Origin: Catenaria anguillulae PL171
Taxonomy: Eukaryota; Blastocladiomycota; Blastocladiomycetes; Blastocladiales; Catenariaceae
Reading direction: 5' to 3'
Length of the DNA: 64,000 nt
Assembly (NCBI GenBank): GCA_002102555.1
Contig: MCFL01000024.1
Coordinates: forward strand, 310,001-374,000
The position numbers were made by a program, and so were the translations under genes. The notes under the pieces are model-generated. The model saw only the letters and a program-made list of their open reading frames with translations. It ran no database searches and was not told the DNA's origin. Of this stretch, positions 1 to 64,000 are shown piece after piece (position 1 is the stretch's first letter; every line of letters begins with the position of its first letter).

Positions 1-214
1 GCTCCAGCAAGCTCTTCGCTTCCGCGATAGATCTCTTGGCATCATCGCCAAAGACCACCAAGTCCAAGCGCCACAACTCGCCACTGCTGATTGCCTTACT
101 TGCAGAAGACGATGGAGGTGCGACATTCTGCTTTTGTGTCATGCCAACTTTTGCTACATGCTGACCCATCTGTTCCATTGCCTTGTCAGATTTGAGCTCG
201 TCATCCCGCTCCAT
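1..214 (-). CDS. N-terminal part of unidentified protein, runs off left edge
   Basis: Reading leftwards from an ATG at 214-212, the minus strand stays open for all 71 codons to the window edge. The peptide begins MERDDELKSDKAMEQMGQHV, has a short serine/proline stretch and then an amphipathic, charged segment (ELWRLDLVVFGDDAKRSI) that looks like helical or coiled-coil protein. An in-frame stop lies just upstream of the ATG, so this is the plausible start. I do not recognise the family. Support is the open frame and protein-like composition only; no intron or conserved motif confirms it. Its 5' side faces the integrase relic. Confidence 0.45.
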   Translation of the reverse strand, partial: MERDDELKSDKAMEQMGQHVAKVGMTQKQNVAPPSSSASKAISSGELWRLDLVVFGDDAKRSIAEAKSLLE

Positions 215-391
215 TGGTCCGCTCCTTCATGCTTGCTTTGCGGCAAACACCCATCGATCCTCGCCGCTCGGCTGGCACATGTGCGTCAGCAGCCTCGTAT
301 CGCGTCATACCAATACCACGAAAATGTGGCCATTGAGGTGGAACGGGTATGCACGAGGGCACTTTTTCCAACCTGTTGTAACCCACGGTGT

Positions 392-1307
392 CTGACGCAA
401 GCCATTTACCGCCATCTAGTGTGGGATTCGTGTTGGACGGGAAATGCTCACAACTTCGATCGAGAATCCCGAACGGGAACTTGATGATACCCCGCACGCC
501 TCGTAAGCCTTGCTCAGTGGTACCTGTACCGCGAGGAGTTCATTCTCCGACGCAATAACGCTTACACTCGAATCGTCCGCCGACCATTCGTCACCAACTT
601 TTTCGGGGACGTTTTGTGTATTGATCAAAATGAAAAGTTGCAAGCGTACCGGTACCACGCCTACCAGTTCGTACCCATTCACTTTCTCGGCCTCACCTGG
701 AACCATTTATCATGACACGATGGCTTCTCGTTCTTGACATAGACTTGCCGTGAACCAATTTGGCCTATGGCACCGGGTCACTTGTGATCGTGGAACAGAA
801 AATGTCCTTGTCATTCACGGCCAAAATCACCACGCCCGCCTGCACGAGGTGCCATACGTCATCGACAATCCCGGCCGCGAATCTGCCCGTGTCGATCCAT
901 CTACAAGCAACACACGTGCCGAATACCAATGGCGATTTCTCAACCAGGGCGCCACTCGGCCCATGCTCTTGACTCTCGACACTATGTTTGCCAACCACGA
1001 CTTTGACCTGGGCAATGACGTGCACAAGTTTTGCGTGGCTACGGCAGCATGCTCCATCGCCAATGTGCTCATTGACCGCCTTTTTGGCCAGCTCGTCAAC
1101 CGCCGCATTGATCGAGTTGGGCGTCCAAAGCACGTCATGAAGAATCAGTTCAACACTATGCCTTTAATTCCTGGATCGCTTCTGGACACAGGTGCCGTGG
1201 CGGCAGAGTACATCGCTCAAGGGGGTTCCATCATTCTGGAAATGGAACTCCGCGACCCGCTAAGTGAGTGGCCAGAGAGCTTCAGGCCGAGCGCAAAACC
1301 CGCTTAG
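392..1307 (+). pseudogene. Degenerate integrase-core (DDE, rve_3-like) transposase relic
   Basis: Pieces of one protein in different frames follow each other in the order of the integrase-core proteins common in fungal genomes. A helix-turn-helix-like piece (392-424, then 423-503, with GIRVGREML) is followed by a segment at 488-715 with RRPF and CIDQNEKL, matching the first catalytic Asp region. A third piece at 750-1307 carries RVTCDRGTENV (second Asp) and NTRAEYQWRFLN (Glu), then a C-terminal block ending RRIDRVGRPKH. Spacing between the three acidic residues (about 59 and 44 codons) fits the family although at least two frame changes and stops intervene. Strong substitution and frame breaks point to a dead copy; an unusual intron-containing gene is the alternative. 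No terminal inverted repeats or target duplication were seen. Confidence 0.6.
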
Positions 1308-1743
1308 ATGCAACCGTAACTTGGACATGATTGCTTCCGAAATTGTCTGTCCCTTTCATCCCACGCACTCTCCACTCTTCCGTCAGTACATCTTGGACTC
1401 TCTACAACGGTTGCACTCCTCGGCACTGTGTATTTTCGCATCGCTCTCAATTAATCCTGTTTTGGTTCCCCACATTTTATGCGAGACTGTTGTACCGATG
1501 AGCGGACGTTGCAAATGTCTGAGTCGCACATTGTACTGCTATCGGGTGCTCAATGTTTCTAAGTATTAGTCACACTTAGTGTACGTGTGGACCTTTATAT
1601 ATGAACACTTCATAGGCAAAGCTCGGTCAGAGTTGCCCCCTACCCAGCACTTCAGATGAGCAGCCATCGCGTGGAAAGCCATCGCATTGTCATATGCCGA
1701 TACTCCGTACAAGAAAATTCGAAGGCAACTATATGCAAGCGCC
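1308..1743. other. Intergenic, nothing recognised
   Basis: No convincing open frame, RNA gene or repeat. It lies between the integrase relic and the first seven-helix gene and presumably holds that gene's promoter. Confidence 0.5.
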
Positions 1744-2985
1744 ATGTCGGATGCAAATGCCTCCAATTCAACCGATGTCGTGGTGGGCGGCGAAGAAACC
1801 GTGTGTGTCCTCATCGCAAGTGACCCCCCCCCAAGCCAGAAGTAACGCGACAATCGGTTACAATAATAGTGCACTAACCAACAAGGTCGGCTCATGCACA
1901 GGAGTACTTTGTATGGAGCGGCGAGAGTTTTTTTGTCGGGACAAACATCACTTTCCACCTTGCTGCGCTCTGGACGTGCCTCATGTACATTCGAAATCGT
2001 GCACCCACTCGCGCATACTTCATGGGAACCGCGGTCGTGGCCACAATTCGATGCATCGAGGTATTTCTCGGCGCCGCTGCAGTCACACACAGCGAATCGT
2101 CGGTTCCAATGGCAATGACCAAGGCATTCTTCAGTGCTGTGAGTCATTCAACGTTACTGTTGATTCACGTTCGAAGGCACGCATCGTGCGAGTATCCAGT
2201 CCATGACCGCACAGCACGCACCAACTGGAGGTCTGACGATGACGCTGTTGCATAGGGTCCAGTCCATGGCGCATCACTCTCTGGACCAAGACTCGACCTT
2301 TCGTCGGCTCTTTCTGGTGTTTGTAGTCCTCGTTTTCATCAGTGTCATCACATTGCTTTGGAGCGTTGCCGACACAATCCTCCCGCTCACGCTTCAAACC
2401 CAAGTTACGTCGTACACGGTGACCTTGGGAAATATTGGTTCGTGGCATGCCCTCTGTCTAGGCATTTCACTGCAAACGCTCATTCCACACAATACCAATT
2501 GACATTTTTTGAGTACCAGCCTCGGCCACGCTCGTCAACTTGACCCATGTGATCCTGCTTCTGTACGCCATGTCCATTCAATACCAAGAAACGCGCAGTC
2601 CAACGCTCCTAGTCAAACCTGCGCTGATGTGGTGGACCGGAGCTATGTTTGGGCTGGCTTGTCTTGGCAACACGGTCGCCGTTGGACTGTGCGCAATCGA
2701 CCCACTGTTTGATCCTCAATGGGGTTTGTCAAACTTGATGATTGGGGTTCAAACGCATGCATTTACAACGTACGTTTGACGAAGCGGACGATATCGTGCC
2801 TGTATTGCCGGCTTGATTGACTCGGCATTTACTGTGGTCAATCATTGATTCAAATCAGGCTGCTCGAGTACTATTGCAAGCGGCCCAAGGTCAGAACGAG
2901 CGTCTCGACGTCTGACACGTCACTTGATCCGGCAAGCGACCAAATGAAAAAGAAGCCGCATGTCGAAAAAACGGGCTCGCGATGA
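1744..2985 (+). CDS. Seven-helix membrane protein, family copy 1 (5 exons)
   Basis: Exon model 1744-1800, 1902-2176, 2256-2437, 2520-2769, 2859-2985, giving 296 residues with all phases closing. Seven hydrophobic segments are visible, the first beginning at the family motif FVWSGESFFVG and the last at LMIGVQTHAFTT, followed by a basic tail rich in Lys. It belongs with the copies at 29.6, 36.6 and 49.2 kb: all have a very short first exon ending in phase 0, a second exon of 275-278 nt, and a phase-2 intron after an Arg codon. In this copy that second intron uses a GC donor (GCACGC). Two extra introns here are absent from the other copies. Function unknown; the topology resembles a receptor-like or transporter-like protein but no named family was recognised. 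Confidence 0.7.
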
Positions 2986-3151
2986 CACATACTGTTAGGC
3001 CGATATTAGAGGCAGATGACAAAGAAGAGGGTATACATGAAATTCTTGGTTCAAAATGGAACGGACACGTTCGTTCAAGTGTACAAAGTGTAAGTGACAG
3101 GTGTCGATGGTTTGTGCACGTAGTATCAAGCGCGGTCAAGCATGTCTGCAC

Positions 3152-5535
3152 TCAATCGTCCTTGACCTCCATACTCGTGATACGGTTTGCGCCGGATGCT
3201 TGCTCCATGTGCGCAGCCAAGTACTCGCGGCCACCGCCGTACGACTTGACGTCCTCGACCATCATGTACCTTGTTGTCACCTTGGACCGCGTGTACGTTT
3301 GGAGGACGTAGCCATCTAAATAAACATGTCGAGAGTTGAATGAGCAAGTCAGGATTTAAAGCCAGAACAAGAGACCAAACAGTTGGACACGTACGGCGAT
3401 ACAAGTCGACCCACTGAGCACCCTTGTTGAACCACTTGAGCACGGGCGCGGCCAGCTTGTGCTTCCAGCGCTTGTCCGACATGGGCGTTGACGATGTGGT
3501 GCTTGGCGTGACGTACTCGGTCATGACGCTGCCATGGCCTGTGTGCTTGTCGTACTTGCTCTTGTCGGCAAACAGATTGGATACGTAACTGGCGTGGAAA
3601 TCACCAGTGAGAATGAGCGTATTGTTGATGCGGCGCTGGTTGACAAAGTTGAGCAAGCCGTCACGGGCAGCCGGATAGCCTATGCAAGGAATCAAAGGTG
3701 GGTGAGTGCGTGGGTGTTGACATGGCGACGAAACAAGCCAAGCAAGGTGTGTCAAAACGAACGAACCCATCCAGGTATCACTCGTCAACGGGATCTCCCA
3801 GCCCAAAATGCGCTGCAACACGGGCGCAAACAGGACTTGCTGAGCAACCACCTTCCACTCTGCCCTCGACCCTTCAAGATTGCCATACAGCCATGCCTCC
3901 TGGTCCTTGGAAATCAGCCTGCGCGTCCCGCGATTGCCCCTCGCCTGCTCGTCGCGTCCATCCGCCCGTGTATCCATGAGAATCACATCGGCCAGCGTGC
4001 CAAACGAAAACTTGCGGTACACGCGGTACATGTCATCCTTTGCGTTTTGCGGGCGGATCGGCATGTACTCGTGGAATGCTCGAGCGGCGGCAAACTTGCG
4101 CTGCGAAAAGGGTCCGTCGCGGGTCGGGTCGTGGTCGGGCGCACCGTCGTTCCAAGTGTTGTCGGCAAACTCGTGGTCTGAACATATGTACATGAGTCAC
4201 AACATCGAGCAGTGAGTGATCGTCTTTCTCGACTTTTGTTCCAACTGAAATATGGACGCACCATCCCAGATGGCCACAAACGGCTTGACGGCGTGCATGC
4301 GCTGCAGCGCCTTGTCCGTCTTGTACTGAGCATGTCGCTGGCGGTAGTCGGTCAAGGTGACAATGTTTTTCGCGGGAACCGGGTTGCGAGTGGCGGGCAA
4401 CGCCTTGATGGGACTTGGGTACGACTTGAGATCGTATTCGTAAATGTAATCTATGGAGGTAAGGAAAATCATGAAAGGCGTCAGCGTTCCAAGAGGGAAA
4501 CAGAGTCGTAGATCTCAAGAGACTCGCATTCTTTACCTCCAAGACCAACAACAACATCGACCTCCTTGCGCTCCGCAATCCGGTCGTACGAATGGAACCA
4601 CCCGTGAGCCATGTTGGAGCATGTGACAATGGCCAGGTTGAGCTCATTGACTTGGTCGGTCTCGCGCGGAAGCGTCTTGGTCTCCGCAATGGGGCTAACA
4701 GCGTCGCCAGACTTGAATCGGTAAAAGTACGTCGTGCGAGGAGACAAGCCCTTGACGTCCACCTATCAGCATGCGAGAGAAGGATGAGCATCTTAATCAT
4801 CTGCCTGTGGCAGCGTGGCCGTGCCGGAAGATTTGGGGGAAAGACGCACCTTGACGACGTAGTCAACATCGTCTGAAGTGAGGACGGTTCCACGAAACAC
4901 CGGCTGCCGGCGAAACTGAGCATCTTGCGAAACCTCGTACTGAACGACCACCGGACTGGAGCGAGGTCCGCGATTGGTGATCTTGGTCCAAATAATCACG
5001 CTCGACTCAAGGGGATCTATTTGCGTGCACACAATGGGGGGAGACACGGTCACTGACGTTGGGGAGGCCGATCGTGCACAAAACACCGTAATGAGTGGGA
5101 AACTAGTTGTAAAGACGTACCCCCGGATGCGACACCGTGCTCAAAGGAAACAGGGGGATGCTGGAACCTGTTGCGACGACGACGACCGTGCATGAACTCG
5201 TCGCCAAACGAGTCCGGGTCGTCCGGGTTGGGCACGCGACCAGCACTCGGAGTGTCTTGGGTGTTGCGGCGGGGCTGCGGATTGGCCGTTGCCATTTGCC
5301 TGCTCCTGGGCGCATGACCGAGAAGTGTCATTGCGTGGCGGTCATTGAGCGGGACAGCTAGTTGTGGGACGTTTGTGAATGGCGATTGGAACGCGAGGTT
5401 TGCGTCGACATTGTCGAGAAGTGCATTAGGGTTGAATACAACAGACTCTCGGTCTGAAGAAGACTCACCCATGACTGAGGATCCAAATAGTGCGATGGCG
5501 AGGAGCGATACCAGTGGCAGCAGATAAAAGTGCAT
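3152..5535 (-). CDS. Secreted PhoD-type alkaline phosphatase/phosphodiesterase, copy 1 (7 exons)
   Basis: Exons 5535-5121, 5016-4850, 4762-4537, 4450-4262, 4177-3767, 3679-3395 and 3315-3152 give 618 residues. Residues 1-23 are a clear signal peptide. Next comes the PhoD N-terminal beta domain (FEHGVASGDP at about 131-140, then SVIIWTKI and TTYFYRF), then the metallophosphatase core: GDYIYEYD (269-276), WDDHEFADN (331-339) and TGDFHASY (494-501), the metal-ligand motifs of PhoD enzymes. The family hydrolyses phosphomono- or diesters with a Fe/Ca centre; a signal peptide suggests a secreted or wall/vacuolar enzyme for phosphate scavenging. A same-strand paralogue follows at 6715-8845; this copy has two additional introns and one shifted intron. 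Compared with copy 2 it has a longer N-terminal linker (about 50 residues, RRRRNR). Confidence 0.9.
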
Positions 5536-6714
5536 GATATTGCGTGTCCGAGTAGTGGATTGAGGTCGAGTTGTCTAGTGAGTGCGGTCTAGGCAGCATC
5601 TATTGTTGGAAATACTACATACGTTGATTGAAGAGGGAATGGCATGTATTTGAGTGAGCGAGGGGGCACGACTGCATGGGACGGGCAACCGCAAACAAAC
5701 GCCACGGGGAGAACAATGCACGCCTTTGTGTGGTCTCAGTCACGGCCCGTTGGCCTCGGGGAACAGTGCAAACACAGCAGGAGCAATTGGCGGCTAACTT
5801 GGAGCGGACATATTGTCGTTGGTCCGTCTCCGCTCACCTGGCAACTGTTCCGCCAGTCTCAAAGTCGCAAGGGATCTCGGGAATGCGGGGCCGTTGACAT
5901 TGGGTAGCATGTAAATTTCATACCTTGCTTGAAACCACTGGAGTTCTGATGGGCGTGGGTTGGGTCTGAACTAGGAGGCAATACAGTGTCGTAGGTTAGG
6001 CGATTGAGGTCATTATTCAGTACTTATGGCACGCTGCTGGAATAAATGTGACGCTGGCATTTATGGCTGAGCGCCGATGTTTCAGCTGAGACATTCGTCG
6101 TGGCCAAGACGGGTCCATTCATCCGACGACGAACGCGCTCACGGCCGGTTGCTCACGGCTCACTGCTTCAACACTCCTGCATCATCCGCATCCGACTACT
6201 TTGCAGCCAATCTTTGGCAACGATCGTCGGGGACTAAAGGTAGGGGCGACAAATCCTGGGGCTGACGTAGATGAGGGCGGTTGCGTGGTTGTTGAAAATG
6301 TTGCAACAAGCTTCTCGATACCATTTGGCCAATTCTTTCATGGTACAAGGACACCGTCGCGGGCCGGTAGGGGCGGGATCAGCAGGCTTGGTGCGCCATG
6401 GCGCTGGGAGCAGATGCCGGTGCAGCTGGCTGCCGACGACGCTGGGGCCCATGAGTCAACCGGTCAAGTTGTGCAGACAAGGCAGGTCGCATTGCAATTG
6501 GTGGAGAATTGTCCAAGTATCATTGTTGCCGTCGACATGCTTGTTTTCCACCACAGCTCGAGCCGGAGTGGATCTGCGTCCTGTCACCGCTCATCTTGAC
6601 ACGAATCGTTGAAAAGACATACTTGCTTGCACGGCACAGGTTCCTGAATGCAGTGCAATGCCAAGGTCAAAATCAAGTCTATTAGTGGTACAATAAAGGG
6701 AGACAGTGTGACTA
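5536..6714. other. Intergenic between the two PhoD genes
   Basis: No convincing coding frame, RNA or mobile element. It contains the upstream region of copy 1 and the 3' end of copy 2; the short frames seen here have no recognisable motif. Confidence 0.5.
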
Positions 6715-8845
6715 TTACGGAATGTAAGTCTTAGTGATGCGGTTGGATCCCGAATTGCTTTCGAGCACCGCGCCCAAAATCTCAGTGTCGTCTGCCCTGT
6801 CCTTGATGGAACGCATAAAGTAGTGCTCGGTGCGGACACGCTGGCGGTCAAAGTTGACCAGCATGTAGCCATCTGTTACAAGTTGACGGTCAACAACAGT
6901 CACAACACAAAATGGAAAGAAACTAAACGCTCGCGTACGTTGGTACAAATCGACGAATTTCGCACCCTTGTTCGTGGCATGCACAACAGGAACCGCCAAC
7001 TTGTTGAGGAACCATGAATCTTGCGCAGGTCCGGCCGATGTGACCGACGTGACGGCAAACTCGACCGCGACCGAGCCCTTTCCGGAGCGGCGCTCGTACT
7101 TGCGCTCGTCCCGATACAAATCAGAAGCCACAGAACTGTGGAAATCTCCTGTGAGGACGACGACGTTGTTGATCTTCTTGTCTTCAATCAGGCCAAGTAG
7201 GGCATTACGGGTGGTTGGGTACGCGATCCACATGTCGCCCGTCACACTCCATTCCCAATCCAAGATTTTGCCGGGCATCTGGGCCAAGATGATCTGGTTG
7301 CCGAGCACCTTCCATTGCGCCTTGGACTCGACAAGCGACGTGTGCAGCCACTTTTCCTGCTCGGCGCCAATAAGCTTGCGTGTGGGCCGGTCCTTGCCGG
7401 TCCATCCATTGCCGCCCGTCTCGCGGCCTTCGATGCGCGTATCCAACATCAACAAGTCGACCAGGTCACCGTACTTGAAGCCGCGGTAGATCTTGAGCAG
7501 GTCGGCAGATGCCTCACCCGTGCGGATTGGAATGTACTCGTGGAACGCACGAGCGGCGACCAATTTGCGAGTGGCCCACGTCCCGTCAGTGGCGGGTTTG
7601 TGATCGAGGGAGCCGTTTTGGAAGGCATTGTCGGCAAACTCGTGGTCTGACAAGATAGATGCAGAATGCGCGGCAAGATTGAGTCATGTTGTCCCTCACG
7701 CACAAAAAGCAAATAGTGACGTACCATCCCACACTTGAATGAATGGATGAGCAGCGTGCACAAGTTGCAAATCGGCATCCGTCTTATACTGAGCGTGGCG
7801 CTGGCGGTAATCGGACAAGGAAGTGATGGTCTTGGCGGGCATCGGATTGCGCTCGGCTGGCAGAGCACCGCCAATTGCCGGGTAGCTAGCGAGGTCGTAT
7901 TCTGTTTGGAAATCACAAGGTTGGTAAACAAGAATCAGTGGGTGATGTGACGGAAAGACCAAAACACCTACCGTAAATGTAATCACCAAGATGGATCACG
8001 GCATCCAAGTCCTTCTTCGCCATTTGCCGGTAAGCGACAAAATACCCGTGAGGCATATTGCTGCACGATACCAGGCCCAATCGCAAGTTATCGACAGTAG
8101 CGTTGGCGGCGGGGAAGGTCTTGGTGCGGCCAACGGGCGAGACGACACCGCCAGCGTTGAAACGATAGAAATAGGTCGTTTGCGGGGCAAGATCGGTGGC
8201 ATCCACCTTCACAGTCCAGTCCACGTCTGCCGACGTGACAACGGTCCCCGTTTTCACGATGGTGGCAAAGTCGCGGGTGGTGGACACCTCGTACGAGACG
8301 CTGGCCGAGGCGACAGAGGCCGATTGTGGCGAGACACGGGTCCAGAGGATGACACGATCGGAAAGCGGATCTGCACATGTCAATGGGGATGTGGAGAGTG
8401 TCATGTTAATGTGAGAATGGCGAATGGCGAATGGAATGCATGGTTGGGAGTGGGGTGTCTCATGGAATGAATGGAGCTAAGCCGACAGGTGTCTCGCGTT
8501 CGCCTCAGCCACTCCGCCACCAACAGAAATTGCTGTTGGCGTCAATAAACGCCAACAAACCTATGCCCCAGTCACCCATCAACCAAAAAAAGTGCAAGGC
8601 TGCAACATACCACCACTCGCAACACCATGGATAAACGACACGTCGGCATTTGCGTCGCGCTTGGTCAACAAGTGGGTACGGGCAACTTGCGATGGCTCGA
8701 CGGCAAGGTGAGGGTAGTTGGCGAAGGGCGAGGCGTAGGCGAGGTTGTCTTGGTGGCGAGCGAGCAGCTCCTCGGGCGTCAAGGCGGCCGAAGCGAGCTG
8801 TGCAAACAGGATGATGGCCACAACGAACTTGACGGAGCGGACCAT
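6715..8845 (-). CDS. Secreted PhoD-type alkaline phosphatase/phosphodiesterase, copy 2 (5 exons)
   Basis: Exons 8845-8611, 8370-7972, 7901-7725, 7646-6939 and 6872-6715 give 558 residues. Signal peptide 1-20 (hydrophobic core VVAIILFAQLASA), PhoD N-terminal domain (FIHGVASGDP, TTYFYRF), then catalytic motifs GDYIYEYD (about 207-214), WDDHEFADN (269-277) and TGDFHSSV (436-443). Length and motif order match copy 1 throughout, so the two are a tandem duplication in the same orientation, now clearly diverged. Three introns are at identical codons and phases in both copies; the intron near DYIY is displaced by 12 nt, and two of copy 1's introns are missing here. The likely role is extracellular phosphate release, as for copy 1. 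Confidence 0.9.
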
Positions 8846-9866
8846 GTTGAATCGACTGATGGAGCACGGGCGATTGGTTGGCGTGGTGATGTTGGCTTGG
8901 CTATTTGAGTCAGGTCTACGATGCCTCTATTCGCTTAGGTGCAGAGCTTGCTGGTCCTGTCCAAATTGGAATGGGGAATCGCCGGCTTTTGAAGGCTCAC
9001 CAGCGACACCACTGCTTACCATATCCAGGCATCTACGCACAATGTGGTGCCTTTTCAACATGCTTCGACAGCCGCGGTGCACAAAGGTCGAAACGAAGGC
9101 AATTCGGGCGTTCTCAGAGGCATGCACACAATGAAAAACGTGATTTGTGGGAACTGTATCTGAAACGCCCTCACCTGTGGCGATTTGATGAAGCGTTTCA
9201 GATCTTAATTGCATGTCTTGCGTCATTCACAATCGATCGAGAACTTGCTGCTGCGTCAATGGGCCAATGAGCGATGCAATGAGGGTCCATAAGTCCATGA
9301 CAGAGGCTTCATTATGTAAATATCTTTACCCTCCAGCCTCGCCGGTTCCGAAAGTCGAATGGACTCCGAGTCTTCTTCAACGGAACGCACGATCGAACCT
9401 CGCATCCCAGCTATAAGTGGAACGAGAGAGTGGTTGGAGGGCATTGCGCCAACCGTTGAGGGTCCTCTTCAGCTGCTACTGGCCCCATGTTTGGCACAGG
9501 AAGGGGAGCACCAACCTCCATTCAGCATGCATCAAGCCACACCTGTAACTGTAGGCCCTCCGATCTGTCGTGGCTCAAGCAAACAAAAAAGCAGTGAGTC
9601 AGACTGCGGGACGGAAAATTTCGCACGGCGGATGGGCGGAAGATGCAAGAGCTGACGTGGATGAATTTCATCCAAGTTGCCGATTACGATGCAAATCACG
9701 AAATCAATAAAGCTTGCGTGCAACCCACTTCGTTCCCACCCGTTCCCACGTCCCTTGCCATGCCTGCAAGATATCGATATTGACTGTAGTGCACATGAGT
9801 TTGCGCACTTTCTGATTCCGACTTATTGACTTATTGCCGTGGTACTCTCCAAACCATTTACCGGCC
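8846..9866. other. Intergenic, divergent promoter region of PhoD copy 2 and the ABC transporter
   Basis: About 1 kb between two divergently transcribed starts. No coding frame with recognisable content and no repeat. It presumably holds both promoters; no clear TATA element stands out. Confidence 0.5.
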
Positions 9867-12800
9867 ATGACGACTTCCTCGACCCCGCCGACGTCGACAG
9901 CGACTCGTCCGGCTGCCGTCGATACCGCTCCCGCAAAAGACGGCCAATACACCCCCGTCGCAACCGCACCGCAAGATGCCGTTGCCAACGATGCCAAACC
10001 CTCCGACGCTGCCGTTGCTGGCACAGGCCTTCCGAGCCCGCCGCCCGTGTCCTTCACGGCACTCTTCCGCTATGCAAACTCGACCGACCGCTTCTTTATG
10101 ATTGCCGGCATGGTCGCGGCCGCTGTCATGGGCTCTGGCATGCCGCTCATGACGCTCGTGTTTGGTGATATCACCGAGAGCTTCAACAATTTCTACACTC
10201 AATCGCTTCTCCTCCCGCCTGGTGATCCTCGACTCATTGCAGGTCGCAAAAACCTCGAGTCCGAGATTATTCGCAACATTCTGTACTTTGTCGCCATTGG
10301 TGCCGGTGCATTCCTGTGTTCGTACCTGTCCAAGGCGCTGTGGATGGCAGCAGGCGAGCGCCAGGCCAAGCGCATCCGCGAGCTGTACCTCAAGAGTGTC
10401 CTCCGACAGGACATGGCCTTTTTCGACTCGACGGCTCCTGGCGATATCACGACTCGGTTGACGGCGGATGTTGCACTCGTGCAAGATGTACGTACTATTG
10501 GCCGTTGCCTTTCCTCGTCCGGTTATCGAGATCGTTGCTGACTTGCGAAACTGTGGCTGCATACAACAGGGTATCAGCGAAAAGGTGTCGCTTACCGCTC
10601 AGTTCGTCTTTACGTTTATTGCCAGTTTCGTCATTGCCTTCCTCAAGTCGGCCAAGCTCACCGGTGTCCTGCTCGCTGCCACGCCCCTGCTTGCCGCGTC
10701 GGGTGCTTTTGTATGTTCGGCCCTCACACTCCAGCACTTGCAACGTTCCAATGTTTCCCACTCACTGACCTAACTCCATGTGCTCCACAGATGGCCAAAC
10801 TCATTGGCGAAGCCACCAACAAATCGCAAGCCTCATACGCCTCTGCCGGCGCGATTGCACAAGAAGCCCTCCAAAACATTCGCACAGTGGTTGCCTTTGG
10901 CGGCCAACAGCGCTTGTCGGAAGCCTACGATAAGAACCTGATTGGCGCCTACAAGGTCAACACCAAGAAGGCCTTGTACGCCGGCGCCGGCCTGGGTATC
11001 ATGATGCTCTTCATGTTCAGCACGTACGCGCTTGCCTTTTGGTACGGCGCAACCCTCGTCAAGGTGGACGAAATCAATGGCGGCACCGTCATTACTGTCT
11101 TCTTCGCCGTCATGATTGGTGCATTTTCGCTTGGCAACTCGGGTCCCAACATTCAAGTGATTGCGACGGCGCGCGGTGCGGCGGCCAAAGTGTACAGCGT
11201 GATTGAGCGTGTCCCGAGCATCGATACGAGTTCCGAAGAAGGCGTGCGTGTGACCGAGCTCAAGGGCGATATCGAATTCCGCAACGTGTCGTTCCACTAC
11301 CCATCGCGGCCTGATATCCCAATCCTCAAGAACTTTTCGCTCAAGATCAAGGCCGGCGAAAACGTTGCGCTTGTCGGTCAATCGGGATCCGGCAAGTCGA
11401 CATTGATTCAGCTCTTGGAACGATTCTATGATCCGGTCGAGGGCGAAGTGCTCGTGGATGGCCGCAACATCAAGGAGTATCACTTGCAGTCGTATCGTCA
11501 GTGTATCGGTCTCGTGCAGCAGGAGCCTGTCCTCTTTGACGCGACCATTTCCGAGAATGTCGCGCTGGGTGCTCGGGAAGGTGTTCAAGTGTCGCGGGAC
11601 CAGATTATCGAAGTGTGCAAGTTGTCCAACGCCGCAAAGTTTATCGAAAAGCTTCCCGAGGGTTACGATACACCTGTGGGTGAGCGCGGTGCATTGCTCT
11701 CTGGTGGTCAGAAGGTAAATATCTATTCGATCATTTTTCCCCGCCTTTTTCGGAGCAACATACTCACCTCTTTCTTCCGTTTGCCATGTCTTTGCCTGCA
11801 AATAGCAACGTGTTGCGATTGCCCGTGCCGTCATTTCCCAGTGCAAGATCCTGTTGCTTGATGAGGCGACCTCGGCCCTCGATACGGAAAGTGAACGGGT
11901 TGTGCAGGATGCTCTCGACCGCGCTTCGCAAGGCCGTACCACCATCACTATTGCTCGTATGCATCTGAAGAATCGCCCAGCAATAAGAAACCCGTCGCAT
12001 CATGTGCTGACTCAACTTTTCGCTTCTGTCACCAACCATCACAGACCGTCTCTCCACTATCCGCGACTGCGACAACATTGTTGTCATGCGCCGTGGCGAA
12101 ATCGTTGAAGCTGGTCACCACGACGACCTACTTGCCTCGCAAGGTTACTACTCGGAACTCGTCAAGGCCCAAGAAGTGCGCACAAAGGAAGATGGTGACT
12201 CCAAGGCCGACTCGCCCGTCGACGTGGACGCTGTTGTGCTTGCCACTACCGTTGCCGACAACCACTTGGACGCCTCTGGGAATCGCTCTACCGTGGTTGC
12301 GGTGGAAATGGAGCCGCTCGTTGGCAAGTCATCGGATGCCAAGGCGTCGGCTTCGCATGGGAAGTTGGCGGCCGCCAGCACTGGCGACGTGACCAAGGAT
12401 GGCGAAAAGAAGTCGAGCGAGGGCGGCGTGCCCAATTTGGATGACCCAGAGGTGCTCGAGGCGCTTGCAAAGGAAGCCAAGGTTGACATGTTGCGATTGT
12501 TCAAGATGCAGGCACCCGAAGCATTCATCATCTTTTGCGGCATCATCGCCGCCGCGCTCAATGGCGCACATATGCCGCTCTTTTCCATCTTCTTTTCCAA
12601 GATCCTCAACGTGTTTGCCAACCCGGACAAGGACCAGATGCAGCGGGACGCAAACTTTTGGTCGCTCATGTTTGTGCTGCTTGCCGTGGCCATGCTGTTT
12701 ATCAACTTGTTCCAGCACTCGCTGTTTGGTATTGCGGGCGAGCGCTTGACAAAGCGAGTGCGCAGTATGTCGTTCCGTGCCATGTTGAGGCAAAACATTG

Positions 12801-14660
12801 CCTTCTTTGACGAGAAGGCCCATGGCACTGGTGCGCTGGCTCACCAGCTTTCCGATGAGGTGTGTCTCATTTTCTCTGGCATTGTCGGTTTTCCCTGTAC
12901 TGACGCATCCTGCATCCTTTATTCATCAGGCCGATCGCATTCAAGGACTCACGGGTGTCTTTGCCGGCCAACTCATCCAGCTCATCATCACCATGGTCGC
13001 CGGCCTGACCATTGCCTTTGTCTACTCTTGGAAGCTTACCCTCATCATCCTCGCCTGCGTGCCCTTCATGGCTGCCGCGGGCGCCCTGCAGATGAAGGTC
13101 ATGTCGGGCAGTGGAGCTCAAATCACGCGCGCGTACTCGCGCGCCGCGCAAGTCACGGTCGACGCTCTCGGCAACATTCGCACAGTTCATGCACTCACGC
13201 GCCAACAGTTCTTTTACGCACAGTACAAGGAGCGGATCATGTTCCCGCACAATGTGTCGATGCGTAAGGCGTGGATCGGGAACTTGGGCAGTGGGTTTGC
13301 CGATGGCGTTGTCTTTTGGGTGTATGGGGCTGCCTTCTACGCCATGTACCGACTCGTCTTTGACGATGGACTGAATGTTGGTGACGGTACGCTCATCATT
13401 CTACCTCATGCTTTAATTGTGTACCCAGCGACTTGACTTGACGGACCCACTCAAATCAGGCTTTGTCGCTCTCTATGCCGTCGTTTTTGCTGCCATGGGA
13501 ACCGGCCAAATGTCCGCGCTTGGCCCCAACGCCGCCAAGGCCCGCATTGCCGCCGCCGGCATGTTCAAATTGCTGGACCGCGTCCCTCCCATCGACTCTG
13601 AATCCAATGAGGGCGAGCAGCGTACCGATATTGCCGGCAACGCATCTGTCTCTGATGTGCACTTTTCCTACCCGACTCGTCCCGATGCCCAAATTCTTCG
13701 TGGATTCAATGCGCACATGGATGCAGGCAAGACGATTGCACTTTGCGGTGCCTCGGGCGGCGGCAAGTCCACGGTGATTGGTTTAATTGAGCGCTGGTAC
13801 GATGCCGGACAAGGGTCGGTCAAGGTAGAAGACCTCGACGTCAAGAGCTGGCATTTGGGCAACTTGCGCTCGCATATGGCGCTGGTCGCGCAGATGCCTG
13901 ACTTGTTTGCCTTGTCGATTTTGGAAAACATTCGGTTTGGCAAGCCTGATGCATCGTTGGAAGAGGTGATCGCGGCGGCCAAGGTGGCAAACATTCACGC
14001 ATTCATTGATTCGCTGCCCAACAAGTATGACACGCCGATTACGGGTGCGCAAGTGTCGGGAGGGTATGCTCGCTTTTCTCTTTTCATGTGTTATGCTGCG
14101 TGAGCTGACCTTTTCTGTCCTCCCATGCGCCATTACTTGCATTCCGACAGACAAAAGGTTCTTTTACTTTCTTGTTTCCTCGTGCTTACTCCCTCAGGTA
14201 TGGTCTGACGTTGCCATCTTCCTCAATCACAGCAACGTATCGCAATCGCCCGTGCCGTCCTTCGCAATCCGCGTATCCTGCTGCTCGACGAGGTACACAC
14301 CACACGCATTCATTCGCCTCTGCACCTTGTCTGACCCCTCCCCTGTCCACAGGCAACCTCGGCGCTCGACTCTGAGGCTGAGCGTGTTGTGCAAGATGCA
14401 CTCGACCGTGCCGCACAAGATCGCACCACCATCATCATTGCGCATCGCTTGAGCACGTACGTAGTACCTTGTTTTCCTCACGCTCATCCGACAACATCAA
14501 CGCCTGACCATGTCCCTTGACCATCAGCATCCAAAATGCCGATCACATTTTGTGCCTCAAGGATGGCGTTGTTGTGGAGCAAGGTACACATGACGAGTTG
14601 TATGCCGCCAATGGACTCTACACTTCGCTCGTCAACAACCAACGTCTCGGCGGCGTGTGA
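9867..14660 (+). CDS. Full-size ABCB/MDR-type (P-glycoprotein-like) ABC exporter (11 exons)
   Basis: Exons 9867-10487, 10570-10710, 10791-11714, 11806-11956, 12045-12859, 12930-13386, 13460-14063, 14151-14157, 14233-14292, 14353-14456 and 14528-14660 give 1338 residues, the normal size for a (membrane domain-nucleotide-binding domain)x2 exporter. NBD1 has Walker [10 protein letters not shown] (about 448-456), signature LSGGQK (557-562), Walker [13 protein letters not shown] and the switch His in AHRLST. NBD2 has GASGGGKST (about 1132-1140), signature [18 protein letters not shown] and AHRLST. Each half has six predicted helices with the usual ERQAKRIR and GERLTKRVR coupling-helix motifs. The linker (about 660-770) is acidic and low complexity. 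The family exports hydrophobic drugs, lipids or peptides from the plasma membrane or vacuole. An in-frame ATG lies 33 nt upstream; I chose 9867 because the MTTSS start looks more typical. The signature of NBD2 is assembled through a 7-nt exon. Confidence 0.92.
14151..14157 (+). other. 7-nt microexon completing the NBD2 signature motif
   Basis: Exon 7 ends at 14063 with two bases of a Gly codon before GTATGC. The next block needed is Gly-Gln-Lys followed by QRIAIA. The only way to supply it is ACAAAAG at 14151-14157, preceded by an acceptor (CCGACAG) and followed by a donor (GTTCTT); the next exon begins CAACGT at 14233. Phase closes exactly. In NBD1 the equivalent intron falls at the same Lys codon without a microexon. 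Confidence 0.8.
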
Positions 14661-14828
14661 TCGGGCCGGCCGAGCAGAGTTGCACTTCCTTCCAATCCGT
14701 TTTTGATTTTTTGTTATTGTTGCACACCCAAGTCTTCCTTATTGCTCTGTCATTCACTAGTACTCTTTCAGTCGTCACATGCACGTATTTTCGCAATCGT
14801 ACGTTCGTTGAAGCATGACGGAACCATG

Positions 14829-15337
14829 TCAGGGCGGCCGGCCGCAAGTGCTTGAATCCGTCAATTTGGACTTGCGCCCTGCCAGTTCAACGCTGCCACG
14901 ACCGACACTGCTCGTTAGGGAGGAAGCAGCGACCACGGGCGCTTGATGATTACCACCTGCGGGAGTCGCTTTGACGCTCCTCTTCCCGCTGGCACGTGAG
15001 CTCGTCAGGGCTCCTTGCCGTCCAACGAGCGCTTTCGTCGAGGGTATTGTGCTGTGGATGAATGTGAAGAGCAAGGTCGCTGGCATGGCGTTGCGATGTG
15101 ACTGCAATACGTAGGTGAGGTAGTTGGCTGTCGAGCCCAAAAGGAAGAAGAGCAAAAGGCAAATGCTGAGGTGGATTGTTGCTGTCCTCCTCGACGATCC
15201 ACCACACGCTCGTACCGATGGCGCCGAGCATGAGGAACAGACTACAGTTGATTGCATGATGAACTTGCTCTGCCGCTTTGGATTTTCTGAAACGACCCTG
15301 AATCGGTACAGTCGCAGAATGGTCACCACCAACGTGT
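14829..15337 (-). pseudogene. 5'-truncated, frame-broken copy of the seven-helix gene at 15.5-16.8 kb
   Basis: The segment starts right after an intron-type acceptor (CTGCAG at 15343-15338), with LVVTILRLYRFRVVSE matching the second exon of the neighbouring gene (LVVTLLRLYRFRVISE). After FIMQST the frame must change to continue with the helix-4 equivalent (SLFLMLGAIGTSVWWI), then change back to match ANYLTYV, AMPATLL and STIPSTKALVGR of the neighbour's C-terminus. Exon 1 (helices 1-2) and the helix-5 region are missing. The tail with repeated Ser, Gly and Lys is retained to a TGA at 14831-14829. This is a degraded tandem duplicate; a short expressed fragment cannot be ruled out. Confidence 0.65.
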
Positions 15338-15533
15338 CTGCAGTAAAAAAAAAAAAGTGGACAGAATGCGCTGCCTCGCAAGATCGTTATGCAGGGTGTG
15401 TCACGGCAATCGAAAAGGGCCGGACTTGCACTTACATGTGACACTGAGACAGAGCGGAAACACAAACAAGAGATTTCGATGTATGAGACGCGACAACGAT
15501 ACTCGATACCGAATTTCTGTGATCCATTCCGAC

Positions 15534-16755
15534 TTACTTCTTATTCATGATGCTCGCACGGCTTGACAAACTCCCATGATCCGACGGCGATGTTGAAATT
15601 GTTGAGAGTTGACGATCTGACTCGTTGGCCAAGCTTCCGCGACCCACACCGCTCGTCGTAGTCGGCGCAGCAACTAAAGTTTTCGCATTCTTTCCGCTGT
15701 TGGTCGACTCTTTACTGCGCTTTCCCGCGCGCGAACTGGTCGACCCTTGCCTTGAAACGCGGCCGACAAGTGATTTGGTCGCCGGGATGGTGCTTTGGAC
15801 AAACGTGGCAAGCATGGTGGCGGGCATTGCCGAGTAGTGCGAAAGGGAAACATAGGTCAGGTAGTTGGCAGGCGATCCGGAGATGAAGAGCGAGCCGAGG
15901 ACTGTACATATGAGAAAGTGGATGAGCGTTGGAATATAGGCGAGGTAGGTCTTCAAAAAACTGTCATTGAGAGCAAGGAGTAAATAGGACTCGTCATCAA
16001 ACAACAGCAAACTTCAAGGACTGACTCCCAAACATACACAAGTTTACCCTGCTTCACAATCGCATTGCCCATTGCGCCTTTGCGAATGTCCAAAATGGTG
16101 CGAACAAACCAATAATCGGCAACGACGTTAAATGCCGCCGTGAGGAAGAAGGCAAAAAACCCGAAAATGCCTTCGATATTGCGAATGAGGAGGAGAGAAG
16201 GTGGTGCGCCGTCTTGGTTTCCGTTCGTCAGGTGCCAATAAAGTTCTTCTCCAATAAGCCAAATGATGTTGGTGACAGTGGCTGTGAGCATGATTACGGA
16301 AACGATAGTCGAGTGCATGACGAATTTCCGTAGACGGTTTGGATCCTCGGAAATGACTCGGAATCGGTAAAGTCGGAGAAGTGTGACAACCAACATGCCT
16401 GTACCGCGGTGTGGCAAAAGAAGACGATGAGGTAAATACATCACCGACAGCGTCAGAAAGGGACATCCCACACACCAATTCGAGCAGACGAGTTTCCAAC
16501 AATGGGCAAGTATGGCACGCGTCCAATTAGCTCGGTCACCACCTGAATTCCCAGCAAGATGGCATGGATACTCGGGGAAAGCAGAACAACCGAAATGGTC
16601 AAACACCCGGTCCAGAACCGAGTTTTCGCTTTCTGGTACTCCAACAGGGCAGTCCGAATCGTGAAACTGTTGGCAATCAGCAGAATCGCGTGCATGAAAA
16701 TGGTCCAGTATACGCCCGCGATTCCCTCCAGTGGGGACGAGATGTGGGTTGTCAT
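15534..16755 (-). CDS. Seven-helix membrane protein, divergent family copy (3 exons)
   Basis: Exons 16755-16476, 16398-16038 and 15960-15534 give 355 residues. Seven hydrophobic segments are seen, including TIFMHAILLIANSF, ISVVLLSPSIHAILLGI, VSVIMLTATVTNIIWLI, FGFFAFFLTAAFNVVADYWF, TLIHFLICTVLGSLFI and YSAMPATMLATFV. The cytoplasmic tail of about 80 residues is Ser/Lys/Gly-rich, without helices. Overall topology and loop placement (a Lys/Arg-rich loop after helix 1; an ILR/LLR-Y-R motif before helix 4) are like the copies at 1.7, 29.6, 36.6 and 49.2 kb, but sequence similarity is weaker and the short first exon is absent, so kinship with them is inferred. Its immediate downstream neighbour is a truncated copy of itself. 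The second intron could use an alternative donor; I chose GTATGT with acceptor GACAG because phase closes. Function unknown. Confidence 0.68.
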
Positions 16756-18130
16756 GATCGTTTCGAAATGTTTATGCTTTCAGTTGATGGTACGGGTGAT
16801 TTGGTGGTGGCATGTGGAACCTCGCACCGATAGTAAACACTGTCAAGCGAGAATACGCCGACAATGTTTTGTTCTTGTACGTGACGTGTGTCACTCTGGA
16901 CCTGATCAAAGTTGGCGAAGAATAAGCGTTGAAGTAGTTGAAATAAGTGATGAACGCCTATCCACAAGGCATAGTACATTTTCCCGGGAATCATATCGTA
17001 GGGGGGCGTCATTACCCAACGAGAACCCATTGCCTGTATTCCGACTGGAAGCGTCATATGCCCACTTGTCGGCCCGACACTGCCATTAGCCACCTGCTAC
17101 TGCAAACATTTTTGCACCTCTGCTTGCTACCTATCTTTTATTCAAACTCAGCGTGCAACGACCACGACAGGGCAGCCGCGACAGTCACCACTCCGATGGC
17201 TAAGCTAGATCTTGACGGCAGACTTGGGACGAGCAACACTACAAGATCCTGCATAATAAAGCACTACCAGTCAACGATTCTTGCATGCTCGGTCCCGAAC
17301 GAATGGTCCGTGATGGGGCAACAGCCAAGTGTATGCGATGTAGAATGATCGGGTCAAGTCTTTCGTAGAATGTTGTCGACGAAGGGCGCTGAATTGAGGT
17401 TCTCTTGCCTGGTCATGTCTCTTAGTACCACTGCCATCACTTTGTGACTTACCGTAGTCCCTTGTAGGGCACTTACTTAATCCGAGAGGGAGAAAATAGG
17501 CTCCTGTCATGTGAGTCTCCGGGTGGTGGGGATGTATGCGTGTGTGTGGGCTGGATGAGAAGCGGAAGACTTCATGAAGTGTGCAAGCTGATCGGAATCG
17601 TTAATGACGCTATTTTTTGCCTCACGTCAACAAAGGTGGCTGATAAACCAGAGATGACCGTGTACGAAGCACAGGTAGTCAGGTATGTACATCGGTGAAC
17701 GGTCAGCAGGAGACAATGTTCGCATGGCAGCGCGCTGGCAACAAGAACACAAACGGTTCAGCGAACGGACCAAGATCGATCGGTCCTTCGCATCGCATCT
17801 CGCCCTCAAAGATTTACTTGAAATGTTTACGTGGTATGTAACTTGCAGAAATAAGCCATTCTTGAGCCATAAGACATTGCGCAGCAATACTTGACTGAGA
17901 GCATTTGCAACGATTGGTGCGTGCAATATTGCATACTCGCAATCACACCGTTACGAGCGGGTCCCCGATCTGCCTGCATGCCAGATTTCATCAAGCCCCA
18001 ACAAACGCAAGCCTTCCACCAAGCCACCAGGGCATCCACAGTCCTTCTCGCTGTCGCTCTTGCCACACCACTCAGCTGACCAAGCCAGCCCAAGCCATCG
18101 CACCAACCAACCGCCCATACTCTCTGGTGA
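16756..18130. other. Intergenic, nothing recognised
   Basis: About 1.4 kb with only short unconvincing frames on either strand. A minus-strand frame at 16752-17093 abuts the seven-helix gene but has neither the family motif nor a clean donor. No RNA gene or repeat seen. Confidence 0.45.
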
Positions 18131-19112
18131 GTCTTGCGAGCTAACTAGCCTCATTTCCTTCATTCCTCGTCATTTCCAGCCCGTACCACCCGTCCCTCAA
18201 AAGCCCCCAGCCTCCCCGCGAGCCCTTAGCCCTCTCGCTTGCACACCCGTCCCCCCTTCTTGCAAGACCTCCTGCATACAGTATACTTATCCAGCCCATC
18301 CCACAAGCCCAGCAAAGCCTGTTCGCAGCCATTTCGCTCTACTTGTTCTTTTGCCGTCTGCCGTCCTTTCAGTCCGAGAGCAGAGAGAGTGAGCAACGAG
18401 CTTGGAAGGCGTTGACCCTGTCTGTTCTGTACTGTACCCAACCGCATCTTGTACCTTTACAAGCCTCCTTTGTACTCGGCGTGACTATCGACCTCGTGCT
18501 CATTAATCTTTTTTTTTCCGGTACGCACCTGTCTCTATCTGTGACCTTGCCTTGCCTCCAACAACCCACGCTTTGCTTCAAGAAAGCCCCTCTCCCTCCA
18601 CCCATCTCGGCCCATGAGCCCATCCTCGAGCCCTTTCCCGCCCCACTCTCGCCTCGTACTTGCCCACTTCTATTCCCGTCTACCTGCCTTCACACCCTGG
18701 TGCTACCTGGATTTCCTGGAGCCCGTGCCTCGTATCCGCCGGTACCGTCAACCCAAGCTGTGTCTCACACCCAAGCCTTAACACGGGCCGCTTCCCCCCG
18801 ACTGCCCTTGCCTTGCCTGCTCACCTCGCTCACCTGCCGCATCTCCCGCCCACTTTTCCTTTCGTCTCCGCCTCCTGCACTCGCTGCGACTGCTTTGTGT
18901 ATGTCCCGCACTCCACTTTCTACTTTCTGGTGTGCCCCGCCTCATTTCATTCCGTCCTCGCCTCGCCTCGCCTCGCCGTGCCCAACTCCACCTTGTCTGC
19001 ATCAAATCAGTCGACCCACACTCCCACTCCCACTGGAACGACGCGTTCTTTCCTTGCATGTGTATGTAGCCTTCCACACTACATCCATCTGTGTCGGTCC
19101 AATTCTTTCCAA
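18131..19112 (+). promoter_or_regulatory. Long pyrimidine-rich leader/promoter of the C2H2 gene
   Basis: The plus strand is strongly C/T-biased for almost 1 kb (runs such as CCTCGCCTCGCCTCGCC near 18960), which keeps two plus frames open by composition alone. This looks like a long 5' leader and core promoter rather than coding sequence; similar but shorter pyrimidine-rich leaders precede the enolase, KH-protein and C2-protein genes. Confidence 0.45.
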
Positions 19113-21141
19113 ATGGATCAACTCGCTCAGCTCTCGTCTATGATGTCGGGTGGTCCCACCGGTCGCCGCGGGTCTCAGGCCTCGGCCGTGTCCGAATCTG
19201 AAATGCAATCGCTCAATGCCCAAGCTCAAGGCGCCCAAGCCGCCAACGGCGGCCAATCGCCCGCCCAGCCGCTCCTCCAAACGGTGGATCCATCCCAGTT
19301 TTCAATGCATTCCAAGCAACATCTTGAGCCCACACCAACCTTCCAGTTCCCAGCACCGCCTGCGTTGCATCAGCAACAGCGCGAATCGTCGCTCCAACCC
19401 AACGAGTCGCGCTCATCTCCCTCTCCAGCACTTGCAACACTGTCGCCCTACCGCCGGTCGTCGCTCGCCACAGTTCCCGTCCAGTCGGCTGCCAATGGCG
19501 GCTCAGATTCGTCCGATGCCGCCCCCATGGGGACGGCAAGTCCAATGATGCTCACGAGCTCTGGCCCAGGTGCCGCCAGCGCCATTGCCAGCCACACCTT
19601 GTCGCCGCCCGTGTCCACCACGTCAAGTCCACTTGCCATGGCCGTGTCCAAGCGCCGTGCTTCTCTGCCCGCGGCCATGTTTTCTGGTCCCAATGGCGCA
19701 CCACCACCGCTGCCCCCGCATGCACAGAACCCGCAAGGTTTCAACCCCATGCACCCCGGGTTCAACAACGCATTTGGGCGCTCTGATGGATCGGGCGGTT
19801 TGCCTTCAATTAGCGGGTCAGAAACGTCGGAGCATCAGCACGTTTTGCAGCAGCAACACCAACAACAGCAGCAGCAACAACAGAATGCCTTCTTCAGTCA
19901 GCAGCATGGTGGTCATTTGTTCATGGGCCAGCCGAGTATGTTTATGTTTTTCTTCTATGGTTGCGTGTCTTCACCGCAGCATGGCACTCACACATCACTC
20001 CCATTTTCCAGGCGACGTTTACCCATCACCCGCTGTTTCGCACATGCCTCGTGATGGATCGCAGCATCCGCCGACCATGTCGCACGCCTCACCGCTCCTC
20101 GGCCAAGCTCAAACCCTTCAACAGCAGTCGTTGGCCGATTCCGCGGCTGGGTCCGATGCCGGTACAGGGAGCGGCAAGCCCAAAGCCGACGGCGTCAAGA
20201 AGGAGCCCAAAACCGAGTTCCCGTGCCCGCACCCAGGTTGTGGCAAGATCTTCCAGCGCAACCACAATCTCAAGTCGCACATGCTGACGCACTCTGACGA
20301 AAAGCCCTTCACATGCACGAAATGCGACATGTCATTCCGCCGCAACCACGACCTGCGCCGCCACTACCGCCTGCACTCTGGCGTCAAGCCGTACGTGTGC
20401 CAGCGGTGCGACAAACGGTTCTCGCGCTCGGACGCCCTTCGCAGGCACGTCAAGGTCGAGGCATGTGTCTCTGGCGTCATCCTGCCCTTGTCTGCGCCCA
20501 CACCGCAAATGATGGCCAACATGAATTCTGTCGCTGCTGCCGCCGCAGCAAGTGCCGCGGCCGCCATCCAGCAGCAGCAGCAACAAGGTGGGACGCCGCA
20601 ACCCGGTGGGCAGCCGCAGTACATGCAGACCATGGGCCACCCAAGCGCACTCATGGTTGCTCAGCAACAAGCCGCAGCCGCCGAGCAGCAGCGCCGCAAC
20701 TCTTTGTTGATGCAGCACCCGGGGATGCCGCCACAGTTCATGACAGCCGACATGATGGGCATGATGCAGTGGCAGCAGCAGCCCGACGGGTCGTTGGCGC
20801 CGCACCCGCAGTATGCCCACTTGCACCAGCAGCAGCAATATGCGCAGCAACAGCAGTTCCAAGCATATCAGCAGCAACAGCAGCAGATGGGCGCCTCGCC
20901 GCAGGTTGGGCAGCACCAGCAGCAGCAATATCCGCAGCGGACGCCGGAGCCCTCCGCGTTTACCCAGCAGCACATGTACCAAAACTCGCCCAATGTGCAG
21001 CACCAGCAAGGGCAGCAGCAGCACTCGTCGCCGCACGCGGGACATTTGCAGCTGGCGCCTCAGCCCGGTCAACAGCAGCAGCAGCCCCAACAGCAGCAAG
21101 GCGGCCAACAGTTTATGCCCATGTCTGGTGCATCCTTGTAA
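19113..21141 (+). CDS. Gln-rich C2H2 zinc-finger transcription factor (2 exons)
   Basis: Exons 19113-19935 and 20012-21141 give 650 residues. The first 340 residues are Ser/Pro/Ala/Gln-rich with a polyQ run just before the intron. Three adjacent fingers follow: FPCPHPGCGKIF...H..TH (about 344-368), FTCTKCDMSF (about 374-396) and YVCQRCDKRFSRSDALRRH (about 402-424). The third finger ends H-x5-C rather than H-x3-H, a C2HC form. TH-x-x-E/V-K-P linkers join the fingers, as in DNA-binding arrays of fungal regulators. The remaining C-terminus is about 45 percent Gln, His and Met, a typical activation-type tail. It should bind DNA in the nucleus; the target cannot be told. The ATG chosen (MDQLAQ) is the first with protein-like downstream composition; the frame is open further 5' only because of pyrimidine bias. 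Confidence 0.87.
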
Positions 21142-21845
21142 GGGTTTCCGTCTCCGTGTCGCCACCGGTGTTGTAGTTGTTGGATGATTCCCCCCTGTCG
21201 GTTTGTTGTACATATCTTTTCCCGCCACTTTCCGTCTTGTTTTCTCTTTATCTTTCCTCTTTGCTGCCCGAGGGGGACTGCCTTGCTTGCTAGCGCTACT
21301 TCTACATGTTATCTGCCCGTGATTTCTTTTCACCATTATTTATTTGTGAACCCTCGTTCGGACCTCGCCGTCTTGTTGTTTTGTCCCGTACAACCTGTTC
21401 CTGTTTCCCTTCGGCTCTTCAGTTTCTTCCTAACGCAATGCCCTCTTTCGTCCATTCTGTGTGGTTGGCCACCGTGTCATTCGTGTCATTCGCACATGAT
21501 ACGTCACCTTATGTACTCTAATTGCCTGTGGGCGGTTTGTTCCGCAACCGTCGCCATCGTTTCGTTCTTTTACTTTGGGAACTTGGTATCGGTGTGCCAC
21601 CTTCAAGATTCCTTTCACTGATTTAGCATGTGTTTAGAATACACCCTAGCGTCTACCTAAGTGGAGACCTAATTGTTTGGTTTCATCGAAGAGAACTGTC
21701 CGTCGTCGTCCAACAGACGAGTTTGTATGAATATAAAAGGGCAAAAGACGAGCGAACGACAAGGCGACAACGACCAAAGAACAACAACGACCTGAATCAA
21801 CGGAATCAACCCTTTTTGTCCTCCAACTGTGACCACGCTTCAAGC
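21142..21845. other. Intergenic between convergent 3' ends
   Basis: Lies between the stops of the C2H2 gene and the minus-strand DM10 gene, so it holds two 3' UTRs. It is T-rich on the plus strand. No gene seen. Confidence 0.55.
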
Positions 21846-23941
21846 TCACTCTGAAATCAGCTCCCTCACCTTGTCCTGTTGCCTGTAAATCGTCACCATC
21901 TCATGCAGCACCAACCCGGAACCCTCCAACGCTTGCTTGATCTCGTCTAAACTCACTTTGCGCTCTGCCGCTGCGGCATTCCCAGACCCGGTGGCACTCA
22001 CTGGCCGTTTGGCCAGCACGGCCCTGACCACGGCTGCCCTGCCGAGCTGCTTCACCTTTCTGACCACCTCCTCAGCGCTTGCCATCTTGTACACGCTCGA
22101 CATACCCTCCATGTACTTGTACACATACTCGTCGGCATCCACGAGCCGGAACGTGTGCGCATTGATGCCAATCCTTGCTCCCACATAAAAGTCACCGGCG
22201 GCATAATACCGCGGATGCTGCATGTCTGCGCCAGGCACAAGCACCTTGCACTTTTCCAGAAATTTGCCGCCAATCGTGCCCGTGTTGCGCTGCGGCGGCT
22301 CATAAATGGACACCTGGACCTCGGGCAAGTACACGGAAATGATAAACCTGCGCGTTGCGTCCTCGCGGTGCCGCGAGTCCATCACGGCCACAAACCGCAG
22401 CACGCGCGTATCGTCGTGCTGGAATTCCTTTTTCGGCGGTTGCAGGACCAGGTGCAAGCACGATTGAAGCGAGTCTTCTTCCGAGCCAAACCCGTTGTAG
22501 GGCGGGTAGGTACGTTGAGGGCGAGTTGGGGTCGGGCGCGACAGCTGCAGGGCGGGCATGTCGAGATTGAGGTTGGTCTTGTACCACTTGCGGGTGAATT
22601 CATCGCAGTCACGGCTATACATGGCACATGGGACATGTGTCAGTTCAGCGTCCACTTTCGTGGTGAAAATGAAACATACATGATGAACTTGCGGTTCAAG
22701 ACATTGACCACGCCGCCCGTCCTAAACTCGCGCCAGTTGTAATACTCGCCAAACTGCAAATCGTCCAGCTCATGGAACGCCTTGGGCAATGGCTGCCTCT
22801 TGAGCAACAGCGGGCTCGGATCGCGCCCGTCATTGGGCCGATGCACCTCCTTGACGTCGACGCAATCGTCCACGAGGTAGTAGTGCATGACAAAATCGCG
22901 CACTTCGCCCGTTGGCGCACCATCAACACCCGTGTCCTCGGGCTGCCACACGCAGTAGAACCGCAGCACGTGCCGGTCGTGTTGCAGGAACTTCCACAGC
23001 TTGTCGTGGCGCGTTTGCGCCGAGCGTTGCGGCGTCGGGCGGATCCGTGATTGAAGGTACTTGTCGGTGGGAACCGGTTCAGCGGGCTGGAGTTGGATCT
23101 TGAGCTTGGATTCCATGTAGTCCTGTTGAATGCAGCCCGTCAAGCGTCAGGGGTGATTGAGACAGGGGTAGAAAAAAGACCGTGGAGGCGGAACACAAGA
23201 CAACAAACCTTGGTGAAGTCATCACAGTCCACAATATGGAATGTCTTGCCGTAGAAGGTGACATTTACGCCATTGTTGAAATCCTGAATCGTGTAGAAAT
23301 CGGTGCTCGACTTGGGCAACCTCTGCCTCTTGATCAAGACGCCTTGCAAAATGCCCGAGTTGGCCTGCGGCGGCTCCACAACGGCGATCGAATCGTCTTC
23401 CAAATAGTATAGGATCATGACAATGCGCAGCAAGTACTGCTCGGTCGAGTCGTGCATGGTTTGCTTAAAGTACGCCCGGAACCGCAAGACGACCTTGTCG
23501 TACATGACAAAGGACGGTACGAACGCAGGGGCCACCGTAGGCCGTGTCAGGCTAAGCTTGCCGCCATACGTCAAGTCGGCGTTGCGGGCCGTTGCGGCTG
23601 CAATCAGTGATTCGAGTTCTTCCATGGTTTCAGGGAAGCCGCCGTGCTTTCCCAAGACTTCACGAGGCACTTTGTAGCCGTTCTTGTAGTCGAGAAGATG
23701 CGACTTGCGGTAGTCGGATTTCTGTCCATTTTGCGGGTGCGAACATTAAAGTTGAGCAGGTAGGCGAGCGGGAACGGGGCCGAGAAAGGTGAAATTCTAT
23801 GAGTAATATAGAAAAAGGACGTACAAAGACATCGCTGAAAGAGTTTCCGGGCAAGAAGGGGATGCGTTCGGGCTCGACAGGTGAGTCTGGAGGGAGTGGG
23901 CCGGTGGGGCGGCGGTAGGGCAAGACAGCGTCTTCGGGCAT
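21846..23941 (-). CDS. EFHC1: EFHC1/RIB72-like axonemal protein with three DM10 domains (4 exons)
   Basis: Exons 23941-23825, 23721-23209, 23122-22680 and 22614-21846 give 613 residues, close to human EFHC1 (640). The N-terminus has the family pattern of a GNSFSD motif and then KSH...DY.NGY.VP (about 45-58). Three DM10 domains follow at about 110-210, 258-360 and 424-530, each with the LRF core (KVVLRFRAYF; HVLRFYCVW; RVLRFVAVMD) and the closing DCD/DAD motif (HIVDCDDF; RDCDEF; RLVDADEY). DM10 proteins of this type are microtubule inner proteins of ciliary doublets that bind protofilaments inside the A-tubule. No convincing calcium-binding EF-hand loop is seen at the C-terminus. The gene supports a flagellated life stage and lies 1.7 kb from DRC7. 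Confidence 0.92.
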
Positions 23942-24336
23942 GGTTGAATATGTGAAATGGGATCCCGGTGGAATGAGTGCCTTGGCTGAGTTGGAGCGAT
24001 TGCGGCGTCTAACAGTCTATTGCGATCAGCTTCCCGAGCGTCAGGAATTGCATTCATCTTCGCCGCTGGGGAATGTCCGCCTCAACCAATGCTCCTGCAA
24101 ACATACGCGTGAACTCCAAGCACCCAAGACGCGTTCGTCACGTGAACATTAACCGATTTTGATGGGTGTTTCGTCCTGGGCTGGCTGGCAATTCATCTCC
24201 ACCTCCGCCTCTCCTGTGTGGTGTGCATGCTCCAACTTACTCGACCAATCCATGAACGCTGCTCTACCTGATCTCGTCAGCGCAGCCCAGTCCCTGTTCC
24301 CGCAACAGATCAGACTCCCAACACAGAAGTTCCAGC
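23942..24336. promoter_or_regulatory. Shared divergent promoter region (DM10 gene / mitochondrial carrier)
   Basis: 395 bp between two divergent start codons. No coding frame. No obvious TATA box; specific elements cannot be assigned from one sequence. Confidence 0.4.
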
Positions 24337-25423
24337 ATGACGACGACAGACAGCAAGCCCGCGATCCCAAGTAGCGGCGCCAACCAGGCCCTCAAGGAGA
24401 TTGTCGCTGGCAGCGTTGGTGGCGTGTGCCAGGTCTTGTCTGGGCAGGTAAGTGAGAGGTCATTCCTTGCGACCATCTCGTCGGGTTCATGCCCTTGCTC
24501 ACGCCGCATGATGACTGTGTCCCATCCAGCCATTTGATACAATCAAAGTCAGGCTGCAAACCCAGCCCACCCCGCCGATCTACACTGGTGTCGTTGACTG
24601 CCTGAAAACGACGGTGCAGGCTGACGGACCTCTTGGCTTGTACAAGGGCACCGTGACCCCGCTGCTCGGCATTGGCGCCTGTGTGTCGATCCAGTTTGCC
24701 ACTCTCGAACATGTCAAGCGTCACTTTACCCGGTCCAACGGGGGTTCTGCTGATCTCTCGACGGCGCAGCTTTATCTGGCAGGTGCTGCCTCGGGTGTGG
24801 CCAATTCCATCGTATCTGGCCCAGTCGAGCACATTCGCACCCGTTTGCAAGTCCAGTCGGGCAAGAATGTTCAGTTTCGTGGACCACTCGACTGCGTGCG
24901 GCAGATTTACGCTGGTTATGGCATTCAGGGAGTGTTCAAGGGCCAGGCTGTGACTGTGGCCAGGGAGTTTCAGGGATATGGAGCATACTTTTTGACGTAC
25001 GAGTATTTGGTGCAACGGGCGTGCAAGGCCGAGGGCGTTTCGCGCAAGGAACTTCCTACTTGGAAGGTAATGACGTACGGCGCCCTCTCTGGATACTCGC
25101 TGTGGTACGTCCAACTCGCCGTCCGTCTCGCCGATGACCAATCTGCATCCAAGCGGCACTTGAATAACATTTGTTGTGTGACTTCACTCAGGATTTCCGT
25201 CTTTCCCATCGACGTGATCAAGTCCAAACTTCAGACTGATGCGTTCGACCCAACAAATCGCAAGTACTCGTCGGCGTTGGATTGCTTCCGGCAGACGCTC
25301 AAGGCCGAGGGAATCCGTGGACTCTACCGTGGGTTCGTTCCGTGCATGCTCCGTGCTGCGCCAGTGAACGCCATCACTTTCCTCGGATTCGAGGCGGCCA
25401 TGAATGTACTTGGTCGCGATTAA
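24337..25423 (+). CDS. Mitochondrial carrier (SLC25), carnitine/amino-acid carrier type (3 exons)
   Basis: Exons 24337-24447, 24530-25104 and 25192-25423 give 305 residues, standard for SLC25. Three carrier repeats show the signatures PFDTIKVRLQ (38-47), GPVEHIRTRLQVQ (about 134-146) and FPIDVIKSKLQTD (about 233-245). GALSGYSLW preceding the third motif is characteristic of the carnitine/acylcarnitine (CRC1, SLC25A20) and YMC-type amino-acid carriers of the inner mitochondrial membrane. The second repeat has His in place of the usual Lys/Arg-rich signature start (PVEHIRTR), as in these subfamilies. Substrate is not decidable from the sequence here. The second intron uses GTACGT inside a Trp codon; this removes a few non-homologous residues and restores the family consensus. 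Confidence 0.88.
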
Positions 25424-25624
25424 TGTTGGCGCGGCGACTGAGCCATGAATGATAGACTCGAGTTTTCTTTTCTTTGCTCGCTTCAAATGCCTGTTTTCCG
25501 AGCCTCATATTTGACCCCATCCTTGCTAATCCTTTTTTTGCTACTATTCTACTTCAATTACATATGTCGCGTTTTCCCCTTTGCATTGCACCTGGTCGGC
25601 CCGAAAGCGGAAGCAGATCGGGCA

Positions 25625-28600
25625 ATGATGATCACGTCAAACGTTCCCACGAACCATCACAATGAGGGCGAGAGCCTCAGGACAAGGGCAAATGGTCAAG
25701 TAATCCTCAAAACGCACTGGGCAATGTTATCCGAACCGCAAACGACCGCCTCTCCAGGTCCAGAGCTCGATAACGGGGCAGGATTGCCACCAGCCAAATC
25801 GGTTGAAGGACCATCGTCGCCCGCCAACGGTACTGGCGACGCCTCAAACGACGCGTTGGCAGCTTCGCCGACGAGCGATGCGGCGACGGGGGCTGACCTC
25901 CAGCAACAACCGCAGACGCCTGGAGGTAGTGGCGGCGGCGCAGGACTCACAGCTGCCGATATTCCAACCAACCTTCTGGTCGCCAATGCCAACACGATTG
26001 GGTCTTCACTCTCGCTCAACCCAACTGCCGCGGTTACCGCCGACCATGACGAGAATGATCGCAAGCATTTGACTGCAAAGGAGGCTCGGCGGCTCGAGAT
26101 GCATGCAACCCTGACAGACAAGTCCAAACTGCCCAAGTCGTATTGGAACAACTCGCCCAAGGAGGATCGGACACTCAAGTATGTCGACAATTTTGAACTT
26201 CAATACTCGACCCTTTACCCTCACCGGACGCGGTTGCTGTTGGCGCCCGAGAACGAGTTTGGATTACGGGTGCGTATCAACGGCATGTCTTTCAATGGAT
26301 GGCGTGAGTGTGTTTCTGACGCAGCCCGATCGTTCATGACTCTAGAAATTTGTTTGCACAACGATTCGCCCGACGCAGTTAGGGTACCGCGAGCTCTACG
26401 ACTATCGACCGTGCGCTCGTTTTGTCGCCGATTTCATCTCATACCAGCCCCTGGACCCACCCTACGAGCTGGCACGTTCTCTATTGCACGGTCATGCGCC
26501 GCATGACTTCTTGTGTGTTGACATGTGATTGTGCCCATGGCGCCATCCAGCCACCTGCTCTCAACAGCCCGACGTACACCCTTTCCATGCAATCTGGCAA
26601 CTGCTTCGACATGGCCGTCATCCTCGTTTCCCTCCTCCGTGGCGCGGGCTACGATGCCTTTGTCGTGAGCGGCTACGCGACCCGCACTCTCACGCTCATG
26701 GACGAAACGCACGTGGATGTTGATACCAATAAGCTCCTTCAAGAAACCGGCTTTGTACGTACCGAGCTGGGTGAGTCCGAACGCGACGCATACTCGATTG
26801 ATACGGGGAGTCAACTGTTGGCCAAAGCAGAGACTGCTACGACGGAGTTAGCCGGGAAAGCGGTCAGCACCAACGGGACTGGCGAAGATCCAAAATACAA
26901 GATCAAGGTCAAGAATGCGCTCAAGTCGCGGTACTTGGCGACAATGGAGGCGAAGCGGCACGCAGAGCAGGAGAGGCGGCAGCAGTTGTTGAAAGAGAAA
27001 TTGGCGCAGCAGTACACGCATCATGAAGAAGACGACGAGATTGCCGGGCTGAGGATTCACGCATGGGTGCTTGTTTTGCCCGGCAAGCGAGAGGTAGCCG
27101 AAGCGTTCTTCATCGGTATGTCCCCTCTTTTTCTGTCAGCGACGGTGCTCCGACAAATCATAGACTCGTGCTTTGTGCGGCGTGCAGAGCCAAGCACAGG
27201 TAAAGTGTACGACATTGAAGACCCCAACTACCTCGGGGTTGAGAGCGTGTTTAGCTCGAGCAACTACTGGGTCAACATGCAAAAGTGCATCAATGGCCTC
27301 AAGGTACTCGTCAACTTGCCACCCGCAACGTGCGTGGTAAACGATTCTGACACATGATTTGGACCTGCTGTCAAGGGTATCACGTTCGACCTCAGCGACA
27401 CAACCAAGTGGGAATACATCTTTGTCCAAAATTCGCAACCTACTTTTGCTCCATCAGGGGGCTCGGGAACAAACACCCGTGGCGGCTCAGCCATGACGAC
27501 CGCCACGACCGGCAGCGACGCACCCGGCAGTGCAGCTGGCGGAAACGTTGCCAACGCCGACGATGACGACGATGGTGATGGCAAGGAGGGCTCGGGTGAT
27601 ACGGAGGTGTTTGACCTGCCGCCTTCCTGGGTTACCAAGATCGAACTGACCAAGGAGCAAGTCGCATCGCAATGCCCCGCTGGAACCAAGGTGCAAATGT
27701 GGCGCAATGCCAAGATGGAGGTGTTTGCGCCGTACCATCGTCCCGACGGCATGATCACGCGTATCACCCTCTTTACAGACCCACGGCGCGCCGAGCGTGG
27801 ATCGATTCACGAGCGGTTTGATAACCGTGCTGACAAGTTGTGGAAGCGTGTCCGTGTTCCCGCGCGTGGGCTGACTCACGAGTTTTTCGAGCGTGGCCGC
27901 GCATTGGCGTTGATGGAACACGTGATGGAGCACGGGCGCACGCTGAGAATGAGGTTCTTCCCGGGGGCTCGGTCGGACGGCTTGTACGATAGGCTAGAAG
28001 TGGGCAACAAGATTATCGAGCGGTTCGAGGGGAGGGGCGATCGGCTGGTGTATCGAAGCGTGACGCATGAAGCCGTGAATGAGGGAGATGAAGAGTTTGC
28101 GCCGACGGCTGACGGGACAGCTGCGGTCGCTGGCGCCGATGCAGGCGCGGCTCGGGGAACCAATGCCGTTGGTCAACAAGTTACGATTACCAAAATGACG
28201 GAAAAGTTTTCTCGGCGCCCAGGATACAGTGGTCAGTTGTTTCCGTTCATGGCAGCGGGGCAGCCACTCAAGAGGCCTGGCGTACAGCAGCAGACATGGG
28301 GAAAGGCCACAGTCATGGGCGTGGGGGTTGGAGGCAAAACTGGCACTGGCGATTCGCCCGGATCGGGAACAGCTGAGGAGGACGATGTCGCTCTTGAGCC
28401 GTCAAGCGTGGCCAATTCAACCACAGGAGCCGCGGCGGCCATGCACTTTGGTGGCCGCGACGTGTTCAAGCGTGTTTACCATGTCCGTGAGGAGCGAATC
28501 CGTATCGTGTACCATACGGACGTTGGCGCGCTGATTCCCGCATGGCGCGAGTTTCGTAAACCGTCCACAGAGCAAAAGACCACGTTTATGGACTTGACGA

Positions 28601-29396
28601 CCGCTTTCGATACAAACCCGCCGTTGCATGCACTGAAGCGCCAGCATTTATATGCGAAGTTGTGCGAGCTGCTCAAGGCGGAGCAAGCATGCTTGCAGGC
28701 AGTCAAGGCGAGTGACAGGGAAATCAAGGAGATTCTGACGGTGCGACTCACTTACTGCCTTCGCTAGACCTGCTCGATCACGTACTGACTGGACTTGCGC
28801 GGAGTGATACAGGCTCGGCAAACTGAGGAAAAGAGTATTCAGTTGACAGTGTCACTTTTCGACACCATTCGCAACAAGACGGTCCGTGCTTGGTCTCTTT
28901 TTTTGCTGTCCGAAGCATCTTCCCTCATTTTCTCCATGCTGTCTATCAATCTCAGGATATTGCAAGCGAGCTCGAAAAGGAGAGCCAGAAGCAAGCTGAA
29001 GAAGCATCCAAGGAAGCATCTGTCGACTATCTGTCGCCCTTCCTCGTCAACGTCGCGAATCCAAACAGTTTAACTCGTGACGAGGCGCTTGCTGTCCGAG
29101 AAGCCTGCCTTCGCTCCTTCAAGGAAAGGCTGATTGAAAAGGCATCCATCATTCAACGTCGGTACGAGGAAGAGACGGCGGCGTATCAACGACGTCAGCA
29201 GCAATACTCCAAGACGGCCGAAGGAATGACACCAGCGGAAACGGACGAGTATGTCGCATTTTGCAATGAGGCCTTGTTCCGTATTCATGTCTTGGAGAAG
29301 CGCTTGTCGAGGCACAAGGATATGGCCCCTGAGATGTACTTGCAGTTGGATAAGAAGCTAAGGAGCGATCCGAGGTTGCGCAGCGCGGGTCAGTGA
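25625..29396 (+). CDS. DRC7: DRC7 (CCDC135), nexin-dynein regulatory complex subunit (7 exons)
   Basis: Exons 25625-26269, 26346-26471, 26551-27115, 27188-27303, 27376-28740, 28813-28881 and 28956-29396 give 1108 residues. Diagnostic blocks: KFVCTTIRPTQ then YRELYDYRPCARFVADF, the cysteine/transglutaminase-like core GNCFDMAVILVSLLRGAGYD with FVVSGYA, the block EAFFIEPSTG...YLGVES followed by NYWVNMQ, and a long charged C-terminal half with LMEHVMEHGRTLRMRFFPGARSDGLYDR. DRC7 lies in the linker of the nexin-dynein regulatory complex between axonemal doublets. The protein is longer than human DRC7 (874) owing to about 190 low-complexity N-terminal residues and Ala/Gly-rich insertions around 790-860. 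The second intron has a GC donor (GCACGT) and is needed to join YEL to PPALNSP. An in-frame ATG further upstream (25445) begins a hydrophobic run that I regard as non-coding. Confidence 0.92.
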
Positions 29397-29425
29397 AGAG
29401 GTGAGAGGTTGTGACGATCATTTCT

Positions 29426-29453
29426 TGATTTGGATTTGGATTTGGATTTGGAT
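29426..29453. repeat. Short (ATTTGG)n tandem repeat
   Basis: About four copies of ATTTGG just after the DRC7 stop, in its presumed 3' UTR. Confidence 0.8.
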
Positions 29454-29651
29454 GTTGGGCACAAGTGCATACACACTCGTTCCATTGTTTGTGACCAAAC
29501 CTAGCGATCGCCTTGAAGAGCGGGTTGGCTTTTTTGATCTGTCACGGAACTCGGTCACTGCGAACACGATGATGTATTCGAATCGTCAAACATAATCGAC
29601 CTGCTCACATGAATACATGCATGCTTCAAGCCCACTCCAAGCATCTTCATC

Positions 29652-30791
29652 ATGTCATCCTTTACGTCGGTTCGATACTGGCTCTTTGATTGGTTTCTTC
29701 CTTCTTGCTCTCACTCGTGAAATTTGTCTTGCAATTACATACCTCGCGAGCAGGAGACCTTTCAATGGTCTGGAGCAGTGTTTTTGTTAGGCCCGAACCT
29801 GATTTGGCTCGTACATGCCATGTTTTCATCTTGGCGTCTCTTTCAAAGGTCGAAGCGGTCATCTTACTACCTAGCCATGTTTGCCATTGCGATCTTGCGG
29901 ATTGTTGATATCGCACTCAACTGCTTTGTCATGAATCTTGAGGATGAAAACGATGCTGCATTCTGGTTCACGATCCAGGGGCTTGTTGAATGGCCAGCAT
30001 CTACAGGATTTACCTATTTGAATGCTTACCGGTACTTTACCCACTCATTCATCTGAATGTCCTTGTTTGTTAAAGCAGCTTGTTTCCAGGTTGCACAAGG
30101 TTGCCCGCAATTGGAGCCCTCGTCTCACCAATGCATCCACTGCGCTCATGTGGGTCAATATGATCACATTCAACCTGTCCATGGGAGCTTATGTGTACTC
30201 AACCGCAGCTCGTATACCTTTGGATCAAGCGAATTTCTGGTTTGCGTTTGCAAGCATGTACGATGCTGTCTTGAATGCCGGGATATCAAGCGTATTCTTG
30301 CTGTACTTGCGAGCAGAGGGTCTGGGCGCTCCTCCTGGACCGCATCCGGTCAGTGGGCAACCGCGTTTCCCACTTCTTTCTGTCAGTTGCAAGAACAGGC
30401 ATCACGGGGTAGGCGACGCCAAAGATTGGAAAGGTGGTGTGCGCAAAGGGTTACATCGTTTAGTGCAAGAAGACAGTATCTTGATCCCCGCAGAATGTCT
30501 CGCCATCATTGCCAGTAATGCGCTGCAGGTGGTTTCCAGGGACTTGGATCCAACGTGGTCGACCTACTATGCAGCCGAGGCATTTCGACTGTATGCTTTC
30601 ACCAAGTTCGTCTATTTCGCCTTTTTTGCGCCTGCAACGCACACTATGCCTGACAAACAGCTTACCTGACCAAGTGTAGGTTCCTGAAAACTCTTAATCG
30701 AATCATGCTGCAAGGCAATAGCTCAACAACTCTCCATCAGGCTCGGCTCGTTTCTCGACGCCATCACTCCGATCAATGTGGTCAAGGGTAA
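29652..30791 (+). CDS. Seven-helix membrane protein, family copy (4 exons), close paralogue of 36.6 kb gene
   Basis: Exons 29652-29669, 29754-30031, 30090-30605 and 30680-30791 give 307 residues. The first exon encodes only MSSFTS. Exon 2 opens ETFQWSGAVFLLGPNLIWL and runs through helices 1-3. Helices 4-7 lie in exon 3 (LMWVNMITFNLSMGAY, FWFAFASMYDAVLNAG, ILIPAECLAIIASNAL, AAEAFRLYAFTK). Exon 4 supplies the tail FLKTLNRIMLQ. The same exon lengths (18, 278, 516) and splice phases occur in the copy at 36628-37718, which lies 7 kb away with PRP6 and the AKR-like gene between. A hydrophilic loop of about 70 residues between helices 5 and 6 differs most between the two. Function unknown. The last intron (donor GTTCGT) is supported because both copies then share the FL-TLNRIMLQ tail. 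Confidence 0.75.
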
Positions 30792-31465
30792 CAAGGGATT
30801 TCAGTCACGCCGTCAGCGCAAGACCGAAGCAGAGACTCACTCCAAGCCTTGAACATCCAACAGTGCACCCATCCGACATAGTCTCACCTCGCTGCAGAGT
30901 GCTCATCTATCCGGTGCAACGAAAACCTGCCTGCCCTCCTTGTCCTGAGACTTTGACACTTCATATTGGGACGTCTCACGAAAATAACCTACATGCAAAG
31001 AAAGTGCTGTTTTGCTCTGTGTTGCTCTGTTCTTGCGTGGTCGTCCATTCGAAGAACCGGTCGCCTTGGTCCTGATCCTTGGACATTTGTTTGTCATACC
31101 GAACGCATCAACTGCACACAGGTCCACCCTGTTCTAAATCCGATCAGAAAAAATGATGCAAATGGACCTGGTTTATGCCAAAGCACGGCAAGTTCCCCAT
31201 TTGTAACACCTACCGGTGGGCATTGCCCATGATAGGGCCATGCATTTGCGAAAGGGTCACGTCCCAGGCCATGACAGTCCCATTAGCGATACGTCGAAAA
31301 CTGCCGACATTTGCACTTTGCTCTACCAGATACCTAGTCATTCAAGTTGCAACAGACGCCTCGCCACATGTACTTGATTGCCAGACAACAATAGCTTGTA
31401 TCGGGAGGAGTACCATCGGCACGATGAGTACGCAGACGATACAGAGCAAGAGTATACACCGCCCA
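30792..31465. other. Intergenic between convergent genes
   Basis: Holds 3' ends of the seven-helix gene and of PRP6. No coding frame or RNA gene recognised. Confidence 0.5.
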
Positions 31466-34430
31466 CTATACACTTGTCGGCACTTCAGCTGCAACCAATC
31501 GCAAAACCTCCTCCTTCAACTTGCCCACGTTCGCAATATCTTTGACGGCTCGTGGCCACATGTCGCCATGCCTCGGGTCTGCCCCAAGAAACTTGTTCAT
31601 CACCTCTTCCCGACTCGCCTCGCTGCCATTCTCCATCTCAAACCTCAACCAATACGCCCATGCGTCTCCACAATCCGGATCTGCCTGCGTCGCCCTGGCC
31701 AGCCATCCCCTGGCCTTGTCCATCTTGCGCTCGGCCCAAAATACACGCGCCACGGCCAGCACAACGTGCGGATCCGACTCGCCACACGCCTTTAGCGCGT
31801 CCAAACTCCTTGCCCTGCGCTGCGGCCGTGACTCAAGCACAATTGCCAGCGCCCACAATTTGCCCGATGTGGGGCAATCCTGCAACGCCCTTGCTAGTTG
31901 GCTCCTGGCCATGGCCGCATTGCCCGCGCGATGCTCCATGCTGACGGTCGCACACCACAACTCTGCATTTTTGGGATTCATGAGCCTTGCCCGATCCAAC
32001 ACGGCACGCGCACGAAATGGGACGCCAGCGCGTTCCTCCAACGCCGCCGCACTCGTCCACACATGCACGCACGCGGGGACACGCTTGTTTGCATTCGCGT
32101 ACACGTCGCGCGCACCGGCAATGTTGCCCATCTGCTCCTCGACCTGTGCCCACACGAGCCACAGTTTCCAGAATGTCGGAAACCGGTCGAGAGCCATGCG
32201 CGCAAGCTCAATACTGCGGTCCAAGTTGCCGAGGATCCGCTCAAGCACCGCCGATTTCAGCCACACTTTTGGCTCGCCGCCGGCCTTTGCACGCGCGTGC
32301 GTCAAAAACTGTTGGGCCTTGACGTGGTCGCCCGTTTCTTGCTCGAGTTTGACGGCAGCGAGCCAGATGGCCGATGACGATGGGTTGGCTTGGAAGGCCC
32401 GCGAGAGTGTGTGTCGCGCGCCGGGCAGGTCGTTGAGTTGTTGCCATTTGGTCTTGGCCGACATGAGCCAGAGTGATTCCGCATGCGGGACGGCGGCGAC
32501 GGCACGTTCGAGTAGGGCAAGAACCGAGGCTGGGGTACCGTGCTTGAGCTCAAGAAACGCGGCGCCTTCCCAGAGCGAGCGTTTGGTCGGGAGGGCAGTG
32601 ACGGCGTTGGCGTAGATGGCGCGAGCCGTGGATACGTGGCCATTGGCGAGACACTGTTGTGCAACCGATTTGTAAGTGAAATGCGCAGGTGCAAGCGAGC
32701 GGGAATGGCACCAACGTACATTTTCCGCGTCTTGAATCCAAACCGACTTCCGATCCTCAGGCTCCAACCCCAACCCAATTGTATTCTTGACAATGGCTTC
32801 GCACGTCATGACGGCCTCCTGCTTCTCGCATGCAACCGCCTCGTCAAGCCACTTTTCCCGACTTAGACTTGTCCCGGCCTCTTGCAGCTTGTCAATCGCC
32901 CTCGACACAATCATGTCCACCGTCTTCCTGGCCTTTTCCTCCTCGCCTTCTTGACTCTGCGCTTCTTCCAACATGGCCGCCGCAATCCAAATCTCATGCG
33001 AGGTTGGAATCGTCTTTCGCGCCTTATTCAGCACTTTGCGCGCATTCTCATGTGTCTCGAGCTTTGCCAGCGTCAACCACATGTCAACGGAAAGAGGCAC
33101 GCATTCGACGGCGCGGCGGACAAGAATCACAGCATCAGATTGGTTTTCTTCAAGGGCGATGGCAGCGCGCCAGATAGTGACCGAGTTGGGAATGAATTCG
33201 AGCGCACGTCGTAGAACACGCTTTTGTGCAATCACATCGGATTCGAGGCGCGAGGCATGGAGCCAGACTTTGACGCTGTCGGGAACGTGGCGGACGGCAT
33301 TGGCGAGGATCACTTTGGCGTTGTCGAGGGTCTGTCCAAACAAAAGATCGAATTGAGGTGAGCCATGTCAACCGGAAAGCAAGACAGCGAAATCAATGCA
33401 TACATTCAGGCGTGCAGCCTCGAGCCATACGTCTTCTCGTTTTGGGCAGAACTCGCAGCCTTGAGCAATGAGGGCACGCGCTTGGACCAGGTTGCCCGTC
33501 ATTTCTTCGAATCGAGCCGCGGCAATCCAAGCTGGTGCATGGCCAGGGTTGGTTTTCGTCAGCGACGTGAGCAGCATGCGCGTTTTCTTGATGTCTCTGT
33601 TTGTACCGTACAGCGTCAAGTTAAATGTCGCGGCGCAGGAGAAAAATGAAAGATTGGCAGAATGACGCAACGTACCCAATGTCTGCTTCACTCTTTGGGA
33701 TCATGGAGTTCAAATCCGTCAAGTATCCCTTTGGGTCAACTGTGGTCTGCCCCGATGTCGAATCAGCCGAAACCTGATCCAGCTTGACGCCCAATACCCG
33801 ATCCCTGGCCGCACCCATCTCGACGAAATCCGTGCGAATGCCCGACATTTCTGTTCTTGTCCCATCCGCACTCTGCACGGTTGACGTGGTCTCGACCTGA
33901 GCCTTTGCCCCAGCCAAGACCGAATCGGGCACAGGTACAAACCGCTCCCTCCCAAGATCCTTCTTTGTCTTGCGCCTGGACAAGTTGGTCACCTCTGGAA
34001 TACCCTCCCAATCGCCGGCCGACAACTTGGACAATTCTCGCTTGGCGTCAGCGAATTGCTCCGTGATCTTTGGGCGCTCAATGGCCAATTTGGCCTTGAG
34101 CTCCTTTTCCTTTGCTGCGCGCTGCTTTGCTCGGCGCATATTCATGGCCTCGTCGACGGCGGCGTAAATGCGGTCGGCCTCCTCGTCGTCGGCCTCGTAT
34201 GGGAGCGAGTTGAAGAGGCCCGTTTCGTTGTCGGGGTCGTCATTGAAGCGCTGCTCGTCGTCGCCGGCATTGTCGCGATTGTCCTGGTCCTTTGCGAGCG
34301 AGGCAAGCGAGGCTTCGCGGGCGGGCCCAATGTCGGAGCGAGTGGTGAAGCCGGTTGCGCCGCGTCCCAGGCCAGCAATGTAGCCCGGCGGGGCGGGCTT
34401 GCCCATGAAGTCCTTGGTTGCTGGGTTCAT
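31466..34430 (-). CDS. PRP6: Pre-mRNA splicing factor PRP6 / PRPF6 (4 exons)
   Basis: Exons 34430-33676, 33596-33404, 33331-32720 and 32653-31466 give 915 residues (human PRPF6 941). The N-terminus has the PRP1/PRP6 N-terminal domain ([29 protein letters not shown]) with the acidic linker and [10 protein letters not shown] block, then an unstructured stretch ending DLNSMIP. From about residue 255 the protein consists of tandem HAT/TPR-like repeats with the W...A..E and P..-..LW pattern (for example [25 protein letters not shown]-type junctions, [10 protein letters not shown]). PRP6 bridges U5 and U4/U6 in the tri-snRNP and is needed for spliceosome assembly, in the nucleus. The third intron (32719-32654) removes a non-homologous stretch and restores the family sequence [18 protein letters not shown]. 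It starts head-to-head with the AKR-like gene. Confidence 0.95.
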
Positions 34431-34793
34431 GTATAAGTATTCGGGCCAAGTTCAAGGATCGATCGATCAATCAAGTGCTCGCGGTCGACACCAATCAAGG
34501 GCTGCATTCATGGAATTGCACTGCACTTGTCAATACTTTAAATTGTTGCCGCATGCAAATCTCGCGGCCAACAGAATCAGACGGTCCAGCAGCCCGCAGC
34601 CAGCCAGGCCAGCAGCCAGCCCTGGCAGCCAGAGCCCAGAGGCCGTCGATCCGTGGACGCTCCGGGTGACTGAACATTTGTACGGACGAGAGGGGGCATA
34701 ATCAAATCAAAATTAAATTGAAACACAGATCTTCCAATCCAAAGTGGCACCAGCCAGCGCAATATTTTCACTCGCACACTCGATGCAATCGCC
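34431..34793. promoter_or_regulatory. Bidirectional promoter region of PRP6 and AKR-like gene
   Basis: 363 bp separate the two divergent ATGs. AT-rich around 34690-34740 on the AKR side. No coding content; elements not assignable. Confidence 0.45.
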
Positions 34794-36374
34794 ATGATCC
34801 CCCGGCTACTTTCCATCCACAGAGCACGCAGTCTCGCCCAGGTCGTTGGCTCCCGGCAACGGCAACGATGGCTCTCGGCAACGGCTAGCTCCACCGATCT
34901 TGTCAACTGCATTCCAAAGACCCAGCAGCCCATCTCCAGCCTCGGATTCGGGGCCTACCGCATCTCCCCGTCCAGCCCAGTTCATTCCAGTGCTCTCCGA
35001 CACGCTGTCACCTCCGGCCACGTCAACGTCATCGACACTGCCGCCCATTTCGGTGACGGTGCCTCGGAAACTGCCATTGGCCAACTTCTCAAGGAAAGCA
35101 GCATTGACCGCTCCACCGTCTACATCATTTCGAAAGCCGGCTTTGTGACTCCACACATTGCCCAAGTCCTCGCTCAAGCCCAAGTCCCGACCGAGCACGT
35201 TGCAGGCATCTCCTCGGCCGGTGCTGGTGTCGGCCATGCCATATCACCGGCCGCCATCAAGGCGCAACTGGAACTGTCTTTGCAACAGCTTGGCACGGAT
35301 TACATTGACATGTACATGATCAACTGTCCCGAACGCATGCTTGCTGTGACCGCGGGAACCATGTCTGCCGCCCAACTCGAAGCGTCACTTGCTCGATCCA
35401 TCGAATACCTGGCGTCTGAGGTGGATCGCGGACGTATTCGTGGATTCGGATTCACTTCAACGGATGTGAAATGGGCACTGCCCACGGGCGCCACCAAGGC
35501 TGCTCTGGGCCAAGAGAATCCGCCGCAATGGCACGGTGTTCAAGTGCCTGCCAACATTTGTGAAACCAAGTTTCTCGCCCCAGATTTCCTCGACCAAGTC
35601 AATTCTTTTCAACTGGCTCTTTTCACACACCGACTCCTCACGGCCATCTCCCCACTGGGTATTCTTCGCCTCGCCACCACCATCAACTCATCCTATCACT
35701 CGCAAAATCTCCCGTTGCTCGCCGACCCCGCTGTTGCCGGCGATCTCGACACGTCTGCCATTGCCAACCTGCTTGCATCTGCCTTTCCTCGCCTGGCCCA
35801 GCTCGAGGAAACCTTGGTCGACCAAGTCGACGACCCAGACCTCGCAAACAAGTTTATCTGGTCAGGTGTGCTCACAGACACCCTTGACAAGCTGCTTGCC
35901 AACCATGTCGGCGCCACCCACTTCTTTACCTCATCTGTGCTACCCACCGTCCGTTCAGACATTGCCGCGCTTCAAGCCGCCGCCAACTCGGACGCCAAGG
36001 TGGCTGTGGCGCAATGGGCCAACGAGTACGTATCGACCGTGGACCAAATCCATACCTACGTCACGGCACTTGCGCACGCCGCGGCGGTCGTGCGCAACCG
36101 CGAGTCTAGGGATTTGTTGGCGCTGTATGCGCCGGGCGTGCTGTCGCGCGATGCGCACTTGCCCGAGGTCTGCTTGCAGCTCGTGCATGGAGCAAGGGCG
36201 CATGTTCCGGGAAGTACGCTTGTCGGGATGCGGCAGTCAGAGTATGTTGATCGGATGGTCCAGGTGGCGACCGGTCAACATTGGGTCGAAAGAGACAGCT
36301 GGGAAAAGATTCGTGAGAGTGGCGTGCTCGAGTTTATTGCAGAGGGAGGCAGGCGTACAGACGATCGAGAGTGA
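34794..36374 (+). CDS. Mitochondrial aldo/keto reductase-like protein with degenerate active site
   Basis: A single uninterrupted frame of 526 residues, unlike its neighbours, which are spliced. The first about 28 residues are Arg/Ser/Leu-rich without acids (MIPRLLSIHRARSLAQ), a typical mitochondrial presequence. The AKR barrel begins at ISSLGFGAYRIS; further family blocks are NVIDTAAHFGDGASETAIGQ, VYIISKAGF, LEQSLQQLGTDYID-like ELSLQQLGTDYIDMYMI and the ARSIEYL helix. Of the AKR tetrad, Asp (DTA) and Lys (SKAG) are present, but the Tyr is Phe (AHFGDG) and the His following DYIDMYMI is Asn (NCPE). That argues against ordinary carbonyl reduction. A C-terminal extension of about 200 helical residues has no family I recognise. 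Role unknown; a regulatory or cofactor-binding protein is possible. Confidence 0.8.
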   Translation: MIPRLLSIHRARSLAQVVGSRQRQRWLSATASSTDLVNCIPKTQQPISSLGFGAYRISPSSPVHSSALRHAVTSGHVNVIDTAAHFGDGASETAIGQLLKESSIDRSTVYIISKAGFVTPHIAQVLAQAQVPTEHVAGISSAGAGVGHAISPAAIKAQLELSLQQLGTDYIDMYMINCPERMLAVTAGTMSAAQLEASLARSIEYLASEVDRGRIRGFGFTSTDVKWALPTGATKAALGQENPPQWHGVQVPANICETKFLAPDFLDQVNSFQLALFTHRLLTAISPLGILRLATTINSSYHSQNLPLLADPAVAGDLDTSAIANLLASAFPRLAQLEETLVDQVDDPDLANKFIWSGVLTDTLDKLLANHVGATHFFTSSVLPTVRSDIAALQAAANSDAKVAVAQWANEYVSTVDQIHTYVTALAHAAAVVRNRESRDLLALYAPGVLSRDAHLPEVCLQLVHGARAHVPGSTLVGMRQSEYVDRMVQVATGQHWVERDSWEKIRESGVLEFIAEGGRRTDDRE

Positions 36375-36627
36375 TGAAACTTCACTGTCTTGGGATTACA
36401 TGCTCTCCATCCATACATGTGAGCCGACCAGGTTCTTGCTCGCCGGACTTGCACCCCCTTCACAAGCACCCTTCACACAACGTGAATGGCCTCCCTCCAG
36501 CTGATCGAACGCGTCCGATCAGGCACCCAACATCACTCGATCGATGTTGGTTCGTGCAATGAATAGTTGATAAGAGAATCATAAGAGAAGTAAAGCACAA
36601 GCGACTGTATGCATCCTTCTCGTCACC

Positions 36628-37718
36628 ATGTCACCCATCACTTCGGTTCGATGAGCCCTCCCATCACGAGCTGCGCTGTCAATACTGTAAACGCTCACTG
36701 TCGGTTACTCCCGTTTTGCAGGAGTCTTTCGCCTGGTCTGGGTCTGCATTCTTTTTGGGACCCAATCTGATCTGGCTCATTCATGCAACACTGTCATCGT
36801 GGACCTTGTTCCGAAGGTCAAAACGGTCATATTACTACTTGGCCATGTCCTGCATCGCAATCTTGCGCCTCCTTGGTATCTCGATCAATTGCTTTGGAGC
36901 CAATCTGCCGGACATGAACGACGCTTCAAATTGGTTAGTGGTTCAGTCCATTGTTGAATGGCCCGCATCCATCGGGTTTTCCTTCCTGAATGCGTACAGG
37001 TACGTTTTCTTATCACCTGGACTGTTCCCACGCACCGAATGATACATATTTGTTGAACAAATGGAAAAAGGTTGCAAAAGGTCGCTCGCACTTGGAGCCC
37101 TCGCCTGGTCCGCGCGTCCAACTTACTCATGGCTGTTAACATGGTGACATTTAACGCTGCCATGGGAGCGTATACATATTCAACCATTGCACGACTTGCC
37201 GTAAATCGCGCAAATTTCTGGTTTGCGTTTGCGAACATGTACGACGCCGTCTTGAATTGCTACATCTCGGGAGTCTTCTTGCTGTACTTGCGCGCAAAGG
37301 GACTGCAGACCGGACCAACCACACCCAAGGGCAGTTGGAGATCACGGATTGGACTGTTGCCACACCAAAATCGCGCGGGAAACCACACAAGAGACGATGA
37401 GGAAGACAAGAAGGGTGGTATGCGCCAAGGATTGAAGAGCTTGATCCAAGAAGACACTATCTTGATTCCCGCGGAATGCCTTGCAGTTATCGCTGGCAAC
37501 GCACTCCAGGTCATTTCTCAAGAATTGGATCCAATGTGGTCGACGTTTTATGCGGCAGAGGCGTTTCGCTTGTATGCGTTCACAAAGTCCGTCCTTTTTT
37601 GTTTCCTCGTTTTGGCAGATGACAGCGGCGCTAAGCGGTCTGAAGGTGTAGGTTCCTGACGACACTCAACCGGATCATGCTTCAGAACAACAATACCGTC
37701 GTGCCTCGGAGGCATTGA
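36628..37718 (+). CDS. Seven-helix membrane protein, family copy (4 exons), close paralogue of 29.6 kb gene
   Basis: Exons 36628-36645, 36722-36999, 37071-37586 and 37652-37718 give 292 residues. Exon 1 encodes MSPITS; exon 2 opens ESFAWSGSAFFLGPNLIWL; the tail is FLTTLNRIMLQ as in the copy at 29.6 kb. Exons 1-3 have exactly the same lengths as in that copy and conserved blocks are spread throughout (ANFWFAFANMYDAVLN, ILIPAECLAVIAGNALQVIS, STFYAAEAFRLYAFTK). Seven predicted helices, with the variable hydrophilic loop between helices 5 and 6 rich in Asp, Glu and Lys. Even the intron-1 start (GTTCGAT) is shared, showing a recent duplication. The two copies are in the same orientation and flank PRP6 and the AKR-like gene. 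Function unknown. Confidence 0.75.
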
Positions 37719-38295
37719 CATTCAATCTCCCCGATTGTTGTCTTCCGTCGAGACCGCATTAATGTAATGAATCAGTAATTCAGGCACTCGAAATGCCGTT
37801 GATGCCATTTTCATACGACATCAATTCATGTTTAATGTACGTACTTGGGATGCATGTGTCAACTGGATCTGTTGCATCACAAGTGAGCAATAATTGATCG
37901 CTCGAGGATATGTATTGCCGTTTACCGACCTGACATCACACCATTGGGGCAAGTGCTTTGTCTCTTTCCGGATCCTCGAAACTTCGAGCGGGCCGACCTG
38001 GGAGAAATGGAAAAACATTTAACTCCAGAAGGGCCTTCCGGAAATTCAGGAAGATTGTATTTAGTGATGTCGAGAGTCGAGCTGGAATGGAATCGTGTCG
38101 GCGCTGCGAACATGCTGTAACGTGCGGTGTTCACGATTGTACGCTACCATGCCTGTGAAAGCCATGTAGAACACAACCCGCGAAGCGTAAAAAGGAAGTT
38201 GAATCCCGCTACACGTCCAATGAACCCCCAATGAACCTCTTGCTTCGTCTCAAGGACAGAACCATCATTCAGCAAGCCCGCCAATAATAAATACC
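37719..38295. other. Intergenic, nothing recognised
   Basis: 577 bp upstream of the first lipase gene; no coding frame, RNA gene or repeat recognised. Confidence 0.5.
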
Positions 38296-39374
38296 ATGAC
38301 AATCATCAACGGACCATCTCAACCTTTGTGCCCAATTGGCCCGCCAAGCACACCTCACCCACTGGCCCATCTGCTTACCCCGCCGCACGCACAGGGCGAA
38401 TGGATGACGGTCCGCGACGGCCACGAGGTCTACACGCGGACCTATCGAGTGCCCTCGCCCACCCCGCTTCGTGGGACTGTCACGTTTGTGCACGGATTGG
38501 GCGAGCACTGTGATCGCTACTCGCACATCTTCCCGCTGCTCGCCGAAGCGGGATATCAGGTCCACACGTATGACCAGCGTGGGTTTGGGCGCACCGGCAT
38601 CAAGTCTGGATCGTTGGGACATACGGGCGGGTGGGATGTGGTGATGGGGGACGTGAAGGAGGCGATTGAGAGAAACACGGTGCCCGGCAAGCCAAGGTTC
38701 TTGTACGGGCAAAGCATGGGCGGCATCATTGTGCTGGACTTCCTGCGCAGATTTGGTGCCGAAGTCGTGATGAATGGCGTTATTGCCTCGTGTATGTTTG
38801 TTTTCTTTCGAGATCTGTGCAGATCGATCTGCCCGTCTGCCATGTCGGTATCTGCTCACTCACGTCCTCCGTCGCACTTCCGATCGACATCACAGCACCG
38901 GCCATTAGCACGCCGCCTGACGTGAAACCGCCGCCTCCCATCATCACGGCGATGCGTCTGCTCAAGCCCGCCATCTGCTGGGTCAGACTGACCAACCCGA
39001 TCGACCCGCATGGTTTCTCGCACGATGAGAAGATTGCTGCAGCCTTCATTGCCGACCAGCTCAACCATGCATATATCAGCGTCGACATGGGCGAGTCCAT
39101 CATCAGCGCGGGCGAACATATTTCCTCGATGACGCCCGACCAGATTGCCGCCGAGTTTATTCCGGACACGCCCTTGTACTTGGTTCATGGAGACAAGGAT
39201 CCCATTACGTACGCACCGGCGACGTACGAGTTTGCCAAGCGGGCACAAGAGGCGGGCCTCAAGGATGTCACGTGTAGACGGTACGAGGGAATGTTCCATG
39301 AATTGCATAATGAGCCTTCATGTGCGGACGAGCTGGTCAAGGGGTATCTCGAGTGGTTGAATCAACGTTCGTAG
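38296..39374 (+). CDS. Monoglyceride lipase-like alpha/beta hydrolase, copy 1 (2 exons)
   Basis: Exons 38296-38791 and 38896-39374 give 324 residues. The MGLL-family pattern is intact: oxyanion motif VHGLGEHCDRY (about 65-75), YDQRGFGRTG, the nucleophile elbow YGQSMGG with Ser140, the acid in VHGDKDPIT and the catalytic His in MFHELHNE near the C-terminus. The family cleaves monoacylglycerols to glycerol and fatty acid, usually at lipid droplets or the endoplasmic reticulum. No signal peptide; the N-terminal 30 residues are Pro-rich. The splice inside a Ser codon gives SSPAIS, the usual family sequence at that point. A second copy follows 515 bp downstream in the same orientation with the intron at the same codon and an exon 2 of the same length (479 nt). 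Confidence 0.92.
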
Positions 39375-39888
39375 TGGGTGTATTCATAAGCGAATACTTG
39401 ATTATGTTTTTTATCCACTTCTCCTCTCCCTTGCTCATTCCTTGCTCCAAGACATTGAGAGCGGCAGGTGAACTTGTATCGATCCGTTTTTCTTCACCAT
39501 GTATATTAATACTTTGTACACCCATTCAATTTCTATGCCGTTGCGTCCTGCGAGTGCAGCGAGCTCGACGAATCGGACATGAGGTGGAGCCCCATTATCA
39601 GATATCATGAATACGCTCAGAGTGACTTCCGCTCGGATTTCACCCGCTCAATCAGTGTTGTCAGGTTTTGGAGAGGTGCGAACACAACGAATAACGGACG
39701 CGTTCCAGGCTGGCAGCACAAGTCATTTTTCACACGAGCCGGAACATCTTGATTGGAGAAAAAGTCGGGAATCGACTGTTGAGCTGTTCCTGTTACAGTA
39801 ACAGGCATGCAATGCCGAGAAAACCTAATGAAATCCTCTCAATTTTTTTCAGTAGCTCAAGGTTGAAGAAGCCAATCCATACACCACC
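39375..39888. other. Intergenic between the two lipase genes
   Basis: 514 bp; no coding frame or RNA gene recognised. Presumed 3' UTR of copy 1 and promoter of copy 2. Confidence 0.5.
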
Positions 39889-41009
39889 ATGGCAACCTCC
39901 ACCACCACCACCACCACCACCACTTCCCAAGTCACCGCCACCCGAACGACGGCTGACCCGGCAACCCCAATCGGCACATCCACGTCGCCTCACCCGCTGG
40001 CGTACTTGCTCGCCCCGCCGCACGCACAGGGCAACTGGATTACGGTCCGTGACGGCCACGAGGTCTACACGCGCACATACTCTGTGCCCTCGTCCACCCC
40101 GCTTCGTGGGACTGTCACGTTTGTGCACGGATTGGGCGAGCACTGCGATCGCTACACGCACATCTTCCCGCTGCTCGCCGAAGCGGGATATCAGGTGCAT
40201 GCGTACGACCAGCGTGGGTTTGGGCGGACCGGCATCAAGTCTGGATCGTTGGGACACACGGGTGGGTGGGACACGGTCCTGGGCGACGTGAGGGAGGCGA
40301 TTGAGAGAAACACGGTGCCCGGCAAGCCAAGATTCTTGTACGGGCACAGCATGGGCGGCATCATTGTGTTGGACTTCCTGCGCAGATTTGGTGCCGAAGT
40401 CGTGATGAATGGCGTGATTGTTTCGTGTATGTACACATTCCTTCGACTGACAGCGTTAACTGTCGTGCATGGCCCGCTACGGATACTCACTGACTCAGGC
40501 GCAATGCATGATTGAAACCATCATCACCAGCGCCGGCCATTGGCACGCCACCTGCCGTGAAACCGGCCGCCCCCATCCTAACCCTCCTTCGCCTCGTCAA
40601 ACCCGCCATCTCCTGGGTCACACTGACCAACTCGGTCGACCCACGCGGCCTTTCACACGACGATGCCGTGATTGCGGCCTACACTTCGGACCCGCTGGTC
40701 CACGCGTCCATTAGCGTCGACATGGGCGGCGCCATCATTGCCGCGGGCGACCACATCGCTTCGTTGACGCCCGAACAGATTGCCACCGAGTTTGTTGCGC
40801 ACACGCCCTTGTATTTTGTTCATGGTGACAAGGATCCCATCACGCATGCGCCGACCACGTTCGAGTTTGCCAAGCGCGCGCAAGACGCTGGGCTCCAGGA
40901 CGTGACGTGCAAGCGGTACGAGGGAATGAAGCACGAGTTGCACAATGAGCCCGAGTGTGTGACCGATTTGGTCAAGGGCTATATCGAGTGGTTGGATCAA
41001 CGCTCGTAA
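39889..41009 (+). CDS. Monoglyceride lipase-like alpha/beta hydrolase, copy 2 (2 exons)
   Basis: Exons 39889-40426 and 40531-41009 give 338 residues. Catalytic elements match copy 1: VHGLGEHCDRY, YDQRGFGRTG, nucleophile elbow YGHSMGG with Ser154, VHGDKDPIT and MKHELHNE. The main difference is a longer N-terminus with a Thr run after MATS (about 14 extra residues), and substitutions in the cap region (residues about 190-240). Long identical stretches with copy 1 (for example most of exon 1 from the VRDGHEVYTRTY block onward) indicate a fairly recent tandem duplication. Predicted to hydrolyse monoacylglycerols; whether the two copies differ in substrate or expression cannot be told. Confidence 0.92.
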
Positions 41010-41584
41010 ACGTATGCTGGTCACTCGCTCGTACTTTGAGCCTCTTTGCCATGTTCCTTTTGTTTCGTCCTGTCATTCTTACCTGTGCCGCGATTGTTCC
41101 TGGGCGGCACGTACCTACATAACCGTCTGGTTTACGACCATGTGTTTCAATGCAATTCGTTGATGTCAAGCTGCCAAGTTACGCAATAGAGGACCGACGA
41201 GCTTGGTATTGTATCACAACAAAATAGAAGAGAGAAAAAAAAAAAACAGAGCCCAAACTGAGACGGAATCAACAAATTGGCATGGGACACAGTAGGGCAC
41301 TAAATAAATCGACATGGGAAGGAAACTAACAAATGAGACCCCCTATGGTACATAGGTGGATAAGACAGAACAAGTACAAGAAAACAAAACCAAAACGAGA
41401 ACAAAAGGCAATCGACAAACCGGGCGACTTGGGATAAACGAAACGGGATACAATCACTATGTTGCGAGTGGATGAGAGAGCAGACTATGTGAATAGACAA
41501 CAGGAAACAAGAAAACAAGAGTGACACACACACCCGTTCACGCAACTTAAGAGGGGGGGGGGGAAACCATAAATACTTGCACCT
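41010..41584. other. Intergenic between convergent genes
   Basis: Holds the 3' ends of lipase copy 2 (plus) and the KH gene (minus). A-rich on the plus strand between 41220 and 41500. No gene seen. Confidence 0.5.
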
Positions 41585-42967
41585 TTACTCCTCCACGGGG
41601 GGCACATGCTGGCCTTGCACCTGCTGCTGGTCCACACCGGTCCCGTCCTGCTGCTGCTCCTTGGCGGCCGCCTCCTGGACCCTGCGATCGCGCTCCATGG
41701 CCAGCTGCTCATACACCATGGTGAGCGCCAATTCAATCTGCCGCGACGTGCCCGACACGGTAAACTCGCGCTCGCCCGACGGCAGCGAGTTCTTGGAAAT
41801 GAGAATCTGGGCACCCGACGACTTGCGGATTTCGGCAATGCGTGCGCCTCCGCGGCCAATGATGGCACCGACGAGCGCCGAGGGGATCTTGACGGGATGC
41901 GTACGGTAATCGGCCGACCCGGCCGACGACGAGGCGCCTGCGGGACTGCCCGGGGCCGTGGATGCCGTGGATGCCGGGTTGGACACCATGGGCGACGTGG
42001 TTGCGCCTGCACCGGCATTGTACATTGGCGCGGGCGAGTAGCCAGCAGTGGCAACCCCGGCAGGCTGGTAACCAACACGAGGCGAGCCATACGGGCTGCC
42101 CATGGGCGACGTGCCTGCGGAATGATGATGGTGGTGTGCGGCAGCGGCATGGTGCAAATCGACATGCTGTCTCATCATGCGCACGCGCGGATCGTACAGG
42201 CGCGTGTCGTTCATGACACGGTCCCAGTTGGCGGCAATCGACCGGGCAAAGTCTGCGCCCACTTGTTCCATGGCCTGCGGGGTGCCCGTCACATCCACAA
42301 CACGTTCCGTCGATCCGGGCAGCATGTCCTTGGACGTGACGATGCGCACGCCAAGGGCATCTTGCATGGCCTTGATGTTTGCGCCGCCGCGGCCAATGAT
42401 GGAGCCCATGACTGCGTTGGGCACGAGCAAACGAAGCACTGTCTGCGACTCGGGCAGTTCGGGGTGGAACGTCATGACGGGATGTTGTGTGAGCGTGTTG
42501 GCAATAAACCCGATCGCCTTGGCACATTGGGCAACCGATCCCGACACGGATAGCACACGGTCGTTGACGCCCTCGACGAGCTTGGTGACGCCCGCACGGC
42601 ACCCAGAGTGCGTGCGCAGGGCATCGATGGTGGCGCCCTTGACACCAATGCACACGCCGGCACCCTTGGTGGTGAGCAGGACACGCAGCGTGACAATGGC
42701 GTTGGAGGTGTCGATGGCCGGGACCGCAGACTGGGCGGCGGGGGTGGCGGCAGGGGTGTCGGCCGACGTCGGGTAGTAGGCAGCGGCAGCGGCGGCTGCG
42801 GAAGCGGCCGAGACGGAGTCCATGGCGGCGGCAGCGCCGGGCGAGGTGGCGAGGGCGGGCGAGACGGGGTTTTGCGGGAAGGACTGGAGATCACCATGAG
42901 TGCAAGCTAATGAGTTGTGGATCAGCGGCGGAAAGTGAATGAAGAGAGGAAGGGAACGGACCTGCAT
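41585..42967 (-). CDS. Poly(C)-binding-type RNA-binding protein with three KH domains
   Basis: Uninterrupted frame of 460 residues. KH1 (about 90-160) has VCIGVKGATIDALR, KH2 (about 175-250) has GSIIGRGGANIKAMQ followed by TSKDMLPGSTERVVDVTG, and KH3 (about 365-435) has GAIIGRGGARIAEIR followed by SKNSLPSGEREFTVSG. KH2 and KH3 have canonical GxxG loops; in KH1 the loop is GVKG. Two KH domains, a linker of about 110 residues and a third KH follow the layout of PCBP/hnRNP K and fungal Rnc1/PBP2-type proteins, which bind C-rich single-stranded RNA to control mRNA stability or translation. The linker has a poly-His run (HHHHH) and is Ala/Gly/Ser-rich. The true start may be the Met at residue 49 (MDSVSAAS, ATG at 42823), since the preceding stretch looks like translated leader. 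Confidence 0.87.
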   Translation of the reverse strand: MQVRSLPLFIHFPPLIHNSLACTHGDLQSFPQNPVSPALATSPGAAAAMDSVSAASAAAAAAAYYPTSADTPAATPAAQSAVPAIDTSNAIVTLRVLLTTKGAGVCIGVKGATIDALRTHSGCRAGVTKLVEGVNDRVLSVSGSVAQCAKAIGFIANTLTQHPVMTFHPELPESQTVLRLLVPNAVMGSIIGRGGANIKAMQDALGVRIVTSKDMLPGSTERVVDVTGTPQAMEQVGADFARSIAANWDRVMNDTRLYDPRVRMMRQHVDLHHAAAAHHHHHSAGTSPMGSPYGSPRVGYQPAGVATAGYSPAPMYNAGAGATTSPMVSNPASTASTAPGSPAGASSSAGSADYRTHPVKIPSALVGAIIGRGGARIAEIRKSSGAQILISKNSLPSGEREFTVSGTSRQIELALTMVYEQLAMERDRRVQEAAAKEQQQDGTGVDQQQVQGQHVPPVEE

Positions 42968-43597
42968 GTTGTTGATGATGAGGTTAAAAATCGACGATCA
43001 CAAATGGGATTGGACTTGAGCTGCTGGATGGATGAACCGAGGGAGAGGGCAGACAGCGAGGAGCCAAGGTGGAAACAGTGTGGGAATGAGGAATGAGATG
43101 AGATGGAATGGGTACAACACTGGCACTGTTTGCGTTTGCGGGAACGGGATGGATGGATGGAAGGACAGAGAGATGAGAGATGGATGGACAATTGGATGGA
43201 TGGATGGAGACAGATCGAGGCGGATCAGGTCGGGGGCGGGTGAAAACAAAAGGGGGGAGGCGGGCAGAAATCAACGGGAAACGGCAATTGCGGACGGTAC
43301 AAAGTAGCCACCAATTGTGGGATGTGAATGTAAATGGTCTTTCAGAGCGAAACAAATTTGACAAACCACAATAGTTGACAAAGTTGTGACTCGTGTGTGT
43401 TTGCAAGGCCGCCGATCCGCTTCCTTTTGCCGATCGTTGACCACACGATTAAAGAGGTCTATGATTGTGTTGGATGTGCTTGAGAATGCGATGGTGCAAA
43501 ACACGAACTGCTAAAGAAACTTTGGGGCTGCAACAAAGCAAAGGGAAACAGTCAGAAAAATGAGCGACAACGACTCCATACTGCCAATCGCATAATC
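42968..43597. other. Intergenic/5' leader of KH gene with GGAT repeat
   Basis: Contains imperfect (GGAT)n tracts at about 43147-43160 and 43180-43208, purine-rich on the plus strand and so pyrimidine-rich in the sense of the KH transcript. The rest up to 43597 holds the 3' UTR of the SH3 membrane gene. No gene seen. Confidence 0.55.
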
Positions 43598-45022
43598 CTA
43601 AGACGACGCGGCCACCGCCTTGACAACAACCTCCCCAGACACCTGATCCCTCGTCATGGACGTGGACAAGTTTGACGGCGGCGACCCTGCCGCCTCCGTC
43701 CCTCTCGACATGGACTCACCCGCCTCCTTAACGCTGCTGCGACTCAAACTCGCCGACCGCTGCGTCAACAAGGTATCCGTTCTGCCCACATCCAGCGCTC
43801 CTAACGGGAAGAAGCCAGTCACCGCGTCGGGACCCGACGGCCCATTGGGATGCCTTGTGCCGCGCGCCCACAAATCTGGGAACCGCGAATGGATCGTGAC
43901 CGTGTCGCCCGGGCTGAGCGCCACTTCGTCATTGGCGCGTGCGATAAACCCCTTGCGCACGGACGCAAGCGTGTTTTCCGTGATGGGAAAGTCGCGGTCG
44001 TCAATCAGTGGGCCGCACGTCCCGTCGGGGCGGAACACAAGCGGGAGCGGGGTCAACGTTGGGAATGAGGCGGTAGTGGAGCGGTCGGCAGAGACCGTGT
44101 TTGTGTTGGTTTTGGGATCGATATCGGGAGCACACGTTGCATTGGTTGGTGCCGATGATGGGGGTGGCGAAATCGTGGGGCCAAGTGGAAGGGTGGGTGC
44201 ATGCGAGGGGGTGATGCCTGGTGACGGCGGGACAATAATGGCGGGAACAGCAACCTCTTCGTTGGACGAGATGGAAGGCGCGCTTGGAAGACGCGAGACG
44301 AGGAAATTGGGTGCTGTTGCGGCGGGCGCCGAAAGTTGTGGGGGCGAGCTTGGCGACGTAATGGTCACTGTGGGTGCGTCTCCCGTTGTGGTCGTTCGGC
44401 TGGCAGGTGGAATCGACGACAGAGACAAGAGGCCCTTGTTGGGATCCCCGTCGGACCCGCGGCGTTGCTGGAGGGCCAGACGTTTGGCACGGCGAATCCA
44501 AGCAATGCCCGCAGCACCAATGATGATGAGAATGGCCGCGGCGATGCCAACGACGGCGCCAACGCTCAAGCCTGAATCATCCGTGGGAGCACCGCCGCTG
44601 GAGCCACTTTGAGTACCTGTCGTCGCTGTGGGTGCCAAGGCGGATTCGGGTGCCACTGCCGAGGTTGAGTTGGCTGGTGGAGCGGGCGACGGCTGAGGTG
44701 CCTGGGTTGGGGTGGCGGTTGCAGGCCGGGGCAGAATGATGCCTGGCGGGAGTGCAGTGGGAAGCGCCGTGGGAAGAGCGCTCGGTAACATGGACGGAAT
44801 CTGGCCCAGATCGATTTGGGCACGTGGCAGTGCCTCTACCAGCGATGCGTATGCCACAAGGAGAGCCAGGGCAGCAAGCATCATGGCTGCCTTTCTTGGG
44901 GTGGTTCTGCTGTTCGGCCGGCCGAGGCAGGGCAAGCACGGCGGCCCGCTCGCCCGGGATGTTGTCGGCGTTGACGATGTTGACGTTGAGATGGACATGA
45001 TGGTCACCGTGAAGGATTGCAT
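43598..45022 (-). CDS. Single-pass membrane protein with cytoplasmic SH3-like domain
   Basis: Uninterrupted frame of 474 residues. A hydrophobic segment MMLAALALLVAYASLVEA at residues 47-64 looks like a signal peptide, so the real start may be Met47 (44884) or Met48. Then comes a Pro/Ala/Thr-rich, mucin-like ectodomain, a transmembrane helix VGAVVGIAAAILIIIGAA at about 155-178 with a following RRAKR stop-transfer, and a long Ser/Pro/Thr-rich cytoplasmic region. The C-terminus at about 350-415 reads as an SH3 fold: ARANDEVALSPGDTVTI, a Trp in DLWARG, and GFFPLGAL. The layout is like fungal wall-stress or osmosensor proteins that couple an O-glycosylated ectodomain to SH3 signalling, though with one helix rather than the four of Sho1. 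Function inferred from architecture only. Confidence 0.78.
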   Translation of the reverse strand: MQSFTVTIMSISTSTSSTPTTSRASGPPCLPCLGRPNSRTTPRKAAMMLAALALLVAYASLVEALPRAQIDLGQIPSMLPSALPTALPTALPPGIILPRPATATPTQAPQPSPAPPANSTSAVAPESALAPTATTGTQSGSSGGAPTDDSGLSVGAVVGIAAAILIIIGAAGIAWIRRAKRLALQQRRGSDGDPNKGLLSLSSIPPASRTTTTGDAPTVTITSPSSPPQLSAPAATAPNFLVSRLPSAPSISSNEEVAVPAIIVPPSPGITPSHAPTLPLGPTISPPPSSAPTNATCAPDIDPKTNTNTVSADRSTTASFPTLTPLPLVFRPDGTCGPLIDDRDFPITENTLASVRKGFIARANDEVALSPGDTVTIHSRFPDLWARGTRHPNGPSGPDAVTGFFPLGALDVGRTDTLLTQRSASLSRSSVKEAGESMSRGTEAAGSPPSNLSTSMTRDQVSGEVVVKAVAASS

Positions 45023-46331
45023 TGCCTCAGGAGTCTAGGAATGAACGATTCAAGAGCCAAAGCAGAGGGCACACTCGATTTTGTGAGCGTCAATGCGTCG
45101 ACAGTATGTATATTTTGACAAAGAGTTGCACCGCACCGCATTGCACTGATCCTCAGCTCGCTCATTGCAAGCTCGCATCATCCGTCTGTGCTTGCTCGCT
45201 CGAAGATCCCAACTTTGGACCCTGGACCGCCGTCCGTGCATTCACAGTTGAAGTCGCCGACGCCATCCGTCAAGAATTCGTGTGGCCCTCAGGCCCACAT
45301 GCCATGCCGAGATTGGGCATGGATGTTCTTCCTCGCTTGATGAATGGTTGACGAGGTTATTGGCCCACAAGTTATGAATGAAATGAGGCTGGGTTTGCGA
45401 CTATCTGGTTGTCGCCTTCACTCCCATCCCCACCTCGGCAGCCCATTCATCATCTCGTACAAATGATGCCAATGCAACGAACGGAAAGCTCTGCCGGTGA
45501 GAGCCAAGCGTCCAGCATGTCTCACCTTGCTAAGGTGTCGCTTATCTTGAACCCATCGTCACCTGTCTGCGCTGGTCTGGGTTTATGTCTGTAAGCGGTG
45601 ACGTGTGGACAGATAGGGACGAGTGAGACATGTACATATGCCCGGCTCATGCTCACCTTGATTCCAGGGTAGTTCTTGGATTCGATTCCCCTGCCTGCTG
45701 TGTGCAGCGAGAATTGTATACATGGCGATTGGCGGGGCAGTGGGTGGTAAATCAACGTCAACGCGCCCAAGGCGAGGCTATCCAAAAACATGTGCAGAGA
45801 TCGTACTGGGGTGTAGGGACTTGGCAAATGAATCGGGCATGCATTGCAGGCATGTTTACTACGGCAGTATATATAAGCAGTAGGGCAGGGACATGTCTCA
45901 TCTTTCATTTGTGAAGGGAAAGCTTCAAGGGAGGGAGAAGCTGCCTTCAAGTTGCAACTGTGCATCGCAGCGCGATCAGAGTGTCTCGCGGCAATCGTGC
46001 CCCAAGAACCTTGTGGAAATCGCGTCACTCCACTTGACAACCTAAAAACAAGCTGCCGTATCGGGACGACTCGGTGGCTGCGCGTCTCGCACGCGTCGTC
46101 GTGTCCTGAACACCAACACACACCAGCACTGCCCACCAACGCACACAAGAGCAAGAGAGCAAGAGAGCAAGGTCAGATCGAGAGATTGTGCGCGTGCTGC
46201 CTTGCCGCTGTGCTCGAGAGTACAAAAGCCCCTCGCCGCCCACCCATCATTCCTCCCTCTCTCCGACTTGACTCCTCATCCACACGTCTCCCTGTGACTC
46301 AACCTCCACCCTCCACCCTCCACCAACCAAC
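45023..46331 (+). promoter_or_regulatory. Enolase upstream region with TATA-like element
   Basis: 1.3 kb between divergent starts of the SH3 gene and enolase. A TATA-like sequence (GTATATATAAG) lies at 45867-45877, 455 bp before the enolase ATG. The last 130 bp are C/T-rich with CACCCTCCACCCTCCACC just before the start. A purine repeat (AGAGCAAG units) is at about 46149-46172. No coding frame recognised. Confidence 0.4.
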
Positions 46332-47737
<1,406 letters not shown>

Positions 47738-48273
47738 GCCGTGATTCTTCTCAATCCGTTCTCTCTTTTTTCGCGTCCCCTTGCATTCCCGTTGTGAATG
47801 TGCAAGTATATCCCACCAAGCTCATGTCCTTTTGTACGTGTGATTGTATATATCAACAATAGTTTTATCGCCTCTTGAGTTGCTTTCCGATGCCATCCTC
47901 CTGTGGCCATGGTCACACTCATGCATCCGGCCTCTTAGAGAACATAGCTCGTTTATACGTGTAAACCAGCGGACACGGATGGGGTCGGACGTGCGAGAAA
48001 TGCACAGAAAGATGATACACTGTCAACACGCCCACGATGGTGTCGGCGGCTGCAGTCAACCGCTTGCCTGCCGCTCATTTCGGTGGCGTTGCTGAAAGGT
48101 TTCCAAGGTTGGCTCGCTCCTCCTGCGTCTCATGCCCACACCAGTCACGACTCACGCACAGTACAAATACCGCAAGCTGCCCGCTCTGTCCCATTCCTCT
48201 CTCTCTCCTTTCCCTACGAGTAACGGACACTCCAATGAATGCCCAGCATTGAGATAATCAAACAAAATCCACC
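47738..48273. other. Intergenic, nothing recognised
   Basis: 3' UTR of enolase and upstream region of the C2 gene. No coding frame recognised; the stretch before the C2 start is C/T-rich. Confidence 0.5.
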
Positions 48274-48928
48274 ATGACTGCCTCTTCTACCACTGCCACG
48301 CCCGCCACTCGCCCGCTGCGCATCTCGTCGGTCGAAGTCACCGTTGGTGCGTCCGCGACCACTTCCTTCCAAATGGCTCGTCATGTTTGGCCAGACAGAT
48401 GCTGACCTCTGCCAGTGGCGTCGTCACACGACCCACTTCCCCAACAATCAGTCGAATCGCGCGGACTCAAGGACTCTGACTTCTTCGGCAAGGCCGATCC
48501 TTACCTGCTCGCCACCGTCGGCGACCACACCCTCAAGTCCAAGGTACGCACGCGTGTATCTCGAGCTGCCTGTGCCAGTTGAGGTGCACCCCAATCTCAT
48601 CTAACCCTGATCCGCTCGATCGTCCCGTGTCTGCCCATCATAGACCAAGGAATCCGCAGGCACAAACACGTCCTTCAACGAGACCTTCATGTTCCCGCTC
48701 TCCTCGTCGTCGTCAGCCGCGCTCGCCAATAACTCTTTGACCATTGACCTGATGGACGACGACACCATGGGCCGTGACGATCTGCTGGGCCGTGTGTCGA
48801 TTCCGCTTGCCGGCCTGCTGGTTTCGGGCGCCGTGGATCAGTGGGTGCCGCTGACAAAGAAGGACGGCAGGCCCATTGCCGGCGCAGAGTTGCATGTCAA
48901 GGTGTGGCCCAAGGCCGTCATGGAGTAA
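48274..48928 (+). CDS. Small single C2-domain protein (3 exons)
   Basis: Exons 48274-48346, 48452-48543 and 48644-48928 give 149 residues, essentially one C2 domain. Features: LRISSVEVTVVESRGLKDSD for the first strand and loop, FFGKADPYLLATVG with the loop-1 Asp, then TSFNETFMFPL, the Asp-rich loop LMDDDTMGRDDLLGRVSIPL and a closing strand ELHVKVWP. The Asp residues (DSD, ADPY, MDDD, GRDD) are those that bind calcium in C2 domains, so calcium-dependent membrane binding is plausible. Similar short stand-alone C2 proteins occur in plants and fungi. There is no signal peptide or helix. Partner and process unknown. Confidence 0.85.
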
Positions 48929-49248
48929 ACATGGAGGGTTCATTTGTATGCATGTGAGAGTTGCGTGTGAGAAAGTGCAGGAATTCCCGGGATCGTGTCA
49001 TCATCATAATGTAATGGCCGGAGGTCAATCTTCTATTCCAATCCCTTCAACAAATAGTCTTGTGCGAGGCAACCAGTCGTCCAGCTCTTTACGCGATGTC
49101 GGACGACGCGTCATATCCCCACCCTGTATAGCTCTTCATGGCATGGCAGGTGAGTGCATAGATCCCTGTGCGACCCAAGAATTGTAGCACATGAAATGCA
49201 TAACTAGTCGCAATCCAATTGCATCCAAACGCATCAATATTCACCGCC
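48929..49248. other. Intergenic, nothing recognised
   Basis: 320 bp between the C2 gene and the next seven-helix gene, same orientation. No gene or repeat recognised. Confidence 0.5.
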
Positions 49249-50439
49249 ATGGCCGAAGAGGTACAGGCAGACCACTTTTGTCGCGTTCGCAAGTTGAATC
49301 GCGTCTCATCGCGACCCAACGCCTGACGTAAACCTCACCTCTTCCGTCACCATTCCCAATCTAGTCCGAAGTCTTTGTGTTCTCGCCCGAGTCGTACGTC
49401 TTTGGTGCGACCATCACCATCCACCTATGGACGCTTTACTCGTCCGTCAACCTATATTTTTCCACAAAGTCAAAATGGTACGCGGCCATTGCGGCGCTGG
49501 CCATGGGCCGCATTTGCGAGGTATGCATGTCGGTCCGGATCATGGCGCTGGGAATACCTGGCGAGATGGCCGCACTCGAGGTGGTCCAGCAAGTGATTAG
49601 TTGTGCGTGCCAGGTTGCGTTCGCGTGGATGCGGACAAGGAGGTACGGACTTGACGTTGATATCATGCCTCAGGTTAGTTTACTGAATGAACAAACTTGT
49701 GTACGTGCATAGTTTCCAACAAGTCTCAACACCCTCAACCACCCCGCGCGCTCTCACCCACACCATCCTCGCACTGACCTTTGTCAGCATCACGCTGTCG
49801 ACGCTGCTCAATCTGCTGGGCATTGTGGCCATGTTCATTCCAGCAACGCTGCCCAACATTGGGTCCACGTACCTGCCCTTCATGCTATTTGATTCGCTCG
49901 TGACGCTCGTGACGGCCTATGCCATCTCATCGACACTCCGCGCAGCCACGTCCTCGTCCCGCCCAGCAACGGCCATGCCTCAGATCATGCACGCACCGCC
50001 GCCAAGCAGCAAAGGCGCAGACGAAAAACACATTGCGACCGACACGACGGCCGCCACGCGCAAGTCCGAAGTGCTTGGGCTGACCAAAGTGGAGCGCATT
50101 GGGATGCTGCTGGGTCTTGAATCTGTCCTGCTCGTGTGCGTGCTGCTGGCACTCAATGCGTCTGCGCACTGGGACCCGTATTGGAGCTCCGTGTACCTCG
50201 GGTGGGCAATTGAAGGCAGGTGCTTTTGCGAGTACGTGTGTTTGGCGGCCAGGATCATGGGCGTTGGGTTTGGTGGCGGCGGCGCAAAGGGCCCGCAGTC
50301 GTCCTTGGCAACCAGCTCGTTTGCGCATTCGTCGGATGGCGGCCCGAGTGGGCATGCGCATGCAGGTGGGTCGTCGATGGGCAAGCAAAGCGAGACCATT
50401 CCGCCTGGGGCGCAGGTGGAGACGGTGCTCGGACACTGA
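49249..50439 (+). CDS. Seven-helix membrane protein, family copy (3 exons)
   Basis: Exons 49249-49260, 49365-49642 and 49713-50439 give 338 residues. Exon 1 encodes only MAEE. Exon 2 (278 nt, the same length as in the 29.6 and 36.6 kb copies) opens SEVFVFSPESYVFGATITIHLW and ends in phase 2 after TR, the conserved family splice point; exon 3 continues SFQQVST. Seven hydrophobic segments are seen, including ILALTFVSITLSTLLNLLGI, TYLPFMLFDSLVTLVTAYAI and MLLGLESVLLVCVLLAL. A Ser/Thr/Lys-rich loop of about 50 residues sits between helices 5 and 6, and a Gly/Ser-rich tail of about 70 residues follows helix 7 (EYVCLAARIMG). Sequence is well diverged from the other copies but helix order, loop position and introns match. 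Function unknown. Confidence 0.72.
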
Positions 50440-50673
50440 TTGATACATTGTCAGGAGAAAGAAAGTTTCGACATTTCCGATGGAGCAGAGTGGAAGGATC
50501 GAATAAGTAAATGCACGTCATCAGTAGGAAGGAATGCATTTGGCATATTGAGGGTAAACTGCTGTGCATTTATTTGCACGATGAAGGGAAATTGGGGTGG
50601 ACAACGGTATCGAATACAGACGAACACACACACATTTGTACCGTACAGGCCGACTAGACACTTTGCCGGCCAT

Positions 50674-51819
50674 TTATCCCGGAGTATGCCTGACCGCCCC
50701 GTTATTCACTTGCATGGCAGGAGATAATGTGCAGTGCACCACCGACCCTGTGCGCTGCTCACTTTCCGCCAACATACGCAAATCCACGCTTGGCATGTCT
50801 CCGATCTGTTCATCACCCACGACCACAACCGCTAGTGTCGCCGACGCACCCAGTACTGGTGACGGCCGGTTGGATCCAGTTGTGAGAGGTGGGTGAGCCA
50901 AACTCACGACGTCTTCGTCGCGTTCGGTGATTGTACTGAGCTGTGGGCGCGGCCCAATGGGGATGAGCGGGTATGATCCGACCGAGGCAGAGCGCGGGAG
51001 GATGGGGATTGCGGTGTGAACGAGCAAAGGGTCGGTCGACGACCGACCTGGCTGCGGAGGGGGTGGTGGTGCGAGTGGTGGGGGTATGTGTGGAATGGTG
51101 GCGGTGGGTCGGCCAAGGGAGGTTAGAGTCGATGTGGACGACCGCAACGTGTCGTTGGCATTGGCGGTGGGGAGCGGGGTTGAGATGGCCGTGGTCAGAT
51201 ACCGCTCCGTCTCGTGATCGAGGGTGCGGTACTCTGGTGCCTCGCCCGCTTCTGCCGCAACTGGTGCCCTTGCGTCTGCTGTTGAATCCGCAACAGCAAT
51301 GGTCGCGTGCGACTGGGACCGCCCAAACGAAGCCAACCTGCTGAGGGACCGCACCAAAGATCCCGTCAGTGACTGGTATCGCGGGAGGGTGGGCGTGTCA
51401 TTGGGCAACGCCAGCTGGCCATGACCGGATCCGCGATTGTTGCCGCGGCCGCGGCGCGAGTACCGCCTGAGGGGGTCGAGCATGCGTGGGTCGGCCGGGC
51501 GGAGGCCCTCGCGGTCGAGGTGCGGGACCTTGGTGCGGAAGGAAGGCAGGGACGTGCGTTGCTTGCAGCAGATGAAGAAGAGGCCGATGAGGGCTATGAG
51601 GAGAATGACGTTTGCGAGGACGAGTGGCAGGATGGCTGCCGAGGAGATGCCTGAGGAGGGCGCAAAGGGGTCTGCTGGGGATCCTGATGGTGGCGGTGGA
51701 TTGGTGGTAGGTGCTGGAGACGGCGGCGAGGATGCAGTTGGCATGGTGACATGGGTTCGTGATGGGATGATGGTGACGGAAAGGACTGACGGGGTTGATT
51801 GCTTGGAGATAAACATCAA
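50674..51819 (-). CDS. Proline-rich single-pass membrane protein, function unknown
   Basis: Uninterrupted frame of 381 residues. The first 50 residues are Ser/Thr/Pro-rich (short extracellular part); one transmembrane helix AAILPLVLANVILLIALIGLFF at about 58-80 is followed by CCKQR. The remaining 300 residues are cytoplasmic, low complexity, with Arg-rich (RRYSRRGRGNNRG) and Pro-rich stretches (PPPLAPPPPPQP) that could bind SH3 domains. There is no cleavable signal peptide, so type III or tail-out orientation is inferred from the positive-inside rule. A later Met (residue 26) is an alternative start. Architecture recalls the SH3 membrane gene 6 kb away, without sequence similarity or an SH3 domain. 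The frame lacks stops over 1.1 kb and has protein-like codon use, but no family is recognised. Confidence 0.6.
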   Translation of the reverse strand: MMFISKQSTPSVLSVTIIPSRTHVTMPTASSPPSPAPTTNPPPPSGSPADPFAPSSGISSAAILPLVLANVILLIALIGLFFICCKQRTSLPSFRTKVPHLDREGLRPADPRMLDPLRRYSRRGRGNNRGSGHGQLALPNDTPTLPRYQSLTGSLVRSLSRLASFGRSQSHATIAVADSTADARAPVAAEAGEAPEYRTLDHETERYLTTAISTPLPTANANDTLRSSTSTLTSLGRPTATIPHIPPPLAPPPPPQPGRSSTDPLLVHTAIPILPRSASVGSYPLIPIGPRPQLSTITERDEDVVSLAHPPLTTGSNRPSPVLGASATLAVVVVGDEQIGDMPSVDLRMLAESEQRTGSVVHCTLSPAMQVNNGAVRHTPG

Positions 51820-52946
51820 ATCATATCATAGGGTCATGACATATGACATGAATATCGATGGTACGCATACACGGGGCCAGCGAGCCGGCCATCGCGACGA
51901 GGCAAGCAGCGAATGCGGTCAAAACCACAACCCACCGCCGACTTGCGTACAAACTTCAGTTGACCGCTCCGCAGCGTCAACGGTAACGGCACGAGAGAGA
52001 CTGGCTCGACGGATATTGATGGTCATGGTCATGGAAATGTTGAACTGACCACCAGAGATAGTGTGTGCATACATGGTGGCCGTGCCAGAGAGTAAGTAGT
52101 AGCAGAGCGAGGGAACGGGTCCAGTCGATGTCGATGTTGATGTCGATGGAGGAAATCTGGCGATCGCTTGCCATTGTCTCACGGCACATGAAGCGAAAAG
52201 TCTCACACCAGTCACAGCGATCACTGCTTTGGATGGGCCCAGTCCACGGACTATGACAACATTCCTCAGGCTCAGGGATATGCACCCTAACGTGAGCGTA
52301 CTTTCGTATACAGTTATAGCTGCTGCTTCCAATTCCCATCAAACATTGTTTCGTTTCCAGCTTCGCTTCTATGTGCGATGTGCGGCAGCCTCTGAGAAAG
52401 TCTGATCGACAGCCCATCTACTTATCCATCTAGACGCACACGCACGCACGCGACGCGTCTTGGTTGGCTGTAAACAAAGTTGGCACACAAAGATATGCAT
52501 ATTTACCTACGCGTCCAACTGATTTGAACCTTTCCGACATCCTTGCCCTGCCTTCAGCCTTCAGTAGGCTGCAGGCGGCCACAGCTCGAGTTTTGCCCAT
52601 GTCTTGACTCTTCTGATCTGTCACCAAGAAGAATTCAAGATAGAGACGTAGCCTCTTCCTCATCCTCATCATCCATTGTCATACGAATTCACTTGCCCTC
52701 ACTCTGACGCTGACAGCTGCAGTGACTGCACGATTGATTGCCCTTCTCGAAACACGTTTTGAAGGTTCGTAATCGTAAATGTGCACTGGCCATGGACACT
52801 CCGTCAACCGTCCATTAAAAAGTCGGTGCTGGCCGCTCTCTTCTCCTCGATCCACTCACACACCCCTTCATTCATTCATTCATTCATTCATTCATTCATT
52901 CATTCAGGCACTGTCGCCAACAGTCAACCAACGCAATCAATCAACC
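51820..52946. other. Intergenic, divergent promoters, with (TTCA)n repeat
   Basis: 1.1 kb between divergent starts of the proline-rich membrane gene and phosphofructokinase. Short frames only. The end nearest the PFK ATG is C/T-rich and holds a tetranucleotide repeat. No gene recognised. Confidence 0.5.
52867..52906 (+). repeat. (TTCA)10 microsatellite in PFK leader
   Basis: Forty bases of perfect TTCA repeat ending 40 bp before the phosphofructokinase ATG, probably within the 5' UTR. Confidence 0.9.
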
Positions 52947-55900
52947 ATGGACACACCAACACTTTCGCACATCACCCTACGTGCCCGCGACCGCGCCCAC
53001 CTGGGCCAGGCACTCGCCTTCTACGGCCACTTGGGCTTCTCCATCATCCGCCACGACCAAGACGACAATGGCCACTGGCTTGTCTATCTCCCGCCCACCT
53101 CGCTGGCCGCCCCCAACAACTACATTCCCAAGGCCACAGCACCCCTGGTCCCTGCCTCGGGCGGCAAGGGCTCTGGATCGCCCGCCATGCCCTCCAGCCC
53201 GGTCCTCGCCCCGACGCCCTCGCACGCGCCCGCAACCCCGCGCCGCGTCCAAAAGGGCGATCCGCAGCGCCCGCAGGTGCCCGCCACCATTCACTTGCGC
53301 GTGGCCGATCAGGGGTCTGTGGCCGGCGAACTCGTCGACATGGACACGGAAAAGCTGCATGGCGCGCCCGTATCGCTCGTATTTACCACGGCCGACCTTG
53401 TGGCCCTCGAAAAGATGTGCTTGGCAAGGCAGTTCAAGTGCAAGCAAATGACTCGGGATGACGGTGGGGCCTACCTCTACGTGGCCGATCCCTTGGGCAA
53501 TGTCGTTGTCTTCACCACAAAGGTATGTAGTGCACGTTCCTATCATCGTATCCATCTTTTCGGCCATGGATCCGATTCTCACACCTGCTCGATTGATTGA
53601 TTGATCAGGCACACCCATTCTCGTCGCACATTCTGCAAAACTCGACCACGTCCATTCCATCGGCCACTCTGCCAGATGCTCTTCCCTACGCAGCCATCCC
53701 GCACCATGCGACCGAATCCACCTCACGCTCCAGCGAACCCGTCTCGACGACGACGGATGCCGATGCCGCGGCCCCGGCCAAGCGCATTGGTGTCCTGACC
53801 TCTGGCGGCGACTCGCAGGGCATGAATGCGGCTGTCCGCTCGGTCGTGCGCATGGCCATTCTCAAGGGCATGCAACCTTATGCCGTGTACGACGGGTACC
53901 AGGGCCTCGTTGACAACCGTATGGTCCCCTTTGGCTGGGCCGATGTCCAGGGCTTGCTGAGGTTGGGCGGCACCGTGATTGGATCGGCTCGATGCATGGC
54001 ATTCCGCGAGCGTGCCGGCAGGTTGACGGGCGCAAAGAACTTGGTGGATCGTGGCATCGACGCCCTTGTTGTGGTTGGCGGTGACGGCTCATTGACGGGT
54101 GCGGACCGCTTGCGTGCCGAGTGGCCCAGTTTGCTTGACGAGTTGCTGGCCACGGGTCGCATTTCGCAAGAACAGCGCAACCGGTACGCCCACTTGACCA
54201 TTGTGGGCCTTGTCGGATCCATTGACAATGACATGTCCTCGACCGACATGACCATTGGGTGCGCCTCGGCCCTGCACCGCATTTGCGAGGCAATCGACGC
54301 CATCGAGGCCACAGCGCTCTCGCACGGACGTGCCTTTGTTGTGGAAGTCATGGGCCGCCACTGTGGATGGTTGGCCCTCATGGCTGCGCTCGCCACCGGC
54401 GCGGATTGGTTGTTTGTACCCGAGCGGCCCGCACTCGTCGAGTCGTGGCAAGAGGCCATGGTCAAGCACTTGCAAAAGCTCAAGGATCGTGGCCAAAAGA
54501 AGATGCTCGTCATTGTGTCCGAGGGCGCAATTGATCGCGAGTGCAACCCCATCAAGCCCGATGAGGTCAGGGATGTGCTGGCAAAGCAGCTCGGGTTGGA
54601 TGCCAGGGTCACGACCTTGGGGCACGTGCAGCGAGGTGGTTCGCCTGCATTTTACGATCGGTATGCTCCGTTGTTTCGTCATTTACATTCACGTAGAACC
54701 TTGTACTCACGCAGGATATTGTTCTGTGCCATGCGTTTAGCTACCTCGGTACGGTCCAAGGTGTGCGCGCCGTCGAAGAAATCCTTCGCTCGACCCCGGA
54801 AACCCCGTCGCCCATGATCGGTATCTCGCAAAACAAGCTCACAGTGCAACCGCTCATGAAGGCCGTAGAGCTCACGCACGCCGTGTCCAAGGCCATTGAC
54901 GCCAAGCAGTTTGCGCGCGCCATGGAACTCCGCGACCCCGAGTTTGCGCCTGCCTTTGACACCTATGTTGCCATGAACAACCTCCCACCGGCCCTGTTTG
55001 GCACGCCCGCGCCCACGTCGCTGCTGGCACGTGTGCCTGCAACCATTGGCAACTCGTCTTCGGTCGCAAGCAATGCCGGATCCGACTTCTCACGCCCGGG
55101 GTCGCCCGCGCTCGATGCCATCCCGAGCAATGGCCTGCGCGTGGGTATCTTGCACATTGGCGCGCCCGCCGGTGGATCCAACGCCGCCACGCGCACAGCC
55201 GCGCTCTTGGCCCTCAACCGCGGCCATGTGCCCATTGCCATTTACAATGGTATTCCGGGCCTGGCCCGTGGCGACGCCAGCGTGCTGACGCGCCGGACCG
55301 TGGCCAACTGGACGGCGCGCGGCGGGTCCGAACTTGGGACCAACCGGGAGCAGCCCAACAACCAGATTGGCGTGTGTGCGTTCCAGCTGCAGCGCTTGGG
55401 CATCAATGCGCTTATTTTCGTGGGTGGATTCGAGGCGTTTACCGCCCTGCACACGCTCGCTGCCAACCGTGACCAGTACCCTGCCCTGTGCATTCCTATG
55501 GTGCACATTCCCGCCACCATTTCCAACAATGTGCCCGGCACCGACTACTCGCTCGGGTCCGATACCGCGCTCAACGCCATTGTGGACGCGTGCGACAAGC
55601 TCAAGCAGTCCGCATCGGCCAGCCGCAAGCGTGTGTTTATGGTGGAGGTGCACGGCGGCAACGTCGGGTACTTGGCAACCATGGGCGGATTGGCCGGCGG
55701 CGCCACAGACGTGTACATTCCTGAGGAGGGCATCAACCTGGCGCGCATCCAAAAGGACGTGGACTACTTGCAGCGCAGGTACAGCGCTGAGCAGGGCACG
55801 GGCGCAAAGGAGGGACGTGTGTTTTTGCGCAACGAAAACGTGTCCGAGACGTATGGCACCGAGACGTTGTGTGCCATCATGCGCACCGAGTCTGGCGGCT

Positions 55901-56304
55901 TGTTTGATGCACGGTCGGCCTTGTTGGGTCACTTGCAGCAAGGTGGGTCGCCCAGTCCCTTGGATCGTACGCGCGCAACACGGTTGGCGGCCGTGTGCAT
56001 TGACTGGATCGAGCGCCACGCCCAGCCGCCGCGCGAGGGCTCGCCAGAGGCAAAGACGGGCCAAGTGGTCTACTCCAAGGTGCGCGAGTCGGCGTGTGTT
56101 GTTGGGTTCCGCGGTGCAGACTTGGTGTTTACGCCCGTGGATGACTTGATGCAGTTGAACACGGATCTCAAGAACCGTAGGGCGCTCGAGGCCTGGTGGA
56201 TGCCGTGGCGCGGATTGGTGCCTCTGTTGGCTGGGTATGCAGTGTCGGCCGATAAGGCGGCCGCGAGTGCAAAGTCGGTGCCAGAGCCAGTTGCAAAGTT
56301 GTAA
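52947..56304 (+). CDS. PFK1: ATP-dependent 6-phosphofructokinase, fungal duplicated type (3 exons)
   Basis: Exons 52947-53522, 53609-54660 and 54741-56304 give 1063 residues, the size of fungal PFK subunits (yeast 959-987). Residues 1 to about 195 form a glyoxalase-like domain (HITLRARDR...FYGHLGF; a second half with [16 protein letters not shown]), as on yeast Pfk1/Pfk2. The catalytic half has [18 protein letters not shown] (about 253-270), [23 protein letters not shown] with the catalytic Asp, EVMGRHCGW and GHVQRGGSP. The regulatory half starts about 674 ([14 protein letters not shown]) with [28 protein letters not shown] and GHLQQGGSP. It phosphorylates fructose 6-phosphate, the committed step of glycolysis. 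The second intron (54661-54740) was placed so that [11 protein letters not shown] is restored; phases close. Confidence 0.95.
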
Positions 56305-56959
56305 GTGTGGTTTTTGTCATTGCTTTCCTTGCGCCTGCTAGCAAGGCAGAGTGACTGAGGTCGTTGTTGTTGCTTTCTTCAGTTAGTTTATATCTCGTTA
56401 TGCTTTTGCTCTATTGCTTTCATGTTCTTTATCGTTGTAAACTGTTCTCGTCCGTCACGTTTTTCCCAGTCCTCAATTTCGTCAACACTTGTCTGAATTC
56501 TCAATGAATCACTGCTTTATACACCCATGCATCCGCATCCCTTGTTCGGCTCCAAGTCGAGGAACTGGCCGCTGTGGCGAAAGCACAAAGAATGCTACGT
56601 TGTCTGCAAACTAGGACAAGACAGGACTTGGCGCGATGTGAGGCAAGGTAAGGAGAATAGAGACAAGCACGGGGAGAAGAGATTGAAGAAGCGCAAGAAC
56701 GTTTGGATGTGGGCCAAGGAAAAGGGGAATAGGAATGAAATGTAAGGCAACAGGCAAAGAATGAAAAAAAAAAGTGCTGGCAACATGCATGACAGGCAAG
56801 AAAGACGACATGCAAATGAAAAACAAATAACGATAGTAAGGCGGGATTGGCACGGAATAAGTTAATTCAGAGAAAATAATGATAAAAACGCTCGGCCCTC
56901 GCAGCTGTCTCGCAGGGGCCTTTTGAGTGCAAACACTTCCAAGGCACCTCATCCTCACC
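56305..56959. other. Intergenic between convergent genes
   Basis: Holds the 3' UTRs of PFK (plus) and of the CCCH gene (minus). No coding frame or RNA gene recognised. Confidence 0.5.
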
Positions 56960-58101
56960 TCAAAATAGCTTGCGACGCACAGGCGCAATCTCTTCCTTCC
57001 ACCCAAACCCGCCGCTTCTGTTGGCCCCGAACCCAGCAGATGCTCCACCGCCGCCAACCACACCTAGCATACCCACCGGACTCGACGCGAACTGCAAGCT
57101 GCCATGTGCTCCATTCTGGTCGTCCACCGTCATGTGTCCGAATTGGGCACGCATCGACGAGTAGCCGTCCTGCGGCGTGCTGGGCGCCGTTAGCGACATG
57201 TGCTGCCCCAACGGCGACGCCGATGGCGGGTGTCCAAATGGCGGCAGGTGTGATGACATTGCGCCCGATCCATGTCCTGACGACGGGGTCGTCGACATGG
57301 GCGATCCAAACGACGATGCGTGAGCAAGCGGTGGTGCCGTGGGACACGGCGACGAGGGGCACATAGAGCCAGCGTGCCCCGATGACGACAGTGCGGCAAA
57401 TGTAGCGGCCCTGGGCCCTGAGCCGGTCGCCGTGAGCTCCCATGCCGACCACGCGTGGGTAATCTGGTGCGTCGGCGTTGGCGACGGTGCATAAGCTGTC
57501 GCGCCGCTCGGGCTCCACCATGCTCCACCGCCGCTGGCGCCCGTGACTGACATGGATGAAGGGGATGCCGACACGGCCATGTCGCCGCCACTTGTTCTGC
57601 TCATGAGATACGCCGGGTCAGAGTGCCGGTGCTGCGCGTACAAGTGCTGCTGCGAGTTGTACTTGATGGCCGACGTGGGCGTCGACGGCTCCAGACCGAG
57701 CTCTTGCTTGAGCCCAGAGTCGAGCCCCGTCACGTCCATGGAGTCCACGTCCATGTCGCCAGCGGCAGCGGCAGCGGCGGCGTCCGAGTTTGGCATCGAG
57801 TCCAGCATCATGCTATCGGACATGGAAGACTGGTGCGCCGGGCTCGTTAGCGTGGATCCACCAAAGGGAGACATGCCCATGCCGCCAGAGGTGCTGTTGT
57901 ATGGCGGGGTGGGCATGGATGAGAGAATTGAGGGCTGGTTCGAGTGCAGCGACTTGGGCGTGGGTGTGGGCGGCATGGACGTTGGCGCCGACGACGAGTT
58001 GCTGGCGGTGTTGTTGTTGTTGTTGTTGTTACTGCCGCTGTTGGGTGACATGCTGATTGCTCCACCGCTGCTTCCAGTCCCAGTCGACCCAGGTGACTGG
58101 T

Positions 58102-58147
<46 letters not shown>

Positions 58148-59559
58148 CTTGGACCCGTTGATGATGTTTCCATGCGCGTCATTGTGCTGTTGAGGCAAGA
58201 TCACAGAGTCAGACGTCGATGGCGAAGGCCCAATGAGGTCGACTTGGCGCAGCGTACAATGAAACAACACCGCCGGCCATACGGACACCACCCCTGCTCA
58301 TGAAATGTCCGACACACTTCCGTCTTGTACTTTGGATGCCTCGGGACCTGCCTGAGCTCGTTGGGCGCGTGTGCAAACTGGCACTTGTTGCCGTACCTGC
58401 ATGTCCCCGTCTCTTCCCAACTGCGGCACATTTCCGTCTTGTACAAGGACGCCCGACGGGCGGCGGCGGCTGCCGCAGCGGCCGAGGATTGCGTAGTGCC
58501 CGGGTTGTTGGACAGCATGGACGCCGTGTCGGATTGATCGCCGGACAAGGATTGCTGCTGCTGATGCTGCTGCTGTGCGTGATACATTTGCTGGACTTGG
58601 AAGTTGTGCTGCTGCTGGAACGCGGCCGAGGATGGGTCGGGCATGGCCCCAGGTCCATTGGAGAACAATTGCGGGAATTGTGCGGCATGGGCAGCGGCAA
58701 AGCTACGAGTAACGGGTCGGTTCGGAAACGGCATCATGAAGGTCGGAGGCTGTTGCAGTTGATCAGCCATGGAAATTGAAGGGTCCAATGGCTGCTGCTG
58801 CTGCTGTTGTTGAAAGTGTTGCTGATGAGCAAAGTCGGGATACTGGACATGGGTGGGGGTGTGCGGAGGTGCAAACGGCTGCTGCTGCTGTTGCTGTTGC
58901 TGTTGCGGCGGTCTTTGCCCCTGCGTTGACATTGATTGCTGTTGCTGCTGCTGTGGGTACTGCCCGTTTCCAGCAGAAGAACGTGCGTGACCATGACCAT
59001 GACCATGCCCTTGGCTGTAAGGGGAAGAAGAGGGGCTACCCGTACTGCTCGGGCGCTGTCGCAGATGGTACGAGTGCTGAACGGGCAGTGGCGGAGCACG
59101 GGAGCGACCTGATCGGCGTGCGGGCGGGTGCATGCTGCCCGCCGCGGCAACGGTGGCCGAGCTGTGCGCGACGGTGGAGGCAGCGGCGGCAGCGCGGGCC
59201 TTTGCACGGGTGCGATGGGCAATGGCGGCATCGTTGGCCTCGGTGGCCGAGCGCGGGCCAGGATTGGCGGTCGAAGGGCCACCCGTGAACAACTGCGGGT
59301 TATTATTCATCATGTTGGCGGAGACGGAGAAAGACGAGAACGAGGATGAGGATGAGGACGAGGGATTGGGTGAAGTCAATGAAGCCGGTCCGAATCCAAA
59401 CGATGATGGCATGGCACTGGCAATGGCACTGCTGCTACCGACGTCGGCACAACGTGAATGGCCGCTTGGGATTGCGTTGGAGCCGGAAACGTCGACGTCG
59501 TCAAGAGCGCAACTGGCATTGGCAACAGCAAAAATGGGCGGCGGAAAAGGAGCCGCCAT
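56960..59559 (-). CDS. Tandem CCCH zinc-finger (TTP/ZFP36-type) RNA-binding protein (2 exons)
   Basis: Exons 59559-58258 and 58186-56960 give 842 residues. Two CCCH fingers at about 372-435 have the TTP spacing C-x8-C-x5-C-x3-H, each preceded by YKTE(M/V)CR, separated by a linker ending RHPKYKTE. The intron falls exactly between the last Cys-x3 and the His of finger 2, so the His is encoded by the first codon of exon 2. TTP-type proteins bind AU-rich 3' UTR elements and recruit deadenylation; here the flanks are long, disordered and rich in Gln (N-terminal half), Ser, Asn and Gly (C-terminal half, with an SN dipeptide run and Met/Ser/Pro motifs). Finger 1 is complete (FAHAPNELR). Predicted cytoplasmic mRNA-decay regulator; targets unknown. 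Confidence 0.9.
58100..58147. repeat. Hexanucleotide (TGTTGC)n repeat coding for Ser-Asn dipeptides
   Basis: Roughly eight units in the second exon of the CCCH gene; on the coding strand it reads as alternating Asn and Ser codons. Length is likely polymorphic. Confidence 0.8.
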
Positions 59560-61277
59560 GAGATGGTTTTGGTTTTACGGCCGCCTTGTGCCTTGTGGGT
59601 GATCACGTTTTTCGGAAATGATTCTTCACCGGCCTCGAAAAAACCGAAAATCCGCAAAATGAAGCCTTGCCTTGAATCACACAAATCGAGGGAAAAACGA
59701 AACCAAAGGGGGTGAGTTGTCGCACACCTTCCTATGTAGGGAGGCAATAAAGGGCAGGAATGCATTGGCACATACCGAATACAAGCAGGCTCGCTGAAGG
59801 GGTCTGCGGGAGTCTCAGCACGGTTGCTTGAATACTGGGACAATGGACAGATGGGAAAACACGGGGTTTTAGCAAATCATGGGGGTCGTCGTCGTGCAAG
59901 CTTGTCGTTTTTGCACTTTACTTTATGCAAAACTACATGCGAGACTCTAATGTAATGATGTGAGAAACATGAACATGCATGGAATCAGGAGTAGTGGGAA
60001 TCAGATAGGGAGTGAGTCACCACAGCAGTCCACAGGCAGTGCCATTTCTGAGGGAAGACAACAAAAAGGGGTCGACGTGCGAAATGATCCATCTTGATCA
60101 CAAATGGACAATCGAAGCATTCTCGACAAGGCAAAAGTCATGTTGCGTGGAGATGTGTCTCATTTCCAAGGCCATGATGATATCCAATCTCAGCCAGGAG
60201 AGTGAGGAATGCACTCGGATGATTGCATATGCAAGGTGGAGGCGGCCGGATGATCAAGAGGCGACGGAAGCAAGGGTCAGGAAAAGGGAGGGAATGCAGC
60301 GTGAAGTAGATGCGCCATGGAAGACTCAAGTCACAATGACGTGTAGAGAGGCACAGCCAGTGGATGACGACGGAATGTCAAACGAGGATGCCGTCTGCTG
60401 TTGGCGCGCCGCCAACAACAGAAACGGGCAGGACGTGGCAGGTTTCGTTGGGCGAGCGTGTGGTTGGATGGATGGCCGGCCATGTCAGGCGCTGTGAGTG
60501 CGGGCAGTGAATTTTTGGAACAGGTAACCGTACCTTGGCTCTGTATTGCTTGAGAAATAATGCGTTATCGGCCATGCGTTTGTCGTGCTTGTGCTTGTCA
60601 TCAGGCAGCGGCTGCAAAATGAGTCCCATCGCAAGCACAATCGTGCGCCGACAGACCTTTCGATTTCCCGGCACTTCGATTGGTTTCTCGCTCGCTCGCC
60701 CATCACATCAGCACCGCGCCGGATCGAAGTGTTGGCGTTGGCGTTGTTGGGTTGGTCACACCGCTTCGGTTTTTCGTGGACTGACACCTGGCGGAGGCGC
60801 GCTGGCGGCGAGCACCACCACAGACGGCGAAGTTGGAGCACGCTGGGAACTCGTTTCCCGCGCACTTCCTTCCTCTTGTGTCATACTCACATCGGTGAGC
60901 ACGCAGTGTTTCATGCAACCTCATGGGTGCTTGGCCATTGCTTTGCGCCTTGTCTCCAGACACTTTCCCACTAACAGCAGACACGCGTCGAAAACCAGTC
61001 AAGCACGAACAGCACCAAGCCCTGCTTCACATTCATTCTATGCTCTATCATCGAGATCGAGGCCGTCATGGCACCAACACCAATCAAGCACAAAGGTGGC
61101 TCGCATGATTGCATCCAGCCTGCCTTGGTGCGCATGGTACGAAAGATCCTGCCAAGGATCATGTGGAGACGCATGTTATGGGGGCGAATGAAATGCTAAT
61201 GACAAGAGAACGAGACAATTGCTAGTCTTTCACGCGAACGAGTTGGAACAAGAAACGAGAAAAAAAAAAACACAGGA
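59560..61277. other. Large intergenic gap with one weak minus-strand exon candidate
   Basis: 1.7 kb without a convincing gene. On the minus strand a short open block runs from an ATG near 60622 (MGLILQPLPDDKHKHDKRM...) to a good donor (GCCAAG|GTACGG) near 60534, which could be an exon of a small protein, but I could not find matching exons with confidence. The longest plus frame (60535-61191, 218 codons) is Ser/Arg/Cys-rich and not protein-like. The rest is presumed promoter of the CCCH gene and 3' UTR of the FPP synthase gene. Confidence 0.4.
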
Positions 61278-62509
61278 TTACTTGGACCGCTTGTAAATCT
61301 TGTTCATGAAGGACACATACACCTCGGGCGGGACGCCCAATCCCTTGTCAATCCCGTTGATCATGCCCATGATGCGCTTGTAACTGGCCTCCTCGTACCG
61401 CTCAAACTCCTGGTCCAACTGCATGTCCCGGTACAGCTGCTTGACGGCCTCGATGCACTTTGCATCCTTGCGGCCATAGTTGGTATCGAGCAGGGTGCGC
61501 TGCTCAGGCGTGCACCGTGCAAGCGCCGTGTTTACGAGCCACGAGCACTTGTTGTCTTCAATGTCGGTGCCGATTTTGCCAAGGACCGACGGATCGGCAA
61601 ATGCGTCAAGGTAATCGTCTTGCACTTGGAAATATTCGCCGAGCGGGAGCAGGATTTGCTTGGCCTGATCAAAGGCGGCTGGGTTGGTGATGCCCGAGAG
61701 CATGAAGGCCATGGCCACCGACAGGTAGAATGAGTAGTAGGACGTCTTGTGGACCACAATGTAGGCATGACGGTCGAGCGAGAAGCGCGATAAGTTGACA
61801 TCGCCCTCCGGGGCGGTGAGCATGTCAATCATTTGACCGAGTTCGGTCAGGTAGGCGACTTCGTGCAGGAGGTCGACGAGGTCGGCATAGTAGGGCTGCG
61901 AGCGGAAATGCTTCTTGATGAACATGAAGATGTGGCCTTCGAGAACGAGGGCATCGTTGACGGCTTCGAGCCCCACGCCGGGCATGCGGTACCAGCAAGG
62001 CTTGCCGCGGCGGGTGTGCGATTGATCCATGATGTCGTCGGCGACGAGGAAGCATGCTTGCAGCTACACACGCATCGAGGAGAAAAAAAGGGATCAACGA
62101 GGGAACGATCCACAAAACAGAAGGGAGAACCGCAGATACACACCCATTCAATGGCCCAACCGGCAACATGTGCGCGGAAAATGTCGTCCTCGGTCAAGGT
62201 CTTGCCTTGCGCTTGGGCAATGATCATGAGCGTGTCGACAACGGCCAACCCTCGGTTCATCTTGCCGCCCATGACATTGTGCTCAAGCATTTGGCGCATG
62301 CGCTGCACGCCAACGGCAGGCATCTTGTACTTGTGCTCGAGGTCGTGGAGCAGATCCTCGGCAATCACATGGTACGACTTTTCGAACGCGGCAATCACCT
62401 CGGGCGAGGTCTTGAGCGGAATCGTGACGGGCATGGCGGCGGAAACGGCAGCAGAGGGGCTGGGATTAGCGTTGGCGTTGGCGGTCGCAGTGGCAGCAGA
62501 GTGGGTCAT
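61278..62509 (-). CDS. ERG20: Farnesyl diphosphate synthase (2 exons)
   Basis: Exons 62509-62144 and 62063-61278 give 383 residues. Both aspartate-rich motifs are intact: LVADDIMDQSHTRRG (first motif at about 131-135) and QVQDDYLDAF (about 269-273); GKMNRGLAVV, KHFRSQPYYADL-type and KTSYYSFYLSVAMAF blocks and the C-terminus NKIYKRSK (a hallmark of FPP synthases) confirm the subclass. The enzyme condenses IPP with DMAPP and GPP to make farnesyl diphosphate for sterols, prenylation and dolichol. An in-frame upstream ATG at 62707 would add 66 residues (MHAAARFPIAALPVPRLPSI... ending FHSRK) with the make-up of a mitochondrial presequence, so two isoforms may exist. The start at 62509 has an AAAATG context. 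The gene is head-to-head with the PPTase gene. Confidence 0.95.
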
Positions 62510-62930
62510 TTTGCGAGAGTGGAATGTGCGGATCGGGAACGGGGACGGGTGACGAGGTGTCTTGTTGAGTGAGCGAAACAAAGAGGTGGGAGCAAGGGGC
62601 CGGCAAAGGGGTCGCGGGAGGTGGAGGTTGACGGAATTGACGGTGGCAATCGATGGGAGTCGTGGGACTGGGAGTGCTGCAATTGGAAATCGAGCGGCCG
62701 CGTGCATGTTTTGCTTGATTTCTGTGGAAGAGGAGAAAGCAAGCACGAGGAAATGAAATGAAGGGTGTTGGGGGCCGGGTTTTGCGACGGTTGCGAGTGC
62801 GAGACAAACAAGTTTTTCCGCAGTGTGTGCAGTGCGCAGTGCAGTGCATTTGTCAGTTTGGGTGCGAGACACTCTTTTCTCTGTCGCGGGGAACTCGCGA
62901 ATTCTTATTCAATCCAAAATCAAAGCCTCA
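62510..62930. promoter_or_regulatory. Bidirectional promoter region of FPP synthase and PPTase
   Basis: 421 bp between divergent ATGs, or 223 bp if the upstream FPP synthase start at 62707 is used. The FPP synthase side encodes a plausible presequence in frame. No TATA box recognised. Confidence 0.5.
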
Positions 62931-63890
62931 ATGATCCATGTACATGCAATTCACCTGCCCGATATTGACGATGCCGGCAGCTGTGCACGGTTGGTGGAGC
63001 GACTCTTGCCACCCTTGACCGCCGCTGCTGGACGAAACACGCCTCCAGTCTCTTCATCTCAGCCGGTGTCGGTATCGGTAACGGTATCGGGTGATTCCGC
63101 TTTCCCATCAGTCTTTTGCTCGCCCGAATGGGAAATTGCTCGTATTCGCCGCTTCCGTCATCCGGCCGACCAGCTTCGTGCCCTCGTGGGAACGCTCCTT
63201 CTTCGGTCGGGCGTTGCACAAGTGTCGGGTCACTGGCCAATGGTGTATCGAACGTCCTTGGGCAAGCCTGTCGCACAATTACCGACTTCGAATCAAGAGC
63301 AAGTCTCGCATGTCCCCGTCAGCATTTCCCACACTGGTCCGTGGGTCATCGCCTGCTTTGCGTCGGATCAGGGCATCGGGCGTATCGGAATTGATATCAC
63401 ATCGCTCGACTCCGGGCATTGTGCTGGCGCCCGCGACACACTGGAAATGTACTCGCCGTTGCTGTCAGCCGGGGAGCGTCAATGGATCGCAGACTCCCCC
63501 GCTGACTTGTGTGCCCTGCGTCGATTTGCATCGTGCTGGACCGTCAAGGAAGCCGTGCTCAAGTGTCTCGGATCTGGGCTGACTGGGGCGCTGGAGCCGT
63601 TGCAGCTGATTGAACAGCATCCACGGGCGCTACCCTCAATGACTGGCGAATGGCAGACGGTTAACTTTGTTGACCAAGAGCGTCTCGGGCACTTGCCCAT
63701 TCCTCCAGAGTTGTTGCCTACTCAATCCCTCCATGTCCAAACGACCCAAATTGACCACGAGCATTCGCTCAGTCTTGCAGTCGAGCCAAGCGATGGTGTC
63801 GATTTGCTGACACCTTGCCCACAATTGACTGTTCTCACCGTTGAGGAGCTCATTGACGGAATTACACAGTCATATGACACAATACAATGA
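62931..63890 (+). CDS. 4'-phosphopantetheinyl transferase (Sfp/AASDHPPT type)
   Basis: Uninterrupted frame of 319 residues. Start MIHVHAIHLPD; RFRHPADQLRALVGTLLLR is the family RF..P.D..R.L....LLR block, followed by GKP (YRTSLGKPVA) and the SISHTG motif of the N-terminal half. The two signature motifs follow: IGIDITSLD (about 150-158) with the Mg-binding Asp, and FASCWTVKEAVLKCLGSGL (about 198-216) with the W-T-x-K-E-A-x-x-K core. These enzymes move phosphopantetheine from CoA to carrier proteins, needed for lysine biosynthesis (alpha-aminoadipate reductase), fatty acid synthase and polyketide or peptide synthetases. The C-terminal 90 residues are less conserved. The frame is open upstream to 62823 but 62931 gives the expected family N-terminus. 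Confidence 0.93.
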   Translation: MIHVHAIHLPDIDDAGSCARLVERLLPPLTAAAGRNTPPVSSSQPVSVSVTVSGDSAFPSVFCSPEWEIARIRRFRHPADQLRALVGTLLLRSGVAQVSGHWPMVYRTSLGKPVAQLPTSNQEQVSHVPVSISHTGPWVIACFASDQGIGRIGIDITSLDSGHCAGARDTLEMYSPLLSAGERQWIADSPADLCALRRFASCWTVKEAVLKCLGSGLTGALEPLQLIEQHPRALPSMTGEWQTVNFVDQERLGHLPIPPELLPTQSLHVQTTQIDHEHSLSLAVEPSDGVDLLTPCPQLTVLTVEELIDGITQSYDTIQ

Positions 63891-63906
63891 CAGTCATTGG
63901 TGAATC

Positions 63907-64000
63907 TCACTCTTCTCCATCGGAATCAACCGCTCCAAACTCCTTGTCAACCACCTCTCTTGCCTTGACCAACGCCATCCTTGCCTCGCTCACCCACTTG
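63907..64000 (-). CDS. C-terminal end of unidentified protein, runs off right edge
   Basis: Minus-strand frame open from the window edge for 30 codons to a TGA at 63909-63907. The peptide is charged and helical (KWVSEARMALVKAREVVDKE) and ends in an acidic tail, DSDGEE. The stop lies 16 nt from the PPTase stop, so the two genes would be convergent with overlapping 3' UTRs. No family recognised from so short a piece; an additional intron or other frame cannot be excluded. Confidence 0.5.
   Translation of the reverse strand, partial: KWVSEARMALVKAREVVDKEFGAVDSDGEE

Follow-up and report, generated by a model that had tools for sequence, protein, structure and literature searches.

A genome-wide family of seven-helix proteins with a GPCR-like predicted fold in Catenaria anguillulae

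Receptor-level sensing of hosts, food and mates by swimming fungal spores is, to our knowledge, poorly known. Among the described seven-helix systems, rhodopsin-class (class A) receptors are marked by D/E-R-Y in the third helix and NPxxY in the seventh, microbial rhodopsins hold retinal by a Lys in helix 7, class T taste receptors form a vertebrate family and DUF6534 proteins occur mainly in Basidiomycota. The 2012 survey dealing with the origin of Ste2 and Ste3 is reportedly the work of Krishnan et al. There, this origin is placed after the split of Dikarya, early-branching fungi are described as relying mainly on animal-type receptors, and a glutamate-type GPCR expansion of 78 members is given for Allomyces macrogynus (PMC3251606). 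A 2025 survey lists 17 classes, proposes DUF6534 as a further GPCR class, finds Taste2 apparently absent from fungi and leaves 141,666 fungal seven-helix proteins unidentified (PMC12842992), so that families like the one considered here may constitute a large unread part of fungal sensing; a word search of the main text of this survey returned no Catenaria. Among the matches listed (titles and abstract openings) for literature on receptors of Catenaria, Allomyces and Blastocladiomycota and on DUF6534, no paper treating the family appeared.

The window analysed, 64,000 nucleotides in length, is C157:310001-374000 of Catenaria anguillulae PL171 (assembly of 41.07 Mb in 457 contigs; labels such as C48, C79 and C157 denote contigs, C157 being that of the window). 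The original prediction had flagged six copies of a seven-helix gene in it and regarded them as one family. Judged by their sequences, four of the six (A, C, D and E) are members of a single family, unannotated and spread through the genome (hereafter family 1), and the other two belong (B and Br) to a separate second family (Table 1).

Table 1. Seven-helix genes and gene remnant in the window
Feature	Position	Strand	Protein (aa)	Exons or remarks
Gene A, family 1	1744..2985	+	296	1744-1800, 1902-2176, 2256-2437, 2520-2769, 2859-2985
Br, broken copy of the B family	14829..15337	-		corresponds to portions of exons 2 and 3 of B only
Gene B, second seven-helix family	15534..16755	-	355	16755-16476, 16398-16038, 15960-15534
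Gene C, family 1	29652..30791	+	307	29652-29669, 29754-30031, 30090-30605, 30680-30791
Gene D, family 1	36628..37718	+	292	36628-36645, 36722-36999, 37071-37586, 37652-37718
Gene E, family 1	49249..50439	+	338	49249-49260, 49365-49642, 49713-50439

Gene models, copy number and selection in family 1

Models of A, C, D, E and B were built by hand from the window sequence, and the gene coordinates predicted originally proved right. Splice sites are canonical GT-AG throughout with the sole exception of A intron 2 (GC-AG), and a self-written splice-aware aligner reproduced the D exons when given the D protein. The D protein coincides letter for letter with the annotated hypothetical protein BCR44DRAFT_402529 (P0001); the database model of A (P0003) comprises 255 aa and is devoid of the WSGE motif, hence the annotation of family 1 is uneven. 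C and D are 65% identical at the protein level, while A is the most diverged member and lacks several conserved residues. The exon layout common to the four genes held: a minimal phase-0 first exon (57, 18, 18 and 12 nt in A, C, D and E, respectively) precedes a second exon of 275, 278, 278 and 278 nt, which opens near WSGESFFVG, WSGAVFLLG, WSGSAFFLG and FSPESYVFG. The phase-2 intron is also shared by all four; instead of following an Arg codon, as had been proposed, it splits this codon (Ser in E). In the family alignment, the phase-0 intron directly before the motif occupies the same column in A, C and D and is one column off in E. Phase-2 introns fall at column 128 in all four genes and in three of the seven paralogs mapped (C439, C436 and C434) and at column 332, near the end of helix 7, in A, C, D and two of the seven (C439 and C436), and a phase-1 intron at column 198 is found in C101, C434, C57 and C334, the exons of paralogs being rough fits to family members.

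Two side observations concern the surroundings of these genes. Gene A lies in a near-perfect tandem duplication (window 1-4771 and C157:301001-307193; at least 6193 bp, 99.95% identical, period 7580 bp), which is either recent or an assembly artefact, and in the upstream copy of A a one-base difference in the T run of exon 2 shifts the frame. An open frame on the plus strand (window 27493-28767) that matches the MORN domain of dynein regulatory complex subunit 7, a flagellar protein, ends about 900 bases upstream of gene C.

As genome queries, D, A, E and three paralogs gave 39, 17, 15, 55, 54 and 14 matches, 194 rows in total, from which 54 were picked to cover every place; one with E > 0.001 was dropped and neighbours were merged. 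The resulting 38 clusters on 18 contigs, three of them with two genes each, correspond to 41 places. Several small contigs turned out to be near-identical second versions of parts of larger ones (C48, C25, C434, C173/C436, C223/C439 and C413/C69; identity of 94-99% in the main aligned blocks and down to 82% in flanking ones), implying that for part of the genome both versions are included in the 41-Mb assembly. Several places were merged by position and score only (C253/C422; the two on C171; C434:37 kb with C1:712 kb; C69:50 kb with C413:107 kb; C25:27.8 kb with C157:257.7 kb), and two on C1 were counted as one interrupted gene. The whole-genome count suggested along with the original prediction thus amounts to about 25 loci of family 1, the upstream copy of A included, with counts of large families obtained by genome search being lower bounds; nine of these loci lie on C157 between 240.7 and 360.4 kb. 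In one version a family 1 gene is interrupted by about 7 kb (C1:715289-722251) absent from the other (C434:52968-52969), and this insert is probably a mobile element.

For seven genes or gene parts present in two versions, omega between the versions was 0.20 for C (second version on C48), 0.55 for D, 0.15 for m1, 0.33 for m2, 0.26 for F, 0.20 for C413/C69 (five changes) and 0 for C223/C439 (one change). Pooling of allele pairs by hand gave 50 synonymous changes per 1157 sites and 43 others per 3697 sites, and comparison of C with D yielded an omega of 0.10 with synonymous sites near saturation. By the pooled allele pairs, family 1 consists of genes under purifying selection, not of relics.

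Predicted fold and proposed function of family 1

The structure model of D, of moderate confidence, has seven helices, and hydropathy fits this number in D, C439, C57 and A and less cleanly in other members. By a crude charge rule, 12 of 15 sequences (14 of family 1 plus B) are predicted to have the N-terminus outside, and C101 (a tie), C334 and E come out with it inside. The N-terminus is short, the loops predicted to be inner are positive and the third of them is often long in D and its close relatives. A signature runs through the helices: helix 2 carries R/H and mostly D/E, N-x-x-R marks the inner end of helix 3, helix 5 contains D-x-x-x-N-x-x-x-S and helix 6 E-C, while D-P-x-W precedes helix 7 and E-A-x-R lies within it. 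Over 14 members D252 is kept in all, P253, W255, F269 and L172 in 13, R99, D157, E234 and R265 in 12, and N96, N161, S165, C235 and R217 in 11. At the aligned columns A is without N96, D157, N161, S165, E234, E262 and R265, and E without N96, R99, N161, S165, C235, E262 and R265; in these two members function may have been lost or changed.

Structure search assigns the D model a GPCR helix arrangement. The Foldseek run recommended with the original prediction returned mostly GPCRs (45 of the 50 matches listed, the other five being non-GPCRs) at a best E of 0.011, and in structure comparison the Ste2 structure 7ad3 came top by 2.3 Z, with 7qbc and 7qa8 placed below TAS2R14. Together, some 25 loci, seven helices, a GPCR-like model and purifying selection in the pooled allele pairs support the receptor-like expansion surmised from the window. 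Family 1, made up of A, C, D, E and about 20 further loci, is in our view rather probably an expanded family of orphan GPCR-fold receptors. Such receptors would reside in the plasma membrane with the N-terminus outside, and their ligand would be bound between the outer loops and the charged residues in the core of the bundle; through the ensuing rearrangement, helix 3 with its inner end, together with inner loops 2 and 3, would activate one of the G-alpha subunits of the genome. The number of copies and their divergence hint at ligands that differ between members; host finding, food finding or mating by swimming cells would be plausible uses, and the employment of family 1 by zoospores is a guess. 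The many G-alpha exons in the genome, 62 matches that reduce to about ten loci once likely allelic pairs are merged (a merging unchecked by DNA), lend support to the proposed G-protein coupling; roughly ten loci are many for a fungus, and the weakest matches may be other small GTPases. A large GPCR-fold family without a Pfam name, found in an early-branching fungus whose genome has several G-alpha genes, would provide concrete receptor candidates; it also touches the question of how far animal-type receptors dominate in such fungi.

A transporter, channel or membrane enzyme with seven helices is a less likely identity of family 1; the GPCR likeness would then stem only from a common seven-helix bundle or from predictor bias. 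R/D of helix 2, D/N of helix 5, E of helix 6 and E/R of helix 7 would then form a permeation path or an active site, and conserved charged residues within helices are indeed unusually many. The moderate confidence of the model, a best Foldseek E of only 0.011 and the five non-GPCR matches point the same way, as does the sequence record: in Pfam no GPCR model was matched by 12 members at E <= 10 with filters on. Solved structures, searched with profiles, yielded no receptor. Pfam matches to ABA4-like for C (0.28) and to PDR_CDR (0.057) and an apicomplexan microprotein (0.12) for family members are at chance level and were rejected. A BFVD search gave herpesvirus GPCRs, giant-virus proteins and phage membrane proteins as best viral matches at E 0.009 and weaker; the phage proteins would suit a transporter, channel or enzyme, and the matches as a whole are too weak to use.

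Quite improbable is descent of family 1, as a highly diverged branch, from a named fungal class, either Ste2 (class D) or DUF6534. A Ste2 structure (7ad3) is the best structural match, and the layout of helices 5-7 is reminiscent of DUF6534. The latter proteins are proposed to be GPCRs in the 2025 survey (PMC12842992). However, neither PF02116 nor PF20152 was matched by any of the 12 members at E <= 10 or anywhere in the genome; 14 control genomes were silent too, and the genome result is accordingly weak.

Relatives of the preferred receptor family were sought further afield. A scan of prokaryote genomes with D produced 23 pattern matches and no relative. Protein searches, each scoring about 8000 candidates, returned three C. 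anguillulae proteins at most and none from other organisms; since C and E, though present in the query alignments, were absent from the results, absence of family 1 elsewhere, and with it the lineage specificity guessed originally, does not follow.

Gene B and the second family

A short first exon is absent from B, whose first intron is in phase 1 and whose 361-nt middle exon recurs in its relative on C79. Genome search places relatives on C79, C403, C407, C436, C135, C140 and C112 and a remnant on C48, in all 18 places at E <= 0.001 with B and Br counted and allelic pairs unmerged. Seven aligned members keep R102, R105, E144, D188, F191 and Y219. The seven members scanned in Pfam gave no convincing match there, nor did the family among solved structures; a DC-STAMP identity was discarded, being a weak match (0.0045) of one member of seven. 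From the similarity of its layout to that of family 1, the second family may perhaps consist of receptors too. In the C48 version of window 14829-17482 the stretch with gene B is missing and a different Br remnant is kept, so B is seen in one version only.

A core profile of 11 family 1 members, made without A, E, F (C157:240.7 kb) and B, scored E at 82.9, F at 47.9, A at 34.9 and B at 9.9 bits, against 8.2 bits for the best control (1000 block-shuffled and 15 reversed sequences), which leaves B outside family 1; leave-one-out profiles containing E or F were contaminated by shuffles of E and F and left out. That all six copies make a single family joined by topology is very improbable: both groups have seven helices, positive inner loops (22 vs 2 in B) and an R conserved where helix 3 ends, but B scores like shuffled controls, its exon layout is different, hhalign of the two families gives a probability of 0.3% (E 0.1; with so few sequences aligned, a very remote link might escape), and places found with B or its relative never overlap those of family 1. 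The five intact copies and one broken copy of the original prediction are consequently divided, four intact ones staying in family 1 and an intact and a broken one passing to the second; the truncated copy, at 509 bases, cannot encode seven helices and is a broken relative of B.

Comparison with known receptor systems

Family 1 lacks the class A motifs, having N-x-x-R in helix 3 and E-A-x-R in helix 7 in place of D/E-R-Y and NPxxY, and no Lys of the microbial-rhodopsin kind occurs among those helix 7 columns that half or more of 14 members conserve. Class T taste receptors (TAS2R14 and others) match the D model structurally at 7-14% identity. For Ste2 (class D, PF02116), of which 7ad3 is the best structural match, identity is 10% and a PF02116 match is absent. 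DUF6534 (PF20152) resembles family 1 as a large unannotated fungal seven-helix family, without any PF20152 match in family 1. Tentatively, Blastocladiomycota might possess a GPCR class of their own, marked by N-x-x-R, D-P-x-W and an intramembrane E-A-x-R and neither animal-type nor named fungal, with a chemosensory repertoire of about 25 loci in C. anguillulae beside a second, equally unclassified seven-helix family. The glutamate-type GPCRs of A. macrogynus were recognised by their membership in a GPCR family already known, whereas family 1 matches no Pfam GPCR model; like them, it would represent a large receptor expansion in Blastocladiomycota.
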